Assembly (NCBI GenBank): GCA_016401345.1
Contig: JAEACG010000003.1
Span: forward strand, 124,001-188,000
Direction of reading: 5' to 3'
DNA: 64,000 nt
Source of the DNA: Fictibacillus nanhaiensis
Lineage (GTDB): Bacteria; Bacillota; Bacilli; Bacillales; Fictibacillaceae
Shown: positions 1 through 64,000 of the stretch, one piece after another
Numbering within the stretch: the first letter of the stretch is position 1
How the letters are laid out: every line of letters starts with the position of its first letter
The notes under the pieces: generated by a model
What the model saw: only the letters and a program-made list of their open reading frames with translations
Told to the model about the DNA's origin: nothing
Database searches by the model: none
Program-made: the position numbers and the translations under genes

Positions 1-406
1 GCTCCGCATCACGTTTGGAAGAAGTCTTAAAAATATGACCATACATGATGAAGTCGGCGCCGTTTTGTTCAGCATCCTGTGCTTCTGAAACAGAATGGAC
101 TGAGCAGCCGAGCATCATTTCAGGCAGAGCTCTTCGCACTTGTGACACATCTAAACTGTGGTGTGTCAGCTGAACACCTTTTACACCTGTACAAAGCGCT
201 ACATCCACTCGATCATTTGCGATGATTTTAGAGGGAGGCACTCCAGCTTTCTGCAGAAGATGGATAAGATGACTGAGTTCTTTCGCAGACTTTGTTTTTT
301 CTCGTACATGCAGCGCCGTGATGTACGGATGAATGAGTTTCGCTATCCTAACCAACTCTTCATCACTTTGCCTTCCCGTAGTAATTACATGAAGCTGTTT
401 TTCCAT
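1..406 (-). CDS. tenI: TenI-family thiazole tautomerase, 3' end cut by window edge
   Basis: The first 135 residues are visible and the gene runs off the left edge. The N-terminus (MEKQLHVITTG), LHVREKTKSAKEL, the conserved NDRVDVAL segment, GVQLTHHSLDV and GCSVHS match the TIM-barrel TenI/ThiE superfamily. It resembles TenI (aromatization of the thiazole phosphate in thiamine synthesis) more than ThiE. It is preceded by a TPP riboswitch, as thiamine operons are, so further thi genes are expected off the left edge. The ATG at 404-406 has an SD (GGAGGTGG) seven bases upstream that lies inside a hairpin. ThiE is the alternative call, and the missing C-terminus prevents a final decision. Confidence 0.8.
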   Translation of the reverse strand, partial: MEKQLHVITTGRQSDEELVRIAKLIHPYITALHVREKTKSAKELSHLIHLLQKAGVPPSKIIANDRVDVALCTGVKGVQLTHHSLDVSQVRRALPEMMLGCSVHSVSEAQDAEQNGADFIMYGHIFKTSSKRDAE

Positions 407-410
407 AATA

Positions 411-446
411 AAAAACCACCTCCTTTATGCAGCAAAGAGGTGGTTT
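411..446 (-). promoter_or_regulatory. Hairpin containing the tenI SD: riboswitch expression platform
   Basis: A 10-bp stem (AAACCACCTC pairing with GAGGTGGTTT) is followed in the transcript by a short run of U and then the tenI ATG. The 3' arm contains the tenI Shine-Dalgarno sequence. The hairpin therefore looks both like an intrinsic terminator and like an SD sequestor, which would let the upstream TPP aptamer act on transcription, translation or both. Confidence 0.6.
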
Positions 447-484
447 CACAGTTTTTAATATTTATAGCGAAGTATCTGATCCAC

Positions 485-582
485 ACACCACTTCCCTACG
501 CTGGTTCTAACCAAATCAGGTTCCAAGGGTCTTAAAGTTCACTTTAATCTCAGCCTTAACAAAGGCACCCCTAGTGGTAATG
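485..582 (-). ncRNA. TPP (thi-box) riboswitch aptamer
   Basis: Read on the minus strand, the region has the THI-element landmarks in order: AGGGGTGCC, GGCTGAGA, ACCCTTGGAACCTGAT, then CCAGCGTAGGGAAGTGG. These form the conserved core of the thiamine pyrophosphate aptamer. It lies about 80 nt upstream of tenI, so thiamine pyrophosphate is expected to lower expression of the downstream thi operon. Confidence 0.93.
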
Positions 583-605
583 ACTATTTAGTTTTCTATA
601 CTACT

Positions 606-634
606 ATTCTATCGATAAAGGGCTTTCATCACAA
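606..634 (-). promoter_or_regulatory. Putative sigma-A promoter of the thi operon
   Basis: On the minus strand TTGTGA and TAGAAT are separated by 17 bp and lie about 25-30 bp upstream of the riboswitch aptamer. Both boxes are near consensus, but no experimental start is known. Confidence 0.45.
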
Positions 635-656
635 CCCGTTGGAGAAAATAAGGTAC

Positions 657-692
657 AAAAAACCAGCCAAAGTATGATACTCTGACTGGTGT
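657..692 (-). terminator. Intrinsic terminator after the Ig-like protein gene
   Basis: The minus-strand transcript has an imperfect stem (ACCAGTC...GGCTGGT) followed by a U-run, a few bases after the stop codon of the gene at 697-3021. Confidence 0.7.
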
Positions 693-696
693 TTAT

Positions 697-3021
697 CTAT
701 TTTCTAGCTTCCTTTATATAAACCTCTACCCTATCACTTTTGTTTTCAGCAGCATCCGCTGCATTTAAAAACAAAATGGCATGATTTTTTTGTTTGATAA
801 ACTTAACCACAAAGCTTCCCTTTTCATCTGCTTTAGAGGAACCAATCACATTTCCGACTTTATCAGTAACTGTAACTGTTGATTGCGGTTCTGCCATACC
901 TGCAATCGTTTCCTTTGTCACTTTAACAACGGTTGGAGCTTTAGGCGCTGTTTTATCTAAAACTGTAATTGTAATAGCATCTGACTCGTTGCCCGCTGCA
1001 TCAGCAGAGCTTACTGTTAATAATGTGCCCACTTTTTGTGATGGGATTTCAATGGTAAAGGTACCATCTTTGGTCGCCTTGCCTTTTGCCAAAAACTCTC
1101 CATCTGCTAAAACAGTGATTGTTGAAAGCGGCTCCGCATTGCCCGTTATTATAGCAGTATTATCGCTAACTTCATTAACAAAAGGGATGCTTGGAGCAAT
1201 CTTATCGTTGTTTACAAAAAGCTTACCAAATTCAGCTGGATAGTCATCACTACTGTATGAATAATTCGCTTCGTTTCCAGCTAAATCTATAACTCTTATA
1301 TGTTTCACAAGCCAATCTCCATACTCAGCATCATTAGGTATTGGTATTGAGATGTGCATCAATCCGCTTTCATCCAAATAATCAGAGCTTCCTTTTAACA
1401 TATGAGTACCACTTGGACTCACTAATTCAACTTCAATATAAGCTGGTACGGTTTGAGAATCTTCAGCGTAAATTGTTAGTTTTGCTTCTTCGTTACCTTT
1501 TACTTCTGGTGTTTGGAAAATTACTTTATTAATTGTTGGAGGTGTAAAATCAAATTCCGTGTTTTCTACAGAAAACGTATCAAATGTATTTGGATAGTTT
1601 TCTGCTGAATACCTATTATCTAAAACATTACCTGCAAAGTCTTTAGCGATAATTTTAGAAACTCTCCATTCACCTGGTTCAGTGTAAGGCGGAATTGTAA
1701 ACTCTCCTATAAAGATGCCTTCATCGTTAGGAAAAAGGGCTGTGCTCGTTTCTCCTTTACCGGTAGGGCTCGTCATGTAAATCTCAATACTTTCGATACC
1801 ACTGTTATCGTCACTTGCCGCAACTCTTACTGTATTTGAATCTTCAGTAACCATTGAATCTTTTTCAAATGTTACACTTTCAATCATTGGTGCATTCACA
1901 TCGTCGTTCTCGTTTATAACCAAAAATGTATCAAATCCAACTGGATACTCTTCTTCATAATACTGATGATCAACATTTCCTGCATTGTCCTGTGTGTATA
2001 CATTCCAAACTTTAAACGTTGAATCTTTCATATAAGATGGAACAACAAAATTGGCTGACCATGAACCCTCTTCATCTGGATAGATTCCATCTATATAAAG
2101 TCGTTGTCCCATCTCATTTCTCATTTCTACTGAAAGAAAGTTGATTCCAGAGATGTCGTCTTCTGCTACAAGCTGAATGGTATTTTCTTTTCCTGCTTCT
2201 ACGCTTTCATTTACAAATTGAATGCTTGATACCGTTGGTGCTGTATTGTCAGGATTGTCGTTCATCACTTGAATAGTGTCAAAGAATGCTGGGTACTCAC
2301 CCATATAATCGTCCCAACTATACTGATTGCCTGCTGCATCACCAGCATTTACCCAATCCACTCTCCATTCACCAGGGTCTGTAAATTGCGGAACCCACCA
2401 CGTGGCTTCAAACGTTCCATCTTCTGTTTTTATAAAATCAGTTACGTGATTATTTCCGCGTCCAGTTGTATTATAAAGCCCAAGAGTTATCCACTCTACT
2501 CCTGAATCATCAATTGCTGTTACAGTAACCTTTGTAAAATCACCGGCTTGCACTTGTTCTTTTTCAAACGTAATCGCATCCACAGTTGGTGCTGTTACAT
2601 CTACTTCTTGCACTTCATTTAATATAGTAAAGTCGTAATCTTCAGGTTGCTCAATTTGTTCACGTGTAAACGTACTACTGTTATAGCTGTCATCGTATAG
2701 ATAAATACTTTGAAGTTGCCACGTACCAACTTCTTCTAAAGAAGTAGCTGTAAACTGTCCTTTCCAATGGTTTGGACCTGATAATTCAATTACATGCTCT
2801 TCTCCCTGCGGAGACAGATACGTGAGACGCGCTTCCAGCATAAAATAGGCAGAATCAGGTGCATAAAGATCAAACCAAACCTGTTCGTTTATTTTTGCTT
2901 GTTGCGGACTTACTGATAAACTCTCATACCTCGGAAAGTCATCGTTTGCAAAACTAGTAAAAGGAAAAATGCTAAACACCAAAACTGCCATTAAAAATAA
3001 TGAACCTAATTTCCTTTTCAA
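697..3021 (-). CDS. Secreted multi-repeat Ig-like (cadherin-like) protein
   Basis: 774 residues. A signal peptide (residues 1 to about 25, MKRKLGSLFLMAVLVFSIF, cleavage near FTSFA) is followed by an N-terminal beta domain and about four tandem domains of roughly 115 residues. Each of these opens with a pattern like D-x-x-x-P-x-[IV]-x-x-[IV]-x-F and contains a DDxSGI/V element and an AGDAAGN or AKDFAGN element. Two smaller Ig-like domains follow (GNAEPLSTITV at about residue 640, GMAEPQSTVTV at about 725). No LPxTG motif, membrane anchor or catalytic domain is visible. It is probably an extracellular binding or adhesive protein; the ligand is unknown. It appears monocistronic, with its own terminator. 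Confidence 0.75.
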   Translation of the reverse strand: MKRKLGSLFLMAVLVFSIFPFTSFANDDFPRYESLSVSPQQAKINEQVWFDLYAPDSAYFMLEARLTYLSPQGEEHVIELSGPNHWKGQFTATSLEEVGTWQLQSIYLYDDSYNSSTFTREQIEQPEDYDFTILNEVQEVDVTAPTVDAITFEKEQVQAGDFTKVTVTAIDDSGVEWITLGLYNTTGRGNNHVTDFIKTEDGTFEATWWVPQFTDPGEWRVDWVNAGDAAGNQYSWDDYMGEYPAFFDTIQVMNDNPDNTAPTVSSIQFVNESVEAGKENTIQLVAEDDISGINFLSVEMRNEMGQRLYIDGIYPDEEGSWSANFVVPSYMKDSTFKVWNVYTQDNAGNVDHQYYEEEYPVGFDTFLVINENDDVNAPMIESVTFEKDSMVTEDSNTVRVAASDDNSGIESIEIYMTSPTGKGETSTALFPNDEGIFIGEFTIPPYTEPGEWRVSKIIAKDFAGNVLDNRYSAENYPNTFDTFSVENTEFDFTPPTINKVIFQTPEVKGNEEAKLTIYAEDSQTVPAYIEVELVSPSGTHMLKGSSDYLDESGLMHISIPIPNDAEYGDWLVKHIRVIDLAGNEANYSYSSDDYPAEFGKLFVNNDKIAPSIPFVNEVSDNTAIITGNAEPLSTITVLADGEFLAKGKATKDGTFTIEIPSQKVGTLLTVSSADAAGNESDAITITVLDKTAPKAPTVVKVTKETIAGMAEPQSTVTVTDKVGNVIGSSKADEKGSFVVKFIKQKNHAILFLNAADAAENKSDRVEVYIKEARK

Positions 3022-3137
3022 CTCTTTCTTCTCCCCATTCCATTCATATCACTGCTTCATTATCATACAATAACAACTGGAAAAATAAAGATATATTTTG
3101 ATAATTTTAGAAAATAGTTCTTGATTACTAAATAACA

Positions 3138-3174
3138 TAAAAAAGGTGCTGCTGAAACACTTCAGCAGCACTCT
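3138..3174 (-). terminator. Intrinsic terminator after the yjiH-like gene
   Basis: A perfect stem, GCTGCTGAA/TTCAGCAGC with a GTGT loop, is followed on the minus strand by a U-run. It sits just past the stop of the gene at 3189-4487. Confidence 0.85.
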
Positions 3175-3188
3175 TACGAATCTATCTT

Positions 3189-4487
3189 TTATAGAAGCAG
3201 ATAAGCCAGTGGAGTCGCTAGGATTAACGCTAGCACCGTACGCTGGAACCAGATAACTAGTAGTTTCGGAACACTGATTGGGATTTCTGTTGAGAGTACA
3301 CAAGGAATGCTCGCGGATAAAAACAGAATGGAAGCTACGGATACGACGCCGATTACAAATTTCGTGACGAGCGCCGCTTCAGCTACTAAGAGTGCAGGCA
3401 GGAACATTTCAGCAACCCCGATGGAAGCCGCTTTTGCCGCAAGCATAGCGTCGGGAAGCTGCAGCGCCCATGTGATTGGGTAGAAAACGTAACCCAGCCA
3501 GTCAAAGACAGGCGTGTATTCTGCCAACAAAAGGGCGATTAAACCGACACTCATAATGGAAGGCAATATACTCATCGCCATCAGAAAGCCATCTCTTAAA
3601 TTAGACCAAATGTTAGTCAAGAATGCAGGGGCGTTCTGAGATGAATCCATCGCGTTTCGCCAAGCCGTTTGCAAGTATTTCTCATTCACCTCTTCTTCCG
3701 GCTGACCTTCCCCACCAGAATACGTATCATCCATTCTGCTTAACGGACGAATTCTCACTGTGATTGCCGTTACTAAGAAAGTCACCACAAGCGTCGTCCA
3801 GAAGTAGGTGTTCCACATTTCCATCAGACCTAGCGTTTTTGCCACAATGATCATGAACGTTGCTGAAACGGTAGAGAACCCTGTTGCAATGATAGCTGCT
3901 TCTTTCACCGTATACTTTCCTTCTTTAAACACGCGGTTCGTGATGAGTAGACCAATCGAATAACTGCCGACAAAAGAAGCGACTGCATCAACCGCTGACC
4001 TGCCCGGTGTTTTCCAGATAGGTCTCATGATCTTTTGCACGAGCACCCCGATAAACTCCATCAGACCATATCCTACAATAAAGGCTAGGAAGACAGCACC
4101 GAGTGGAACGAGCAACCCAACAGGGATCACGAGTTTCTCAAATAAGAACGGTCCCATGTTCGGATCGCTTAACCAGCTCGGACCCCATTCAAAGTAAAGT
4201 AGGACAGCTGCAACGAGTCCCACAACTTTTAGCAATGAGAAGGTGGTCGTGACTCGGTCTTTGTTCCACGTTTTTTTGTAGAACGGATAAACAGCACCGA
4301 GCAATATGACGAGCAATGCATAAAGCGGTACAGCTTCACCCGCTGTATCTCTCACCCATGTTACAAGATGATCGAGTGGGATCGATGACTTTCCTTTCAT
4401 TGTGATCGGAATGAAGAACATGAAAATACCAACTGCACTGAACAAAAGAAATTTTAACGAATGAGACCAAGAACCCGCAGTTTTCAT
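3189..4487 (-). CDS. YjiH-type membrane protein with nucleoside-recognition (Gate) domain
   Basis: 432 residues with about ten hydrophobic helices. The opening (LKFLLFSAVGIFMFFIPI), the GRSAVDAVASFVGSYSIGLL segment near residue 165 and the repeated small-residue helices match the YjiH family of Gate-domain membrane proteins. Substrate and direction of transport are unknown. The ATG at 4487 is preferred to an in-frame TTG three codons earlier, because the SD (AAGGGAG) is nine bases from the ATG but abuts the TTG. It is a single gene with its own terminator. Confidence 0.75.
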   Translation of the reverse strand: MKTAGSWSHSLKFLLFSAVGIFMFFIPITMKGKSSIPLDHLVTWVRDTAGEAVPLYALLVILLGAVYPFYKKTWNKDRVTTTFSLLKVVGLVAAVLLYFEWGPSWLSDPNMGPFLFEKLVIPVGLLVPLGAVFLAFIVGYGLMEFIGVLVQKIMRPIWKTPGRSAVDAVASFVGSYSIGLLITNRVFKEGKYTVKEAAIIATGFSTVSATFMIIVAKTLGLMEMWNTYFWTTLVVTFLVTAITVRIRPLSRMDDTYSGGEGQPEEEVNEKYLQTAWRNAMDSSQNAPAFLTNIWSNLRDGFLMAMSILPSIMSVGLIALLLAEYTPVFDWLGYVFYPITWALQLPDAMLAAKAASIGVAEMFLPALLVAEAALVTKFVIGVVSVASILFLSASIPCVLSTEIPISVPKLLVIWFQRTVLALILATPLAYLLL

Positions 4488-4689
4488 TACTTCCAACTCC
4501 CTTTCCGCTTGATAAGCCTGCGCTTGTCAGGCTCTCTCTACATCATATCGGGACAAAGTTCGAAATATGACGAGTCGTGCTTGTACAATTTTTATAGGTT
4601 ATCTTCCCTTTTTGTGTCTTTATATGTCTGATGACAACGTGTCTAGGGAATAACAGTTACATAATCAAAAGAACAGGAGTGTTTTGTGC

Positions 4690-4959
4690 ATGAAGTATTT
4701 TATCAATGTGAACAAAAGTGTAGAAGAAGAGTATGGAAAGATGTTTGTATATGATCCTGCACGCAACAAGGAAAACGAAGACGAGCTAGAAGTGTTGAAC
4801 AACTTGGACGAACAGGATCAGGGTAAGCCTTATATTTTTCCGAAGAGTTTTTTGTTGGAGGTTTCTGCTGAGGATTATGAGAGATATGCCGAGGCTAAGA
4901 GAGAAAACAAAAATATGGAAAGCTTGACCGAACAGATTTTGGAAAGGTATCGAAACTAA
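4690..4959 (+). CDS. Small acidic hypothetical protein
   Basis: 89 residues, highly charged, no signal peptide or membrane segment (MKYFINVNKSVEEEYGKMF at the N-terminus, EQILERYRN at the C-terminus). I do not recognise the family. AGGAG at 4675-4679 favours the ATG at 4690 over the in-frame TTG at 4684. It is one of few plus-strand genes here and ends at a clear terminator, which supports a real, separate transcript. Confidence 0.65.
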   Translation: MKYFINVNKSVEEEYGKMFVYDPARNKENEDELEVLNNLDEQDQGKPYIFPKSFLLEVSAEDYERYAEAKRENKNMESLTEQILERYRN

Positions 4960-4969
4960 AGAAGAAGTA

Positions 4970-5007
4970 AAACGAGTATCGCAGAGAGTGCTTACTCGTT
5001 TTTTTAT
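4970..5007 (+). terminator. Intrinsic terminator
   Basis: AACGAGTA and TTACTCGT form a stem followed by seven T, immediately after the 89-residue ORF. Confidence 0.8.
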
Positions 5008-5082
5008 GGAGACATTAATTTCGAGTTAGAAAGGAAAAATATGTTAATATATAGCTAGTAGTTAAGAAAAAGGAGGTAAGTA

Positions 5083-5268
5083 ATGAACTGGGTAGTATTA
5101 AAAGATAAGATGACAGTAACCGGCTTTAGTCTAGCAATCATATTGAACGTATTGGCGATCCTTATCGCGTCTAAAAACAACAGTTTTTGGATCTCAACCA
5201 TTGTCTTTTCATTCGTCATATTAATATTGAGTGTTCGAAGAGCTGATAGATTATACAGAGAAAGTTAA
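5083..5268 (+). CDS. Small two-helix membrane protein
   Basis: 61 residues with two predicted membrane helices (about 12-30 and 35-52) and a basic C-terminus (VRRADRLYRES). A strong SD (AAAGGAGG) lies just upstream of the ATG. I do not recognise a named family. It ends against a bidirectional terminator shared with the convergent serine hydrolase gene. Confidence 0.65.
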   Translation: MNWVVLKDKMTVTGFSLAIILNVLAILIASKNNSFWISTIVFSFVILILSVRRADRLYRES

Positions 5269-5301
5269 AGAGCCGCCAATGTTGGCAGCTCTTTATTTTT
5301 T
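5267..5301. terminator. Bidirectional intrinsic terminator
   Basis: AGAGCCGCCAA/TTGGCAGCTCT forms a stem flanked by a T-run on the plus side and an A-rich run on the other. It lies between convergent genes and would stop both. Confidence 0.8.
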
Positions 5302-6591
5302 CTATTTTGTAATGGACTCATAAACAATATTCGCAATCTCTTTAGATAAAGGTCCAGTACTATGGTAAGATCCATTCGGTTTTGGTCCGTTGTTTTGTTT
5401 ATTTGTTAATAGGATAATCTGCAAGTTGTATTCCGGATCGAAAATAACTTGTGTTCCTGTAAACCCGGTATGTCCGAATGTTTTGTCAGAGTATAGGTCA
5501 CCCATGTACCAGTTCTTTTGTCTTTCCCAGCCATAGCCTTGTCCAAATGCTTGTTCCGAAGTAAAATCTTCTATAACTTTTTCGTCATATAACTCCGTTT
5601 TCCCGTATGAACCGCCATTGAGCATAAGCTGTCCTAACTTCGCAAGGTCTTTAGCTGTTGAAAAGAGGCCGGCATGTCCTGCAACTCCGCCATTGCCATA
5701 GAAACTGTTGCCGTCGTTTACTTCACCAATCAGCGTGTAGTCTCTCCATCCAACAAATAAATCTGGACTCTCTTCCACATCATAACCGAAATCTGGATCA
5801 TCAATCATTTTATATTCATAAGGATTACCCCAGGAAGTAGCCGCTATTTTCTTCTTGTTTACATAGTCAGGAGTAAACATCGTATGCTTCATTTTAAGAG
5901 GCTCATAGATTTCAGATTCAAGATACACATCAAGCTGTTGGCCTGTTATTTTTTCTATGATAAATCCTAGTGTCATAAAGCTAAAATCACTGTATCTTCT
6001 GTCTGTACCTGTTTCATATTCTAGAGGCAGCTGATTAATGTAATCAAGCACTCCTTCAGGTGTTTGAACAAAAAGATAGGTTGGATACCAAGGGGTCAGT
6101 CCAGATGTGTGTGTTAATAGATCTGCAACCGTAACATGTTCTTTCCCGTTTGCCCCAAACTCAGGAATATATTCTGTAACTTTATCATCGACAGACAGTT
6201 TGCCTTCACTTACGAGTTTCATGATCCCTTGAGTTGTGCCCATCACTTTTGTGACAGAGGCAAGATCAAACATCGTATCTTTTTTCATAAGATTAGGCTT
6301 GTCCAATAACTCTCCCATGTCATACTTTTGTGCATATCCGTACGCTTTTTCTTTTACAATTTTACCGTCTTTTGCAATCAATAAAGTGGCGCCTGGTGTA
6401 ATTCCGTCGGAGATGGCTTTTTCCACTGCTAGATCTACTTCTGACAACTTTTCTCCATCCATTCCAACTCGTTCAGGTGTTCCATAAGAAAGTTTAGTAG
6501 CTTTTGGCTGTGCATGACCTACATTCATGTTTCCTAATAAAGTTACAAAGCAAAGAGTGACAAACATCATAACTGATAACGTTTTTCTCAT
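5302..6591 (-). CDS. Exported beta-lactamase-fold serine hydrolase (class C/PBP-like)
   Basis: 429 residues with a signal peptide (residues 1 to about 28). The class C/penicillin-binding fold is shown by SVTK (Ser112-Lys115), Tyr200-Ser-Asp202 in the position of YxN, and HTGFTG near residue 377 in place of KTG. The family includes esterases, D-aminopeptidases and PBP-like proteins, so the substrate cannot be assigned. The start is fixed by AGGAGG upstream of the ATG. The gene begins only 33 bp after yhfW with no terminator between, so it is probably the last gene of the yhf operon and might act on an extracellular substrate of that pathway. Confidence 0.8.
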   Translation of the reverse strand: MRKTLSVMMFVTLCFVTLLGNMNVGHAQPKATKLSYGTPERVGMDGEKLSEVDLAVEKAISDGITPGATLLIAKDGKIVKEKAYGYAQKYDMGELLDKPNLMKKDTMFDLASVTKVMGTTQGIMKLVSEGKLSVDDKVTEYIPEFGANGKEHVTVADLLTHTSGLTPWYPTYLFVQTPEGVLDYINQLPLEYETGTDRRYSDFSFMTLGFIIEKITGQQLDVYLESEIYEPLKMKHTMFTPDYVNKKKIAATSWGNPYEYKMIDDPDFGYDVEESPDLFVGWRDYTLIGEVNDGNSFYGNGGVAGHAGLFSTAKDLAKLGQLMLNGGSYGKTELYDEKVIEDFTSEQAFGQGYGWERQKNWYMGDLYSDKTFGHTGFTGTQVIFDPEYNLQIILLTNKQNNGPKPNGSYHSTGPLSKEIANIVYESITK

Positions 6592-6624
6592 CTTAAGTCC
6601 TCCTGTATTTTAGTTAGGAATCTG

Positions 6625-7818
6625 TTAAGCTCTCATTACTTCTTTTAAAAAACTTGTACCATATTCAGGCTGAGGTACACCTGCCAGTTCTGCCATGGTG
6701 GCAGCAATATCAGCCATCGTACTTCTCACACCAAGATTAACGGGGTTTATCTTTTTTCCAACCACAAGAAGTGGTGTTTGTTCTCTTGTATGATTGGAAT
6801 GTCCGATAGTCGGATCGTTTCCGTGATCGCCTGTGATCAAAAGAACATCGTCTTCATCCATCTCTTCAATAAACTCTCCGATAAATTGATCTGACACTTC
6901 CAAAACATCCTTATACCAGTTAACATCTTGTTTGTGACCAGCTAAATCTGTCTCTTGAACATTAACTAAAAGGACAGCATTATTCTCGGCTTTTCTGTGA
7001 TATTCTCGAAATCTGTTTAAAACATCTCTCGTATCAACGACTGGATCCTTAAAACCGGATGCCTGGATAACATCGGCTGTTTTTCCGATGCGATACACCG
7101 GAACGTGATTGGCTTCAGCAATATACGGGAACTGCTTATGAAAATCTACACCAAACCCTAAATGCAGAACGTGGTAGCCTTCTCCGTAAACATTCGTTTT
7201 TGGGCTGTCTACTCCCCATTGGATGCCATTCTTTTCGGTTACTGCAGAAAGAATGTCCGCTATATCTGACTTTTTATTACCAAAGACAATCACCCTGCTC
7301 GTATCTACACAGCTTCTCACCATCCGTCCGATCTTGCTTGCTTCTTCAAACGTAATCTGATTAATATCACATACGACGTTGATAATATTACCTGGCGAAG
7401 ACTCCAGGTTATCGCCTACGACAATACAGCCTTCAACGAGCAGTATGCTTGCACCCTCCATAGGATGTGAAACTTGGTAGCCCTCATCTTCAAGACTTTT
7501 TTTTATTTGATTCCCTGTGTCCTTCATAAATCTTTTTTGAGGAATCCCAGGTCTGCTTCCCATCAGCTCTTGATGACCCATATATGTGTCAGCACCATGA
7601 TGAGCAAGGTTGTTTCTTCCATATGCTGCCTTAGGTTCACCTTGCTGATCAACAAGTCTGCACAAACCTAACTCATATAAAAATGGTATGTGCAACTTGG
7701 TCGCTTCTCTTAAATGTTTATAGGTATTCGCTTCCATGTCCTCGGGCTTTACTTCTGCACAGTCTTCCATTGCTCCAATACCAAACCCATCAAGTACTAA
7801 CAGTGTAATTTTCCCCAT
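6625..7818 (-). CDS. yhfW: YhfW-type phosphopentomutase-like metalloenzyme
   Basis: 397 residues of the alkaline phosphatase/phosphopentomutase superfamily. Visible landmarks are an N-terminal metal ligand (LLVLDGFGIG, Asp10), ADTYMGHQELMG with Thr78 at the place of the phosphorylated threonine of phosphopentomutase, DLAGHKQD near residue 290, and the C-terminal metal site ITGDHGNDPTIGHSNHTRE. It is therefore likely to move or remove a phosphate on a sugar-phosphate-like compound using two Mn/Zn ions. It follows yhfX by three bases. Plain DeoB is less likely because the neighbours are all yhf families. Confidence 0.82.
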   Translation of the reverse strand: MGKITLLVLDGFGIGAMEDCAEVKPEDMEANTYKHLREATKLHIPFLYELGLCRLVDQQGEPKAAYGRNNLAHHGADTYMGHQELMGSRPGIPQKRFMKDTGNQIKKSLEDEGYQVSHPMEGASILLVEGCIVVGDNLESSPGNIINVVCDINQITFEEASKIGRMVRSCVDTSRVIVFGNKKSDIADILSAVTEKNGIQWGVDSPKTNVYGEGYHVLHLGFGVDFHKQFPYIAEANHVPVYRIGKTADVIQASGFKDPVVDTRDVLNRFREYHRKAENNAVLLVNVQETDLAGHKQDVNWYKDVLEVSDQFIGEFIEEMDEDDVLLITGDHGNDPTIGHSNHTREQTPLLVVGKKINPVNLGVRSTMADIAATMAELAGVPQPEYGTSFLKEVMRA

Positions 7819-7821
7819 GAT

Positions 7822-8985
7822 TTACATCCCTCTTCTCTGAAAATAAACGACCTCTGGTGATTGGGAATCTACTCCTTTTACAAATGCAATATGGGCTCTT
7901 GTCACAAAAATCTGTGCGCGAAACGCGTAGATTGCCGTATCGCCCACTTGCATATCTTGCTTTTTTCTCACACAGCCGTAGTAATCAATATTTTCAATAG
8001 AAACCTTTTGTATAGGAGTACTTTTCTCAAGAATGGAACTCTCGTTGTTTCCGTAAAGGACGTTTTCCATATTGGAGCGTGAATAGTAACCTCCCGCTAT
8101 CGTGTAGGCATGATCTTTATCCATATGGGAAATTTCTGATACATAAACCATTGATGGAATCTCTATTTGATTTTCATCGTAAGCATGCAGCGGTGTTGTT
8201 CCTGTTATGGCGTGGCCTGGCTCTCCGTGTGTAATGCCATGCTTTTTTAATAAAGGAATCGTATGGCAGCTGGTGGAACTTGGAGCGTTTAATTGCTTTA
8301 CATTAATCCCGAGGTTTCCAAAAATCTCACTAGCTTTAAGAAGGGTATTTAAATTAGGCGTAAATTCATAATCTGTCTGGGATGTATTTAACTGCATAAT
8401 CGGGAAGTTCGTTAAGCCTGTAATCTGGATTCCAGGCAATTTTTTTATTTCTCTAGCAGCACCTTCTAAATCAGCAAGTGGTATACCGCCAAATTGCCCC
8501 GGGTAGATAAGATCGTTTTCGCCAACTATTCGTAAAATCACGTCCTGTTTAAGACCAATTTTTTCTGCTTCCTGAGATAGCTGCACCGCTCTCTCATAAG
8601 AAAAGAGGGTGATGACTTCTGGCTGCATTTCAGTCAGTACACGCTTCCATTGATGTTTTCCTGGCTGAACAAGATGACCAATATTTCCGATCTTACAGTT
8701 GTGGTCAGTGAGGTTTTCCGCTTCATCAATATCCACAGCAACTGCTCGTTCAATCCCGTTTTTCTCTATGATTTTTCCAATAAAACCGCTTCTGCCAATC
8801 TGCTTAGTCATGTAATAAAGGCTGATGTCGTGCTCTTTTGCCGTCTCACTTAAGCTTTGAACATTGGATGAAAGGCTGTCCAAATCTATTACATATGTGT
8901 TGGGGGGGATTACACCACTCTGATGTAATTTCACTGCTGAACTTATCAATGCCGGGTTTCGTTTAGCGGTCATCTGTAAAAACAT
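7822..8985 (-). CDS. yhfX: YhfX-type PLP enzyme (alanine racemase-like fold)
   Basis: 387 residues. The N-terminal half resembles fold-type III PLP enzymes: YMTKQIGRSG around residue 60 supplies the candidate Schiff-base lysine, followed by IGHLVQPGK, VILRIVGENDLIYPGQFGG and a C-terminal beta domain. Members of this family occur with YhfS and YhfW; the substrate is not known. The presence of two different PLP enzymes (fold III here, fold I in YhfS) in one operon suggests an amino acid or amino-sugar-like substrate (inference). It starts seven bases after the yhfS stop, behind AAGGGG. Confidence 0.8.
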   Translation of the reverse strand: MFLQMTAKRNPALISSAVKLHQSGVIPPNTYVIDLDSLSSNVQSLSETAKEHDISLYYMTKQIGRSGFIGKIIEKNGIERAVAVDIDEAENLTDHNCKIGNIGHLVQPGKHQWKRVLTEMQPEVITLFSYERAVQLSQEAEKIGLKQDVILRIVGENDLIYPGQFGGIPLADLEGAAREIKKLPGIQITGLTNFPIMQLNTSQTDYEFTPNLNTLLKASEIFGNLGINVKQLNAPSSTSCHTIPLLKKHGITHGEPGHAITGTTPLHAYDENQIEIPSMVYVSEISHMDKDHAYTIAGGYYSRSNMENVLYGNNESSILEKSTPIQKVSIENIDYYGCVRKKQDMQVGDTAIYAFRAQIFVTRAHIAFVKGVDSQSPEVVYFQRRGM

Positions 8986-8992
8986 GCTGTGG

Positions 8993-10105
8993 TCAACCCC
9001 TTATCTCTGTAAACACTTCTTTTAAGATGCGAATAACAGTATCTGCAGAAGATTTCATTGGATTAATGCGTATTCCAGAATGCTTTAATTCAGGATTGCT
9101 CTCCATAAAACTCCCTGATACACGGTAAATCATCGGCAACAGCTCATACTTCGACTCTGCACCGACCGGATATGTAGCAGCTCCATATGCCGATGCCTTA
9201 GCGATCACCACTTGTGCAATCGGTTCTTCTAATTCCAGAATGACGTTCTTCGATTGTGAGTTCGTGATATAAGCTTCCCTCACTAGCGGCAGTTCGTTTT
9301 GGTTCAGCCTGCTACACAGTTGCTCAACTTGCTCGTTCTGAATGGCAAGCATAACTGGTGCAAACACCATACTGCGAAGTAGCTCATGCGCTTCATGGCC
9401 TTGAACCTGGCCGCCTCCAGAGTAGTTCTGCTGATGAATGTTTTTGATAAGATCACTCGAACCCAGAATAATTCCGATTCCTTCTGGCCCCATCAATTTA
9501 TATCCAGAAAAAGTTGAAACATCCGCTCCGTATTCTACTCCAATTCCTTTCATTTTCATTGTGCAGTAGTTATCGTCCACGATCACACATAAGTCAGGAC
9601 GCAGTTTCTTTACGGTTTGGATTACATTTTTTAAGGAATAAGTATCTGTCGGCTGCTGTCTCGCGTGCTGTACGTAAAAGACTTTCGATTCACGATCGCC
9701 CTCAAGTACTGTTTGAAGTTGTTTTTCATCGTTAAAATCTGCGGGGTTTTGTTTAAGCCCCATTAATCGAAAGGTATCTTTTGTCGTCGTATACATAGGA
9801 GCGGTATGTACGATGACCGAATCACCGGGTTCTACGACCATACTCAACGCAATTCGAATCGCACCTGTTCCACTTCCCCTAACTAAAGCACATGCTTCAG
9901 TGTTAAAAGTTGAGGCTAATACCTGTTCCACAAGAGCAGTCGTTTTCGGACGATGATAGTCAGGGTGGAGTCCAACATCACCTGTTTCAAAGAAAGAGTT
10001 ATGCTTGAATACCTTCGTGACATCATCAAGCAGTTTAAACTGCAGTTCTGTCGCTTCTTGTAATGTTAAATTCGGCAGTATGGAATCAGCATACTTTTGT
10101 GTCAA
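8993..10105 (-). CDS. yhfS: YhfS-type fold-I PLP-dependent enzyme
   Basis: 370 residues of the aspartate aminotransferase/cystathionine-lyase fold. RGSGTGAIR (about 76-84) forms the phosphate-binding region, VIVDDNYC supplies Asp177/178 for the pyridine nitrogen, and FSGYKLMGPEG gives Lys203 as the Schiff base. It could be a lyase, transferase or aminotransferase. The start codon is TTG at 10103-10105 and overlaps the stop of yhfV, with GAAGGGTGA as SD, so translation is probably coupled. Confidence 0.8.
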   Translation of the reverse strand: MTQKYADSILPNLTLQEATELQFKLLDDVTKVFKHNSFFETGDVGLHPDYHRPKTTALVEQVLASTFNTEACALVRGSGTGAIRIALSMVVEPGDSVIVHTAPMYTTTKDTFRLMGLKQNPADFNDEKQLQTVLEGDRESKVFYVQHARQQPTDTYSLKNVIQTVKKLRPDLCVIVDDNYCTMKMKGIGVEYGADVSTFSGYKLMGPEGIGIILGSSDLIKNIHQQNYSGGGQVQGHEAHELLRSMVFAPVMLAIQNEQVEQLCSRLNQNELPLVREAYITNSQSKNVILELEEPIAQVVIAKASAYGAATYPVGAESKYELLPMIYRVSGSFMESNPELKHSGIRINPMKSSADTVIRILKEVFTEIRG

Positions 10106-11034
10106 CGTAAATCACCCTTCCTGCTGTGTATGCTAAATGCTTTTTGCGGGTTTTTAACAAGGAGTTTATTTATTACATCCTTTGTTACGCCTTCTCGTCG
10201 CAAAGCTGGTATATACGTACGCAGCACCACATCATACCCCTGACCTCCGAAAGCACTTAAGTGTGACTTACGGGTTAGGTCGCTCGAAAGGAGGATTTGG
10301 TCTTCATATCCTTTTCCAATAAAAGCAATCAGTGATGCTAATCTGTCTTCGTCACTCCGATAGTTCGTTTTTCCGATGGTATCGAGTGCAACAAAAGCAC
10401 CGCTTTCCAGTACTTCAAGAACGATCCCATCTGATGTGTTTAAATCTTGATGACCGATAATGACTTGATCTAATGGTAAGTTTTCTTTTTGGAACATCTC
10501 TACTTGTTCTAACGCACATGTACCTAGTGTCGTATGTGTAGATAAAGGAAGACCAGATTGTTTAGCTGCTTGAATCGCACCATGAAACATTTCAATTTCT
10601 ATCGGCTTAAATTCGTTCAAGCTACTACCGATCTCCCCGATCACTCCTGGCTTAATCCCTGTACCTTCAATTCCCTCTTCGATCTCAGATATCATCCAGT
10701 CTGCAAGCTGTTCACGGTTCCACGTTAACTTTCCGTCAGGGATGAAAGGATCTTTATAACAACCGGTACTTGCCACGATATGCAGATTTAACCTTCTACT
10801 TATCTCCTGCAGTTTTGTCACATCACGGCCCATTCCATCATTCGTCACTTCAATGATTGATTGACCACCAAGCCTTTTAAAAAGTTGCAGATCATCAATT
10901 ACAAGATCTAAATCTTGAAGTCTAGTATCTTCATCTTTTTTTATCCGGCTCAGATCAACATAAAGGTGTTCGTGACAAGCACAAACACCTAGTTGATCGG
11001 ACGGAATCTTTCCTAAAACGGTTTGAACATACAT
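10102..11034 (-). CDS. php: PHP/YhfV phosphotriesterase-family amidohydrolase
   Basis: 310 residues. A binuclear metal site is visible: His21 and His23 (ACHEHLYVDLS), Glu134 (VIGEIGSS) in place of the carbamylated lysine of true phosphotriesterases, His167 (LSTHTTLG), His195 (IIGHQDLN) and Asp252 (LLSSDLTRKSH). The bridging glutamate is the hallmark of the PHP branch, whose natural substrate is unknown; lactone or phosphoester hydrolysis is plausible. ATG with TTAGGAGAG upstream. Confidence 0.85.
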   Translation of the reverse strand: MYVQTVLGKIPSDQLGVCACHEHLYVDLSRIKKDEDTRLQDLDLVIDDLQLFKRLGGQSIIEVTNDGMGRDVTKLQEISRRLNLHIVASTGCYKDPFIPDGKLTWNREQLADWMISEIEEGIEGTGIKPGVIGEIGSSLNEFKPIEIEMFHGAIQAAKQSGLPLSTHTTLGTCALEQVEMFQKENLPLDQVIIGHQDLNTSDGIVLEVLESGAFVALDTIGKTNYRSDEDRLASLIAFIGKGYEDQILLSSDLTRKSHLSAFGGQGYDVVLRTYIPALRREGVTKDVINKLLVKNPQKAFSIHSRKGDLR

Positions 11035-11046
11035 ATCACTTCTCTC

Positions 11047-12345
11047 CTAACCAGCCGGGGGCGTAAACAGTCCTAATAGCACCAGAAGATTTCCGATTAT
11101 ACCAACAGCTATTGCTCCTACAGGTCCAACTGCCATTCGAACGATTGGTCTACCTGCAGCTTCATTTAGTAAATAGAATCCTGCGATAGCAAAGAAACCA
11201 AAACCAGGCACAATTGCATTTGCCGCGTTCGCTCCACCAATCAAGAGAGCAACTTCCAACACGCGTGTCATCGCCGTACGAATATTTTCTCCAGATGCAC
11301 GGATACCTGGATAACGGTCTAATAGTTTCGCAAGCTGAGTTAAAAGCATAACTTCAGCAAAGATGATCACTGCACCAAGAATTGCTGCAATGAGCGGATT
11401 TGGCGTGAAGATTCCTGCTCCAAAAACAAAGGTGAATCCTACTGGCCCATAAACTCCTGTTGCAATCGCTGTACTTGCAATAAGGGGAACGAATCCAATC
11501 GCTTTAGCTAATGAAGCGATTCCACCTTCAGAAATCTTCCCTTCTGCTAGGAGGTTTAGTGAGATTGGGTCACCTGCAATTAATAATAGATTTGTAGCTG
11601 CAGCAACTAATGCACCGCTCAGCATAAGTACCCACACATATTTTTTAATTTTGGCTACACGTTCGGTAAAAAGGGTCGCAAGCGTTGACAGGTTCTGTTC
11701 ATCAGACTTTTCACGAACTGCAAATCCAATCAAGAAGAACATCCCCACAACTAGTGCGATACCTTCCGGGCTCAATACAACCGGTGATCCATCAATTTTG
11801 AGAAGCTGTTCTGTGTTTGAAAATACGATAAGCTGACGGGCAATTGCTGCAGCTAAAAATGTGATAATACCTTTTTTAATACCAAATTGAAGTGCGATCG
11901 CGATCGCAGGGAATACCATAAACGCAACAACAACAGGTTCACCTACTTTGTTGAACCCTTCTACGAAATTCAACGGAAGCAACTTGAATGCATCCACTAC
12001 CGCTTGAAGACCAAGGTAAATCCCTACTCCATAAAGAGCTCCTACTATACCTGCAACAATGGCGTAAACTTTTCCTCTTTGAAAAGTAAGACCAATAATA
12101 TCAGTTCCAAGCAGGATGCTATGGATTAGAATAATACTTCCTGCGATTGAGATCGGAATACCGAATCCGATTACAAGACCAAAGCTCATTGCAAAAGCTG
12201 TTACACCTAACTCTTTACGACTCATTCTTCCTTCTAAGTTTTCCGGAACAATAGGACGGAGACCATCGTTGAAAACGGCTATTCCTAAGTTCGCCATAAC
12301 AGCAGCTAAACCACCAATACATGCCATCAAAATAATTTCTAACAT
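11047..12345 (-). CDS. yhfT: YhfT-type polytopic membrane protein
   Basis: 432 residues with about 11-12 hydrophobic helices, starting MLEIILMACIGGLAAVMA. Glycine-rich turns and conserved segments such as GVYGPVGFTFVFGAGIF and RVLEVALLIGGANAAN fit the YhfT family, presumed to be a transporter for the operon's substrate. The preceding gene encodes the small YhfU protein, and the two are adjacent here as in other yhf clusters. SD GGGAGG upstream of the ATG. Confidence 0.8.
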   Translation of the reverse strand: MLEIILMACIGGLAAVMANLGIAVFNDGLRPIVPENLEGRMSRKELGVTAFAMSFGLVIGFGIPISIAGSIILIHSILLGTDIIGLTFQRGKVYAIVAGIVGALYGVGIYLGLQAVVDAFKLLPLNFVEGFNKVGEPVVVAFMVFPAIAIALQFGIKKGIITFLAAAIARQLIVFSNTEQLLKIDGSPVVLSPEGIALVVGMFFLIGFAVREKSDEQNLSTLATLFTERVAKIKKYVWVLMLSGALVAAATNLLLIAGDPISLNLLAEGKISEGGIASLAKAIGFVPLIASTAIATGVYGPVGFTFVFGAGIFTPNPLIAAILGAVIIFAEVMLLTQLAKLLDRYPGIRASGENIRTAMTRVLEVALLIGGANAANAIVPGFGFFAIAGFYLLNEAAGRPIVRMAVGPVGAIAVGIIGNLLVLLGLFTPPAG

Positions 12346-12378
12346 CCCAAAACCCTCCCCCTAAATGGTTAACCCTTT

Positions 12379-12744
12379 CTACACTTGCTGCTTCAATAGT
12401 GCATCCATTAAAAATTCAACTGCTTTTTCTTTGTGGTCTCCTGTAAATCCAAATGCCTTAGCACCACTGTTCACGCTTTCTTCCACTTTTTCTTTTACTG
12501 GCGGCTTACCTGGCATAGAAATTGTTGCACATTGCTGTTTTCCTAAAAGTGCTATAGCCATGGCGAGTGCTCCTCCACCTCCTGTATGACAAGCTCCAAC
12601 GTAATAATCAGCACCTCCAGATTTAATTAACATAGCGGCATCTAGATCATTCTTAACCATGACTACTACAGAATCACCTCCACACTTTTTTACAAGCTGT
12701 TCAATTTCTGCCTTATCTACCTGGCCTCCAACAACAATCTTCAC
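12379..12744 (-). CDS. yhfU: YhfU-type DUF2620 protein
   Basis: 121 residues, soluble, alternating alpha/beta. A glycine-rich CHTGGGGALAMAIALLG segment (about 55-70) and ISMPGKPP are the recognisable features of DUF2620. The size, fold pattern and pairing with a polytopic membrane protein and a PRD protein recall PTS IIB-type subunits, but I see no clear phosphorylatable cysteine loop, so this is only a suggestion. The start is GTG with AAAGGAGG upstream. Confidence 0.78.
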   Translation of the reverse strand: MKIVVGGQVDKAEIEQLVKKCGGDSVVVMVKNDLDAAMLIKSGGADYYVGACHTGGGGALAMAIALLGKQQCATISMPGKPPVKEKVEESVNSGAKAFGFTGDHKEKAVEFLMDALLKQQV

Positions 12745-12765
12745 AATAATTCCTCCTTTATATTT

Positions 12766-13110
12766 TTAAGCGGATAATACAGTAACAAAGTGCATCAATA
12801 AAAAGTCTCTTTCTTCCTTTGGTATTGAGCTGCCCAACTCTTTTTCAATCCATTTCACACGCAGATCGGCTTCCTCAATACATAAAGACGAATGTATTTC
12901 ATTCATAATTTCTTCTGGCGGAGGATATAGTTTCTCGCTTCTTTCCATCCGAGTAACTGCCATAGCCAAGTGAGTAATCAACATGGTAAATTTGTTTTCA
13001 TTTTCTGGTGTTACAAATTTGTCTATTGTTTTTTTGCAAATGGTTTCAGCCTTATTCGTGATGCTGTCGGCTGATTTTAAAATTTGCAGTCTTGTTTCTA
13101 ATGCCTGCAT
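12766..13110 (-). CDS. yhfY: YhfY-type single-PRD protein
   Basis: 114 residues forming one helical PTS-regulation-domain-like unit: LITHLAMAVTRMERSEKLY near the middle supplies the conserved His in an LxxHLxxAxxR pattern, and a second His is present near the C-terminus (LLMHFVTVL). PRDs in regulators are phosphorylated by HPr or EIIB on such histidines, so this protein may sense sugar-transport status. The ATG at 13110 is preferred to a TTG five codons earlier because AAGGTGA lies at usable spacing. Confidence 0.75.
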   Translation of the reverse strand: MQALETRLQILKSADSITNKAETICKKTIDKFVTPENENKFTMLITHLAMAVTRMERSEKLYPPPEEIMNEIHSSLCIEEADLRVKWIEKELGSSIPKEERDFLLMHFVTVLSA

Positions 13111-13163
13111 TTCATTCACCTTCAATGTACAGTTTTTTGTATTTTGATTTTATAAGAAAGCAT

Positions 13164-14090
13164 TTAATATTTAGGGATGCGCTTTCCTTCTTCCACTTCT
13201 CTCTGTGTTTCTATCACCTGGTTAATCGATATAAGATTGAGCATGTACTCTAACTTTTTATTATTTTTTCGAATCACACAGACAGCCTCCGTAATTTGCA
13301 GCTCCTCTTTTTTTGCAAGGGTAGAGGAAAGAGGAGACGTGTGATACATTTCTAAATCAATCTCATCTGTGTTCCAAATCGTAGCATCAATAGATTTTGC
13401 TTTTAAGTGCTGTAAAAGGTGCATATAGTTAAGATCAACGTAATCTACATCTAGATCCTTCGTTTCAGCCATCGTTAATGTTTTTTGATCTGTTGAGAAA
13501 GAATCAATACCAATTTTCATCCCGCTTTTTACTTCTTTGTTTTTAACATCAGCAAAAATCACAGCATGTTTCGATACATACGTACCTGTTCCAAATCTTA
13601 AAACAATCTCTAACTCTTTGTTTTCCTTAATCGCTTCAAGCGCTGAATATTTAGAAACTAGGGCAAAATCGTATCTTCCTTCTTTTACTCCTTCTAGCCT
13701 TAGCTTTGCTCCCCTCATGAATGCAATGTTAAGATTCAGATCTAACTTTTCAAATTCTGAATTAAAACCAGAGGCAAGCCCTTCATACTTTTTAGAGTAA
13801 GGAAGAGGCATAACTCCTATGATTCTGGAAGTTCCGGCATACTTCAAAAGACACGAGATATCTTTTGCTCTTAAAAATGTTCCTAAATGTCCCCTTGAAT
13901 CTAATTTAATGCAGGAGACAGATTCAAGATTTTTTAATGCCGTTTGAATCGTTCCCCTTCCAACTTGGTACTTATCAGCTAACTCACCAATCTTAGGGAT
14001 TCTTTCATTTACATCAACAAAAAGTAATTCTTCTGCTATTTTTTGAAGAACAAGTACTTTTTTTGAATACAAAGGTTCAAAGATTTCCAT
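13164..14090 (-). CDS. yhfZ: YhfZ-type transcriptional regulator (GntR-like HTH)
   Basis: 308 residues. A winged HTH (about residues 25-80: IPKIGELADKYQVGRGTIQ, then TALKNLESVSCIKLDSRG) is followed by a two-lobed region resembling periplasmic binding proteins (GVMPLPYSKKYEGLASGF, then KIGIDSFSTDQ), typical of the YhfZ family. It is the promoter-proximal gene and presumably controls the operon in response to a small ligand. The ATG at 14090 has weak AAGAG spacing; an in-frame TTG at 14108 has no SD. Confidence 0.78.
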   Translation of the reverse strand: MEIFEPLYSKKVLVLQKIAEELLFVDVNERIPKIGELADKYQVGRGTIQTALKNLESVSCIKLDSRGHLGTFLRAKDISCLLKYAGTSRIIGVMPLPYSKKYEGLASGFNSEFEKLDLNLNIAFMRGAKLRLEGVKEGRYDFALVSKYSALEAIKENKELEIVLRFGTGTYVSKHAVIFADVKNKEVKSGMKIGIDSFSTDQKTLTMAETKDLDVDYVDLNYMHLLQHLKAKSIDATIWNTDEIDLEMYHTSPLSSTLAKKEELQITEAVCVIRKNNKKLEYMLNLISINQVIETQREVEEGKRIPKY

Positions 14091-14144
14091 ATCATCACTC
14101 TTGTACAATTATTTGTATATTGCAACTCGTACATTATCATAATA

Positions 14145-14158
14145 TGAAAACGTTTACA
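14145..14158 (-). promoter_or_regulatory. cre (CcpA) box upstream of the yhf operon
   Basis: The sequence TGAAAACGTTTACA matches the cre consensus TGWAANCGNTNWCA at every position. It lies 55 bp upstream of the yhfZ start and overlaps the likely promoter (a TTGTAA hexamer overlaps its edge). This predicts carbon catabolite repression of the whole operon. Confidence 0.75.
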
Positions 14159-14203
14159 ATAAAATGTTTGAAAATTCTATTATTTTATTATTAAATTCGA
14201 CAA

Positions 14204-14246
14204 AAAATAGATGCCACCGAACTTTTTCTCAGTGGCATCTATTTTT
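14204..14246. terminator. Intrinsic terminator, T-runs on both sides
   Basis: AATAGATGCCAC/GTGGCATCTATT forms a 12-bp stem with T or A runs on both sides, directly after the amylopullulanase stop. Its main role is to end that minus-strand gene and insulate the yhf promoter. Confidence 0.88.
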
Positions 14247-14248
14247 TT

Positions 14249-17200
14249 CTAGTTCTTATTAATCGTCATCACGATATCCTTCGTGTTCTTCGCAATCGCT
14301 CCGCCGTCATTTTTGAAAATAGTCGTTTTATTCTCTTCTGACGGTTCGATATGAATGTTCAGCTTGTTCTCTCCTGCACTTAAATTCACCGTGTGTGAGA
14401 ACGTCATTTCATCGTTGATCGTAACCGGCTGACCGTTGATCGTCATCACCCCTTCTTTGATGGAATTTCCTTTTAGGGTAATCGTGTCTGATGTAACAGT
14501 CTGGCCATCTGTGTGAGAGGTCACAACAACCGGCATATCGATCCATCGTAAAATCTTATCTTGAACGACCATCGCATTGCCGCCTTGGTTCGTTACAACA
14601 AAGCTCAGGTCTGTTCCTGTTGCTCCGTATCCGTAATAACTTACATCATCATCGTTCGGATTACTCGGTGTATGGTCAGCAAGGCCCTCTTGATCCCAAG
14701 AGCTGTTCTTGGCGTATTTGTAGGTGATCACTTCACCTTCTTGCGCTTCGAACGTATATTCATAATCGTTCGTTACCGCGCCGCCACGCGTCATCTTCCA
14801 CGCACCTGTGTTCCAGCCGTTCTTGCTGCCTGGCATCGTAATATCCACGCCTTGTGGTGTATAGGCAGGTGCGTTCACTTTCATTGTGACTTTTACCATT
14901 ACAAGATCGGGTGTAACTTGAACGGCGTTCGACTTCACGCTGTTACCGGCTTTATCGAAGATGTGCACTTCGTAACTATAGACATTTCCGTTTGTTACGT
15001 TCAAATCTTTGTACGTTGTGGCACTTTTATCAAGGACTTGGTCGATAACTTCTCCATCACGAACGATCGTGAATAGATAAGGTTCGTTCGCTCCTTCTAC
15101 AGACCACTTCAGATTCACTTGGCCAGATTCTTGCGCTGGTTCTTCTAATGTTACGGATGTTGCAGGAGCAGTCGTGTCATCCCCTTTTGTGAACGTAACT
15201 GTCTTTGTTTCACTCGTGACCCACGTTCTGCCTAAATCGGTTGAGAACGCATAACGATACTGATACTCTCCCTCTTTAAAAGGTAAGAAATCTGCGCTAA
15301 ACGTGTTATATTCTCCGTTTTGAGCGGTGTACGTCCCTTTATGAGATGTCCAGATCGTCTTTCCTGGTTCTTTTACTTGCAGCTCACTCTGTAATCCTTC
15401 TGCAAGATCCGTCTCTGTTTCACCTGTGATTTTGATATCTGCTGCAACAGTTTGTGGTTTAGATAGGTCGATCACACCATTCTTTAACGCTGTTACATTT
15501 GAAATGTTATAGTTTCCGTTCTTTAACGCCACATGTGGGATTGCGGCTTTTGATTCTGTTTTCATCGATTCGTTGTTGTTTTTATCGATCGCAACAACTG
15601 CAAAATAATACTTGCGTCCGTTGTCTAGGTTATCGATCTTAATCGAGTTTCCTTTCGTTTCTGCTACCTTTTCATAAAAAGCACCAGAGATCGTCGTTTG
15701 ATAGATTGCGTAACGTTTTGCGTCACCTTTCCAAAAAAGCGAAACTGCGTGACTGCTTTCTGAAGCTTTTACGTATTTAACAGCTTTTGGCGCTTTCAAA
15801 TTCTGGTGCTTGTCCGAAACGAGCATACGACCGCTCATCGCTGGAACTGTTACTGTTAGCTTTCCATCCTTAACAGCTGTTTTGTACTTTTTGTTCAGCT
15901 GATCTGTTAGCTTCACGTTGTTTACGATCAGCTTTTTCACTTCAAGTTCTACCGTTTTGGGTTCGTTTCCGCGGTTTGTAATAACAAGTGCCGCATTTTT
16001 CTTATCTGTACGAGCATAAGCAAGCACATCTTTTTCAGCGTATAGGTGGTGAAGTTCACCATAACTGAATAAATCGTGGTAATCACTACGAACTTTTCCG
16101 ATATTCTGATAATGCTTTACAAGATTCTTGTCTTCAGAACCCCATGGATACGTTCTTCGGTCATCGGGATCTTTAGAGCCCGTAACACCCGCTTCATCTC
16201 CATAATAAAGAGTTGGTGCTCCTGCATAACCCATCTGTAAGATTGCCGCGAGCTTCAGTCGTTTCACGCCTAGCTCGTGGTCATACTTTGGATCAAGTTC
16301 AGCACGCTCGTAAGAATCTGTTCCGTTTCCAAGGATAAACGCTGCACGAGGTGTATCATGAGAACCCATCAAGTTCATCAACGCATAAAACGCTTCTTGT
16401 GGGTAATCTTCAAACACGGCGTTCATCTGGTTTTCCGCGCCTTCTGCGTTACCGTTCTTCAAGTAATCAATCATCGCACCCCGGAAACGGTAGTTCATGA
16501 CGGAATCATACAGATCGCCAAGGAAGTATTCTGAAGCGTCATCCCAGATCTCACCTAGAATTAACGGATCATCTTTCTTTCCTTCCTTCAGCTCTTTTCG
16601 GAACTCTCTCCAAAACTCTGTATCTACTTCGTTCGCAACATCCAATCGCCAGCCTGATGCACCGCGATCTAGCCATGATTTTGCAGCCGAATCTTTGTCG
16701 TACATGATATAGTCTGCGAATGGTTTGTTGTTCAACTCAGAATCATAGTCTACCGCTTCACCTGGAATCGATTTAATTTCAGGAAGCGAATCAAAGCCCC
16801 ACCACGCCTGGTATTTATAGATGCCGTTCACTTTTTCGTTCTCGATGTTAAACCAATTATGAAACCCGTATGAACTGAACTCTTGTCCTTCTTTCTTGAA
16901 CTTCGCTTCTGTTTGTTTTTTTGCTTCCGTTTCTGATAGACCTTTCGAACTCATCAGGTCATAGATGCTTGCCCAATATTCATACGCACCGACCGTTTTG
17001 TATTTGCTGTAACGGTCAAAATAGATCGAATCGTCTCCAACATGGTTGAATACACCATCAAGGATCAAGTGCATCTTCCGTTTTTTCAGTTCTTTTGTAA
17101 AAGCCTTAAATTCTTCTGGTGACCCAAACATTGGATCCATCGCTTTATAGTCCGTCGCATCATACTTATGGTTGGATGCTGCATGTGCAACTGGATTCAG

Positions 17201-18595
17201 GTACAGCGTATTTACGCCAAGTGACTCGATATAGTCTAATTTCTTCTGGATACCAGCAATATCGCCACCAAAGAAGTCGTTCGACCATATTTCGTCCCCA
17301 TCATAGCCTTCTGTTTCTGCTTGACGAGGGTTGTCCGGCAGCTCATTCCAATCTCGGTGCTCGATCGGTTCAGTGCCACGCGCCGTTGTTTTTGCTTTGT
17401 CGTTCTTTTTGTTTCCGTTATAAAAACGGTCAGGGAAAATCTGATATACAACAGACTCTTTCATCCAGTCAGGTGTTTTATAAGACGGGTCGTATACAGT
17501 CATCTGGAATAGAGCGGCGTTCGTATCGGCTGCTGCCCCTTTTCCACCCTCACCTGTATCTTCTCCGTATTCTTTTACCGCATCTCCATCACGGGCGGTG
17601 AATTTATAGCCGTACACCCCTTTTTCTTCAGGTGTAACCGTAGCTTCCCACAGCTCGATGTCTTCGCCGTTCACTGTCGTCCAGCCAGCGTTCACCATAT
17701 CTTTTACCGTCGTATTGCCAGAGTTATAGTTACGAAGATATAGCTTTGCGCCAGTCAGGTCGCCCTTTTTTGTTTGCAGGCGAAGGGTTACGTCTTGTCC
17801 AACTTTGATCGCTCCAAACGGCGCACGAAATGCTTCGTTCCATGTATCATGGTGAAGCTTGCCTGCGTTCACGCTGCCATCCGGAAGACCCGCGTCATAG
17901 TTCGTGTACACTTCTTTTGTGTCATGATTGTAGAAAAACGTGATCTCTGCGTCTTTCAGTACGTTCAACTTCATGTTGTCCGCCGGATAATTTGGCGCAT
18001 CCCAATTGTTGCCGAGCACTACTTTAAATTCGTGCTTTCCTTTTGGCACTTGTGCGGTGTACGTGTAGATGTTGTCACCGTCTTCATCTTGTAATAGTGC
18101 AGTCGATTCACCAGGTGTCCACTCGCCTCCTGCTCCGATATCCGGCTGGATGTCACCTACGATTCGTGGTGTTTTTTCAGCAGGAAGTGGTTCTGAAATC
18201 GTTAATTTGTGAGTCGTGTCATCATAAACAAATGTAACTTCTTTTTCCGTATCAATCGTCAACTTGTAGTTATCACCACCTTGTTTTCCATCCACTCCAT
18301 AGTTCTCGTCCCATGAACCATTTATCGCAACCTTGTATTCATAGGTCCCGGCAGGAAGAGTACCTGTTAGTCGGTATTTTCCGTTCGGTTGCTGTTCCAT
18401 TTTTGTAGCAGTGTCAGCCGGGTTCCAGTCACTAGAACCGCCAAGTTCAGATTGCAGATCTCCAACAAGCGTTACGTTGCGCTCCACCGCTTTTGTTGAA
18501 GAAGGTTGTATGAGTAATGCAGATGCAAACGTTTGCAAAACAAGCGTAAGAAGCAATAACCAAGAAACCGTGTTGCGAGTTTTCATTTTCCTCAC
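14249..18595 (-). CDS. Large secreted amylopullulanase-type GH13 enzyme
   Basis: 1448 residues. Order: signal peptide (to about residue 36), two X25-like starch-enzyme modules (about 38-135 and 140-235, each with GDLQ/GDIQ and NW/SWD elements), an N-terminal beta domain (about 240-370), a GH13 barrel from about 377 with candidate nucleophile Asp near 649 (GWRLDVANE), acid Glu near 681 (LILGEIWDD) and Asp near 746 (GSHDTPR), a C-terminal beta domain, two FN3-like domains around an amylopullulanase-type beta domain, a third starch-binding-like module (about 1230-1335) and a final Ig-like domain. It should hydrolyse alpha-1,4 and possibly alpha-1,6 links in starch, pullulan and glycogen. The GTG at 18595 with AAAGGGGGA upstream is preferred to the TTG at 18622. 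Confidence 0.88.
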   Translation of the reverse strand: MRKMKTRNTVSWLLLLTLVLQTFASALLIQPSSTKAVERNVTLVGDLQSELGGSSDWNPADTATKMEQQPNGKYRLTGTLPAGTYEYKVAINGSWDENYGVDGKQGGDNYKLTIDTEKEVTFVYDDTTHKLTISEPLPAEKTPRIVGDIQPDIGAGGEWTPGESTALLQDEDGDNIYTYTAQVPKGKHEFKVVLGNNWDAPNYPADNMKLNVLKDAEITFFYNHDTKEVYTNYDAGLPDGSVNAGKLHHDTWNEAFRAPFGAIKVGQDVTLRLQTKKGDLTGAKLYLRNYNSGNTTVKDMVNAGWTTVNGEDIELWEATVTPEEKGVYGYKFTARDGDAVKEYGEDTGEGGKGAAADTNAALFQMTVYDPSYKTPDWMKESVVYQIFPDRFYNGNKKNDKAKTTARGTEPIEHRDWNELPDNPRQAETEGYDGDEIWSNDFFGGDIAGIQKKLDYIESLGVNTLYLNPVAHAASNHKYDATDYKAMDPMFGSPEEFKAFTKELKKRKMHLILDGVFNHVGDDSIYFDRYSKYKTVGAYEYWASIYDLMSSKGLSETEAKKQTEAKFKKEGQEFSSYGFHNWFNIENEKVNGIYKYQAWWGFDSLPEIKSIPGEAVDYDSELNNKPFADYIMYDKDSAAKSWLDRGASGWRLDVANEVDTEFWREFRKELKEGKKDDPLILGEIWDDASEYFLGDLYDSVMNYRFRGAMIDYLKNGNAEGAENQMNAVFEDYPQEAFYALMNLMGSHDTPRAAFILGNGTDSYERAELDPKYDHELGVKRLKLAAILQMGYAGAPTLYYGDEAGVTGSKDPDDRRTYPWGSEDKNLVKHYQNIGKVRSDYHDLFSYGELHHLYAEKDVLAYARTDKKNAALVITNRGNEPKTVELEVKKLIVNNVKLTDQLNKKYKTAVKDGKLTVTVPAMSGRMLVSDKHQNLKAPKAVKYVKASESSHAVSLFWKGDAKRYAIYQTTISGAFYEKVAETKGNSIKIDNLDNGRKYYFAVVAIDKNNNESMKTESKAAIPHVALKNGNYNISNVTALKNGVIDLSKPQTVAADIKITGETETDLAEGLQSELQVKEPGKTIWTSHKGTYTAQNGEYNTFSADFLPFKEGEYQYRYAFSTDLGRTWVTSETKTVTFTKGDDTTAPATSVTLEEPAQESGQVNLKWSVEGANEPYLFTIVRDGEVIDQVLDKSATTYKDLNVTNGNVYSYEVHIFDKAGNSVKSNAVQVTPDLVMVKVTMKVNAPAYTPQGVDITMPGSKNGWNTGAWKMTRGGAVTNDYEYTFEAQEGEVITYKYAKNSSWDQEGLADHTPSNPNDDDVSYYGYGATGTDLSFVVTNQGGNAMVVQDKILRWIDMPVVVTSHTDGQTVTSDTITLKGNSIKEGVMTINGQPVTINDEMTFSHTVNLSAGENKLNIHIEPSEENKTTIFKNDGGAIAKNTKDIVMTINKN
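18524..18537 (-). promoter_or_regulatory. Palindromic cre/MalR-like box inside the signal-peptide region
   Basis: TGCAAACGTTTGCA is a perfect 14-bp palindrome of the LacI/GalR operator type within the first codons of the amylopullulanase gene. It differs from the cre consensus at two positions and also resembles maltose-repressor operators (GCAAACGTTTGC), so either CcpA or a MalR-like repressor may bind. Confidence 0.5.
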
Positions 18596-18627
18596 TTCAT
18601 TTCCCCCTTTATTGTTGTGCAAATTAG

Positions 18628-18641
18628 CGAAAGCGTTTGCA
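18628..18641 (-). promoter_or_regulatory. cre-like box in the amylopullulanase leader
   Basis: CGAAAGCGTTTGCA matches the cre consensus at 12 of 14 positions and sits about 35 bp upstream of the start codon. Confidence 0.5.
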
Positions 18642-18653
18642 CAAATGCTTTTA

Positions 18654-18667
18654 AGATAACGCTTTCA
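18654..18667 (-). promoter_or_regulatory. cre-like box near the amylopullulanase promoter
   Basis: Read on the minus strand, TGAAAGCGTTATCT matches the cre consensus at 13 of 14 positions. It lies just downstream of a possible extended -10 (TGGCATAAT at about 18676-18684), a position suited to repression. Confidence 0.6.
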
Positions 18668-18839
18668 TTCCTTTTATTATGCCATGTTTTCTTTTCTTGG
18701 AAATGAGCCGTTCGGCTGATAAAACTGTTTATAAATAGTTAAATATTCTTATGTTTTCGACATTTCCAAGGCGTTAGAGGGTTTGGAAATATGAAGTTGA
18801 TAGCTGTTTACTTGTTTTTTTAAGTCAAGAGTGAAATCT

Positions 18840-18956
18840 GAGCGTTATGGAGCGAAACGATGGTTAATTGGAGCGGAACAAGAGATGTTTGGAGCGAAAA
18901 GCGGCCATGTTTGAGCGAACGTGTAATAAATACAAAAACACGTACCGTGAAATTTT
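18840..18956 (+). repeat. 21-bp-phased intergenic array E1 (GAGCG core) with terminal segment
   Basis: GAGCG occurs at 18840, 18850, 18871, 18892 and 18913, so the last four are exactly 21 bp apart; the surrounding consensus is TTKGAGCGRAA. The array ends in a conserved segment (about 18913-18956: GCGAACGTGTAATAAATAC, then ACACGTACCGTGAAAT) shared with arrays E2 and E3. It lies in the otherwise gene-free stretch between the amylopullulanase promoter and the small lipoprotein gene. Confidence 0.75.
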
Positions 18957-19018
18957 ATAAGATGCACGCACCTTGCAGTGAAATTTGCTCGTCCCATATC
19001 AAATTACTTCAAACAACA

Positions 19019-19053
19019 AAAAACCGGGTCCTCTCTGGTAGGTAGAGGCCCGG
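19019..19053 (-). terminator. Intrinsic terminator after the lipoprotein gene
   Basis: CCGGGCCTCT/AGAGGACCCGG forms a strong stem followed by TTTTTTG on the minus strand, just past the stop at 19067. Confidence 0.85.
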
Positions 19054-19066
19054 CACTTCTTTTATC

Positions 19067-19243
19067 TTATTCAGCTGACTCTTCTGTTGATTCCTCATCT
19101 GTTGAAGTTTCTTCTTCTTGAGTATCAGATTGTTCTGTGCTTGTATCTTCTTCAGTATTTGTGTCTTCCGAGTTGCTACATGCAGTGATCAAAAATATTG
19201 CCAAAAGAGATGCTCCGATTTTAGCCAAAAACGTTTTGCTCAT
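19067..19243 (-). CDS. Small acidic lipoprotein
   Basis: 58 residues. The signal peptide MSKTFLAKIGASLLAIFLI ends in a lipobox (LITAC, Cys22), followed by a tail made almost only of Ser, Thr, Glu, Asp, Asn and Gln. It should be lipid-anchored on the outer face of the membrane. Such acidic tails are low-complexity and give no function. AAGGGAG lies ten bases before the ATG, and a strong terminator follows, so I regard it as real despite its size. Confidence 0.75.
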   Translation of the reverse strand: MSKTFLAKIGASLLAIFLITACSNSEDTNTEEDTSTEQSDTQEEETSTDEESTEESAE

Positions 19244-19407
19244 TGTTCAATTGCTCCCTTCGGATTTTCATTATGATTTTTGCATGAGTATGGGATTTCT
19301 TTGTCCCTGTTCAGAATATATCATGAAAAAAAACCGAAAAGACGCAATTTACCAAGTCATAACGGAGACTTTACAATTCTAAAATTAGCTTTATATGAGC
19401 TTAATAA

Positions 19408-19884
19408 TTATAGATCATAATGCAGCACATATTGCGGCCCGACTGGACCAGGTTTGATCTGACCGCGATCTACAAAACCTACTTTTTCGTAAAGTTTTTT
19501 TGCAGGATCATTTTTGAAGTTTACGGCTAAAATGAGTTCGTTTACTTCCGGAAAGTGTTTGGAAACAAACAGAGGAAGCTGCAACATCGCAACTTTTGCA
19601 TACCCCTTTCCTTGCTCAGGGTGATTGATGGATAAAGCACGAATCACCATCGCGTTCGGGTTTGCGGTAAAATCTCCAATGTTTTCACCCTTATGTAGAA
19701 CGAAAAAGCCGACTGTTTTGTTGTCACCCTCAATAACTACAGGATGACGCCCCTGATCTTTTTCACATTTCTTTAAAGCATCATTCGGCATCGCCGTGAA
19801 TTTTTCTTGCTCCTGAGGTAAATAAAACGCGTTTAATGAATCTCGATGTATCTCGTTAAAGAAGGTTAGTAATGTGTTTGCCAT
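19408..19884 (-). CDS. GNAT-family N-acetyltransferase
   Basis: 158 residues with the GNAT fold: VIRALSINHPEQGKGYAKVAM (about 95-115) holds the QGKGYA acetyl-CoA pyrophosphate loop, and NDPAKKLYEKVGF near residue 130 is the usual C-terminal motif. The acceptor is unknown. It begins 21 bp after the SGNH hydrolase stop with CAGGAG as SD, so the two are probably co-transcribed. Confidence 0.85.
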   Translation of the reverse strand: MANTLLTFFNEIHRDSLNAFYLPQEQEKFTAMPNDALKKCEKDQGRHPVVIEGDNKTVGFFVLHKGENIGDFTANPNAMVIRALSINHPEQGKGYAKVAMLQLPLFVSKHFPEVNELILAVNFKNDPAKKLYEKVGFVDRGQIKPGPVGPQYVLHYDL

Positions 19885-19905
19885 CTATGTAACTCCTGTT
19901 CGGTT

Positions 19906-20502
19906 TTATTGGATAACAAGTGATTCTGCCGCTTCCAGCCACGTTTTTGCCATGAGTTCGTTACCTTTGCGTCTCATATGTACACCATCTGTTGTTAAGG
20001 ACACATCTGGCTTTTTGATTAGATGGTTGATAAAAACATCATGTGTAGGTACGAGCACGGCTTTAAATTCTTTTGCTAACTTTCGGACGACTTCCACGTA
20101 CGGCATCAACAGCTGATTTCCTTGAGATTCTGTGTTTTCCTTTATAATCGTAGGTTCCATTAAGACAAGTTTTGTTTTTGGTGAAAGCTGCGTTAACAAC
20201 CCCCGATACACTTCCTCAAATTTAGAAGCATCCACCTGCTCCAATTGAGGGCTGTCGAGCTGTCTCCACACATCGTTGATTCCAATGGAAACAGATAAAA
20301 AATCAGGCTCAAGATCGATTACATCTCGCTGCCACCGAAAAGCGAGGTCTGTCACGCGATGTCCGTTCACACCTTTATTGATCACTGTTACTTCCCCTGG
20401 CAAGACTTCTTTAATCATGCGAACGTAACCGTCACCCAGTCGATCTGCGTCTGTGTTTTTATTTGAAGCTGTAATGCTGTCACCGATAAAAATAATTTTC
20501 AT
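19906..20502 (-). CDS. SGNH/GDSL hydrolase (lysophospholipase L1-like)
   Basis: 198 residues with all four SGNH blocks: FIGDSIT near the N-terminus (nucleophile Ser), KGVNGHRV (Gly), SIGINDVW (Asn) and the C-terminal TDGVHMRRKG (Asp-x-x-His). No signal peptide, so an intracellular esterase or lipase-like enzyme. The ATG at 20502 is preferred to one two codons earlier because GGAGG is then nine bases away instead of three. Confidence 0.87.
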   Translation of the reverse strand: MKIIFIGDSITASNKNTDADRLGDGYVRMIKEVLPGEVTVINKGVNGHRVTDLAFRWQRDVIDLEPDFLSVSIGINDVWRQLDSPQLEQVDASKFEEVYRGLLTQLSPKTKLVLMEPTIIKENTESQGNQLLMPYVEVVRKLAKEFKAVLVPTHDVFINHLIKKPDVSLTTDGVHMRRKGNELMAKTWLEAAESLVIQ

Positions 20503-20572
20503 CTCCATTTCCCTCCCTGTTTTCTTTATTCTATTTTATCACGTCGAACCGAAATGTTAGGATTTAAAGGAT

Positions 20573-20601
20573 TTTACATTCTTTCTTTGAATATCTATAA
20601 A
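20573..20601 (+). promoter_or_regulatory. Putative sigma-A promoter of the methyltransferase gene
   Basis: TTTACA and TATAAA are separated by 17 bp and lie 27 bp upstream of the start codon at 20628. Confidence 0.5.
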
Positions 20602-20627
20602 AAATCCTTTTTTAAGGAGGTCGTATC

Positions 20628-21662
20628 ATGCTTGAAACAGCGGTTCAGCAACCGAAAACGTTCGGCCAAACAGAAATGAGGCCGTCATACCGAATGGATC
20701 TGCGACAGTATAGAGACAGAAAAGAATATGAAAAGTTTGTAAAAGTAAATACGGTGAACGATTGGTCCACTGTGACGTGGAAAGATATTGGCAAACCGTA
20801 TGAGGTGACTTCTTTTTCAAAAGAAAAAACAGAGTGGGAACAGACGCACGGCGAGATGCTCCCGGTCCATACATCCTGGACGATGTTCAACCAGTCCTTT
20901 CACGAGTGGTTCTCTAAGGATGTACCCACTGAGATTGGGGATAAAAAGAACGCTTTTTTTAAAAGTTTAACAAGCTTCAAGCCTAGTGAAGTAAAAACGG
21001 CACTTGGTGATTACGTGCGGATCCACCTCTGGAATTATGTGCACCGTATTCAAGACGGCATCTGGGATCCGCGTGGAAAGAGAGCTTTGTTCGAGGGACT
21101 GGACGTTCTGAAACCTCGCATACTATTTTTGGGAGCTGCTGAAGGCTATGAAGCGATGCAGCTGTCAGCGATGTACCCTGACGGTGAGGTAGTGATGGTG
21201 GATTATGATCCGTTCTGCCGAGATACACGGTTCGCAGAGTTTCCTGAGTCTTATCCGTTTTTAGGGAAAAATTCACGAACAGGTGGAGACAAAGTTTATT
21301 ATAAAAATGACTTCAATATCTCGTATGTCGTGGATGATATTCGCAATCTGCCTTATGGCAGAGAGTTCGACATCGTGCTCAGCGTCGGGTTGTTAGAGCA
21401 TTTTCCTGACTCTATGAAAGCTGAAGTCGTTGAGTTGCATCGAAAATTCTTGAAACCGAGTGGCTATATCGTGATGACGACACCTCGTGCGCAATTGCGT
21501 TCCAAACTGTATTACGAGATCATGGCGGATGTGATGAACCATACGTATCGCGAGCTGATGACGTTAGAGCAGATGGGACTCTATCTGCATGAAAACGGTC
21601 TGGAGATTATGCGACATGGTTATATAAAGGTGCATAACGGAATTGTGGCGAGGGCGAAATAG
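20628..21662 (+). CDS. Class I SAM-dependent methyltransferase, substrate unknown
   Basis: 344 residues. The Rossmann methyltransferase core lies in the C-terminal half: motif I is ILFLGAAEGYEAM (about 163-175), followed by the acidic VVMVDYD, DIVLSVGLLEHF (motif II region) and a loop GYIVMTTPR. The first 150 residues are outside the core and not recognised (MRPSYRMDLRQYRDRKEYEK). Motif I is unusual, with AAE in place of the usual GxG, but the fold signals are consistent. AAGGAGG precedes the ATG; a terminator follows. Confidence 0.75.
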   Translation: MLETAVQQPKTFGQTEMRPSYRMDLRQYRDRKEYEKFVKVNTVNDWSTVTWKDIGKPYEVTSFSKEKTEWEQTHGEMLPVHTSWTMFNQSFHEWFSKDVPTEIGDKKNAFFKSLTSFKPSEVKTALGDYVRIHLWNYVHRIQDGIWDPRGKRALFEGLDVLKPRILFLGAAEGYEAMQLSAMYPDGEVVMVDYDPFCRDTRFAEFPESYPFLGKNSRTGGDKVYYKNDFNISYVVDDIRNLPYGREFDIVLSVGLLEHFPDSMKAEVVELHRKFLKPSGYIVMTTPRAQLRSKLYYEIMADVMNHTYRELMTLEQMGLYLHENGLEIMRHGYIKVHNGIVARAK

Positions 21663-21669
21663 GAATGTG

Positions 21670-21699
21670 TGAAACCTGGAGAGGACTCCAGGTTTTTTT
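21670..21699 (+). terminator. Intrinsic terminator after the methyltransferase gene
   Basis: AACCTGGAG/CTCCAGGTT with an AGGA loop followed by a T-run. Confidence 0.88.
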
Positions 21700-21766
21700 G
21701 ATGTGTTCTTTTTTTGTAAGGTCTTTAGAATATTTGATGTTAGTTAACAGATTGATAGCGAAAAAT

Positions 21767-21877
21767 GTCGAAAATCGGATAAATAATTTTATACACGTAA
21801 TTATTGAGCTTAAACCCGGAATTATTGAACTTATCTGCGGATATAAAAGGAATTACCTCGTAATAATTTTACAGCGA
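21767..21877 (-). repeat. 21-bp-phased intergenic array E4 (AATWATTNCG core)
   Basis: On the plus strand units begin CGGATAAATAA, CGTAATTATTGAGC, CGGAATTATTGAAC, CGGATATAAAAGG and CGTAATAATTT, spaced 20, 21, 21 and 21 bp. Read on the minus strand the array ends in TTTTCGACATTT, the same terminus as E5, E6 and E7. It lies between the methyltransferase terminator and the convergent HAD gene. Confidence 0.7.
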
Positions 21878-21947
21878 CCATCTTATGCGAACATATCGGA
21901 ATAGTGTATTTTCCACATGTACACTTAATCCAATTTTTTTATTATTT

Positions 21948-22625
21948 TCAACTCTGGATTTGAATAGTTGTGTTTTTCAATAATACTTCCCTTAATTCAG
22001 AGACAGTATTAACAATAGAAGTAGGTTTTGCAGCTGTGAGTTCTTCCATTAAACCATATCCGTATGTAACGCCTATTGAATTGATACCTGTGTTACAAGC
22101 CCCGATAATATCATGCTTTCTGTCACCGATCATGATGAACGTTTCCTTTGGTTGATTGTTGTAATGATGAAGGATGTACTGAATGATCTCCGTTTTACTC
22201 GTACGTGTTCCGTTGAGATTGCTGCCAACAATCAAGTCGAAATGATGATGTATGTTGAAGTATTTTAAGATTTCTTCAGCAAATACGGTAGGTTTAGAGG
22301 TTGCGACAACTAATGTAAGGCCATTATCACTCAGTTCTTGAAGAAGTGAAGGGATATGTTCGTAAAGTGTATTCTCGTACATGCCTTTGTCCTTGAATCT
22401 TTCACGATAGTGCGTAATGGCTGTTCGGATCTGCGTTTCATTAAAGGAATAGAATTCTTGGAAAGATTGTTGAAGTGGTGGTCCGATGAAAGATTCTAAG
22501 TGATCAAGGTTCTCTTCTGTAATGCCCATTCTTCTCAAGGCAAACTGAACAGATTTTGTGATACCGATTTTAGGATCAGAAAGAGTCCCGTCTAAGTCAA
22601 ACAAGATATATTCATAATTCTTCAT
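21948..22625 (-). CDS. HAD-family phosphatase (phosphoglycolate phosphatase-like)
   Basis: 225 residues with the HAD motifs: FDLDGTLSDP (nucleophile Asp near residue 9), VVATSKP (Thr/Ser motif II), the Lys region near KTEI, and MIGDRKHDIIGA (motif IV acids). The helical cap between motifs I and II is the C1 type of phosphoglycolate/pyrophosphatase-like enzymes. Substrate not determinable. The ATG at 22625 (AAGGAG upstream) is chosen instead of a start 35 codons earlier, since the extra residues precede the HAD fold and have no SD. Confidence 0.85.
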   Translation of the reverse strand: MKNYEYILFDLDGTLSDPKIGITKSVQFALRRMGITEENLDHLESFIGPPLQQSFQEFYSFNETQIRTAITHYRERFKDKGMYENTLYEHIPSLLQELSDNGLTLVVATSKPTVFAEEILKYFNIHHHFDLIVGSNLNGTRTSKTEIIQYILHHYNNQPKETFIMIGDRKHDIIGACNTGINSIGVTYGYGLMEELTAAKPTSIVNTVSELREVLLKNTTIQIQS

Positions 22626-22681
22626 CTGATTTACTCTCCTTCGCAGCCATATTTTGAAGCTCAAATTTAAAATAGCATAAA

Positions 22682-22738
22682 AAGAAAGCTTGAAATAGGA
22701 CATACACCCTAAGGGAATGCTCCATTTCAAGCTTTTAT
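22682..22738 (-). terminator. Long-stem terminator after fabZ
   Basis: AAAGCTTGAAAT and ATTTCAAGCTTT pair around a 30-nt apical region that contains CCCTTAGGG, followed on the minus strand by CTTTTT. Confidence 0.65.
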
Positions 22739-22748
22739 GATAATTGTG

Positions 22749-22765
22749 TGGGGTCAGACCCCACT
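22749..22765. repeat. 17-bp palindromic GGGTCAGACCC element
   Basis: GTGGGGTC and GACCCCAC flank a single A downstream of fabZ. It shares the GGGTCAGACCC core with the perfect palindrome at 28800-28825. Confidence 0.55.
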
Positions 22766-22773
22766 GTGGTTTT

Positions 22774-23199
22774 TTATTTGCCTAGTGCGAAGGTGATCTC
22801 GACTTCGCAGGCTACTTGGCCATCCACAGTCGCGATTCCTTTACCTTTACCGATTGAACCGCGCACACGTGTCATCTCTACTTCTAGACGAAGCTGGTCG
22901 CCTGGTACGACTTGCTTTTTGAAGCGGCAGTTATCAATGCCTGCGAAGAATGCAAGGCGTCCGCGGTTTTCTTCTTTTTTCAGCATCGCGACTGCACCTA
23001 CTTGAGCGAGTGCTTCTACAATCAATACGCCTGGCATAACCGGATATTCCGGGAAGTGACCGTTGAAGAATTCTTCGTTCGCTGTAACGTTCTTGATTCC
23101 GACAGCACGCTCTCCTTCTTCTACTTCTAAGATCCGGTCAATCAACAAGAACGGATAACGGTGCGGAATGATTTCTTTGATTTCTTCGATCGTTAACAT
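22774..23199 (-). CDS. fabZ: 3-hydroxyacyl-ACP dehydratase
   Basis: 141 residues, the normal FabZ length. The hot-dog fold carries [10 protein letters not shown], then [20 protein letters not shown] with catalytic His48 and Glu62. It dehydrates 3-hydroxyacyl-ACP in each cycle of type II fatty acid elongation in the cytosol. The ATG at 23199 has AAAGGTG ten bases upstream; an in-frame TTG two codons earlier is too close. Its place next to flhP/flhO/mbl/spoIIID is the usual Bacillus order. Confidence 0.95.
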
Positions 23200-23289
23200 A
23201 TACAAACATCACCTTTCTTTTTTCACTCATTGTTTCTAATCTATTTTTATTATACTTGGTATTGTTACCTGGTACTAATTTTACATCAA

Positions 23290-23329
23290 AAGAAAACAAT
23301 GACTACATTCATTGCCATTGTTTTTTTAT
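23290..23329 (-). terminator. Intrinsic terminator after the EpuA-like gene
   Basis: AAACAATGGCA and TCATTGTTT pair imperfectly and are flanked by T/A runs on both strands, ten bases past the stop at 23337. Confidence 0.6.
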
Positions 23330-23336
23330 TATATCT

Positions 23337-23624
23337 TTACCCATCTTTTTCTACAAGGTCGATGATGTGTGTCCATGTTTCTTTTTCAAACACGTTCATC
23401 GGTTTGCCGTCACCAATCACGCCATAGCCAACCATCGTACCAACAGCAAAGCAGACGATGATTCCACAGACGAGGAGCAGCAGACGAAGCCAAATCGGAA
23501 AGCTTCTTTTCGTTCGGCGTTGGTACCACTGTTTCTTCTCTTCTTTAGTAGACGTTTCTTTTTCTTGGTAACGCTGTGTTTTCGGTTTTTCGTTTTTATT
23601 CAACTCTTGCATCTTATTCGTCAT
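23337..23624 (-). CDS. EpuA-family single-pass membrane protein
   Basis: 95 residues: a charged cytosolic N-terminus (about 1-43), one membrane helix (WLRLLLLVCGIIVCFAVGTM, about 45-65) and a short outside tail (YGVIGDGKPMNVF...). This is the EpuA family often listed as 'RNA polymerase subunit beta' in Bacillus genomes; nothing in the sequence supports a polymerase role. It follows flhP closely and belongs to the conserved mbl-flhO-flhP block. Confidence 0.78.
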   Translation of the reverse strand: MTNKMQELNKNEKPKTQRYQEKETSTKEEKKQWYQRRTKRSFPIWLRLLLLVCGIIVCFAVGTMVGYGVIGDGKPMNVFEKETWTHIIDLVEKDG

Positions 23625-23639
23625 ACAAACCTACCTCAT

Positions 23640-24467
23640 TTAGCGAAGCCCGTTTACTAACCCCATCATTTGGTCAGCAATTGTAAGAGAACGCGCATTA
23701 AATTGATAAGAACGTTGTGTTTGAATCATTTCCGTCATCTCGGTGGAAATGTTTACATTCGAGGATTCGAGTGCCCCTTGCTGAACGAAGTTACCTGCTC
23801 CAGCATTTACTTCCTCTATCAGTTGATTCAACGGAATGTCCTGTGGCGCTTGCAAGTTCTGCCCGACAGATACCATCAACTGCGGCCGAACCATGTTCAC
23901 AATCGCTAGCTGTCCTGATTCAACAATCGCTCCATTATTTAACGTTACCGAAACTTGGCCGTTTTGTCCAATGGTAATTTTGCTATGCTCAGCTGGAATC
24001 GTAATCGGTCCGTCTACACCCATTACTTTATTGCCTTCTGATGTAACAAGTTCCAACTGATTCGGGTTGTTAGCAGACGGTGATAAATAGAACGCGCCGT
24101 CCCTTGTGAACTGCTGCGTTTCGTTTCCGTTGTTATCCACGCCCGAAACCTGAAAATAAAAGCTAGGCTGTGTGAGCGCTACATCAAGAAGTCGTCCAGT
24201 CTGTTGCAGCGTGCCCGCTTCTAAACTAAGTGCAGTTGAAGAAACACGCGCTCCGCTGCCCAGTCGAATTCCGTTGGGCGTTAGTCGGCCCGCTTCAGTC
24301 GGATTCAGTGCTTCACTATTAATCTGCTGAAAAAGAATATCCGAAAATTGCGCCTCGCGTCTTTTATAGCCGTTCGTCGTGCTGTTCGCCATATTATTTG
24401 AGATGGTATCAAGCTTATGCTGTAGCTGCCCCATCGTTACTGCTGCTGAAATCATAGACTGGTTCAT
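23640..24467 (-). CDS. flhP: Flagellar rod/hook-basal-body protein FlhP
   Basis: 275 residues. The N-terminal flagellar rod motif TISNNMANSTTNGYKRREAQ and the C-terminal VNISTEMTEMIQTQRSYQF/NARSLTIADQM helix are typical of FlgG/FlgF-type rod proteins. In Bacillus FlhO and FlhP are rod components downstream of mbl. It follows flhO by 11 bp with GGGGATC as SD and is translated from the same mRNA. Confidence 0.92.
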   Translation of the reverse strand: MNQSMISAAVTMGQLQHKLDTISNNMANSTTNGYKRREAQFSDILFQQINSEALNPTEAGRLTPNGIRLGSGARVSSTALSLEAGTLQQTGRLLDVALTQPSFYFQVSGVDNNGNETQQFTRDGAFYLSPSANNPNQLELVTSEGNKVMGVDGPITIPAEHSKITIGQNGQVSVTLNNGAIVESGQLAIVNMVRPQLMVSVGQNLQAPQDIPLNQLIEEVNAGAGNFVQQGALESSNVNISTEMTEMIQTQRSYQFNARSLTIADQMMGLVNGLR

Positions 24468-24478
24468 TTTTGATCCCC

Positions 24479-25312
24479 CTAGCCGATTCGGCCAATTTCG
24501 TTCGATGCTTTTTCCATGGTACGGTCATAGGCTTGAAGTACTTTTTGGTTGGCTTCAAACGCACGATAAGCCGTCAGCATCTCTGTCATCGTCTGTTCCG
24601 TGTTCACGTTCGAACGTTCTACAAAACCTTGCTGCACGTTGTACGTAATGTTCGGATTCCCAAGAGCACTCGGCGCATCCCCGTTTCCATCCAGTCTGAA
24701 TAACCCTGAGCCTTCTTTTACAAGATCGTTAGGGTTCGTGATGTACGCAACATCGATCTGCCCCGCAACTGCACCGTTATCGAGCACCGTACCGTCTTTG
24801 TTCACTGTAAAATTGTCGCTTCTCACCGTGATTCGGTTACCATCGGTTCCAAGCACATAATTTCCTTCCGGCGTTACAAGACTACCTTCTGCATCCACTG
24901 AAAAATGACCATTCCTCGTAAAGCGTTCTTCTCCGTTCACGTTCAATCGGAAAAAGAGTCCGCCGGGCTTACCTGTTTCGGGGTCAAGTGGAACTTGTCC
25001 TTGAAGAAGCGCCATATCCGTTTTTATCCCCGTCTCGCGCATGTCACCTTGTAGGAAATTAGGAGTCGTCTCCTGAACGTAAACACCTGTTGAGAGTGCC
25101 GCTGGTCCGATCGGGTAGTTGTTCGGCAGCTTCTTACCGTTCATTTCCGTCTCTCCCATATGCTGAAGCAGCATCGTTGGAAAAGTGCGCAGACTCGCAT
25201 TGTCCGCTTTATATCCAGGCGTATTCGCATTCGCCATGTTGTTTGTTAAAATTTCTTGTTTGCGCTGCTGTGCCAGCATGCCAGCTGCAGCATTATAAAA
25301 GCCTCTTAACAC
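24479..25312 (-). CDS. flhO: Flagellar rod/hook-basal-body protein FlhO
   Basis: 277 residues with EILTNNMANANTPGYKADN at the N-terminus and VNTEQTMTEMLTAYRAFEANQKVLQAYDRTM-type C-terminal helices, the paired ends of axial flagellar proteins. The start is GTG at 25312: AGGAGG lies eight bases upstream and the family N-terminus (LRGFYNAAAGML) begins there. Upstream in-frame codons are non-coding leader. Confidence 0.92.
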   Translation of the reverse strand: MLRGFYNAAAGMLAQQRKQEILTNNMANANTPGYKADNASLRTFPTMLLQHMGETEMNGKKLPNNYPIGPAALSTGVYVQETTPNFLQGDMRETGIKTDMALLQGQVPLDPETGKPGGLFFRLNVNGEERFTRNGHFSVDAEGSLVTPEGNYVLGTDGNRITVRSDNFTVNKDGTVLDNGAVAGQIDVAYITNPNDLVKEGSGLFRLDGNGDAPSALGNPNITYNVQQGFVERSNVNTEQTMTEMLTAYRAFEANQKVLQAYDRTMEKASNEIGRIG

Positions 25313-25493
25313 GGAGTATTCCTCCTGTATTTGTAATCTGGACACAATATGTCTCATCTGTTGTATCGACAGTTTTATACAATTATTAATAGATTTCTGC
25401 AAAAATTGTGAGATTCCTTTTTCATGATGGGGATTCCGTCCTAGAGGTGGTGAAGAGAAGTGAAGTGACTTTGTGGTGCGAATCCGCTTGTTT

Positions 25494-25613
25494 GTCGAAA
25501 AGCCTATAAATGAATTTGAAGGACTATAAATCTTTTCAAAGGCCTATAAAATAATTTCAAGGACTATAAATTATTTTGAGGGCCTATAAATTTCGATTTA
25601 GGGCCTAGAAGCT
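25494..25613 (-). repeat. 20-bp-phased intergenic array E5 (CTATAAA core)
   Basis: On the plus strand CTATAAAT or CTATAAAA recurs five times, followed by a CTAGAAG variant, with spacings 20, 20, 20, 20 and 21 bp; each is preceded by GGC, GGA or AGC. Read on the minus strand the array ends in GGCTTTTCGACAAAC. It lies between flhO and the terminator of mbl, where no gene is present. It is the only array with a 20-bp rather than 21-bp period. Confidence 0.75.
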
Positions 25614-25655
25614 GTTTTTCGCGCTTCTCTAGCCTTCCATTTCTTCATACAAAAA

Positions 25656-25688
25656 CAAAATGCCACCCACATTGGGCGGCATTTCCAT
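25656..25688 (-). terminator. Intrinsic terminator after mbl
   Basis: AAATGCCGCCC/GGGTGGCATTT stem with an AATGT loop, then TTGTTTTT on the minus strand, directly past the mbl stop. Confidence 0.8.
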
Positions 25689-25690
25689 CA

Positions 25691-26686
25691 TTAAAACACT
25701 TTTCTTTTCGCGATCTTATCCATATGTTCAAGCATTAAGCCTGTTCCGTTCGCTACGGCTCTCATGGGCTCTTCTGCGATCAATACAGGTACTTTTAATT
25801 CATCTGCAAACAGCTGGTCGATTCCGTGAAGAAGCGCTCCACCACCTGTTAGCATGATACCACGGTCGATAATGTCAGCGGATAATTCAGGCGGCGTTTT
25901 TTCTAAAACGCTCTTTGCCGCTTGAACGATAACCATTACTGGCTCCATCAATGCGCGTTGGATTTCTTTTGAACCTACTGTAATCGTACGTGGAAGTCCT
26001 GATACCATGTCACGGCCACGGATCTCGAGCTCTTCGTCACGCTCGTAAACGGTAGCTACGTTCAATTTAATATTTTCTGCCGTACGTTCACCGATCAACA
26101 GCTTGTACTCTTTTTTAATATATTGAAGGATTTCAGTATCGAACTTGTCCCCAGCCATCTTAATAGAAGAGGACGTAACGATATCTCCCATGCTCAAGAC
26201 CGCAATGTCAGTTGTGCCACCACCGATGTCCACAACCATATTGCCGCTCGGCTGGAAGATATCCATCCCCGCCCCAATTGCAGCCACTTTCGGCTCTTCT
26301 TCAAGAAAAATGTGTTTCGCTCCGCACTTTTGCGCAGCTTCCCTGATCGCTTTTTGCTCAACGGACGTAATGTTCGTTGGTGTACAGATCAAGATTCTAG
26401 GCTTGGCAAACATGCCTTTTACGTTAATCTTATTAATAAAATGTTTCAGCATCTGCTCGGTTACTTCAAAGTCAGCGATAACGCCGTCTTTTAACGGGCG
26501 GATCGCCACGATGTTCCCAGGCGTACGGCCTACCATGCGGCGGGCTTCTTCTCCTACAGCGAGTGCTTTTCCGGTATTCGTGTCGATCGCAACGACAGAT
26601 GGCTCATCGAGTACGATCCCTTTTCCTTTTACATAAATCAGTACATTAGCGGTACCAAGGTCAATTCCAACGTCCCTTGAAAACAT
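25691..26686 (-). CDS. mbl: MreB-like actin homologue Mbl
   Basis: 331 residues of the bacterial actin fold: DVGIDLGTANVLIYVKGKG (phosphate 1), VVDIGGGTTDIAV (phosphate 2) and GIMLTGGGALLHGID (adenosine motif). It forms membrane-bound filaments that guide elongation machinery in rod-shaped Bacillus cells. The identity as Mbl rather than MreB or MreBH rests on position directly downstream of spoIIID and upstream of flhO, as in B. subtilis. GGGAGG upstream of the ATG. An extended -10 (TGATATAAT, about 26764-26772) may drive it. Confidence 0.93.
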   Translation of the reverse strand: MFSRDVGIDLGTANVLIYVKGKGIVLDEPSVVAIDTNTGKALAVGEEARRMVGRTPGNIVAIRPLKDGVIADFEVTEQMLKHFINKINVKGMFAKPRILICTPTNITSVEQKAIREAAQKCGAKHIFLEEEPKVAAIGAGMDIFQPSGNMVVDIGGGTTDIAVLSMGDIVTSSSIKMAGDKFDTEILQYIKKEYKLLIGERTAENIKLNVATVYERDEELEIRGRDMVSGLPRTITVGSKEIQRALMEPVMVIVQAAKSVLEKTPPELSADIIDRGIMLTGGGALLHGIDQLFADELKVPVLIAEEPMRAVANGTGLMLEHMDKIAKRKVF

Positions 26687-26881
26687 GTTATATCCTCCCT
26701 GTTAACATCCATACGATATAATGACATTTTTAGTAAAAAATCGAAGTTCTATCCAATTTATCATTATATCACAAGTCTGTCGAACAAGGTGAAATATTGT
26801 CAAAAATTAATTATTTGATACTGGAACGATGCGGCACATAATGTAATATTGTTTCATCTAACATCCTTCATTCTCATAAAC

Positions 26882-27148
26882 TTACTGAACAACTTCCTCT
26901 GTGCCTTTTTTGTACTTTACGCGAGTCGCTTCTCCACCTCTCAAGTGGCGGATGGACTTATGGTATTCGAGGATCTCTTTTACGTTGTTTGCAAGATCTG
27001 GATTAATTTCAGGCAGCCGCTCGGTGAGGTCTTTATGCACCGTGCTTTTGGAAACCCCGAATTCTTTTGCGATCATGCGGACTGTTTTTCTTGTCTCCAC
27101 GATATACCGTCCTATCTTGATGGTTCGCTCTTTGATGTAATCGTGCAC
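26882..27148 (-). CDS. spoIIID: Sporulation transcription factor SpoIIID
   Basis: 88 residues, nearly all alignable to SpoIIID: RTIKIGRYIVETRKTVRMIA, a helix-turn-helix AKEFGVSKSTVHKDLTERL, and a basic tail HLRGGEATRVKYK. It works in the mother cell between sigma-E and sigma-K stages as activator and repressor. The start is GTG at 27148 with GGGAGG eight bases upstream. Confidence 0.96.
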   Translation of the reverse strand: MHDYIKERTIKIGRYIVETRKTVRMIAKEFGVSKSTVHKDLTERLPEINPDLANNVKEILEYHKSIRHLRGGEATRVKYKKGTEEVVQ

Positions 27149-27461
27149 ACCACTCGCCTCCCTAAAATGGATGTGAGAGATGCGATAGAGACTTGTATGA
27201 ACAAGCTACGTGACAAGTTTCGTTGTCATCTTCGGCTTATAAGTATTGCTTCCATTCCCCTTTTTCCACCGCAGCCATAGTACGATTTCTCACCGCTCAC
27301 CCTCAATTGAATTATTGTAGGTTTTGTAACATCTTATTAACCAAGTTTTCGTTATATGCCTAAATCTCAACTGGGACAAGGGGAAATGTCCATATTTGTG
27401 AAAAAACCTGCATAAACAGTTGGAAAATTAAGTTATTTAATCGATAAGAATGATGAAAATA

Positions 27462-27605
27462 TATTTTACGGTACGTGTTTTTATATGTATGACGCGTTCG
27501 CCGGTAAACGTGCTTTTTTCACCGATAAAACTTCTGTGACCACCCGAGAACTGCTTCGTTACACCGGTTATGCAATCGGGACCACCTAAAAAAGTGAATT
27601 GGTTC
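27462..27605 (-). repeat. 21-bp-phased intergenic array E2 (CGGTGAA core) with terminal segment
   Basis: On the minus strand units begin CGTTGAAC, AGGTGGTC, CGGTGTAA, GGGTGGTC, CGGTGAAA and CGGCGAAC, spaced 22, 21, 21, 21 and 21 bp, each preceded by a T-rich or TTAC/TTAT stretch. The array ends in GGCGAACGCGTCATACATA, then ACACGTACCGTAAAAT, matching E1 and E3. It fills most of the gene-free stretch between spoIIQ and spoIIID; the rest (27149-27460) holds the spoIIID upstream region, where I see no gene. Confidence 0.75.
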
Positions 27606-27637
27606 AACGATAAACGGTTGAAATTTAGATAAAAATA

Positions 27638-27672
27638 AAAAAACTGTCTCGGGTTAAACCGAGACAGCTTCC
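27638..27672 (-). terminator. Intrinsic terminator after spoIIQ
   Basis: GCTGTCTCGG/CCGAGACAG with a short loop, followed by TTTTTTTAT on the minus strand. Confidence 0.9.
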
Positions 27673-27681
27673 TTTTTGCTA

Positions 27682-28656
27682 TTATTCGTTAGCACCAGAG
27701 TCGTCTGCTGCAGGAGCATTCGTATCTTCGGCTGATTGAGATGATGATTCTTGCTCACGGTTGGCATCTTTACCATCTTTGCCATCTTTCGTGTCTTTCG
27801 TATCTTTTGTATCTTTAGAATCTTTTGTGTCCTTAGTGTCTTTAGAACCTTTGTCTTCAGCCTTTGGTGCTGGCTTCTTTTCTTCAGCAGGCTTTTTCTC
27901 TTCAGCCTTCTTCTGCTCTTCTACTGCTTTCTTCTCTTCCGCTTTTTTCATCTCTTTACGAGAGTCATCAACAGCGGTTGCAAGTTGTGCAACAGATTGA
28001 TCCCAAGCCATCACTGGGTCGACTGCTTCTCCGTCTTTACGAACTTCGAAGTGTGCGTGGATCTTCGCATCTGTATCATATGCGTTCTCACCAGCTTGTC
28101 CTACAACTGCGCCTTGCTTCACTTGGTCACCTTGCTTTACAGATACAGAAGCAAGAGATGAGTAGTGTGTGACTACACCTTTGTCATGTTCTACTTCTAC
28201 TACGAATCCTAGTGCAGGATCTTTTGCAACTTTTACAACGTTACCACTTAATGCTGCGGTTACGTCGAATGCTTTGTTATCAGCAGTCGCTAGATCAATA
28301 CCGCGGTTTTGGTAGTAGATATTGTTATAGAATACAAGAGCTGCTTCTTGTTCTTGAGCTGGAGCTTCTGGGCTAAAGAAATCTTTTACCACTTCAATGG
28401 CTTCAGGGTCAGAAACGGGCATCTGGAAAACTTCTTTTGTAAGGGATACAGGCACTGCTGCTCCATTGTCCTCTAATGCGCTATCTGGAGTATTATTATT
28501 CTCCGTATTCTTCGCATCGTTTTGATACCATAGAACAGAAGTTAGAATGACTGCTGCAAAGCTTAAATATACTGCAGGATAAACCCAACGTTTTTTCATA
28601 GCACTCTTACCTTTCATCGGTACTGTTTTTTTGTTTTGTTTTTCTTCTTCTTTCAT
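27682..28656 (-). CDS. spoIIQ: SpoIIQ, forespore engulfment-channel protein with degenerate LytM domain
   Basis: 324 residues. One membrane helix (about 26-44), then a LytM/M23 beta domain (about 105-215): FDVTAALSGNVVKVAKD, HYSSLASVSVKQGDQVKQG and the HAHFEV motif. The first zinc-ligand His of active LytM peptidases is replaced (YYQNRGID has Asn where HxGxD is expected), so it is probably not a peptidase, as for B. subtilis SpoIIQ. Residues from about 230 form a Lys/Glu tail ending in repeated KDTKDS/KDTKDG units, unlike the short B. subtilis C-terminus. Role: partner of SpoIIIAH in the mother cell-forespore channel. Confidence 0.9.
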   Translation of the reverse strand: MKEEEKQNKKTVPMKGKSAMKKRWVYPAVYLSFAAVILTSVLWYQNDAKNTENNNTPDSALEDNGAAVPVSLTKEVFQMPVSDPEAIEVVKDFFSPEAPAQEQEAALVFYNNIYYQNRGIDLATADNKAFDVTAALSGNVVKVAKDPALGFVVEVEHDKGVVTHYSSLASVSVKQGDQVKQGAVVGQAGENAYDTDAKIHAHFEVRKDGEAVDPVMAWDQSVAQLATAVDDSRKEMKKAEEKKAVEEQKKAEEKKPAEEKKPAPKAEDKGSKDTKDTKDSKDTKDTKDTKDGKDGKDANREQESSSQSAEDTNAPAADDSGANE

Positions 28657-28746
28657 TTTTCATCACCTCAGCAACAAGTTTGAACAGAATTCTGAAAATA
28701 TATACTTTGGCGCAAAACTTTTTTGAAGATTTCGTTCGACAATTGA

Positions 28747-28789
28747 AAAAACCGCCGAATGCCTTATGACATCTAGCGGTTTCCTAACA
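28747..28789 (-). terminator. Intrinsic terminator after spoIID
   Basis: AACCGCTAGATG and CATTCGGCGGTT pair imperfectly, followed by TTTTTTC on the minus strand. It lies between spoIID and spoIIQ, so the two are separate units. Confidence 0.7.
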
Positions 28790-28799
28790 ACGATAAAGA

Positions 28800-28825
28800 G
28801 GGGGTCTGACCCGGGTCAGACCCCC
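28800..28825. repeat. Perfect 26-bp palindrome (GGGGGTCTGACCC / GGGTCAGACCCCC)
   Basis: All 26 bases are self-complementary with no loop. A related shorter version, GTGGGGTCAGACCCCAC, occurs at 22749-22765 downstream of fabZ. Both lie just downstream of a gene's stop, which suggests a small REP-like family or a transcription/mRNA-end element. Confidence 0.7.
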
Positions 28826-28842
28826 TACAATTTCCACACAAT

Positions 28843-29883
28843 TTACTGAGGCTGATACGCGAGCCCCTTGTCAGCGATCGGTTTATAATCCGTTATCTCT
28901 ATCCCTTTGTAATAATGATTCACGATCTCTTTATACGACTTCCCTTCCTTTGCCATTCCGTTCGCACCATATTGGCTCAACCCCACTCCATGACCGTATC
29001 CTCTGGTTGTCACGGTAACTTGCTTTCCTTTTTTCTTCATCTGGAAATCCGTCGACCGCAGCTCCAGCTTCTCTCGTACTTCTTTTCCGGTGAACTCTTT
29101 TTTACCAATCGCCCACTTACCGATTCGTTTTCCACTTGTTGTGGCTACGACTTTTCCGATCTGACCGTCCTTCTTTAATGAAACGCCAAGCTTCTGCTCT
29201 ACCGTGCTTACAGGCAACTGTACGGTCTCTGTATATTTCGGAGACTCTTTTTTATCCCACGGACTTTCTACACTTCTTAAATATGGATATTCGTTTTTCC
29301 AATAGTCCTCGGAATTAACAGTAAAGCCATTGCTTGTGGAAAAGAAACTCGCTTGAATCGGATCTCCTTCATACGTTAAAATCTGTCCTTTTGTCTCAGA
29401 GACCGCTTTGATGATCTTCTCTATCTTTTTGTTGAAATCATCTCCCCAAAGCGTCTCTAGCTCTTCGTTTCCTTTGTACACTTGATGCATCACCGTGTCT
29501 GACACGACCGCACCTTCTGGCAGACTATCGTCTTTGCCGCGGTTTAGTAGAGCTTTTACAATAAACGTCCGTGCGGTTAACGCTTGTGCTTTCAGCGCTT
29601 CTAACTCAAAGTCTGCAGGCATTTCAGAAGCGACCACTCCCGCTACGTACTCTTCTAACGGGATGTTCTGCACCGTATCCATCGATTTTCTGAAAACAGG
29701 CACGACGATGTCGGAATGCGGGACTTCTAAAGCTAGCACTCTCTCAGATGGGCGTGCAGACTTCTCTTCTTTCCACTGGGGAGGTGCTGACGAAAATGGT
29801 AGTACGAGTATCGTCGGGAGAAGGACGATGATAGCGACAAAAATAGCTAGAATCCAAATCAACGGCTTTACATTTACATTCAC
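28843..29883 (-). CDS. spoIID: SpoIID, sporulation lytic transglycosylase
   Basis: 346 residues. One N-terminal membrane helix (PLIWILAIFVAIIVLLPT), then the SpoIID domain: LEEYVAGVVASEMPADFELE with the catalytic-type Glu, ALKAQALTARTF, FFSTSNGFTVNSEDYW, and RGYGHGVGLSQYGANGMAK at the C-terminus. It cleaves glycan strands during engulfment with SpoIIP/SpoIIM. The start is GTG at 29883 with AGGAGG upstream; 32 further in-frame codons lack family similarity. Confidence 0.95.
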   Translation of the reverse strand: MNVNVKPLIWILAIFVAIIVLLPTILVLPFSSAPPQWKEEKSARPSERVLALEVPHSDIVVPVFRKSMDTVQNIPLEEYVAGVVASEMPADFELEALKAQALTARTFIVKALLNRGKDDSLPEGAVVSDTVMHQVYKGNEELETLWGDDFNKKIEKIIKAVSETKGQILTYEGDPIQASFFSTSNGFTVNSEDYWKNEYPYLRSVESPWDKKESPKYTETVQLPVSTVEQKLGVSLKKDGQIGKVVATTSGKRIGKWAIGKKEFTGKEVREKLELRSTDFQMKKKGKQVTVTTRGYGHGVGLSQYGANGMAKEGKSYKEIVNHYYKGIEITDYKPIADKGLAYQPQ

Positions 29884-30067
29884 GTTCCCATGCCCTCCTA
29901 GATTGTTATCTACCATACAACTTATACAAAAAGGCGGGCTTTTAGAACACGAAACTAGCATTTTTACAATGAAGAACATACCGGTTTACAAGTTTTATAT
30001 ACGCAGACTGAGACAGGCATTTCCTCGCATAATATGAAGAGATGATCGGCACGAAAGGGTGAACAGC

Positions 30068-30682
30068 ATGGACAGTTTTCAACCTCCTGTCTTGGTTCGT
30101 ACGCTCACGTATGCACCTGGCAATATTAAGATTTATTACCCGCAGATCGAAGGCAAGATCGATCCTCGTATTGAGCAGCAAGTAAACCGAAGAATCGTTC
30201 AGATCAACGAGCAGCTCGCGAATTACCAGAATCCCGAGGCTCGTCCAGGCATGTATGGGGAGTTTGCCGTTAAAACGAACGAAAAGAACATCTTGAGCAT
30301 CGGTTTCTTAAATTTTGCCTATACGCCCATGGCCGCTCATGGAATGACGTATATCAAATCAGAGACATGGGATCTTTCTACAGGAAAAACGTATCAGTTA
30401 AAAGATCTATTTAAACCCGGAAGTAATTATGCGGAAGTGATCAATCGTCATATAAAAGAACAGCTAAAAGCCAGGCAGATTGACACACTCGAACCATTCA
30501 AAAGCATCAGGCCGGATCAAGACTTCTATATCGCCGACAAGTCGCTTGGGATCTATTTTCAACTATATGAGATCACTGCTTATGTATTTGGCTTCCCCAT
30601 GTTCCCTATCTCCGTTTTTGATCTACAGGATATCATTGATGAGAACGGACCGCTCGGAAAAATGGCCGTGAATGGTCTGTAA
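30068..30682 (+). CDS. DUF3298-type protein (RsiV C-terminal-like)
   Basis: 204 residues, no signal peptide or membrane segment. The pattern YPQIEGKIDPRIEQQVN near residue 25, MTYIKSETWDLSTGKTYQLKDLF near 95 and IYFQLYEITAYVFGFP near 160 fits the DUF3298 domain seen at the C-terminus of RsiV-like proteins, here free-standing. Function unknown. ATG at 30068 with AAAGGG upstream. It is a plus-strand gene inserted in an otherwise minus-strand block. Confidence 0.72.
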   Translation: MDSFQPPVLVRTLTYAPGNIKIYYPQIEGKIDPRIEQQVNRRIVQINEQLANYQNPEARPGMYGEFAVKTNEKNILSIGFLNFAYTPMAAHGMTYIKSETWDLSTGKTYQLKDLFKPGSNYAEVINRHIKEQLKARQIDTLEPFKSIRPDQDFYIADKSLGIYFQLYEITAYVFGFPMFPISVFDLQDIIDENGPLGKMAVNGL

Positions 30683-30697
30683 TTTATGGGACCAGAC

Positions 30698-30736
30698 AAA
30701 AAACATCCAGATTTTTAAGTCTGGATGTTTTTTATA
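30698..30736. terminator. Bidirectional intrinsic terminator
   Basis: AAACATCCAGA/TCTGGATGTTT stem with T-runs on one strand and A-runs on the other, between convergent genes at 30682 and 30751. Confidence 0.88.
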
Positions 30737-30750
30737 TCCTATCTATTTCA

Positions 30751-31053
30751 TTAAAACTTAATCTGATAATAAATAAATGATAATGCCCATCCTGCCATAT
30801 GAATCAATAAAAGCGTCCCTAAAACAGGTGCAACAGATAACTTAATTCCCATTACCAATAAAATAAATAAAACAGAAATATAAACTAAAGTGACTCTCCA
30901 CCCATTCGCAAGAGCCTTCACGGCAATATTTTCATATCTTTCATCGATCCCTCTCTTTCGTGCTGCTAACTTTCTCCCCCACCAGAGCCCAAAAAGACCG
31001 CCTAATACCCCAAGTAACAATCCTAATAATGCTAACAACTGGTCTACACCCAC
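30751..31053 (-). CDS. Small membrane protein paired with XRE regulator
   Basis: 100 residues with an N-terminal helix (LLALLGLLLGVLGGLFGLWW), a basic loop (GRKLAARKRGIDERYEN) and two further helices. No family I can name with confidence; DUF2178-like proteins look similar. The GTG at 31053 is chosen because AAGGGGAG is at suitable distance. It begins a few bases after the XRE gene's stop, forming the common regulator-plus-membrane-protein module. Confidence 0.65.
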   Translation of the reverse strand: MGVDQLLALLGLLLGVLGGLFGLWWGRKLAARKRGIDERYENIAVKALANGWRVTLVYISVLFILLVMGIKLSVAPVLGTLLLIHMAGWALSFIYYQIKF

Positions 31054-31057
31054 TTTT

Positions 31058-31261
31058 TCAGTCACTCCCCTTCTCGAAAATAAAAACTTCTTCGATACTA
31101 AGCCGAAATAATTGTGCGATGTTATAGGCAAGCTCTAATGAAGGATTGTATCGGCCGTTTTCGATTGATATTACGGTTTGTCTGGAAACCCCAAGTTTTT
31201 CGGACAGTTGTTCTTGTGTCCAGCCACATCTCGTTCTAAGTTCTTTAATACGATGTTCCAA
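31058..31261 (-). CDS. Short XRE-family transcriptional regulator
   Basis: 67 residues, a stand-alone Cro/C1-type HTH: IKELRTRCGWTQEQLSEKLG, VSRQTVISIENGRYNPSLEL, and IAQLFRLSIEEVF. The TTG at 31261 has AAGGGTG upstream at good spacing; a GTG three codons earlier (31270) has no SD distance. It likely controls itself and the membrane protein downstream, given the palindromes just upstream. Confidence 0.83.
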   Translation of the reverse strand: MEHRIKELRTRCGWTQEQLSEKLGVSRQTVISIENGRYNPSLELAYNIAQLFRLSIEEVFIFEKGSD

Positions 31262-31270
31262 ATGAATCAC

Positions 31271-31328
31271 CCTTACGTAAAGCTAACTTTACGTAAAGCA
31301 TACTTTACTTTTACATATTTTGTAAAGT
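31271..31328 (-). promoter_or_regulatory. Probable XRE operator: repeated CTTTACGTAAAG palindromes
   Basis: CTTTACGTAAAG at 31287-31298 is a perfect palindrome; CCTTACGTAAAG at 31271-31282 is a near copy 16 bp away; ACTTTAC (31302-31308) and GTAAAGT (31322-31328) form a third, spaced inverted pair. A candidate promoter on the minus strand (TTTACA, 18 bp, TATGCT) overlaps the third pair and ends at the perfect palindrome, which suits autorepression. Confidence 0.6.
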
Positions 31329-31346
31329 GAGTATTGAAAATCTCAA

Positions 31347-31380
31347 CAAAAAATCGCAACGGATTCCGTTACGATTTCAG
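31347..31380 (-). terminator. Intrinsic terminator of the DUF421 pair
   Basis: AAATCGTAACGG/CCGTTGCGATTT stem followed by TTTTG on the minus strand, immediately after the stop of the second gene. Confidence 0.8.
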
Positions 31381-31381
31381 T

Positions 31382-32086
31382 CTATTTTTTTGAAACATAC
31401 AATTTTTTATCTTGATTAACAGTTGCCAAATACACGGACTCGACGCAGTCCACTTGATGTGTTTTCAAGTTTTCTTTTAGCCACGCCAGATCTACGTTTG
31501 CTGTTTTAAGATTCTCTTCAAAAAGTTTTCCATCATTTATCACCACTAACGGGATGTTAACTGGAGAAACTGCAGTTTTCATATCTGACGCTGTAACTGG
31601 ATCGTGTGTACTGTACTTCATGATGCTCAGCTGACCGTTGGGCTCCAACATGCAATACCTGACTTCGGATATATCAAAAACTTTTCTAATCCTAAGCTCA
31701 GCTAGCAAGAGATCAATATTCATAAAGTGTTTTCTTAAATGTTTCCTGACGATTTTCCCATCATCAATAAGCAGCAATGGTTTCCCGTTAAAAAAATGAG
31801 CAAATGACCTGCTCTTTATAGAAATCATACTGAGTGCGGTATGCCAGAAGAAAAGCGTTAATATAGGAGTGATCGTCCTTGTAAAAGTCACATCCCCTTC
31901 TAATAAGGGAGATACAGTAAGTGCTCCTAGTATCCAGATCAATGCAAAGTCAAAGGTCGTCATTTGGCTAAAGGACCTTTTCGTCACAAACCTTCCAACC
32001 AAGAAGACTATAACCCCTACAAGAATTGTTCGAATTACATACCCCATCAATGTAATATCTTTTAACTCACCAAAAACTTGAGGCAT
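31382..32086 (-). CDS. DUF421 (YetF-like) membrane protein, second of a pair
   Basis: 234 residues: three N-terminal membrane helices (about 12-85), then a cytosolic two-part DUF421 region with GKPLLLIDDGKIVRKHLRKH and PLVVINDGKLFEENLK. It starts one base after the first DUF421 gene ends, so the two are co-transcribed and probably assemble together. Relatives in B. subtilis (YetF, YrbG and others) are linked to spore or envelope traits but have no known activity. Confidence 0.83.
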   Translation of the reverse strand: MPQVFGELKDITLMGYVIRTILVGVIVFLVGRFVTKRSFSQMTTFDFALIWILGALTVSPLLEGDVTFTRTITPILTLFFWHTALSMISIKSRSFAHFFNGKPLLLIDDGKIVRKHLRKHFMNIDLLLAELRIRKVFDISEVRYCMLEPNGQLSIMKYSTHDPVTASDMKTAVSPVNIPLVVINDGKLFEENLKTANVDLAWLKENLKTHQVDCVESVYLATVNQDKKLYVSKK

Positions 32087-32087
32087 C

Positions 32088-32798
32088 TTAAACCTCCTGC
32101 CGGTTTATGTAAAGCGTTTTTTCAGGAGTGAGAATCCCAACGAAAACATCATTTATCGCTTGAATATTAAGTATTTGTAACTGCTGGTTTAACCAATCAT
32201 GGTCAAGGTTGTTTTTCTTTAGCACCCGCTGATCCACTCTCCCTTCATATATGACAAGCTGAGATAGCTCATTTGGAGTCGTTGGTATACCCACAGAAGA
32301 TTTAGTTACGGGCTGATCTTTACTGTCGATGGCAACACTAAAATCACCGGTTGTTTCTGCTACTAGAAACTTCACTTTTTCAAGATTAAAAGCATCTTTC
32401 ACTCGTAAAATGGATAATACATTATCAAGTGTTAGCCTCGTTTTATTTAAATTTTTCTTTATGATTTTACCGTTTTTTACGATGATAGTAGGCGTTTGCG
32501 ATACAATCGACGGTAGCTTAAGGTACCCAAAGTAAGTAAAACAAAGCATAAAAATGGTATAAACAATGATTATTGCAAAAGCATCGATCGGCCTTGAATC
32601 AGGAACTACGATTCGAGTAGCAGAAATATGACTGATACCAGCTGCCATTATGAAATTATAAGGAGTCGTAATAGCATTCTGCTTAAAACCCATTGCTTTA
32701 TCAGACGCGAATAACAAAAAATAGAGCAAGGAAGTTCTAAAGACTTGTTCAATAATACTTAAATCCTCTGCTTCAAATAAAACATGTTTCAATTCCAT
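32088..32798 (-). CDS. DUF421 (YetF-like) membrane protein, first of a pair
   Basis: 236 residues with the same plan as its neighbour: helices at about 15-90 and the cytosolic pattern TPTIIVKNGKIIKKNLNKTR and LSQLVIYEGRVDQRVLKKNN. The two proteins are clearly paralogous but far from identical, so the duplication is old. ATG with GGAAG upstream. Confidence 0.83.
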   Translation of the reverse strand: MELKHVLFEAEDLSIIEQVFRTSLLYFLLFASDKAMGFKQNAITTPYNFIMAAGISHISATRIVVPDSRPIDAFAIIIVYTIFMLCFTYFGYLKLPSIVSQTPTIIVKNGKIIKKNLNKTRLTLDNVLSILRVKDAFNLEKVKFLVAETTGDFSVAIDSKDQPVTKSSVGIPTTPNELSQLVIYEGRVDQRVLKKNNLDHDWLNQQLQILNIQAINDVFVGILTPEKTLYINRQEV

Positions 32799-32883
32799 AT
32801 TTCATCTTCCTTTATGGGTGATTCAATAAATTTATAACTACAGGTTAAACTTCCCAATTCTCCTAATAATTATTTGATAACGA

Positions 32884-32926
32884 TAAAAAAAACCCGACCT
32901 CTCACACAGAGATCAGGGTTATTTTT
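32884..32926 (-). terminator. Intrinsic terminator after the neutral protease gene
   Basis: AACCCTGATCTC/GAGAGGTCGGGTT stem followed by TTTTTTT on the minus strand. Confidence 0.85.
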
Positions 32927-32932
32927 ATTGAT

Positions 32933-34621
<1,689 letters not shown>

Positions 34622-34647
34622 TCATGAATTTTAAAGCCAGTGGATTT

Positions 34648-34675
34648 ATAATAGCACCTTTCTTTTTATTTTCAA
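34648..34675 (-). promoter_or_regulatory. Putative sigma-A promoter of the neutral protease gene
   Basis: TTGAAA and TATTAT are separated by 16 bp on the minus strand, about 50 bp upstream of the start codon. Confidence 0.45.
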
Positions 34676-34789
34676 ACTATTCTTAAAATTTTGATTAAAT
34701 TGTACTATTATCAAATTTTTCTCAATAAAAACAGGAAGTAGGAACTGTTTTTTTGTGTTCATTCGAGCTAAAGAGCGAAACTTCACCAA

Positions 34790-34822
34790 TAAAAAAAGCT
34801 GGCTATGAAAGCCAGCTTTTAC
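34790..34822 (-). terminator. Intrinsic terminator after the 48-residue membrane protein
   Basis: AGCTGGC/GCCAGCT stem with a short loop followed by TTTTTTT on the minus strand. Confidence 0.85.
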
Positions 34823-34824
34823 AG

Positions 34825-34971
34825 CTATTTCGATTTTCGACCTTTAATAAAATTTAAAACAAAAACGATCAATGCGATTACGAGTAAGATATGAATGATA
34901 CCGCCGGCTACTTTAAAAATGACACCTAACAACCACAGTACGACTAATATTCCGATAATGGTCCAAAGCAT
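34825..34971 (-). CDS. lmo0937-type small membrane protein
   Basis: 48 residues: MLWTIIGILVVLWLLGVIF followed by a glycine hinge, a second helix IIHILLVIALIVFVLNF and a basic end KGRKSK. This is the layout of the lmo0937/DUF5670 family of tiny two-helix membrane proteins common in Firmicutes, often stress-induced. GAAGGGA lies upstream at ten bases. A clear terminator follows. Confidence 0.78.
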   Translation of the reverse strand: MLWTIIGILVVLWLLGVIFKVAGGIIHILLVIALIVFVLNFIKGRKSK

Positions 34972-35073
34972 GAGTTCGACATCCCTTCATTAATATAAAA
35001 AGTATAAGTATACGTTTTAGATTTCCCGAATACGCTATGAATTAAACGGATGGTACCTCTAAAATCTTGGATC

Positions 35074-35224
35074 TCGGTGGAAAAATATCATTTACAGGTG
35101 GTTGAACACGAATCACCGGTTAAAAGGGGCTGCGTTCAGGTGGAAATACACACTTTTTCAGGTGCTCACCACCAGTTTACCGGCGAACGTGTAACAAAAT
35201 ATATGAACGCGTACCGTAAAATCG
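35074..35224 (+). repeat. 21-bp-phased intergenic array E3 (MGGTGGA core) with terminal segment
   Basis: Units begin CGGTGGAA, AGGTGGTT, CGGTTAAA, AGGTGGAA, AGGTGCTC and CGGCGAAC, spaced 21, 21, 21, 22 and 21 bp, most preceded by TTTAC, TTC or TCAC. The array ends with GGCGAACGTGTAACAAAATA, then ACGCGTACCGTAAAAT, matching E1 and E2. It lies in the gene-free stretch between the 48-residue membrane protein and the murA terminator. Confidence 0.75.
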
Positions 35225-35261
35225 AAATACAGCTTTCATAACTTCAGGATCACTAAGAAAA

Positions 35262-35299
35262 CAGAAAAACCCTTCCTCAACAATGAGAAAGGGTTCCTC
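35262..35299 (-). terminator. Intrinsic terminator after murA
   Basis: AACCCTTTCTCA/TGAGGAAGGGTT stem with a TTG loop, then TTTTTCTG on the minus strand. Confidence 0.85.
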
Positions 35300-35309
35300 T
35301 TATCATATA

Positions 35310-36623
35310 TTATGCTAAATTACTTTTTAATGATTGCTCTTCTTTTGCAGGTGTTGTTTTCACATCTTCGTTTACACGCTCGATGTCAGCACCTAATGCA
35401 GCCAATTTCCCAGTGAAATCAACATATCCGCGGTCGATGTGCTTCAATTCAGTTACACGCGTGTAACCGTCAGCGACAAGCCCAGCAAGTACCAAAGCTG
35501 CACCTGCGCGAAGGTCAGTTGAAGCAACCTCAGCACCTTGCAGATTTACAGGTCCGTTGATTACAGAAGAACGGCCTTCGATTTTAATATCACCATTCAT
35601 GCGGCGGAATTCTTCCACGTGCATGAAACGGTTTTCGAATACAGTTTCCGTGATTACGCTTGTTCCGTTTGCACGGAGCAATAGCGCCATCATTTGCGAC
35701 TGAAGGTCAGTCGGGAATCCTGGGTGAGGCATTGTTTTGATATCAACAGGTTTTAATTCACGAGGTCCGCGAACACGAAGTCCGTTTCCTTCTTCTTGAA
35801 TCTGTACACCCATCTCTTCCATTTTTGCGATTAAAGGACGTAGGTGTTCTGCGATTGCATTTTCAACTAAAACATCACCTTGTGTAATAGCTGCTGCTAC
35901 CATATACGTACCAGCTTCGATACGGTCTGGAACTACCGTGTGCTCAGCACCGACAAGTTCTTCAGCTCCGACAATACGGATCGTACCTGTACCGGCACCG
36001 ATAACTGTAGCACCCATCGCGTTCAGGTAGTTAGCTAGACATACGATTTCTGGTTCTTTTGCAGCGTTTTCGATGATAGTCGTTCCTTCAGCAAGTGTTG
36101 CAGCCATCATGATATTCTCAGTAGCTCCTACACTAGGGAAGTCTAAATAAATCTTTGCACCTTGCAAGCGGCCATCAATTTTTGCTTCGATAAATCCATT
36201 TCCGATCTTTACTGTTGCACCCATCGCTTCAAATCCTTTTAGATGCTGATCGATCGGACGTGATCCAATTGCGCATCCTCCTGGAAGTGCGATACGAGAC
36301 AATCCAACACGAGCAAGCAATGGTCCCATTACTAGGAATGATGCTCTCATTTTGCGGACATACTCAAATGGTGCTTCAGTTTTCAATTCGTTTGTAGCAT
36401 CAACAGAAATTTCACCGTTTTCAAATGCTACATCAATATTTAAATAACGTAATACTTCGTTAATCGTAAACACATCAGCTAGACTCGGCACGTCTTTAAT
36501 CGTGCTTTTGCCCTTACTTGCTAAAATGGATGCTGCGATGACAGGAAGTACGGCATTCTTAGCTCCTTCAACTCGTACAGAGCCCTCTAACCGCCTACCA
36601 CCACGGACAATGATTTTTTCCAA
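35310..36623 (-). CDS. murA: UDP-N-acetylglucosamine 1-carboxyvinyltransferase
   Basis: 437 residues with the EPT fold. Lys22-Asn23 ([10 protein letters not shown]) and catalytic Cys117 ([13 protein letters not shown]) are present; ADGYTRV and [10 protein letters not shown] mark the second domain. It adds enolpyruvate to UDP-GlcNAc, the first committed step of peptidoglycan synthesis and the target of fosfomycin. The position next to ywmB and near spoIID corresponds to murAA of B. subtilis. Confidence 0.96.
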
Positions 36624-36653
36624 CGATATTCCCCTCCGCGTCCAATTTGTATA

Positions 36654-37400
36654 TTAATATTCAGACGTAATTATTGGTGTGCCAATTGTGACAGTTGTTC
36701 CGCTGCCCAATCCTTCAGATCGCAATGCTACCTGAAGATTCATTTTATGTTGATGACCGGTATAAATCGCTTGTTCCCACTGCTCAGTATATGCAGAAAG
36801 CGACACAAACGTCTCTTCTTTTAGTTCCTCGACAGGATCACCAGAAAAGGCGCGTACCAATTCATTTGCTTGCGAATACAAATCAACCACCATTTTATCA
36901 CCGTATGTACCGGTAACACAAGAGAAAATTTTGGGATTTCCTCCAATTGATTGTTCAACACGGCTATCAATCAGGTTCTGGATTTCTTTCCAATTTTGAT
37001 TTGCATTTACAAGTCCTTCAACCGCATAAATAAAATACGATGCAGATTGTTCTTTTTGGGGGTATGTAATGACGGTCATTTTCTCTCTAACCCCGATATC
37101 ATTACGCTCAAATAGTCCGGTCATTTTATAATGTCCGGCTTCATCTTCAGTTACCACCCAGCTAAATTCAGGATAATTACGTTTTAGCTCTTCTGCTTGT
37201 TTTACATACCCTAGTCCTTTAGATGCAAAACCTGTTTGACCACGAAAATACATAGTCCATTTGTCAGGCGTTGCTCCGCTCTTCTTTAGAACGTCTATTA
37301 TATGTGTAACTTCATTTGTTTTTTCATCTGTTTTTGCATATCCAGAAGTAATCATAACCAATAGCAAAATCGCTGTAATCGTCATCGTCCATTTTTTCAT
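36654..37400 (-). CDS. ywmB: YwmB-family exported protein
   Basis: 248 residues. A signal peptide or N-terminal anchor (MKKWTMTITAILLLVMITSG) precedes the YwmB/DUF1779 domain with YFRGQTGFASKGLGYVKQAE and NPKIFSCVTGTYGDKMV. Function unknown; the gene is fixed in front of murA in Bacillaceae. The ATG at 37400 is chosen over one four codons earlier because GAGAGG abuts the earlier codon. Confidence 0.85.
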   Translation of the reverse strand: MKKWTMTITAILLLVMITSGYAKTDEKTNEVTHIIDVLKKSGATPDKWTMYFRGQTGFASKGLGYVKQAEELKRNYPEFSWVVTEDEAGHYKMTGLFERNDIGVREKMTVITYPQKEQSASYFIYAVEGLVNANQNWKEIQNLIDSRVEQSIGGNPKIFSCVTGTYGDKMVVDLYSQANELVRAFSGDPVEELKEETFVSLSAYTEQWEQAIYTGHQHKMNLQVALRSEGLGSGTTVTIGTPIITSEY

Positions 37401-37509
37401 TCCCCAGCACATCCTCTCTATTTCTCATTGTTGCCAATGAAACAGAGGATATCCGTGGAAGTTGTAGTCATATTCCGACAAATCCACTACTTCTGTAACA
37501 GTTGTGAAA

Positions 37510-37743
37510 TTATCCAAATAGCTGACTAAGATTTTTGGAATACTGTAGATACTTTAAAAAGAAATCGCTCGCGATGCTGGCAAGGCTGATCACTAAAAGT
37601 ATATATAAAACTCTAGCTTGCATGACCTTACCTTTTTTGATCCATTTATCAAAATGAACGGCCTGCAATGCCCACCAAGAGATCACGAGAAACAATAGAT
37701 GTACGATGATATGTAACAAAGCTTGTTGTCCAATTGGAATCAT
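37510..37743 (-). CDS. ywzB: YwzB-type DUF1146 membrane protein
   Basis: 77 residues with two membrane helices (about 9-28 and 44-62) and the DUF1146 signature SWWALQAVHFDKWIKKG. In B. subtilis ywzB lies between atpC and ywmB; here the nuo and glp blocks separate it from atpC. Confidence 0.85.
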   Translation of the reverse strand: MIPIGQQALLHIIVHLLFLVISWWALQAVHFDKWIKKGKVMQARVLYILLVISLASIASDFFLKYLQYSKNLSQLFG

Positions 37744-38041
37744 TTAAAAGTCTGACCTCCTCATTACATATTTCGACATCTTAAGCATACGTCTTTCCCA
37801 ACATTTTAGATAGATACTTTTTCCCTAGTAAGGTGTTTTGTAAGCCCTTTCTTTCGATAAGTTCAAAAAGTTGTAACGACTAATAAATGTAAATCTCGAT
37901 AGAAAGTCGCTTCACTATGATTAGACGAAACCAAACGTAAGAAGTTACGGTAGTTTTGGCTTATTTTTTGAGGATTTTTTTCGGGTAGGGCTGAGATTTA
38001 CTTTAAAGCTGTTTTCGAAAGCTTTGTTGTTTTTGGAAGTA

Positions 38042-38235
38042 GTTGATTTCCGTTTCAGTTACTCGCTTTCCGCGGGGCAGGCGGTGAGCCACATTCGTTC
38101 GTTTCACTCTTAAGTGTCTCACCTGGCTAGTTGCAGTGGCTAGCCCCTCGAAATTGTCGGGACTGAACGAGCCACCTCTACTTTGAGGACTGCCACCTGT
38201 CCCGCAGGAGTCTCGCATCTTACACTTCAATCAAC
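38042..38235 (+). repeat. Dispersed imperfect palindrome R1
   Basis: Starts GTTGATTTCCG and ends CAATCAAC, giving inverted ends. Inner segments CTTTCCGCGGGGCAGG and CCTGTCCCGCAGGAG are also complementary. Same family as R2-R4 but 194 bp because of about 66 extra central bases. It occupies the gene-free stretch between ywzB and nuoN; I see nothing else there except the nuoN terminator. Confidence 0.78.
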
Positions 38236-38339
38236 AGTCAAAGCAGCAATACAAAATTTAAAGCAAACAAGTTATTAGAAATGACCTTTAACCCCTAGCT
38301 CTTATAATTTCTAGGAGAACTTCTTTTTAAGTAAATTAA

Positions 38340-38384
38340 AGAAGCCCACCAACCTCCAACTAAGGAGAAGGTTGATGGACTATC
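38340..38384 (-). terminator. Intrinsic terminator of the nuo cluster
   Basis: TCCATCAACCT and AGGTTGGTGGG pair, with an inner CTCCTTAG loop region, followed by CTTCTTT on the minus strand, just past the nuoN stop. Confidence 0.65.
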
Positions 38385-38399
38385 ATTTGTGCTCAGCAA

Positions 38400-39932
38400 T
38401 CAATGATCATGTGTATGAACTTCGGTTTCGATCTGCATAAAGAATTCATTCACATCAAAGTTTCCGTAAAAGAAATCGAGTGCGAGATCTGGCATGACCC
38501 CTAAAATAAGAACGGATGCTGCACAGAAAGCGAGTACGGCAGCCATTCCACCTGGGATTGAAACCTTTGTTCCATCACTGTCGCGGAAAAACATGATCGC
38601 AATGATGTTAAAGTAATACACGTACGACACGAGCGTGGTTGCCATCATTACAGCCGCCAGCCAATATTGTGGTTGTTCAAGTCCAAGCGCTCCCATGAAG
38701 ATTCCAAACTTACCGATAAATCCTGCTGTGATGGGAATCCCGGCAAGAGAGAGAATAAAGAATGTCATCGGAACAGCGAGCCACGGTGATCGACGGAATA
38801 ACCCGCGGAAAACGCCGATATCATTTGAACCTTCTTGACTCGTTAACAATTGAATGACGGTAAACGCGCCAATATTCATAAATAAGTACGCCAGCAGATA
38901 GAACCAGATCAGTTCGAATATTAATGACGAATTTGACACGAACGGTACTAAAATGTAACCCGCTTGTGCGATAGACGAATACGCAAACATCCTTTTTATA
39001 TTTCGTTGTCGAAGCGCTGTGACGTTACCGATGATCATGGTTGCTGCTGCTAATACCATCACATACGGTTGAACTTGCAGAAGGATCGGTTCCTTATCGA
39101 TCCCTGGAGCCGCAATGAAACATATGATGATCACTCGCAACAAGATCACAAAGCCTGCTGTTTTCGACACGACATTCAAGAATGCTGTAACCGGAACAGG
39201 CGCACCTTCATATACATCTGGTGCCCACATGTGAAGCGGAGCGGCCGCGATCTTAAACGTTAGTCCTGCAAACGTGATGATGAAAGCGAAGACGATGAGA
39301 AAGCTGTGCTCTAACAGTTCAAGGTTCCCCATGTTCTCTGCGATCTTGAACAGATTCGTCTCTCCAGTCAACCCGAAAATGTAACTCATTCCAAAAAGCG
39401 TGATAGCCGTAGCGATTCCGCCAGACACGATATACTTGAACGCTGATTCGTTGCTTCGTTTATTGCGCCTCTCAAGTCCTGCCATTACATAAGAAGAAAG
39501 AGAGAGAAGCTCCAGACCGACAAACAATGTGATTAAATCAGCGCTAGACGCCATCATCATGGCTCCTAATAATGCTGCAAGGAGTAAGTAATAAAACTCT
39601 CCCCGATTTTCCTCGAGATCTTCTTTTTTATAATTGGAAGAAAGAACGATCACTAATAATGTTCCTAACAAAAGCAGAATCTTAAACGCTTTTGAGAACG
39701 AATCAAGTCTGTACGTATCATACAGAATGGATGTTACTTCTATATCGAGCTGCATAAAAATGGTGATGAGGGCAGCTAGAATACCTGCTCCAGCAAGCCA
39801 GGCTAGCGGTTTCCGGCTCGATTCTTTTTTCATAAAAAGGTCGATGACAGATAAAAGGGTCGCCACACCTAAGATAATAAACTCAGGAAGCATGACGCTC
39901 CATCTAAACGATAGTAAAGTATCTAGATCCAT
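38400..39932 (-). CDS. nuoN: NADH dehydrogenase-like complex I subunit N
   Basis: 510 residues, about 14 membrane helices. Antiporter-type proton-channel signatures: FKIAAAPLHMWAPDVYEGAP (key Lys and His) and KTAGFVILLRV; the discontinuous helix region follows. It is one of three proton-pumping antiporter-like subunits. It is the last gene of the cluster, three bases after nuoM. Confidence 0.95.
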   Translation of the reverse strand: MDLDTLLSFRWSVMLPEFIILGVATLLSVIDLFMKKESSRKPLAWLAGAGILAALITIFMQLDIEVTSILYDTYRLDSFSKAFKILLLLGTLLVIVLSSNYKKEDLEENRGEFYYLLLAALLGAMMMASSADLITLFVGLELLSLSSYVMAGLERRNKRSNESAFKYIVSGGIATAITLFGMSYIFGLTGETNLFKIAENMGNLELLEHSFLIVFAFIITFAGLTFKIAAAPLHMWAPDVYEGAPVPVTAFLNVVSKTAGFVILLRVIIICFIAAPGIDKEPILLQVQPYVMVLAAATMIIGNVTALRQRNIKRMFAYSSIAQAGYILVPFVSNSSLIFELIWFYLLAYLFMNIGAFTVIQLLTSQEGSNDIGVFRGLFRRSPWLAVPMTFFILSLAGIPITAGFIGKFGIFMGALGLEQPQYWLAAVMMATTLVSYVYYFNIIAIMFFRDSDGTKVSIPGGMAAVLAFCAASVLILGVMPDLALDFFYGNFDVNEFFMQIETEVHTHDH

Positions 39933-39935
39933 GAT

Positions 39936-41453
39936 TTAGCCCCCTAACCCTAGCAGAATGCTATCTAATGTTGGACGGAGCATATCACTTAACCATGCAG
40001 GATAGATGCCGATAAACAAAATCGCTGCAAGCAAGATAAACGCCGGAATTCGTTCTGTTGATGAAAGATCATGTGCGTTCGTTAGTTCTTTTTCAGTACC
40101 AAACGTTATCGCTAATACCGCGCGGAGCACATAGACTGCTGTTAAGATCAGCCCTAACGTTCCTATAGCTGCTAACACAGGCATCGTTTCAAACAATCCT
40201 AAAAACGCCATGAACTCGCTTATAAAACCCGACATTCCTGGAAGTCCTAATGATGCGAGTCCCCCTGCGAGCAAGACTCCTGCAAAGATCGGCATCCTTT
40301 TGGCTACCCCACCAAAGTCTTTTAACTGAGATGAACCCGATCGTTCATACAGAACGCCTACTAAAAAGAACAACAGCGCCGAGATCAATCCGTGTGAAAC
40401 GACTTGGAACACGGCACCAGTCATCCCCGCTTCGTTTAATGCAGCTAGCCCGATCAGAACGATTCCCATATGCGAGACAGATGAATACGCTAAGACGCGC
40501 TTCATATCACGTTGTGTGAGTGCTAAGAATGCTCCGTAAAGCAGGTTGATCACACCGAACAATCCGATGACAAAAGCGAGTGACTCAAACTGATCCGGAA
40601 ACAGCCCTGCCCCAAAAACGATCAGACCGTACGCCCCAATTTTCAAAAGAATTCCTGAGTGAAGCATAACGATCGGCGGTGGCGCCTGAACGTGAACCCT
40701 TACCATCCAAGAGTGAAGCGGTGCGACCGGCAGCTTGACTGCAAACGCGAGTAGAAGTGCGATCAGCATCCCCATCTTAAAACCCTTCGTGATGTTCATC
40801 TCGTTCAGTTCAGATTGCGGAAGCGAGAATGTGTAAGCTAGCTGCTCAAAATTCATCGTTCCCGTCTTCATGAACATCGCCACGAACGCAATCAGAAGGA
40901 TGGCTGAACCAACACCGTTATAGATCAAAAAACTGTACGCTGCTTTTTCTTTTTCAAGATAACCCCATCGTCCAATGAGAAAGAACATCGGAATGAGTGT
41001 GATCTCGAAGAAAATAAAGAACAAAAATAAATTTTGTGCGGCGAACACGCCAATCATGCCCATTTCAAGCAAAAAGAACAATATGAAATAACTTTTCCAA
41101 TTCTTTTTGATCGAAAAGGATGCAATGGCAGCAAGGACACTCACTATCGTTGTTAATAAGATGAGCACCATCGATAGACCGTTAACACCGACTTCATAAA
41201 AGATCGGATAGCTCACATCACCATTCGTTTGAAAGACTTCATAAGATACCCACTGAAATTTCTCAGCAAGCTGAAGGCCATCACCCGATTTATTAAAAGC
41301 AGACAATGTAACGAGTGCTGTTCCGAGCGGAAATAATGTACCTAATATCCCGATCCATTTTATCGATTTCTCATCATGAGATGGAGTAAATAGGAGAACC
41401 AAAACGCCTAACAATGGGGAAAAAATTAAGATCGATAGAAGCCATGTGTTCAT
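39936..41453 (-). CDS. nuoM: Complex I subunit M
   Basis: 505 residues, about 14 helices. Signatures FAVKLPVAPLHSWMVRVHVQ and FFIFFEITLIPMFFLIGRWG (Glu in helix 5) are the conserved proton-path elements of NuoM. It overlaps the nuoL stop by four bases. Confidence 0.95.
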   Translation of the reverse strand: MNTWLLSILIFSPLLGVLVLLFTPSHDEKSIKWIGILGTLFPLGTALVTLSAFNKSGDGLQLAEKFQWVSYEVFQTNGDVSYPIFYEVGVNGLSMVLILLTTIVSVLAAIASFSIKKNWKSYFILFFLLEMGMIGVFAAQNLFLFFIFFEITLIPMFFLIGRWGYLEKEKAAYSFLIYNGVGSAILLIAFVAMFMKTGTMNFEQLAYTFSLPQSELNEMNITKGFKMGMLIALLLAFAVKLPVAPLHSWMVRVHVQAPPPIVMLHSGILLKIGAYGLIVFGAGLFPDQFESLAFVIGLFGVINLLYGAFLALTQRDMKRVLAYSSVSHMGIVLIGLAALNEAGMTGAVFQVVSHGLISALLFFLVGVLYERSGSSQLKDFGGVAKRMPIFAGVLLAGGLASLGLPGMSGFISEFMAFLGLFETMPVLAAIGTLGLILTAVYVLRAVLAITFGTEKELTNAHDLSSTERIPAFILLAAILFIGIYPAWLSDMLRPTLDSILLGLGG

Positions 41454-43318
41454 GTGAAGTACCCCCCAGTTAATGCGACGACCAGCAATAAAATCACGAT
41501 GCCAAAGATGGCGAACGTACCGTATGATTGGACCTGCCCATTTTGAAGGCGCGACCCTAACTTACTCAGTCCTTGAACAGCACTCACAACGGCTGCCACG
41601 AGTCCGTCAACGATATATCTATCAAACAAGACACCAAGCTTGCTCAAACCCTTCGTTCCTTTAACGAAAGTTGCGTCGTATCCTTCATCAACGTACCACT
41701 TGTTGTAGATCACGTTGCTGAGTCCTGGCAACGATCGAGTGATCCAATCGCGTGAAAGCGCTCCTTTTTGGTAGATCAGATAAGCAAGCCCGATTCCTAA
41801 AAGAGACGCTCCTGTTGCCACGATCGGAATCCAGCTTGGACCGTGATGATCACCATGCGCTAGTTCAACAGGACCTTCTGCTAAGTAATCCGTTAAAAAC
41901 GTACCGAACCAAGTTGTATTCAGATAGCCTGCCACGATTGCTAGAACACCTAGTACAATCATCGGAAGCGTCATAACACTTGGTGACTCATGTACGCCAC
42001 TCTGATCACCGCGTGGTTTTCCTGTAAACACAAGGAAAAATAGACGGAACATATAAAACGCCGTCATGAATGCTGCCACGACTGCCAGCCAGAACAATCC
42101 GTAACGACCATCTGCGTACGTACTTGCTAGGATCTCATCTTTTGAAAAGAAACCGGATAATAGTGGAACTCCTGAAATCGCGAGTGCCCCGATTAAAAAG
42201 AGAGGTCCTGTCAGCCGGAGCTTTTTCCAAAGTCCGCCCATCTCATCGATGTTTTGTGTATGTACAGCATGGATCACGCTTCCTGCAGCTAAGAACAATA
42301 ACGCTTTAAAGAATGCGTGCGTCGTCAGGTGGAAGATACCTGCCACATAGCCGGATGCGCCAAGTGCGAGCATCATGTACCCTAGCTGACTAACCGTTGA
42401 GTACGCCAGCACGCGTTTGATATCTTTTTGCATAAGTCCGATCGAAGCTGCAAAAATCGCCGTTACTCCCCCTACTACAGCAACGACCGTTAGTGCCGTT
42501 TCTGAAGCTTGGAAGAGCGGATACATCGCAGCGACCAAGTACACTCCGGCAGCGACCATTGTTGCCGCATGAATGAGCGCTGATACGGGTGTTGGACCTT
42601 CCATCGCGTCTGGAAGCCAAGTATGAAGAGGCAGCTGGCCCGACTTTCCGATTGCTCCTACAAATATACATAGCGCTGTAAGAGTGAGCATACCAGATGA
42701 TATATCACCATTTCGAACAGCAGCAAAAATTTCGTCATATTCAAAACTACCAACCTGCCAAAATAGCAAAACCATTCCGATAAAAAGACCAACGTCCCCA
42801 ATTCTAGTCATCACAAAAGCCTTTTTCGCTGCGGCTTTTGCTTCTGGTTTAAAATAGTAGAATCCGATCAACAGAAACGAGCCAAGTCCAACTAGCTCCC
42901 AAAACATATAGAGCTGTAATAGATTCGGAGATAGAACGAGGCCGAGCATCGCAAACGAAAATAATCCTAAATACGCAAAGAACACAGGAAACCGTTCATC
43001 GCCATGCATGTATCCTTTTGAGTAAAGATGTACAAGAAAACTGACGAGTGAAACGATCACAAGCATAAGAGCGTTCAGCGGATTGACTTCATATCCCATC
43101 GTGATGGCCCGCTCACCGATCTCAAACCAAGTGCCTTCAACCTTAATTCCGTCCCCTTGCCACACCGCGATCCAAACCCCGATGGATAGAATGAGCGATA
43201 ATCCGGTTAGAAGCACACCGATCCATGCAGTGCCCTCACTTTTTGATTTTCTGAAAATCAGCAATAAAACGAAGGATAAAAGCGGGAACAACGGTATAAG
43301 CCAACTATTCTGCAACAT
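41450..43318 (-). CDS. nuoL: Complex I subunit L
   Basis: 622 residues with about 16 helices, including the long lateral C-terminal helix of NuoL. Landmarks: FWELVGLGSFLLIGFYYF, GKSGQLPLHTWLPDAMEGPT, PVSALIHAATMVAAG and YSTVSQLGYMMLALGAS. Third proton-pumping antiporter subunit. ATG after the nuoK stop with GGAAGGAGA upstream. Confidence 0.95.
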   Translation of the reverse strand: MLQNSWLIPLFPLLSFVLLLIFRKSKSEGTAWIGVLLTGLSLILSIGVWIAVWQGDGIKVEGTWFEIGERAITMGYEVNPLNALMLVIVSLVSFLVHLYSKGYMHGDERFPVFFAYLGLFSFAMLGLVLSPNLLQLYMFWELVGLGSFLLIGFYYFKPEAKAAAKKAFVMTRIGDVGLFIGMVLLFWQVGSFEYDEIFAAVRNGDISSGMLTLTALCIFVGAIGKSGQLPLHTWLPDAMEGPTPVSALIHAATMVAAGVYLVAAMYPLFQASETALTVVAVVGGVTAIFAASIGLMQKDIKRVLAYSTVSQLGYMMLALGASGYVAGIFHLTTHAFFKALLFLAAGSVIHAVHTQNIDEMGGLWKKLRLTGPLFLIGALAISGVPLLSGFFSKDEILASTYADGRYGLFWLAVVAAFMTAFYMFRLFFLVFTGKPRGDQSGVHESPSVMTLPMIVLGVLAIVAGYLNTTWFGTFLTDYLAEGPVELAHGDHHGPSWIPIVATGASLLGIGLAYLIYQKGALSRDWITRSLPGLSNVIYNKWYVDEGYDATFVKGTKGLSKLGVLFDRYIVDGLVAAVVSAVQGLSKLGSRLQNGQVQSYGTFAIFGIVILLLVVALTGGYFT

Positions 43319-43336
43319 AATCGTCCATCTCCTTCC

Positions 43337-43651
43337 TTATCGCTTCATCGTATCCATCTCATCCACGTTAACCGTCTGTCTGTTGCGGTACAGTGCTATG
43401 AGAATCGCAAGTCCGACTGCCGCTTCTGCCGCAGCCACCGTGATCGTAAACAGCGAGAAGATCTGACCTGTTAATCCAGGGTTTATTGAGTATTTGGCAA
43501 ATGCCACGAGATTAATATTTACCGCATTCAGCATCAATTCGATCGAGATCAGTACGATGACCGCATTACGTTTGGTTAATGCTCCAAATAATCCGATGCA
43601 AAAAAGGATCAAGGCAAGCGTTAAGTAAGCTGCTAAAGAAACAGAGCTCAT
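43337..43651 (-). CDS. nuoK: Complex I subunit K
   Basis: 104 residues, three helices. [20 protein letters not shown] carries the conserved membrane Glu, and [20 protein letters not shown] the second. Overlaps nuoJ by four bases. Confidence 0.95.
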
Positions 43652-44160
43652 TTTTTTGCCTCCTTTTCATCGTCATCCCGCTTTGCCAGAATGATAGAAC
43701 CAATTAAAGCAACAAGCAGCAAGACAGAAGTTAACTCGAACGGAATGACATAATGCGAATACAGCTCGATTCCTATCTTTTTCGTATTATCAATATGAAG
43801 CTCTGCGTTCTGCTGACCAAAATCAAGGTCTTTGATCTTGCCGTACATGATCAGGAAGAAAAGTCCGATCGCAAGCCCCGTTAAGATGACTTTTAACCGT
43901 GGTGCACGCTTTTCTTTTTCCTGGTGACGCGTAAGCATGATTCCAAACAACATGATGATCGTGATAGCTCCTGAGTAGATCAGCACCTGGACGACGGCAA
44001 CGAACTCTGCTGATAGTGTGATGTAGATTCCTGCAATGGCAATGAACGTAAAAATAAGAGCAACAACCATATGAACGACATTTGATAGGTTGATAAGAAG
44101 AACGCCGCCGGCAATGGCTGTTAAGGCAAGAAAGAAAAACGCGATCATTTCACCGGTCAT
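43648..44160 (-). CDS. nuoJ: Complex I subunit J
   Basis: 170 residues with five helices; [20 protein letters not shown] and the pi-bulge helix [20 protein letters not shown] are typical of NuoJ. A positively charged and acidic end DDDEKEAKK follows the last helix. Overlaps nuoI by four bases. Confidence 0.94.
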
Positions 44161-44576
44161 GCTTTGTTCTCCTTTCTAACATTCTCGTCGTTCTCATCGA
44201 GCCACTCGAGGTTTTTGAAAAGTTCATCACGGCTGTATTCCGCAAGCTCAAACTGATTCGTCATGACGATCGCTTCAGTCGGACACACTTCTGTACACAG
44301 GTCGCATAGTATACAGATTTCAAAGTTGATGTCGTACGTGTCGATGATCTTCCCTTTTTTCGAAGGATCGGGATGCGGCTTACCCGTTAACTGGATGCAG
44401 TCGGTCGGGCAGATCTGCGCGCATTGGTTACAGACGATGCATTTTTCGGGATAAAACTTTTGGATGCCGCGGAAACGGTCAGGCATCTGGATCGGCACGT
44501 CTGGATAGCTTGTTGTGATGTTTTGCTTTGTTAGGTTTTTGACGGTATAGCTTAAACCTTTTACAAGACCTTTCAT
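44157..44576 (-). CDS. nuoI: Complex I subunit I (two 4Fe-4S)
   Basis: 139 residues. Two ferredoxin-type motifs, CIVCNQCAQICP and CILCDLCTEVCP, bind clusters N6a and N6b on the electron path toward N2. No NuoE/F/G gene is present, so electrons must enter from a different donor protein. Its start lies 511 bp from the nuoH stop, whereas all other nuo genes are nearly contiguous. Confidence 0.95.
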   Translation of the reverse strand: MKGLVKGLSYTVKNLTKQNITTSYPDVPIQMPDRFRGIQKFYPEKCIVCNQCAQICPTDCIQLTGKPHPDPSKKGKIIDTYDINFEICILCDLCTEVCPTEAIVMTNQFELAEYSRDELFKNLEWLDENDENVRKENKA

Positions 44577-44653
44577 CCTGAGATCACGCTCCTTATGCGT
44601 TGGTCTTTCGATTGATAGAGCATTGTTTTAACTTTGCGCTGGTTATTGTGGGT

Positions 44654-44781
44654 GTTGATTTCCGTTCCAGGTGTTCGCTTTCCGCGGGGCAGGCGGTGAG
44701 CCACATTCGAATGTTTCACATTTAAGTGTCTCACCTGCCCACCTGTCCCGCAGGAGTCTCACACCTTTCACTACAACCAAC
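44654..44781 (+). repeat. Dispersed imperfect palindrome R2, inside the nuo cluster
   Basis: 128 bp, starting GTTGATTTCCGTTCCAGG and ending near CAACCAAC, with inner CTTTCCGCGGGGCAGG and CCTGTCCCGCAGGAG arms. Opposite in orientation to R3, 142 bp away. Confidence 0.8.
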
Positions 44782-44923
44782 AGTTCAAAGAAGTTAGAAA
44801 AAGATTAAAAAGCAACAAGATTCTTGAAAAAAGCTTTATAGAATGACCTTAGCCACCGCATTGAATTTCGATGGTCGGGCTATGAAATATTTGGATGTAT
44901 TGCAAACATACTTCCTCGAATAC

Positions 44924-45051
44924 TTGATTGGAGCGCAAGGTGCGAGACTCCTGGGGGATCAGCGGGACAGGTGAGACTCTTAACAGTGCCATGCGCTAAG
45001 AGGCTCACCGCACGCCCCCCGGAAAGCGAGCATCCTGGAGCGGAAATCAAC
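44924..45051 (-). repeat. Dispersed imperfect palindrome R3, inside the nuo cluster
   Basis: 128 bp. Read on the minus strand it begins GTTGATTTCCGCTCCAGG and contains CTTTCCGGGGGGCGT and CCTGTCCCGCTGATCC, ending CAATCAAG. It is the inverted partner of R2; the two together fill most of the nuoI-nuoH gap. I see no open reading frame in this gap. Confidence 0.8.
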
Positions 45052-45087
45052 ACCCTCAATAAACATCAGTAGTGCTGTAAAGCTCTT

Positions 45088-46086
45088 TTACAAAAACAAT
45101 TCCTTAACAGCGGCACTGACAAAAATGTTTAGCAGTGCTAGTGGCAGTAGGACCTTCCAGGCGAAGCCCATTAGTTGATCGGCGCGGAGTCGTGGAAGTG
45201 TTCCACGGATCCAGATCATGAAAAACACGACGATGCTGAATTTGACGCCGAACCACAACATCCCTGGGATAAAATCTAAGAACGGAATCGGGTTCCAACC
45301 TCCTAGGAAAAGAACGGTTGTTAAGGATGCCATCGCAAATAGATACACATATTCTGTGAGCATGAAGAACGCCCAGCGAAATCCTGAGTATTCGACGTGA
45401 TAACCGGCCACAAGCTCTGACTCTGCTTCAGGTAAATCGAACGGTGTACGGTTCAACTCAGCGATGGAAGAAATCAAGAATACGAAAAATCCAATCGGTG
45501 TTAAAAAGATGTAGGCAATGTTTTCTTGGCCTCTTACGATATCGTTTAAATTCAGGCTTCCGGCGAACAGGATCACTCCAATAACGGAGATAACGAGCGG
45601 AATTTCGTACGAAATCATCTGTGCTGCAGCACGCATGCCGCCGAGTAAAGAGTATTTATTATTCGATGCCCAGCCACCCATTAAGATGCCGATCGTTGAG
45701 ATTCCCGAAACAGCTACATAATACAAAAGGCCGACACCGAGGTCTGCGAACTGCATGTTTTCTGAGAACGGAATCGTCGCAAGCACCATGAAGGCTGGAG
45801 CAAATGCGATGACCGGTGCCAATATGAACAATGGCCGATCAGCTAGTTTCGGTATAGTGTCTTCTTTTATCAAAAGTTTAAAAACATCTGCTACCGTTTG
45901 CAGAAGACCGAATCTTCCTCCAACCCGGTTCGGTCCTGTACGCATCTGCATGAACCCGAGCACTTTTCGTTCGGCTAGAATCGCGTAGGTTACGAAACCG
46001 AGAACCGTGACGAGTAATGCCGCGCCGAGCGCAAAGAAAATCGCAACATGCGTCCAGCCGGGCTGTGCGTATAAAAGTTCCTCCAT
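45088..46086 (-). CDS. nuoH: Complex I subunit H
   Basis: 332 residues, about eight helices. Quinone-site loop signatures include RTGPNRVGGRFGLLQTVADV, AELNRTPFDLPEAESELVAG and RGTLPRLRADQLMGFAWK. It links the Q-module to the membrane arm. ATG overlaps the nuoD stop. Confidence 0.95.
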   Translation of the reverse strand: MEELLYAQPGWTHVAIFFALGAALLVTVLGFVTYAILAERKVLGFMQMRTGPNRVGGRFGLLQTVADVFKLLIKEDTIPKLADRPLFILAPVIAFAPAFMVLATIPFSENMQFADLGVGLLYYVAVSGISTIGILMGGWASNNKYSLLGGMRAAAQMISYEIPLVISVIGVILFAGSLNLNDIVRGQENIAYIFLTPIGFFVFLISSIAELNRTPFDLPEAESELVAGYHVEYSGFRWAFFMLTEYVYLFAMASLTTVLFLGGWNPIPFLDFIPGMLWFGVKFSIVVFFMIWIRGTLPRLRADQLMGFAWKVLLPLALLNIFVSAAVKELFL

Positions 46087-47186
46087 CAGCCATCGACCTC
46101 CCCGAGAACGATATCAATCCCGCCTAAGATGGTAATCAAGTTGGAGATGTTTTCACCGACTAAAAGTTTTGGCAGAATCTGAAGGTTGTAAAAAGATGGT
46201 CTGCGAAACTTCAAGCGGTACGGTTCTTTTTTTCCTTCTGACGCGATGTAGCAGCCAATCTCACCGCGAGGCGACTCGATGCGAACGAAAGCTTCACCCT
46301 TTGGCGGCTTGATGATTCTTGGCACTTTTGCCATGACCGGACCTTCTTCTGGAAACTGTTCCACCGCTTGTTCTACAATCTTGAGTGATTCTTCGATCTC
46401 TTGCATGCGGCACTGATACCGCGCCCATGCATCGCCCGTATGAAACACCGGTACATCAAAATCAAAACGGTCATAGATCGAATACGGCTCATCTTTTCTA
46501 AGATCCCAATTCGTACCCGTGCATCTTAAGTTCGCGCCGCTTAAGGAAAAGTTCAGTGCTTCTTCTTTCGTGTAAAATCCAATTCCTTTTACACGGTTCA
46601 AGAAGATCTCGTTGCCTGTCACAAGGTCGTGATAGCCAGCAAGCTCTTCTCTCATGTAAGGAACAAAGTCACGGACTTTCTCGATCCAGCCTTCTGGTGC
46701 GTCCCACTTCACACCGCCAACACGCATATAGTTGAACGTCAGGCGAGCTCCACATATCTCATTCAACATATTGATGATGGCTTCTCTTTCGCGAAAAGCG
46801 TATAGGAATGGACTCATCGCCCCGATATCTAATAAATATGTACCGAACCAAACGAGATGGCTTGCGATGCGGCCGAGCTCCATCACAATCACTCGCAAAT
46901 ATTCCGCTCGTTCAGGTATCTCTAAACTCATCATCGTTTCAACCGCATGACAGATCACGTAGTTGTTCGTCATGGCCGCTAAATAATCCATGCGGTCTGT
47001 GTATGGAATAATCTGCGTGTACTGAAGGTTTTCTGCTAATTTCTCGGTGCCTCGGTGAAGATAGCCTATCACTGGCGTGGCTTCGATGATCGTCTCTCCG
47101 TCAATTTTTAGTACGATTCGAAAAACGCCGTGTGTGCTAGGATGCTGAGGCCCAACGTTGAGGAGCATCTCTTCTGTTCTGATCAA
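46086..47186 (-). CDS. nuoD: Complex I subunit D
   Basis: 366 residues of the 49-kDa-like subunit: VGPQHPSTHGVFRI at the N-terminus (quinone-site His), ICGARLTFNYMRVGG, and ESPRGEIGCYIASEG; the C-terminus ends ILGGIDIVLGEVDG. Start TTG at 47186 with GGAGGTG ten bases upstream; an ATG six codons later is the alternative. Confidence 0.93.
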   Translation of the reverse strand: MIRTEEMLLNVGPQHPSTHGVFRIVLKIDGETIIEATPVIGYLHRGTEKLAENLQYTQIIPYTDRMDYLAAMTNNYVICHAVETMMSLEIPERAEYLRVIVMELGRIASHLVWFGTYLLDIGAMSPFLYAFREREAIINMLNEICGARLTFNYMRVGGVKWDAPEGWIEKVRDFVPYMREELAGYHDLVTGNEIFLNRVKGIGFYTKEEALNFSLSGANLRCTGTNWDLRKDEPYSIYDRFDFDVPVFHTGDAWARYQCRMQEIEESLKIVEQAVEQFPEEGPVMAKVPRIIKPPKGEAFVRIESPRGEIGCYIASEGKKEPYRLKFRRPSFYNLQILPKLLVGENISNLITILGGIDIVLGEVDG

Positions 47187-47191
47187 TGTCT

Positions 47192-48613
47192 CTACACCTC
47201 CACGTCATGGGGTTCGTAATCTTTTCTGAGCGGATGTCCTACCCAATCGTCCGGCAGCATGATGCGCGTTAAGTTCGGATGACCTTCAAAATGGATGCCT
47301 AAAAGATCATATGTTTCACGCTCTGGCCAGTTTGCTCCCCCCCATAACGGGGTAATGGAATGGGTAGTAGCGCTCGTTCTGTCTATCTTTACTTTTAATG
47401 CAACGGACTGGCGATGATTGTACGAATACAGGTGGTTATAGACTTCAAAATGTGTTTCAAAATCGGTGCCGTGCATTTCAGATAAATAATCAAAACGAAG
47501 CTGGTCGTTATATTTTAAAAACTCCGCAATTTTATAATAGGATTCAGGTTTTGCAACTAAGGTAGGGACGTCTTTTGACAGTCTGTTAATATAGGAATCT
47601 TCGAGTACATCTTCTCCTAGATGTTCTTTGATGACTTTTGTGTAGGTATCGAGGATAGGTTGGTTTGGTGATGGTTTTTCTTCTGCGACAGGTTCGGTTG
47701 CTGCACCTTTTGCATTCGCGGCAGCACGTGCTTTTGCGGCTGCAGCTGCTTTTGCTTTCGCAGCGGCGATCGCTTTCGCTTTTTCATCGTCACCTGCTGG
47801 CTCAGTTGTTGCATCTGATCCTGCTTCACGAGACGCTTTCGCTTTCGCAGCGGCGGCAGCTTTTGCTTTGGCTGCAGCGACGGCCTTTGCTTTTGCCGCA
47901 GCTTTCGTTTTTTCATCGTCTGAAGCGGGTTCGATGGATGTGTTGCCTCCACTCTCTCTTGCTAGTTTTGCTTTAGCGGCAGCTGCTGCCTTCGCCTTTG
48001 CTGCTGCGGCTGCTTTCGCTTTCGCGGCGGCTAGTGCTTTTTGTTTCGCAAGATCGTCTGTTGGCTCATCGATTTTTGGAACTTCTGATGTTTCTGCTTT
48101 CTCAGCCTGACGCTGTTTCGCGAGCTCGAGGGCTTTTGCCTTTGCTTCTGCGGCCGCCTTTTTCTTTAGCTCTTCTTTTGCTAGCTCCGGTTGCGCTGCC
48201 GTCGGCTCGGTTCCTTCTGCAGCTTTTGTTTTTTCAGCCTGCCGCTGTTTCGCAAGCTCGAGGGCTTTTGCCTTTGCTTCTGCGGCCGCCTTTTTCTTCA
48301 GCTCTTCTTTTGTTAACTCCGGTTCGGCTTCGGTCGGTTTCGACACATCTGATGCTTTCACTTTTTCGGCCTGACGCTGTTTCGCGAGTTCGAGCGCTTT
48401 AGCCTTTGCTTCTGCGGCTGCTTTCTTTTTCAGCTCTTCTTTTGTTAACTCAGGTTCAGCTGCTTTCGGCTCTGACTGTTCAGCCGCCTTTTCTTTTTCA
48501 GCCTGACGCTGTTTCGCAAGCTCCAACGCTTTTGCCTTCGCTTCTGCGGCGGCTTTTTTCTTTTGTTCTTCTATCGATAATCCTTCATTGGAATCATTTT
48601 GCTTATCTGTCAT
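47192..48613 (-). CDS. nuoC: Complex I subunit C with ~315-residue Lys/Ala repeat extension
   Basis: 473 residues, about three times the usual core. Residues 316-473 are the 30-kDa-like domain ending [19 protein letters not shown] and [11 protein letters not shown]. Residues about 18-315 are low complexity: four near-identical 44-residue units built on [18 protein letters not shown] and PELTKEEL, then three about 43-residue units of [14 protein letters not shown] with DDEK. Predicted as long charged helix or disorder; its role is unknown, though long charged NuoC extensions exist in other Bacillaceae. Reading frame is intact and overlaps nuoB. Confidence 0.9.
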
Positions 48614-49125
48614 TCGCTCATCACCTTCTTGCCTGTCTTCGCTTCATAACGGATTTTTTCTTGAAGCTTATTGATGCCATAAATGAGTGCAGCAGGGTTG
48701 GGTGGACATCCTGGTATGTATACATCCACGGGTACGATCTGATCGACACCTTTTACGACAGCATACGATTTGATGTAAGGTCCTCCAGCTGTGGCGCATG
48801 ATCCCATCGCGATGACCCACTTTGGTTCTGGCATCTGTTCATATAATCGCTTTAAAACGGGCGCCATCTTTTTCGTTACGGTTCCTGAAACGATCATCAC
48901 ATCGGATTGACGAGGTGAAGTACGGAATATACTTCCGAAACGGTCTAAGTCATAATGAGACGAACCTGTGCCCATCATTTCAATCGCACAGCAGGCGAGT
49001 CCAAAGGTTAACGGCCAAAGTGAGTTACTTCTGGCCCAGGCTTTCACTTGTTCGAGTGTTACCATGAATACGTTGCGATCTAGCTCGGCGCGTTCTTCAG
49101 CCGTAAGTTCCCACTTTATGTCCAT
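48610..49125 (-). CDS. nuoB: Complex I subunit B (cluster N2)
   Basis: 171 residues. Four cysteines for cluster N2 are present in [22 protein letters not shown] and YIPGCPPNP. The ATG at 49125 (AAGAAGGTG upstream) is preferred to a TTG seven codons earlier. It overlaps the nuoA end by 10 bp. Confidence 0.95.
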
Positions 49126-49490
49126 TTCAGCACCTTCTTTTTCCAAGCGTATACAAGACCTAACGTTAAAAGAACAACAAAAATCCCCATTTCGATGAGA
49201 GCGAACACGCCTAGCTCTTCATAGGCAACGGCCCAAGGGTATAAAAATACGGTTTCAACATCAAAAATAACGAACATGAGCGCAAACAAATAATAGCGGA
49301 CATTGTACTGAACCCAACTTTGATGAAATGGCTCAATTCCGCTTTCGTAGGTGGTGTATTTTTCTGCTGATGGTTTATAAGGGCGCAATAAACGGCCTGC
49401 AGTCAATGCGACAACCGGCAAAAGGACCCCTAAAAATAAAAATACAGCCACAATGAGGTAATTGTTTTGATACAGATGATAAAAATCCAT
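49116..49490 (-). CDS. nuoA: Complex I subunit A
   Basis: 124 residues with three helices. [19 protein letters not shown] and [18 protein letters not shown] are the NuoA signatures. It is the first gene of the nuo cluster with TTAGGAGG upstream. Confidence 0.95.
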
Positions 49491-49540
49491 TCTGACTACC
49501 TCCTAATCTTCAGAATTTTTTAAATTCTGTAACCGCTTTA

Positions 49541-49569
49541 ATTATAGCAAATTCCATATTTTGTGTCGA
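49541..49569 (-). promoter_or_regulatory. Putative nuo promoter
   Basis: TCGACA and a perfect TATAAT separated by 17 bp lie about 50 bp upstream of nuoA on the minus strand, with TG near the extended -10 position. Confidence 0.6.
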
Positions 49570-49709
49570 TGTGCTTCTTCACATATGGTACTTACACTAT
49601 ATTAGGGTCTCCCCCTTATTTTTCTATAGAAATGTTCATAATCCTGTAAATTTTTTGGATGTGACTCGTCACCGTTAGCAGTATGATAGGTGTAAAGGGG
49701 AGATTCGTA

Positions 49710-49907
49710 ATGGATATATGGTGGATTGCTTATTTCTTGATTGTCGTAATCTCGATCGCTGGGTTAGTCGGTACGATCATGATTTCTAAAACACAGGACG
49801 AAAAATACGGAAGTTCAACGCGTCAGAACCTCGTTCGCCTTACACTCATCTATGCAGTGGTGATCCTTGTTTCGATCATCGCACTTGCTCTCTACATTTA
49901 TCTTTAA
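49710..49907 (+). CDS. Small two-helix membrane protein
   Basis: 65 residues: MDIWWIAYFLIVVISIAGLV, a polar loop (SKTQDEKYGSSTRQNLVR) and a second helix to the C-terminus. It resembles small Bacillus proteins sometimes listed as BshB3-associated, but I cannot support a bacillithiol role. AAAGGGGAG eight bases before the ATG at 49710 rules out an earlier in-frame start at 49683. Confidence 0.7.
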   Translation: MDIWWIAYFLIVVISIAGLVGTIMISKTQDEKYGSSTRQNLVRLTLIYAVVILVSIIALALYIYL

Positions 49908-49939
49908 TAGAATGTCGTTATTAAAGGATGTGATCTCAA

Positions 49940-50329
49940 TTGAAAAAAGAGACCGAGCAGCTGTGGGCGAGTGAAAAATACACCGTGATGGCTAAGGGAT
50001 ATAACCTTTATAAAGAGGTTCAAGGGCAGATGAGGGATGCTCAATCTGACTCTGACTATGAAAAAGTTAAGCTGTTGATTGCTGAGTATAAGGAAAAACC
50101 TTTTGAACGACGTGCATTATGCAACACGTTAGAACATGTGTGGGGTTATTTTAAAAAATCAGCTGAAGAAGTGGACAAAGAGCACTTTTTTTCACTGCTG
50201 AAGACGTTGAGAGAGTCTGATGAAGAGTACTATGATGAAATGCCTTATGAAATGGATCTGTTTTTGCAGTATTTGCTGCAAAAATACCCTTCAGACTACT
50301 TATCAGGTTCAACAATTATCAAGAATTGA
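49940..50329 (+). CDS. YbgA-type DUF1722 protein
   Basis: 129 residues matching the DUF1722/YbgA domain: LWASEKYTVMAKGYNLYKEV at the N-terminus, NTLEHVWGYFKKSAEEV in the middle and LLQKYPSDYLSGSTI at the C-terminus. The domain is found alone or fused to DUF523; function unknown. Start is TTG at 49940 with AAAGGA upstream; it lies 32 bp after the preceding small gene and may be co-transcribed. Confidence 0.8.
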   Translation: MKKETEQLWASEKYTVMAKGYNLYKEVQGQMRDAQSDSDYEKVKLLIAEYKEKPFERRALCNTLEHVWGYFKKSAEEVDKEHFFSLLKTLRESDEEYYDEMPYEMDLFLQYLLQKYPSDYLSGSTIIKN

Positions 50330-50372
50330 GGATGCTCCCGTCGTGTTGTGGGATCATCCTTTTGTTTTGTCT
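50325..50372 (+). terminator. Intrinsic terminator after the DUF1722 gene
   Basis: AGGATGCTCCC/GGGATCATCCT stem followed by TTTTGTTTTG. Confidence 0.8.
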
Positions 50373-50465
50373 AATATAGGTGCAGTTTCGGTGAACGAAA
50401 CTGTTTTGATTACATACCCAACTAGGTATTTTTGCATTCAATTCTAGAAATATGGCTCCTAATAC

Positions 50466-50553
50466 AGCGAGAATTCAATTTATTCCAGCGAGATTTTACT
50501 AAAATCCGGCGAGTTTTTAACATATATCGGCGAGTCTACATATTTCGACATCT
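50466..50553 (+). repeat. 21-bp-phased intergenic array E6 (CGGCGAG core)
   Basis: Units CAGCGAGAATT, CAGCGAGATTT, CGGCGAGTTTT and CGGCGAGTCTA are spaced 21, 21 and 21 bp. The array ends GAGTCTACATATTTCGACA, nearly the same as E7. It lies between two terminators, where no gene is present. Confidence 0.75.
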
Positions 50554-50591
50554 ATCATCAATCGGATACCCCCGCACGCTTCATGACATAT

Positions 50592-50630
50592 AAAGAAAAA
50601 CACCCCGCTCAACCAAGCGGGATGCCTTTC
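50592..50630 (-). terminator. Intrinsic terminator after glpD
   Basis: GCATCCCGCTTGG/AGCGGGGTGT stem followed by TTTTCTTT on the minus strand. Confidence 0.82.
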
Positions 50631-50651
50631 TGCCATACCTATATACTTTTG

Positions 50652-52310
50652 TTAGATCGCCTCAACAGACAATCGCAATTGCTCTTCGAAATCTTCTGCA
50701 TGCTCACGTTTTTGTTCTGCGTTCCAGCCCAATTTGTCTGCCATGCAGTTGATTACACTTTCTTTCCACTCGTATACCGTATCGATGTCAAAGTATAGAG
50801 CCGACGTACGGCGGATCAAGAAGTCAGATGGTGTTGATGTCATCTCATACTCTAATGCATAAAGTAGAGATGCGTACAAACTTACTGGTAAGTTGTAGCT
50901 CTTCGCCTCTTCACCGCGTTCTTTCATATAACCATAAACGATATCGATGTTCGTTCCGTAGCGCTGCACGAGCTCGCGAGCTTTTGATTCATCCAGACCT
51001 AACGCTAACCCTTCCTGTACTTTCGTACGAAGGAAGTCTGCGAAGTTTTGGCTTCCGCCCATCTTACCGCCGGATAATTCCATGTGTTGGGTGCGGCATC
51101 CTGGGAATTTTGCCCCTTCTTCCTCACCAAGCTGATCGCGAACGATATCCACGACTTTTTCAGCCATTTTACGGTAACCTGTCAGCTTACCACCAGCGAT
51201 TGTTAACAATCCTGATGGAGAGTGGAACACTTCATCTTTACGAGAAATTTCTGAAGGTCCTTTTTTCGGTTCGTGAATCAACGGACGTAGTCCTGACCAT
51301 GATGATTCAACATCGTCGCGCGTAATCTTCACGTCTGGGAACATGAAATGGATCGTGTTCAGTACATATTGAAGATCCTCTTCCGTCATACCAGGGTTTG
51401 CAAGGTCTCCCTTGTAGTCCGTATCTGTCGTGCCAATATACGTTTTACCCGCACGAGGAATCGCGAACACCATACGGCCGTCTTCTGTGTCATAATAAAC
51501 CGCTTGCTTCAGTGGGAACTTCGAGCCATCAATAACAAGGTGGATTCCTTTTGTATGGTGGATCTCTTTTCCTGTTTTCGAACGGTCTTCTTCGCGAAGT
51601 TCATCTACCCATGGACCTGTTGCGTTTACGATCTTTTTCGCATAGATCTCATGAATTTCGCCAGTGAGCTGGTCTTCCACTTTTACTCCGACCGCTCTTT
51701 TTCCGTTATAGATAAAGCTAGTAACTTTCGCGTAGTTCACAGCTGATGCTCCGCGTGACACCGCTTCTTTCATGATCTCAAGCGTTAAACGAGCGTCATC
51801 TGTTTTGTATTCTACGTAATATCCGCCGCCAAGCAAGTTATCCTTTTTCAAAAGTGGTTCACGGCGTAATGTTTCTTCAGCTGAAAACATTTTTCTTCGT
51901 TCTTTGCGTTTTACACCTGCTAAGAAATCGTACACTTTTAGACCGATGGATGTGGAGAACTTTCCGAACGTACCACCTTTATAAAACGGTAGAAGCATCC
52001 ACTCTGGCGTTGTTACGTGTGGAGCGTTCTCGTACACGATCGCACGTTCTTTACCAACTTCAGCAACAAGTTTTACTTCAAACTGTTTTAAATAACGAAG
52101 TCCGCCGTGAACAAGTTTTGTAGAACGGCTGGATGTTCCAGCAGCAAAGTCCTGCATTTCTACAAGACCTACTTTCATACCACGCGTTTGGGCATCTAAA
52201 AGAATACCTGCTCCCGTTACGCCTCCTCCGATTACGAGGAGATCAAGCTTCTCTTGTTTCATACCTGTGATAATTTCTTCTCTTTTATATGTTGAAAATG
52301 ATGCTGTCAT
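50652..52310 (-). CDS. glpD: Glycerol-3-phosphate dehydrogenase (FAD)
   Basis: 552 residues. The FAD site DLLVIGGGVTGAGILLDAQT is near residue 23; other landmarks are GTSSRSTKLVHGGLRYLKQF, NATGPWVDELR, and GGKLTGYRKMAEKVVD. It oxidises glycerol 3-phosphate to dihydroxyacetone phosphate at the membrane and feeds electrons to menaquinone. A leader with a terminator separates it from glpK. Confidence 0.96.
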   Translation of the reverse strand: MTASFSTYKREEIITGMKQEKLDLLVIGGGVTGAGILLDAQTRGMKVGLVEMQDFAAGTSSRSTKLVHGGLRYLKQFEVKLVAEVGKERAIVYENAPHVTTPEWMLLPFYKGGTFGKFSTSIGLKVYDFLAGVKRKERRKMFSAEETLRREPLLKKDNLLGGGYYVEYKTDDARLTLEIMKEAVSRGASAVNYAKVTSFIYNGKRAVGVKVEDQLTGEIHEIYAKKIVNATGPWVDELREEDRSKTGKEIHHTKGIHLVIDGSKFPLKQAVYYDTEDGRMVFAIPRAGKTYIGTTDTDYKGDLANPGMTEEDLQYVLNTIHFMFPDVKITRDDVESSWSGLRPLIHEPKKGPSEISRKDEVFHSPSGLLTIAGGKLTGYRKMAEKVVDIVRDQLGEEEGAKFPGCRTQHMELSGGKMGGSQNFADFLRTKVQEGLALGLDESKARELVQRYGTNIDIVYGYMKERGEEAKSYNLPVSLYASLLYALEYEMTSTPSDFLIRRTSALYFDIDTVYEWKESVINCMADKLGWNAEQKREHAEDFEEQLRLSVEAI

Positions 52311-52553
52311 TTTCTCTTCACTCCTTCTGTACAGAACCGTTGGACATATATAATACGGGTAGTTTTCCCGGAATCAGCGAACCCAACACACATTTTTCAA
52401 CATTTCCGTGTATTGGCTATATGCACGTAAAGAAAACTTGGCTGACGCTAGTCTTTGGTGTCAGCCTTAGTTGCGCTTATACTATCGACCTTAAACTTGT
52501 TACAACGCCGAAAATCATCATGCTAACAAGTTATAGGTTTTTGATAGTACAAA

Positions 52554-52604
52554 AAAAAGACCACAAGAACCCCGCAACGTTTGTACGAGGTTTTGTGGTC
52601 TCTC
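52554..52604 (-). terminator. glpK terminator / glpD leader antiterminator site
   Basis: GACCACAAAACCTCG and CGGGGTTCTTGTGGTC form a long stem followed by TTTTTTTTG on the minus strand. It stands between glpK and glpD, 240 nt upstream of glpD. In B. subtilis a similar glpD leader terminator is overcome by GlpP with glycerol 3-phosphate; the same role is inferred here. Confidence 0.8.
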
Positions 52605-52671
52605 CTGATCTCCAACCGGTTCAATATCAACTTGGGTTTAGTATAACGCAGTTTTCTAGATTTTGAAAGGG

Positions 52672-54207
<1,536 letters not shown>

Positions 54208-55035
54208 TTAGTTTTCTATTTCATCTCCATGAGGCAGTGCATGTGTGCCTTTACTTCCTAAGAAGAACGTTATAGCAAAGATTGCTAGTGATACCACTGT
54301 CCAGATCCAGAATAACGTTGTAACTTTTCCTGTAAAAACAGCTTGATAGAACAATGCTCCGAAAACTCCTCCAAGCACTGGTCCTACAACTGGAATCCAC
54401 GAGTACGTCCAGTTGGATCCACCCTTACCTGGTATAGGCAAGATAAAATGTGCGATCCTTGGACCAAGGTCACGTGCCGGATTGATGGCATAACCTGTTG
54501 GTCCTCCAAGTGACAAACCGATTGCTACGATTAGGAATCCGACGATCAGTGGATTTAACCCGTCTGAAAATTTATTCGCTCCAATTGACAATAATCCTAC
54601 TAGTAAAACCGCAGTTCCAATGAATTCTGATAAAAGATTCGAAAACGTATGCGGAATTGCAGGGTCTGTTGAAAAAACTCCTAATTTTACCGCTGGATCA
54701 TCTGTTGCTTTCCAGTGAGGAAGGAAGTGGAAGTATACGACCATTCCTCCTAAGATACCGCCGATTATCTGTGCAATGATATATGCTGGTACATCCGACC
54801 AAGCAAATTCACCGATTGAAGCGAGACCTAGTGTTACTGCCGGATTAAGGTGTGCACCGCTAAAGCTTCCGACTGCATATACCGCCATTGCAACAGCTAA
54901 CCCCCAAGCAAGTGCGACAACGATCCATCCTCCACCTTGGGCTTTTGATTTATTCAAGGAAACGTTTGCAACAACGCCTCCGCCAAATATGATTAGAATC
55001 ATTGTTCCTATCAGTTCTGCCATAAATGTTGACAT
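54208..55035 (-). CDS. glpF: Glycerol uptake facilitator (aquaglyceroporin)
   Basis: 275 residues, six helices and two half-helices carrying NPA motifs (HLNPAVTLG and INPARDLGPRIAH). The Asp after the second NPA-R is characteristic of glycerol rather than water channels. Start at 55035 (AAAGGAGG upstream); upstream in-frame codons fall in the regulated leader. Confidence 0.95.
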   Translation of the reverse strand: MSTFMAELIGTMILIIFGGGVVANVSLNKSKAQGGGWIVVALAWGLAVAMAVYAVGSFSGAHLNPAVTLGLASIGEFAWSDVPAYIIAQIIGGILGGMVVYFHFLPHWKATDDPAVKLGVFSTDPAIPHTFSNLLSEFIGTAVLLVGLLSIGANKFSDGLNPLIVGFLIVAIGLSLGGPTGYAINPARDLGPRIAHFILPIPGKGGSNWTYSWIPVVGPVLGGVFGALFYQAVFTGKVTTLFWIWTVVSLAIFAITFFLGSKGTHALPHGDEIEN

Positions 55036-55099
55036 GTATTTTCCTCCTTTTGTGCAATCGCTATCAAATATAAGTGCAATGATGTGTCCGGATTTCATC

Positions 55100-55137
55100 A
55101 AAAAAAGACCCAGCAAAAGATACCTATAGTTTTGCTA
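55100..55137 (-). terminator. glpF leader terminator, likely GlpP target
   Basis: AGCAAAACTATAGG and ATCTTTTGCT form a stem within a wider GATCC...GGGTC pairing, followed by TTTTTTTG on the minus strand, about 65 nt upstream of the glpF start. This is the expected place for GlpP-dependent antitermination. Confidence 0.8.
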
Positions 55138-55191
55138 TAAGTAACCCTTGTGGATCTCCATGTTCTCCGTCACGTTTATGAACTTGTCTCT

Positions 55192-55219
55192 ATTATAACA
55201 AGGATGAAAACGTTGTCAA
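55192..55219 (-). promoter_or_regulatory. glpF promoter, perfect -35 and -10
   Basis: TTGACA and TATAAT, both perfect consensus, are separated by 16 bp on the minus strand. The transcript would begin about 150 nt upstream of glpF and include the leader terminator. Confidence 0.85.
55205..55218 (-). promoter_or_regulatory. cre (CcpA) box overlapping the glpF promoter
   Basis: TGAAAACGTTGTCA matches the cre consensus at all fixed positions and lies between and over the -35 and -10 boxes, predicting direct catabolite repression of glycerol use. Confidence 0.82.
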
Positions 55220-55238
55220 ACGTTATTTCACAAGAACA

Positions 55239-55784
55239 TTAGATCCACAATTCCGGGTTTGAAGTCGTCACAGCCTCTGCACCTGCTTCAAGTGCTTCCA
55301 TCACGTTCACTTTTGTACGAATTAATCCACCAGCGATTACCGGTATACCCGCTTGCTCACTCACTTCTCTTATTATTTCCGGCATGATGCCTGGCAAAAC
55401 CTCTAAATAGTCTGGCTGAGCACGTTCGATCACTTTATAACTCGTTTCAAGAGCTAATGAATCCAATAAAAACAAACGCTGAACTGCGATCATGTTCTTC
55501 TTTTTAGCACGAATGATGCAGTTAGACCGTGTTGAAATGATTCCTGCTGGTTTCATTTCTTGTGCTAAAAAGTCGACTGCATACTCATTTGCTTTCAGCC
55601 CGTTGATCAGATCCAGATGAACCAAAACTTTCTTCTTTCTTTCGTTCGCCATAGCGATCATAAATTTTAGCTGACTGATATGCGTGTCCAAACATACGAT
55701 ATATGTGTATTTGCTGTTTAGCAGCTTCTCAAAATCCTTCATCTTTCTCGCTGCTGGCAAAACTTTTTGTCCATGGAAGCTCAT
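55239..55784 (-). CDS. glpP: Glycerol operon antiterminator
   Basis: 181 residues of the GlpP TIM-barrel family: VLVHLDLINGLKANEYAVDF, GIISTRSNCIIRAKK, LEVLPGIMPEIIREVSEQAG and VIAGGLIRTKVNVMEALEAG. With glycerol 3-phosphate it prevents termination in the glpFK and glpD leaders. The ATG at 55784 has AAGGGG eight bases upstream. It sits immediately upstream of the glpF promoter, the standard position. Confidence 0.95.
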   Translation of the reverse strand: MSFHGQKVLPAARKMKDFEKLLNSKYTYIVCLDTHISQLKFMIAMANERKKKVLVHLDLINGLKANEYAVDFLAQEMKPAGIISTRSNCIIRAKKKNMIAVQRLFLLDSLALETSYKVIERAQPDYLEVLPGIMPEIIREVSEQAGIPVIAGGLIRTKVNVMEALEAGAEAVTTSNPELWI

Positions 55785-55916
55785 CTTGCACACCCCTTAC
55801 GTTCTTATCATTCACCAGTTTCCGCAATTTATTGCAAAACCCCGGTAAACCGCCTTTTTTACATATTAAGTGATAATAACACATACAACTACCGACGGAC
55901 GAGCATTAAATAGTGT

Positions 55917-55941
55917 ATAGCTTTTAAATGAAGCTATATTT
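55917..55941 (+). other. Inverted repeat upstream of the 59-residue ORF
   Basis: TATAGCTT and AAGCTATA flank a seven-base loop. It is about 35 bp before the start of the ORF at 55975 and could be an operator or an mRNA 5' hairpin. Confidence 0.45.
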
Positions 55942-55974
55942 TAAGCACTTCCTTTGCTTGAGGAGGTGAAAAGC

Positions 55975-56154
55975 ATGATTAAAAAGAGAAAAAAACCTGT
56001 GATCTCTCCTGTTGGCGACTATCAAAATCCTTTTGGTGATGAAGTGGTTCAAATGGAAGAGGTAACAGAAACGAACGCGATGACTGATGAAAATGGCGAC
56101 CAATTGTGGTTACGTAGGGTTTCATGTGCTCCGCCGATTTTTGGAAGAAACTAA
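55975..56154 (+). CDS. Orphan 59-residue protein
   Basis: 59 residues: basic N-terminus MIKKRKKPVISPVGDYQNPF, acidic middle, and C-terminus RRVSCAPPIFGRN. No membrane segment or known domain. The SD (GAGGAGGTGAAAAGC) is one of the strongest in the window. I do not recognise the family. A peptide precursor is possible (single Cys in a short aromatic/proline tail), but no modifying enzyme or transporter is adjacent, so this is only speculation. Confidence 0.6.
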   Translation: MIKKRKKPVISPVGDYQNPFGDEVVQMEEVTETNAMTDENGDQLWLRRVSCAPPIFGRN

Positions 56155-56196
56155 ATAAAAGGCTGTTTTCATATGCGATGTAGCTATCCGGATGTA

Positions 56197-56325
56197 GTTG
56201 CTTTCCGCTCCAGGTTGCGCGCTTTCCATGGGGCGAACGGTGAGCCTCCTGCCGCTTTGCGCCATTAGGAGTCTCCACCTGACCGCTCATCCCATAGGAG
56301 TCGGCAACCTTACGCTTCAATCAAC
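56197..56325 (+). repeat. Dispersed imperfect palindrome R4
   Basis: 129 bp. Starts GTTGCTTTCCGCTCCAGG, contains CTTTCCATGGGGCGAACGG and GACCGCTCATCCCATAGGAG, ends CAATCAAC. Same family as R1-R3, more divergent. It lies in the stretch between the orphan ORF and atpC. Confidence 0.75.
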
Positions 56326-56444
56326 CTGCATATGGAGAAAATAAATATTTATCCAAATAGCAACAATCTAGCAAAAAAGAGCCAAATAAAAAACGATCCA
56401 TCCAGTGGTCAACCTTCTCAAACTGAACGTGATGTATTCGTATA

Positions 56445-56491
56445 AAGCCCCTTTGACTTTGTTTTTGGACAAGTCGAAGGGGTTTTTGAGT
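56445..56491 (+). terminator. Orphan plus-strand intrinsic terminator
   Basis: AGCCCCTTTGACTT and AAGTCGAAGGGG form a stem followed by TTTTTG on the plus strand. The nearest plus-strand gene ends about 290 nt upstream, so it either terminates that transcript after R4 or an unannotated RNA. Confidence 0.6.
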
Positions 56492-56583
56492 TTACATGTA
56501 CCAAGTTAATGTGCGTGGTGCGATTTTCCGGCAGTCCTAGCATTTAAATAGGCGTTGATTTTATACCACTAGGGGTAATTCAG

Positions 56584-56699
56584 CATTTAATTCAGCAAAT
56601 TTGATAATTAATTCGGCGAGATTTGATATTATTACGGCGAGTTTTAACAATAATTCGGCGAGTTTTCATGATATATTGACGAGTCTCCAAATTTCGACA
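56584..56699 (+). repeat. 21-bp-phased intergenic array E7 (CGGCGAG core)
   Basis: Units CAGCAAATTTG, CGGCGAGATTT, CGGCGAGTTTT, CGGCGAGTTTT and GACGAGTCTCC are spaced 21, 21, 21 and 22 bp, after a first partial CAGCATTT. Ends GAGTCTCCAAATTTCGACA as in E6. It lies just before the atp terminator. Confidence 0.77.
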
Positions 56700-56740
56700 C
56701 TAGTCATCTTCTATATACCATCACATACCCCCTAGAAACA

Positions 56741-56787
56741 CAAAAAAAGCCCTGCAACTCTCTATAAAGAGAGCTACAGGGCTTCAT
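56741..56787 (-). terminator. Intrinsic terminator of the atp operon
   Basis: AGCCCTGTAGCTCTC/GAGAGTTGCAGGGCT stem followed by a seven-T run on the minus strand, just past atpC. Confidence 0.9.
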
Positions 56788-56791
56788 AATA

Positions 56792-57205
<414 letters not shown>

Positions 57206-57221
57206 TTACCCCTTTCAGGCA

Positions 57222-58655
<1,434 letters not shown>

Positions 58656-58666
58656 TTATAAAAAGT

Positions 58667-59518
<852 letters not shown>

Positions 59519-59640
59519 TCATTTTCACCACCTTTATTGGTAGTTTAAAAATCGGTTAACCTCATTTTAAACATAGTAAGCTGGTTGCAAGGCGCAGCTC
59601 ATCACTGCAACTGCACCTCTGCTTTTAAAGTCTATATATC

Positions 59641-62244
<2,604 letters not shown>

Positions 62245-62338
62245 TCAATCATACATAAGGAATGGCGAAGGGTAGTCCCTATAGGGAAACTTGCTTCGCC
62301 ATTATAGAAATCGTAATAAACAGTGGTTGTTTTAAGGA

Positions 62339-62578
<240 letters not shown>

Positions 62579-62634
62579 TTAAAGTTTTTATGAAAATGGG
62601 CTTCTTTTTATAGAAGCTTGATATTTCCTAAAGA

Positions 62635-63345
<711 letters not shown>

Positions 63346-63351
63346 CTATGT

Positions 63352-63738
63352 TCACCTCTTTTCCTTTGGAGTACGTGTAACTTGAGTTAGTGAATCTATT
63401 AACATGATAATGTAGACTGACATCAATCCCATTACCACACTTAATAAATGAAAATGTTCCGGGTATTTCATCGCGATGAGCACCGCTAACCCTGCAAAGA
63501 GGAGCCTTGAAAGTGAACCGAGTGTTTTCACTCTTTTCTGCTGAATCACTGCTTGTCCCATGCGGTCGATCTTCGCATACATGCTCCAAAGATTGTAGAG
63601 ACTAAACACAGTTCCTAGAGCCAGTCCTAAAAAGATAGCTTTGTAAGGAGTGACAGCATAACCGACGAAAAAAAGAGAGAGAAGATATAATGTGTACTTT
63701 ATGTATTTGAAAAACACCGATTTGTACTCATTCATCAT
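63352..63738 (-). CDS. atpI: ATP synthase subunit I
   Basis: 128 residues, four membrane helices (YTLYLLSLFFVGYAVTPYKA and others). AtpI assists c-ring assembly. Its ATG overlaps the stop of the preceding gene (ATGA). A second ATG directly follows the first; either may be used. Confidence 0.88.
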   Translation of the reverse strand: MMNEYKSVFFKYIKYTLYLLSLFFVGYAVTPYKAIFLGLALGTVFSLYNLWSMYAKIDRMGQAVIQQKRVKTLGSLSRLLFAGLAVLIAMKYPEHFHLLSVVMGLMSVYIIMLIDSLTQVTRTPKEKR

Positions 63739-63959
63739 TGCCCGTCCCCTGAAAACTTCGATATTAAGCGGATCATCCCGTAAACACCTGTTCCAAGACC
63801 TAGAAACAACCCGATGATAAGGAAGATTGGAAATTCATTGCCGACTTTCTCGTCCAGCCATTTCCCTCCAAAAAGTCCAACTAAGATGCATCCAACAAGC
63901 TGAGAAAGAATGCCAGACATTAAAGCCATCGCTTTATAAGGGCGTTTCCCGTTGCTCAT
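63735..63959 (-). CDS. atpZ: AtpZ/AtpI-type small membrane protein
   Basis: 74 residues, two helices with LVGCILVGLFGGKWLDEKVG and IFLIIGLFLGLGTGVYGMI, as in AtpZ proteins that head firmicute atp operons. GGAAGGAG upstream of the ATG. The promoter would lie beyond the right edge of the window. Confidence 0.85.
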   Translation of the reverse strand: MSNGKRPYKAMALMSGILSQLVGCILVGLFGGKWLDEKVGNEFPIFLIIGLFLGLGTGVYGMIRLISKFSGDGQ

Positions 63960-64000
63960 ATCGTATGGACTCCTTCCTTCTGGAAATCTGGTAATAATTT

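Follow-up and report, generated by a model that had tools for sequence, protein, structure and literature searches.

Intergenic arrays with different unit sequences at the same loci of Fictibacillus nanhaiensis and related species point to a possibly undescribed class of protein-binding repeat

Phased arrays and their shared ends

Why should one stretch of the Fictibacillus nanhaiensis genome (64,000 nucleotides of contig JAEACG010000003.1, positions 124,001 to 188,000; hereafter, the window) carry seven gene-free arrays of short degenerate units whose cores differ from array to array while the spacing stays at about 21 bp? A sequence-only reading had taken these arrays (E1 to E7) to be separate, with unrelated cores, and to represent phased protein-binding elements rather than ordinary tandem repeats.

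The phasing was borne out, and the 20-21 bp arrays proved to be more numerous than had been noted. That is, when intergenic clusters of at least 7 identical columns over four units were scored in 445 kb of the source genome (G000) around the window and in 400 kb each of G010 and G003, the 21-bp period gave 19, 22 and 10 clusters, respectively, and the 20-bp period 3, 2 and 6, as opposed to 0 clusters at every one of 12 further periods, whichever genome was scored. Lowering the threshold to 6 columns yielded 4 (G000), 7 (G010) and 3 (G003) clusters for these 12 control periods, and in a chain-control scan the control periods returned nothing beyond a single cluster in each of G010, G003 and G203. 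At least two of the period-20 calls in G010 (3798294 and 3998592) resemble low-complexity DNA. A looser density scan found 46 regions where ten Markov controls gave 4-15; the counts leave out its weaker rows, which are not reliable. For individual arrays, we compared the identical columns of the best four units with 500 Markov shuffles per array. The scores of E1 (8 columns), E6 and E7 (9 each) and E5 (12, at period 20) were reached by 0/500 shuffles each, and those of E2 and E4 (5 each) by 1/500 and 7/500, respectively, whereas E3 (3 columns only) was matched by 79/500 and, taken alone, is not distinguishable from shuffles; E3 is instead supported by its conserved terminus and its ortholog in G010. 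Hence, chance origin is ruled out by the period controls, the chain controls and the shuffles, with E3 taken alone being the only exception. Of the seven arrays, E5 and E7 alone were picked up by Tandem Repeats Finder at a score threshold of 30.

Strand was assigned with the terminus as the 3' end, which places E2, E4 and E5 on the minus strand and the others on the plus strand. E1 (18829..18952) has GAG[CT]G units at 18829, 18850, 18871, 18892 and 18913 and a plus-strand terminus, GCGAACG...CGTACCGT, at 18915-18948; its true start lies near 18829 and not at 18840 as first read, the GAGCG at the latter position being 10-11 bp off phase. The units of E2 (27464..27605) are AGGTG/CGGTG at about 27502-27605, next to a terminus at 27468-27501, and those of E3 (35074..35221) are of the AGGTG type from 35074 onward, with the terminus at 35183-35217. 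Degenerate units of the TTACGAGGTAATT or AATAATTNCG type make up E4 (21766..21877), which ends in TTTCGACA at 21766-21773. E5 (25493..25613) repeats CTATAAA with a 20-bp period at 25504, 25524, 25544, 25564 and 25584, followed by a variant unit at 25605, and carries TTTCGACA at 25493-25500 on the same strand. GCGAG units at 50467, 50488, 50509 and 50530 form E6 (50466..50550; TTTCGACA at 50543-50550), and CGGCGAG units in 21-bp steps form E7 (56584..56699; TTTCGACA at 56692-56699).

The arrays are, by these sequences, members of dispersed families with shared ends and not seven unrelated arrays, as had been supposed: E1-E3 have in common a terminus of 34-35 bp, which has 15 exact matches in the source genome, and E4-E7 the ending TTTCGACA. 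Cores are about 6-13 bp long and degenerate, and spacers are mostly unlike from unit to unit. The plan of type I elements is fixed, with five units followed by a sixth core within the terminus; over 64 such elements, units lie at about -22, -43, -63, -84 and -105 relative to the terminus and end there, only 3 hits being found beyond -105, and 184/217 steps measure 20 or 21 bp, with few other lengths present. Since single arrays combine 20-bp with 21-bp steps, a coding origin, the alternative raised in the sequence-only reading, is unlikely. A viral origin of the terminus was rejected, one strict pattern for it having 0 exact matches in viral contigs.

One-turn stepping of the outer half-sites

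E6 and E7, and the TCGACA group more generally, have additional sites outside the array. Left of E6 are an outer palindrome, CAGTTTCGGTGAACGAAACTG (50383..50403), with similar palindromes at other TCGACA elements, and a nearer one, ATACCCAACTAGGTAT (50414..50429); a palindrome-like sequence, ATACCACTAGGGGTAA, precedes E7 (56563..56578), and a right half-site, ATACCCCC, follows both arrays on the plus strand (50566..50573 and 56725..56732, respectively). The span from TTTCGACA to the outer ATACCCC is 30, 31, 40, 41 or 50 bp in 22/22 matches in the genus, compared to phases 30/31, 40/41 and 50/51 in 14/59 matches outside it (Fisher p 1e-10, which is optimistic because some of the 22 are orthologs). 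A reversed-pattern control gave 9 matches in the genus; by number, part of the 22 may therefore be due to chance, though all 22 are in phase. The 59 outside matches are scattered, the control matches there as well, and they give no evidence of elements outside the genus; the sole convincing case is locus L318 of G236, because there the motif follows a GAGCGAAAT array. Ten elements with left palindromes show the same stepping of about 10 bp, and ten TCGACA elements have GGTAT/ATACC inverted ends. Such one-turn stepping points to duplex DNA rather than RNA. A CsoR-type operator was considered for the left palindrome only, through the ATACCnnnnnGGTAT palindrome; the presence of PF02583 provides no link, this family occurring in 18/18 genus genomes, including those where the searched arrays were not found.

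Location and comparison between species

Arrays favor the 3' ends of genes and shun divergent promoters. Among 62 arrays, 35 lie between tandem, 26 between convergent and 1 between divergent genes, compared to 234, 79 and 123 intergenic regions, respectively, and 33/35 arrays in tandem regions start no more than 170 bp from the stop codon upstream. The same location would be expected for a purely selfish repeat with its best survival at the 3' ends of genes.

Locus positions are largely common to different species, and at some loci another species carries a different core type. From G000 to G010, 17 of the 24 arrays were called, 6 were uncalled and 1 had no ortholog; inspection by eye of four of the six uncalled loci found arrays at 174449, 217438 and 246271 and none at 142828 (E1), which has orthologs in G009, G012 and G011. 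The reverse comparison called 19 of 26 arrays (7 not). G000 to G003 gave 11 called, 7 not, 5 without ortholog and 1 with flanks too distant (24 arrays), and G003 to G000 gave 12 called, 4 not and 6 without ortholog (22 arrays). Between G000 and G010, differences amount to 108/1296 in cores, 127/540 in spacers and 339/2844 in flanks (22/23 pairs; 180573 fell below the 0.7 identity filter and was left out), or, by subtraction of 142828, 174449 and 188743, loci that lack the array or hold a different type, to 74/1157, 96/453 and 255/2380, respectively. That is, cores of orthologs change less than spacers, and spacers evolve faster than the flanking DNA; binding alone does not explain the latter.

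For the one switched array examined for a recent donor, that of G010 at the E6 locus, the matches listed include full-length relatives in G006 (93%), G005 (84%) and G015 (82%) and a nearly full-length one in G011 (77%), the others being partial (up to 88%) or weaker. The relatives in these four genomes are apparently in syntenic places, and a recent donor among the matches listed was rejected for this case.

In G001 and G017, two of the 18 genus genomes, no array of the searched types was found, and the arrays are thus dispensable. G013 has insertions at six array loci, one with an rve transposase ORF, and a non-systematic search found no clean empty site for arrays. A rough pattern survey matched in 95/397 genomes and 47/135 genera, with several loci that look coding (L305-L308, L316, L317 and L320) and with a reversed control, GCGAG, that happens to be one of the cores described here and matches many times in certain genomes. 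Samples of 100 kb contained 0 (G283), 0 (G310), 1 (G203) and 0 (G294) arrays; elsewhere, the density may be low or the spacing too mixed for the scan.

Candidate explanations and their meaning

Replication slippage producing ordinary degenerate tandem repeats would be in line with the dimers of 42 bp that are duplicated in the E1 copy of G011 and with a nearly regular 20-bp array at C20:246274, but is very improbable considering the restriction to periods of 20-21 bp, the fixed unit number, the conserved ends and the spacers that mostly differ between units. A CRISPR array requires near-identical repeats separated by unique spacers and was rejected for cores this short and degenerate. RNA-level elements in 3' untranslated regions would fit the position just after genes; the arrays, however, fold no better than shuffles (12 folds, z -1.33 to 1.54), no Rfam family reaches its gathering score over them (a TPP riboswitch is the only match in the window), and stepping by about 10 bp fits duplex DNA, all of which makes this explanation quite improbable. 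Iteron origins and parC sites have direct repeats of about 20 bp next to a terminus that is AT-rich or forms a hairpin. The arrays, with their five two-turn-spaced direct repeats and AT-rich terminus, resemble these and might be segregation or replication sites taken into the chromosome and bound by an initiator or partition protein. Consistent with this, 27/34 exact terminus copies in G003 would run in the direction of replication, provided that the origin lies at coordinate 0; yet orientation may merely follow gene strand, and the many copies per chromosome with several cores speak against such sites, which we consider improbable.

Selfish, non-autonomous mobile repeats, with cores as transposase or recombinase sites, the terminus as a processed end and no host function, are a real possibility. 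Such an arrangement is known from TnsB and MuA, whose sites lie close to the ends of transposons. In G003, seven arrays from different loci show 88-94% identity in the pairs listed, over the spacers as well; they have their ends in common, and their flanks are mostly unrelated. Many copies with the same two ends occur in five genomes, and one subfamily has spread as a unit of about 145 bp. The inverted ends of the TCGACA group also favor mobility. Against it, cores are conserved at orthologous loci, which is unexpected for inert copies, locus positions are largely shared between species, and no terminal inverted ends of the kind that mark MITEs were seen by eye in 41 aligned type A copies. In addition, no mobilising gene was found: the conserved Y1 transposase (RAYT, PF01797) is present in 18/18 genus genomes, including the two in which the searched arrays were not detected (G001 and G017), and the copies inspected (G000, L425-L428) adjoin GGGGTCAGnCCCC-like palindromes and not arrays, for which reasons mobilisation by RAYT was rejected.

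We tentatively favor, with a probability somewhat short of even, dispersed REP/BIME-like intergenic sites along which candidate proteins assemble on one face of the helix. The view of the arrays as phased protein-binding elements and not tandem repeats is, at the sequence level, well supported by the period, the fixed unit number, the outer steps of about 10 bp and the conservation of cores. Sequence-specific proteins, probably one per core family, would bind the cores cooperatively on one DNA face, and the terminus would anchor or halt their assembly. Less firmly, the bound array at gene ends and convergent junctions might be an architectural or roadblock element that aids termination, separates convergent genes or absorbs supercoils, as proposed for REP/BIME. 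Arrays may multiply via transposition or ectopic gene conversion, and one type could thereby replace another at a locus.

REP/BIME sequences are described as dispersed extragenic copies for which functions in organising the chromosome and terminating transcription have been proposed and which are hit by insertion sequences (PMC2817692, PMC1525189). The arrays are likewise dispersed, extragenic, located at gene ends and subject to insertions (not a strictly defining feature). REP units, however, are palindromic, alternate in orientation and are tied to RAYT, whereas the array units are non-palindromic cores that share one direction and a two-turn spacing, with the terminus on one side only; no link to RAYT was seen. 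BOX elements follow the plan boxA-boxB-boxC. These pneumococcal dispersed repeats have been presented as probably parasitic and as having extensive RNA secondary structure (PMC3049150); both kinds are modular and dispersed, but the arrays fold no better than shuffles. TAACTGA direct repeats are abundant, patchy and intergenic and have been proposed to bind regulators; they consist of a single invariant heptamer and, in the main species, mostly precede start codons at short distance (PMC4679880). The arrays resemble these as patchy intergenic direct repeats and differ in their many cores, two-turn spacing and location at gene 3' ends. Tn7 and Mu ends, iteron origins and pSK41-type parC all have several protein sites in the same direction, spaced by about two turns and close to a defined end; Tn7/Mu ends differ in that no transposase gene tied to the arrays was found. 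Our searches of the open-licence literature, several of them narrow, found no description of the arrays among the papers listed.

If the favored reading is true, an intergenic, helically phased protein-assembly site has been overlooked by standard annotation (Rfam, Tandem Repeats Finder). A further, rather unlikely possibility is a bacterial chromosomal element that uses two turns of DNA as its ruler, with fixed-size arrays, interchangeable cores and fixed slots at gene ends, whose types are swapped species by species and read by a matching set of undescribed proteins, and with patchy relatives across the order. The arrays would allow testing whether bound arrays aid termination or separate convergent genes, and let one ask how the core changes while the place is kept. 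Sister species with different cores at one locus, together with two members of the genus that yielded none of the searched types, constitute a natural experiment that makes the search for binding proteins practical. Related species that carry another unit sequence at the same spot point to a protein-binding repeat of a kind that may not have been described before.

Period, ends and helical spacing of the arrays

The sequence-only reading had proposed that the seven intergenic arrays (E1 to E7) combine differing cores with a common 21-bp phase, and a scan of intergenic DNA for autocorrelation bears this period out: across 445 kb of the window's own contig, exact 6-mer pairs peak at lags 21 (467), 42 (272), 20 (146), 40 (132) and 63 (132), over a background of 16-66 pairs at the remaining lags of 9-62, lag 60 (77) excepted. 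A strict score of identical columns over four units returned 19 clusters on this contig at period 21, three at period 20 and none at twelve other periods, with the same behaviour in two relatives, while a spacing-tolerant chain search recovered 19, 18 and 20 arrays in three genomes and 0 or 1 at control periods. Taken alone in the per-array test, E3 is not significant and E2 and E4 are moderate. If the strict density (22 in 445 kb) holds, the whole genome would carry about 200 arrays.

When the seven stretches were inspected at periods 20 and 21, sequence comparison also revealed a common end that the earlier description of them had missed: E1, E2 and E3 share 34-35 bp (the terminus), consisting of GCGAACGYGT, an AT-rich stretch and CGTACCGT, with E1 and E3 in plus-strand and E2 in minus-strand orientation. 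This pattern has 15 exact matches in the own genome vs. none for a reversed control, and two unit types, TGAGCGAAAC and ACAGGTGGT, precede the same terminus upstream of these ends. E4 to E7 have a different end, TTTCGACA.

The spacing of the parts is regular in both groups. With up to two mismatches allowed, 64 of 100 distinct terminus elements from fetched loci contain three or more type I units. These lie near -22, -43, -63, -84 and -105 from the terminus, where the series ends except for three hits farther out; 184 of 217 steps measure 20 or 21 bp, another 24 are multiples due to missed units and nine have other values. A search that demanded both outer parts gave ten elements ending like E4-E7; in these, TCGACA is preceded at 119-121 or 128-131 bp by a left palindrome, ATACCnnnnnGGTAT, and followed at 22-23, 31-33 or 42 bp by an ATACCC half-site. 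A separate pattern search from TTTCGACA to ATACCCC (free gap of 12-42 bp; 12 genus genomes drawn) gave 22 matches in the genus, mutual orthologs included, all of them in phase, with lengths of 30 (10), 31 (5), 40 (3), 41 (3) and 50 (1), vs. 14 in these phases among 59 scattered matches outside the genus; a reversed-pattern control gave nine matches in the genus, and thus some of the 22 may be chance by number. Since the spacings step by one helical turn, these sequences suggest that the parts of an element must face the same side of the duplex.

Gene ends, type switching and distribution

The strict score gives 62 arrays in three genomes, 35 in tandem, 26 in convergent and one in divergent regions, compared with 234, 79 and 123, respectively, for intergenic regions of 150 bp or more (genes were called mechanically as ORFs of at least 90 aa, and small genes may escape). 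Within tandem regions, 27 of the 35 arrays are nearer the upstream stop codon, and 33 start within 170 bp of it. Intrinsic-terminator-like hairpins adjoin several arrays, as judged by eye only. Elsewhere in the window, a TPP riboswitch occupies 476-582 (minus strand, 86.4 bits) and 132/264-bp tandem repeats at 48084-48562 overlap the minus-strand ORF 47192-48613.

Alignment of arrays between strains, a check that the sequence-only reading had advised, revealed fewer differences between the own genome and its relative G010 in core positions (8.3%) than in spacers (23.5%), with flanks at 11.9%. The array type can nevertheless change wholesale at one locus between genomes. The E2 site, comparable in 15 of the 18 genus genomes, has AGGTG-type units in seven, GAGCG-type in five, the TGCGTGGAAA type in one and no array in two, and the terminus is recognisable in all 13 genomes with an array. 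At E6, GCGAG units in the own genome correspond to AATCCACGAG in G010 and ATAATCCCACGTTA in G003, with outer sites alike; at E5, G004 has a ATCACATAAAAA array vs. TATAAA/CATAAA units in ten genomes, own included. Further cases are E7 and positions 9928, 188743 and 203416 of the own contig. Spacers in switched arrays vary from unit to unit, which argues that these arrays are not a simple expansion of one recent unit, and they seem to have arrived whole; among the matches listed for the one such array searched (G010 at E6), none is a near-identical copy from a different locus. Adjoining the fast-changing E2 array, window positions 27281-27395, after ORF 26849-27280, are almost invariant across the compared genus genomes and possibly represent an unannotated RNA or control region.

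Fifteen of the 18 genus genomes contain the terminus pattern, with a maximum of 72 matches (G013); there are none in G001, G007 and G017, G007 having a terminus variant at one locus. On one G003 contig (C1; 34 exact matches), 27 of 34 copies would point in the direction of replication were the origin at coordinate 0, and matches are sparse near 1.6-2.5 Mb. In other genera, three genomes have single matches, none with an adjoining array. G024, from another genus of the same family, has a single match and no array at it. Outside the genus, a rough scan finds GAGCG repeated every 20-21 bp in parts of the order; at one locus from another family (L318), GAGCGAAAT units precede TTTTTCGACA and ATACCCC.

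Dispersal and probable insertion sequences

Seven G003 arrays from separate loci have the same two ends, and the listed pairs among them show 88-94% identity over units and spacers combined; many copies bearing these ends occur in at least five genomes among the matches listed, and no inverted ends were seen in 41 aligned copies. The boundary of the spreading unit deserves care because some copies carry extra flank that also belongs to another common repeat. A common dispersed intergenic repeat, GTTGATTTCCG...GCTTTCCGCGGGGC...GGCGGTGAGCC, lies at window positions 38065, 44677 and 56200 and at 64412 of the own contig, and parts of it adjoin some G003 arrays.

At each of six loci in G013, the array breaks off at or close to a core and abuts one of two recurring flanks (one at L213, L216, L218 and L219, the other at L214 and L215). 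As an ORF upstream at one of these loci, L219, encodes an integrase-core (rve) transposase domain, the two flanks are probably insertion sequences, and it is possible that these prefer arrays as targets. Insertion sequences are likewise reported in REP sequences (PMC1525189).

Relation to known repeats and possible role

Small dispersed intergenic repeats are an already known kind, and the arrays resemble REP/BIME sequences in how abundant they are, where they lie and how they attract insertion sequences, but differ from them by the tests of a palindromic unit and of a RAYT association. A Y1 (RAYT-like) transposase gene is present in all 18 genus genomes, in the own genome outside the window (contig positions 85369-85698); GGGGTCAGnCCCC palindromes adjoin it and also recur within the window, at 22750 and 28802-28825. 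Our literature search returned no account of these arrays, and as far as that search extends, neither the fixed helical plan nor the switching of cores has been described.

Period, phase, unit number, ends, location, conservation, type switching and dispersal are established as properties of the sequence. Under the mechanism we propose, a protein would bind the five or six cores cooperatively along one face, the terminus would anchor the assembly, and the arrays would have a role at gene ends. The strongest rival explanation is that the arrays are selfish. A host role and a selfish nature may both be true of the arrays, a coexistence also discussed for REPs (PMC2817692).
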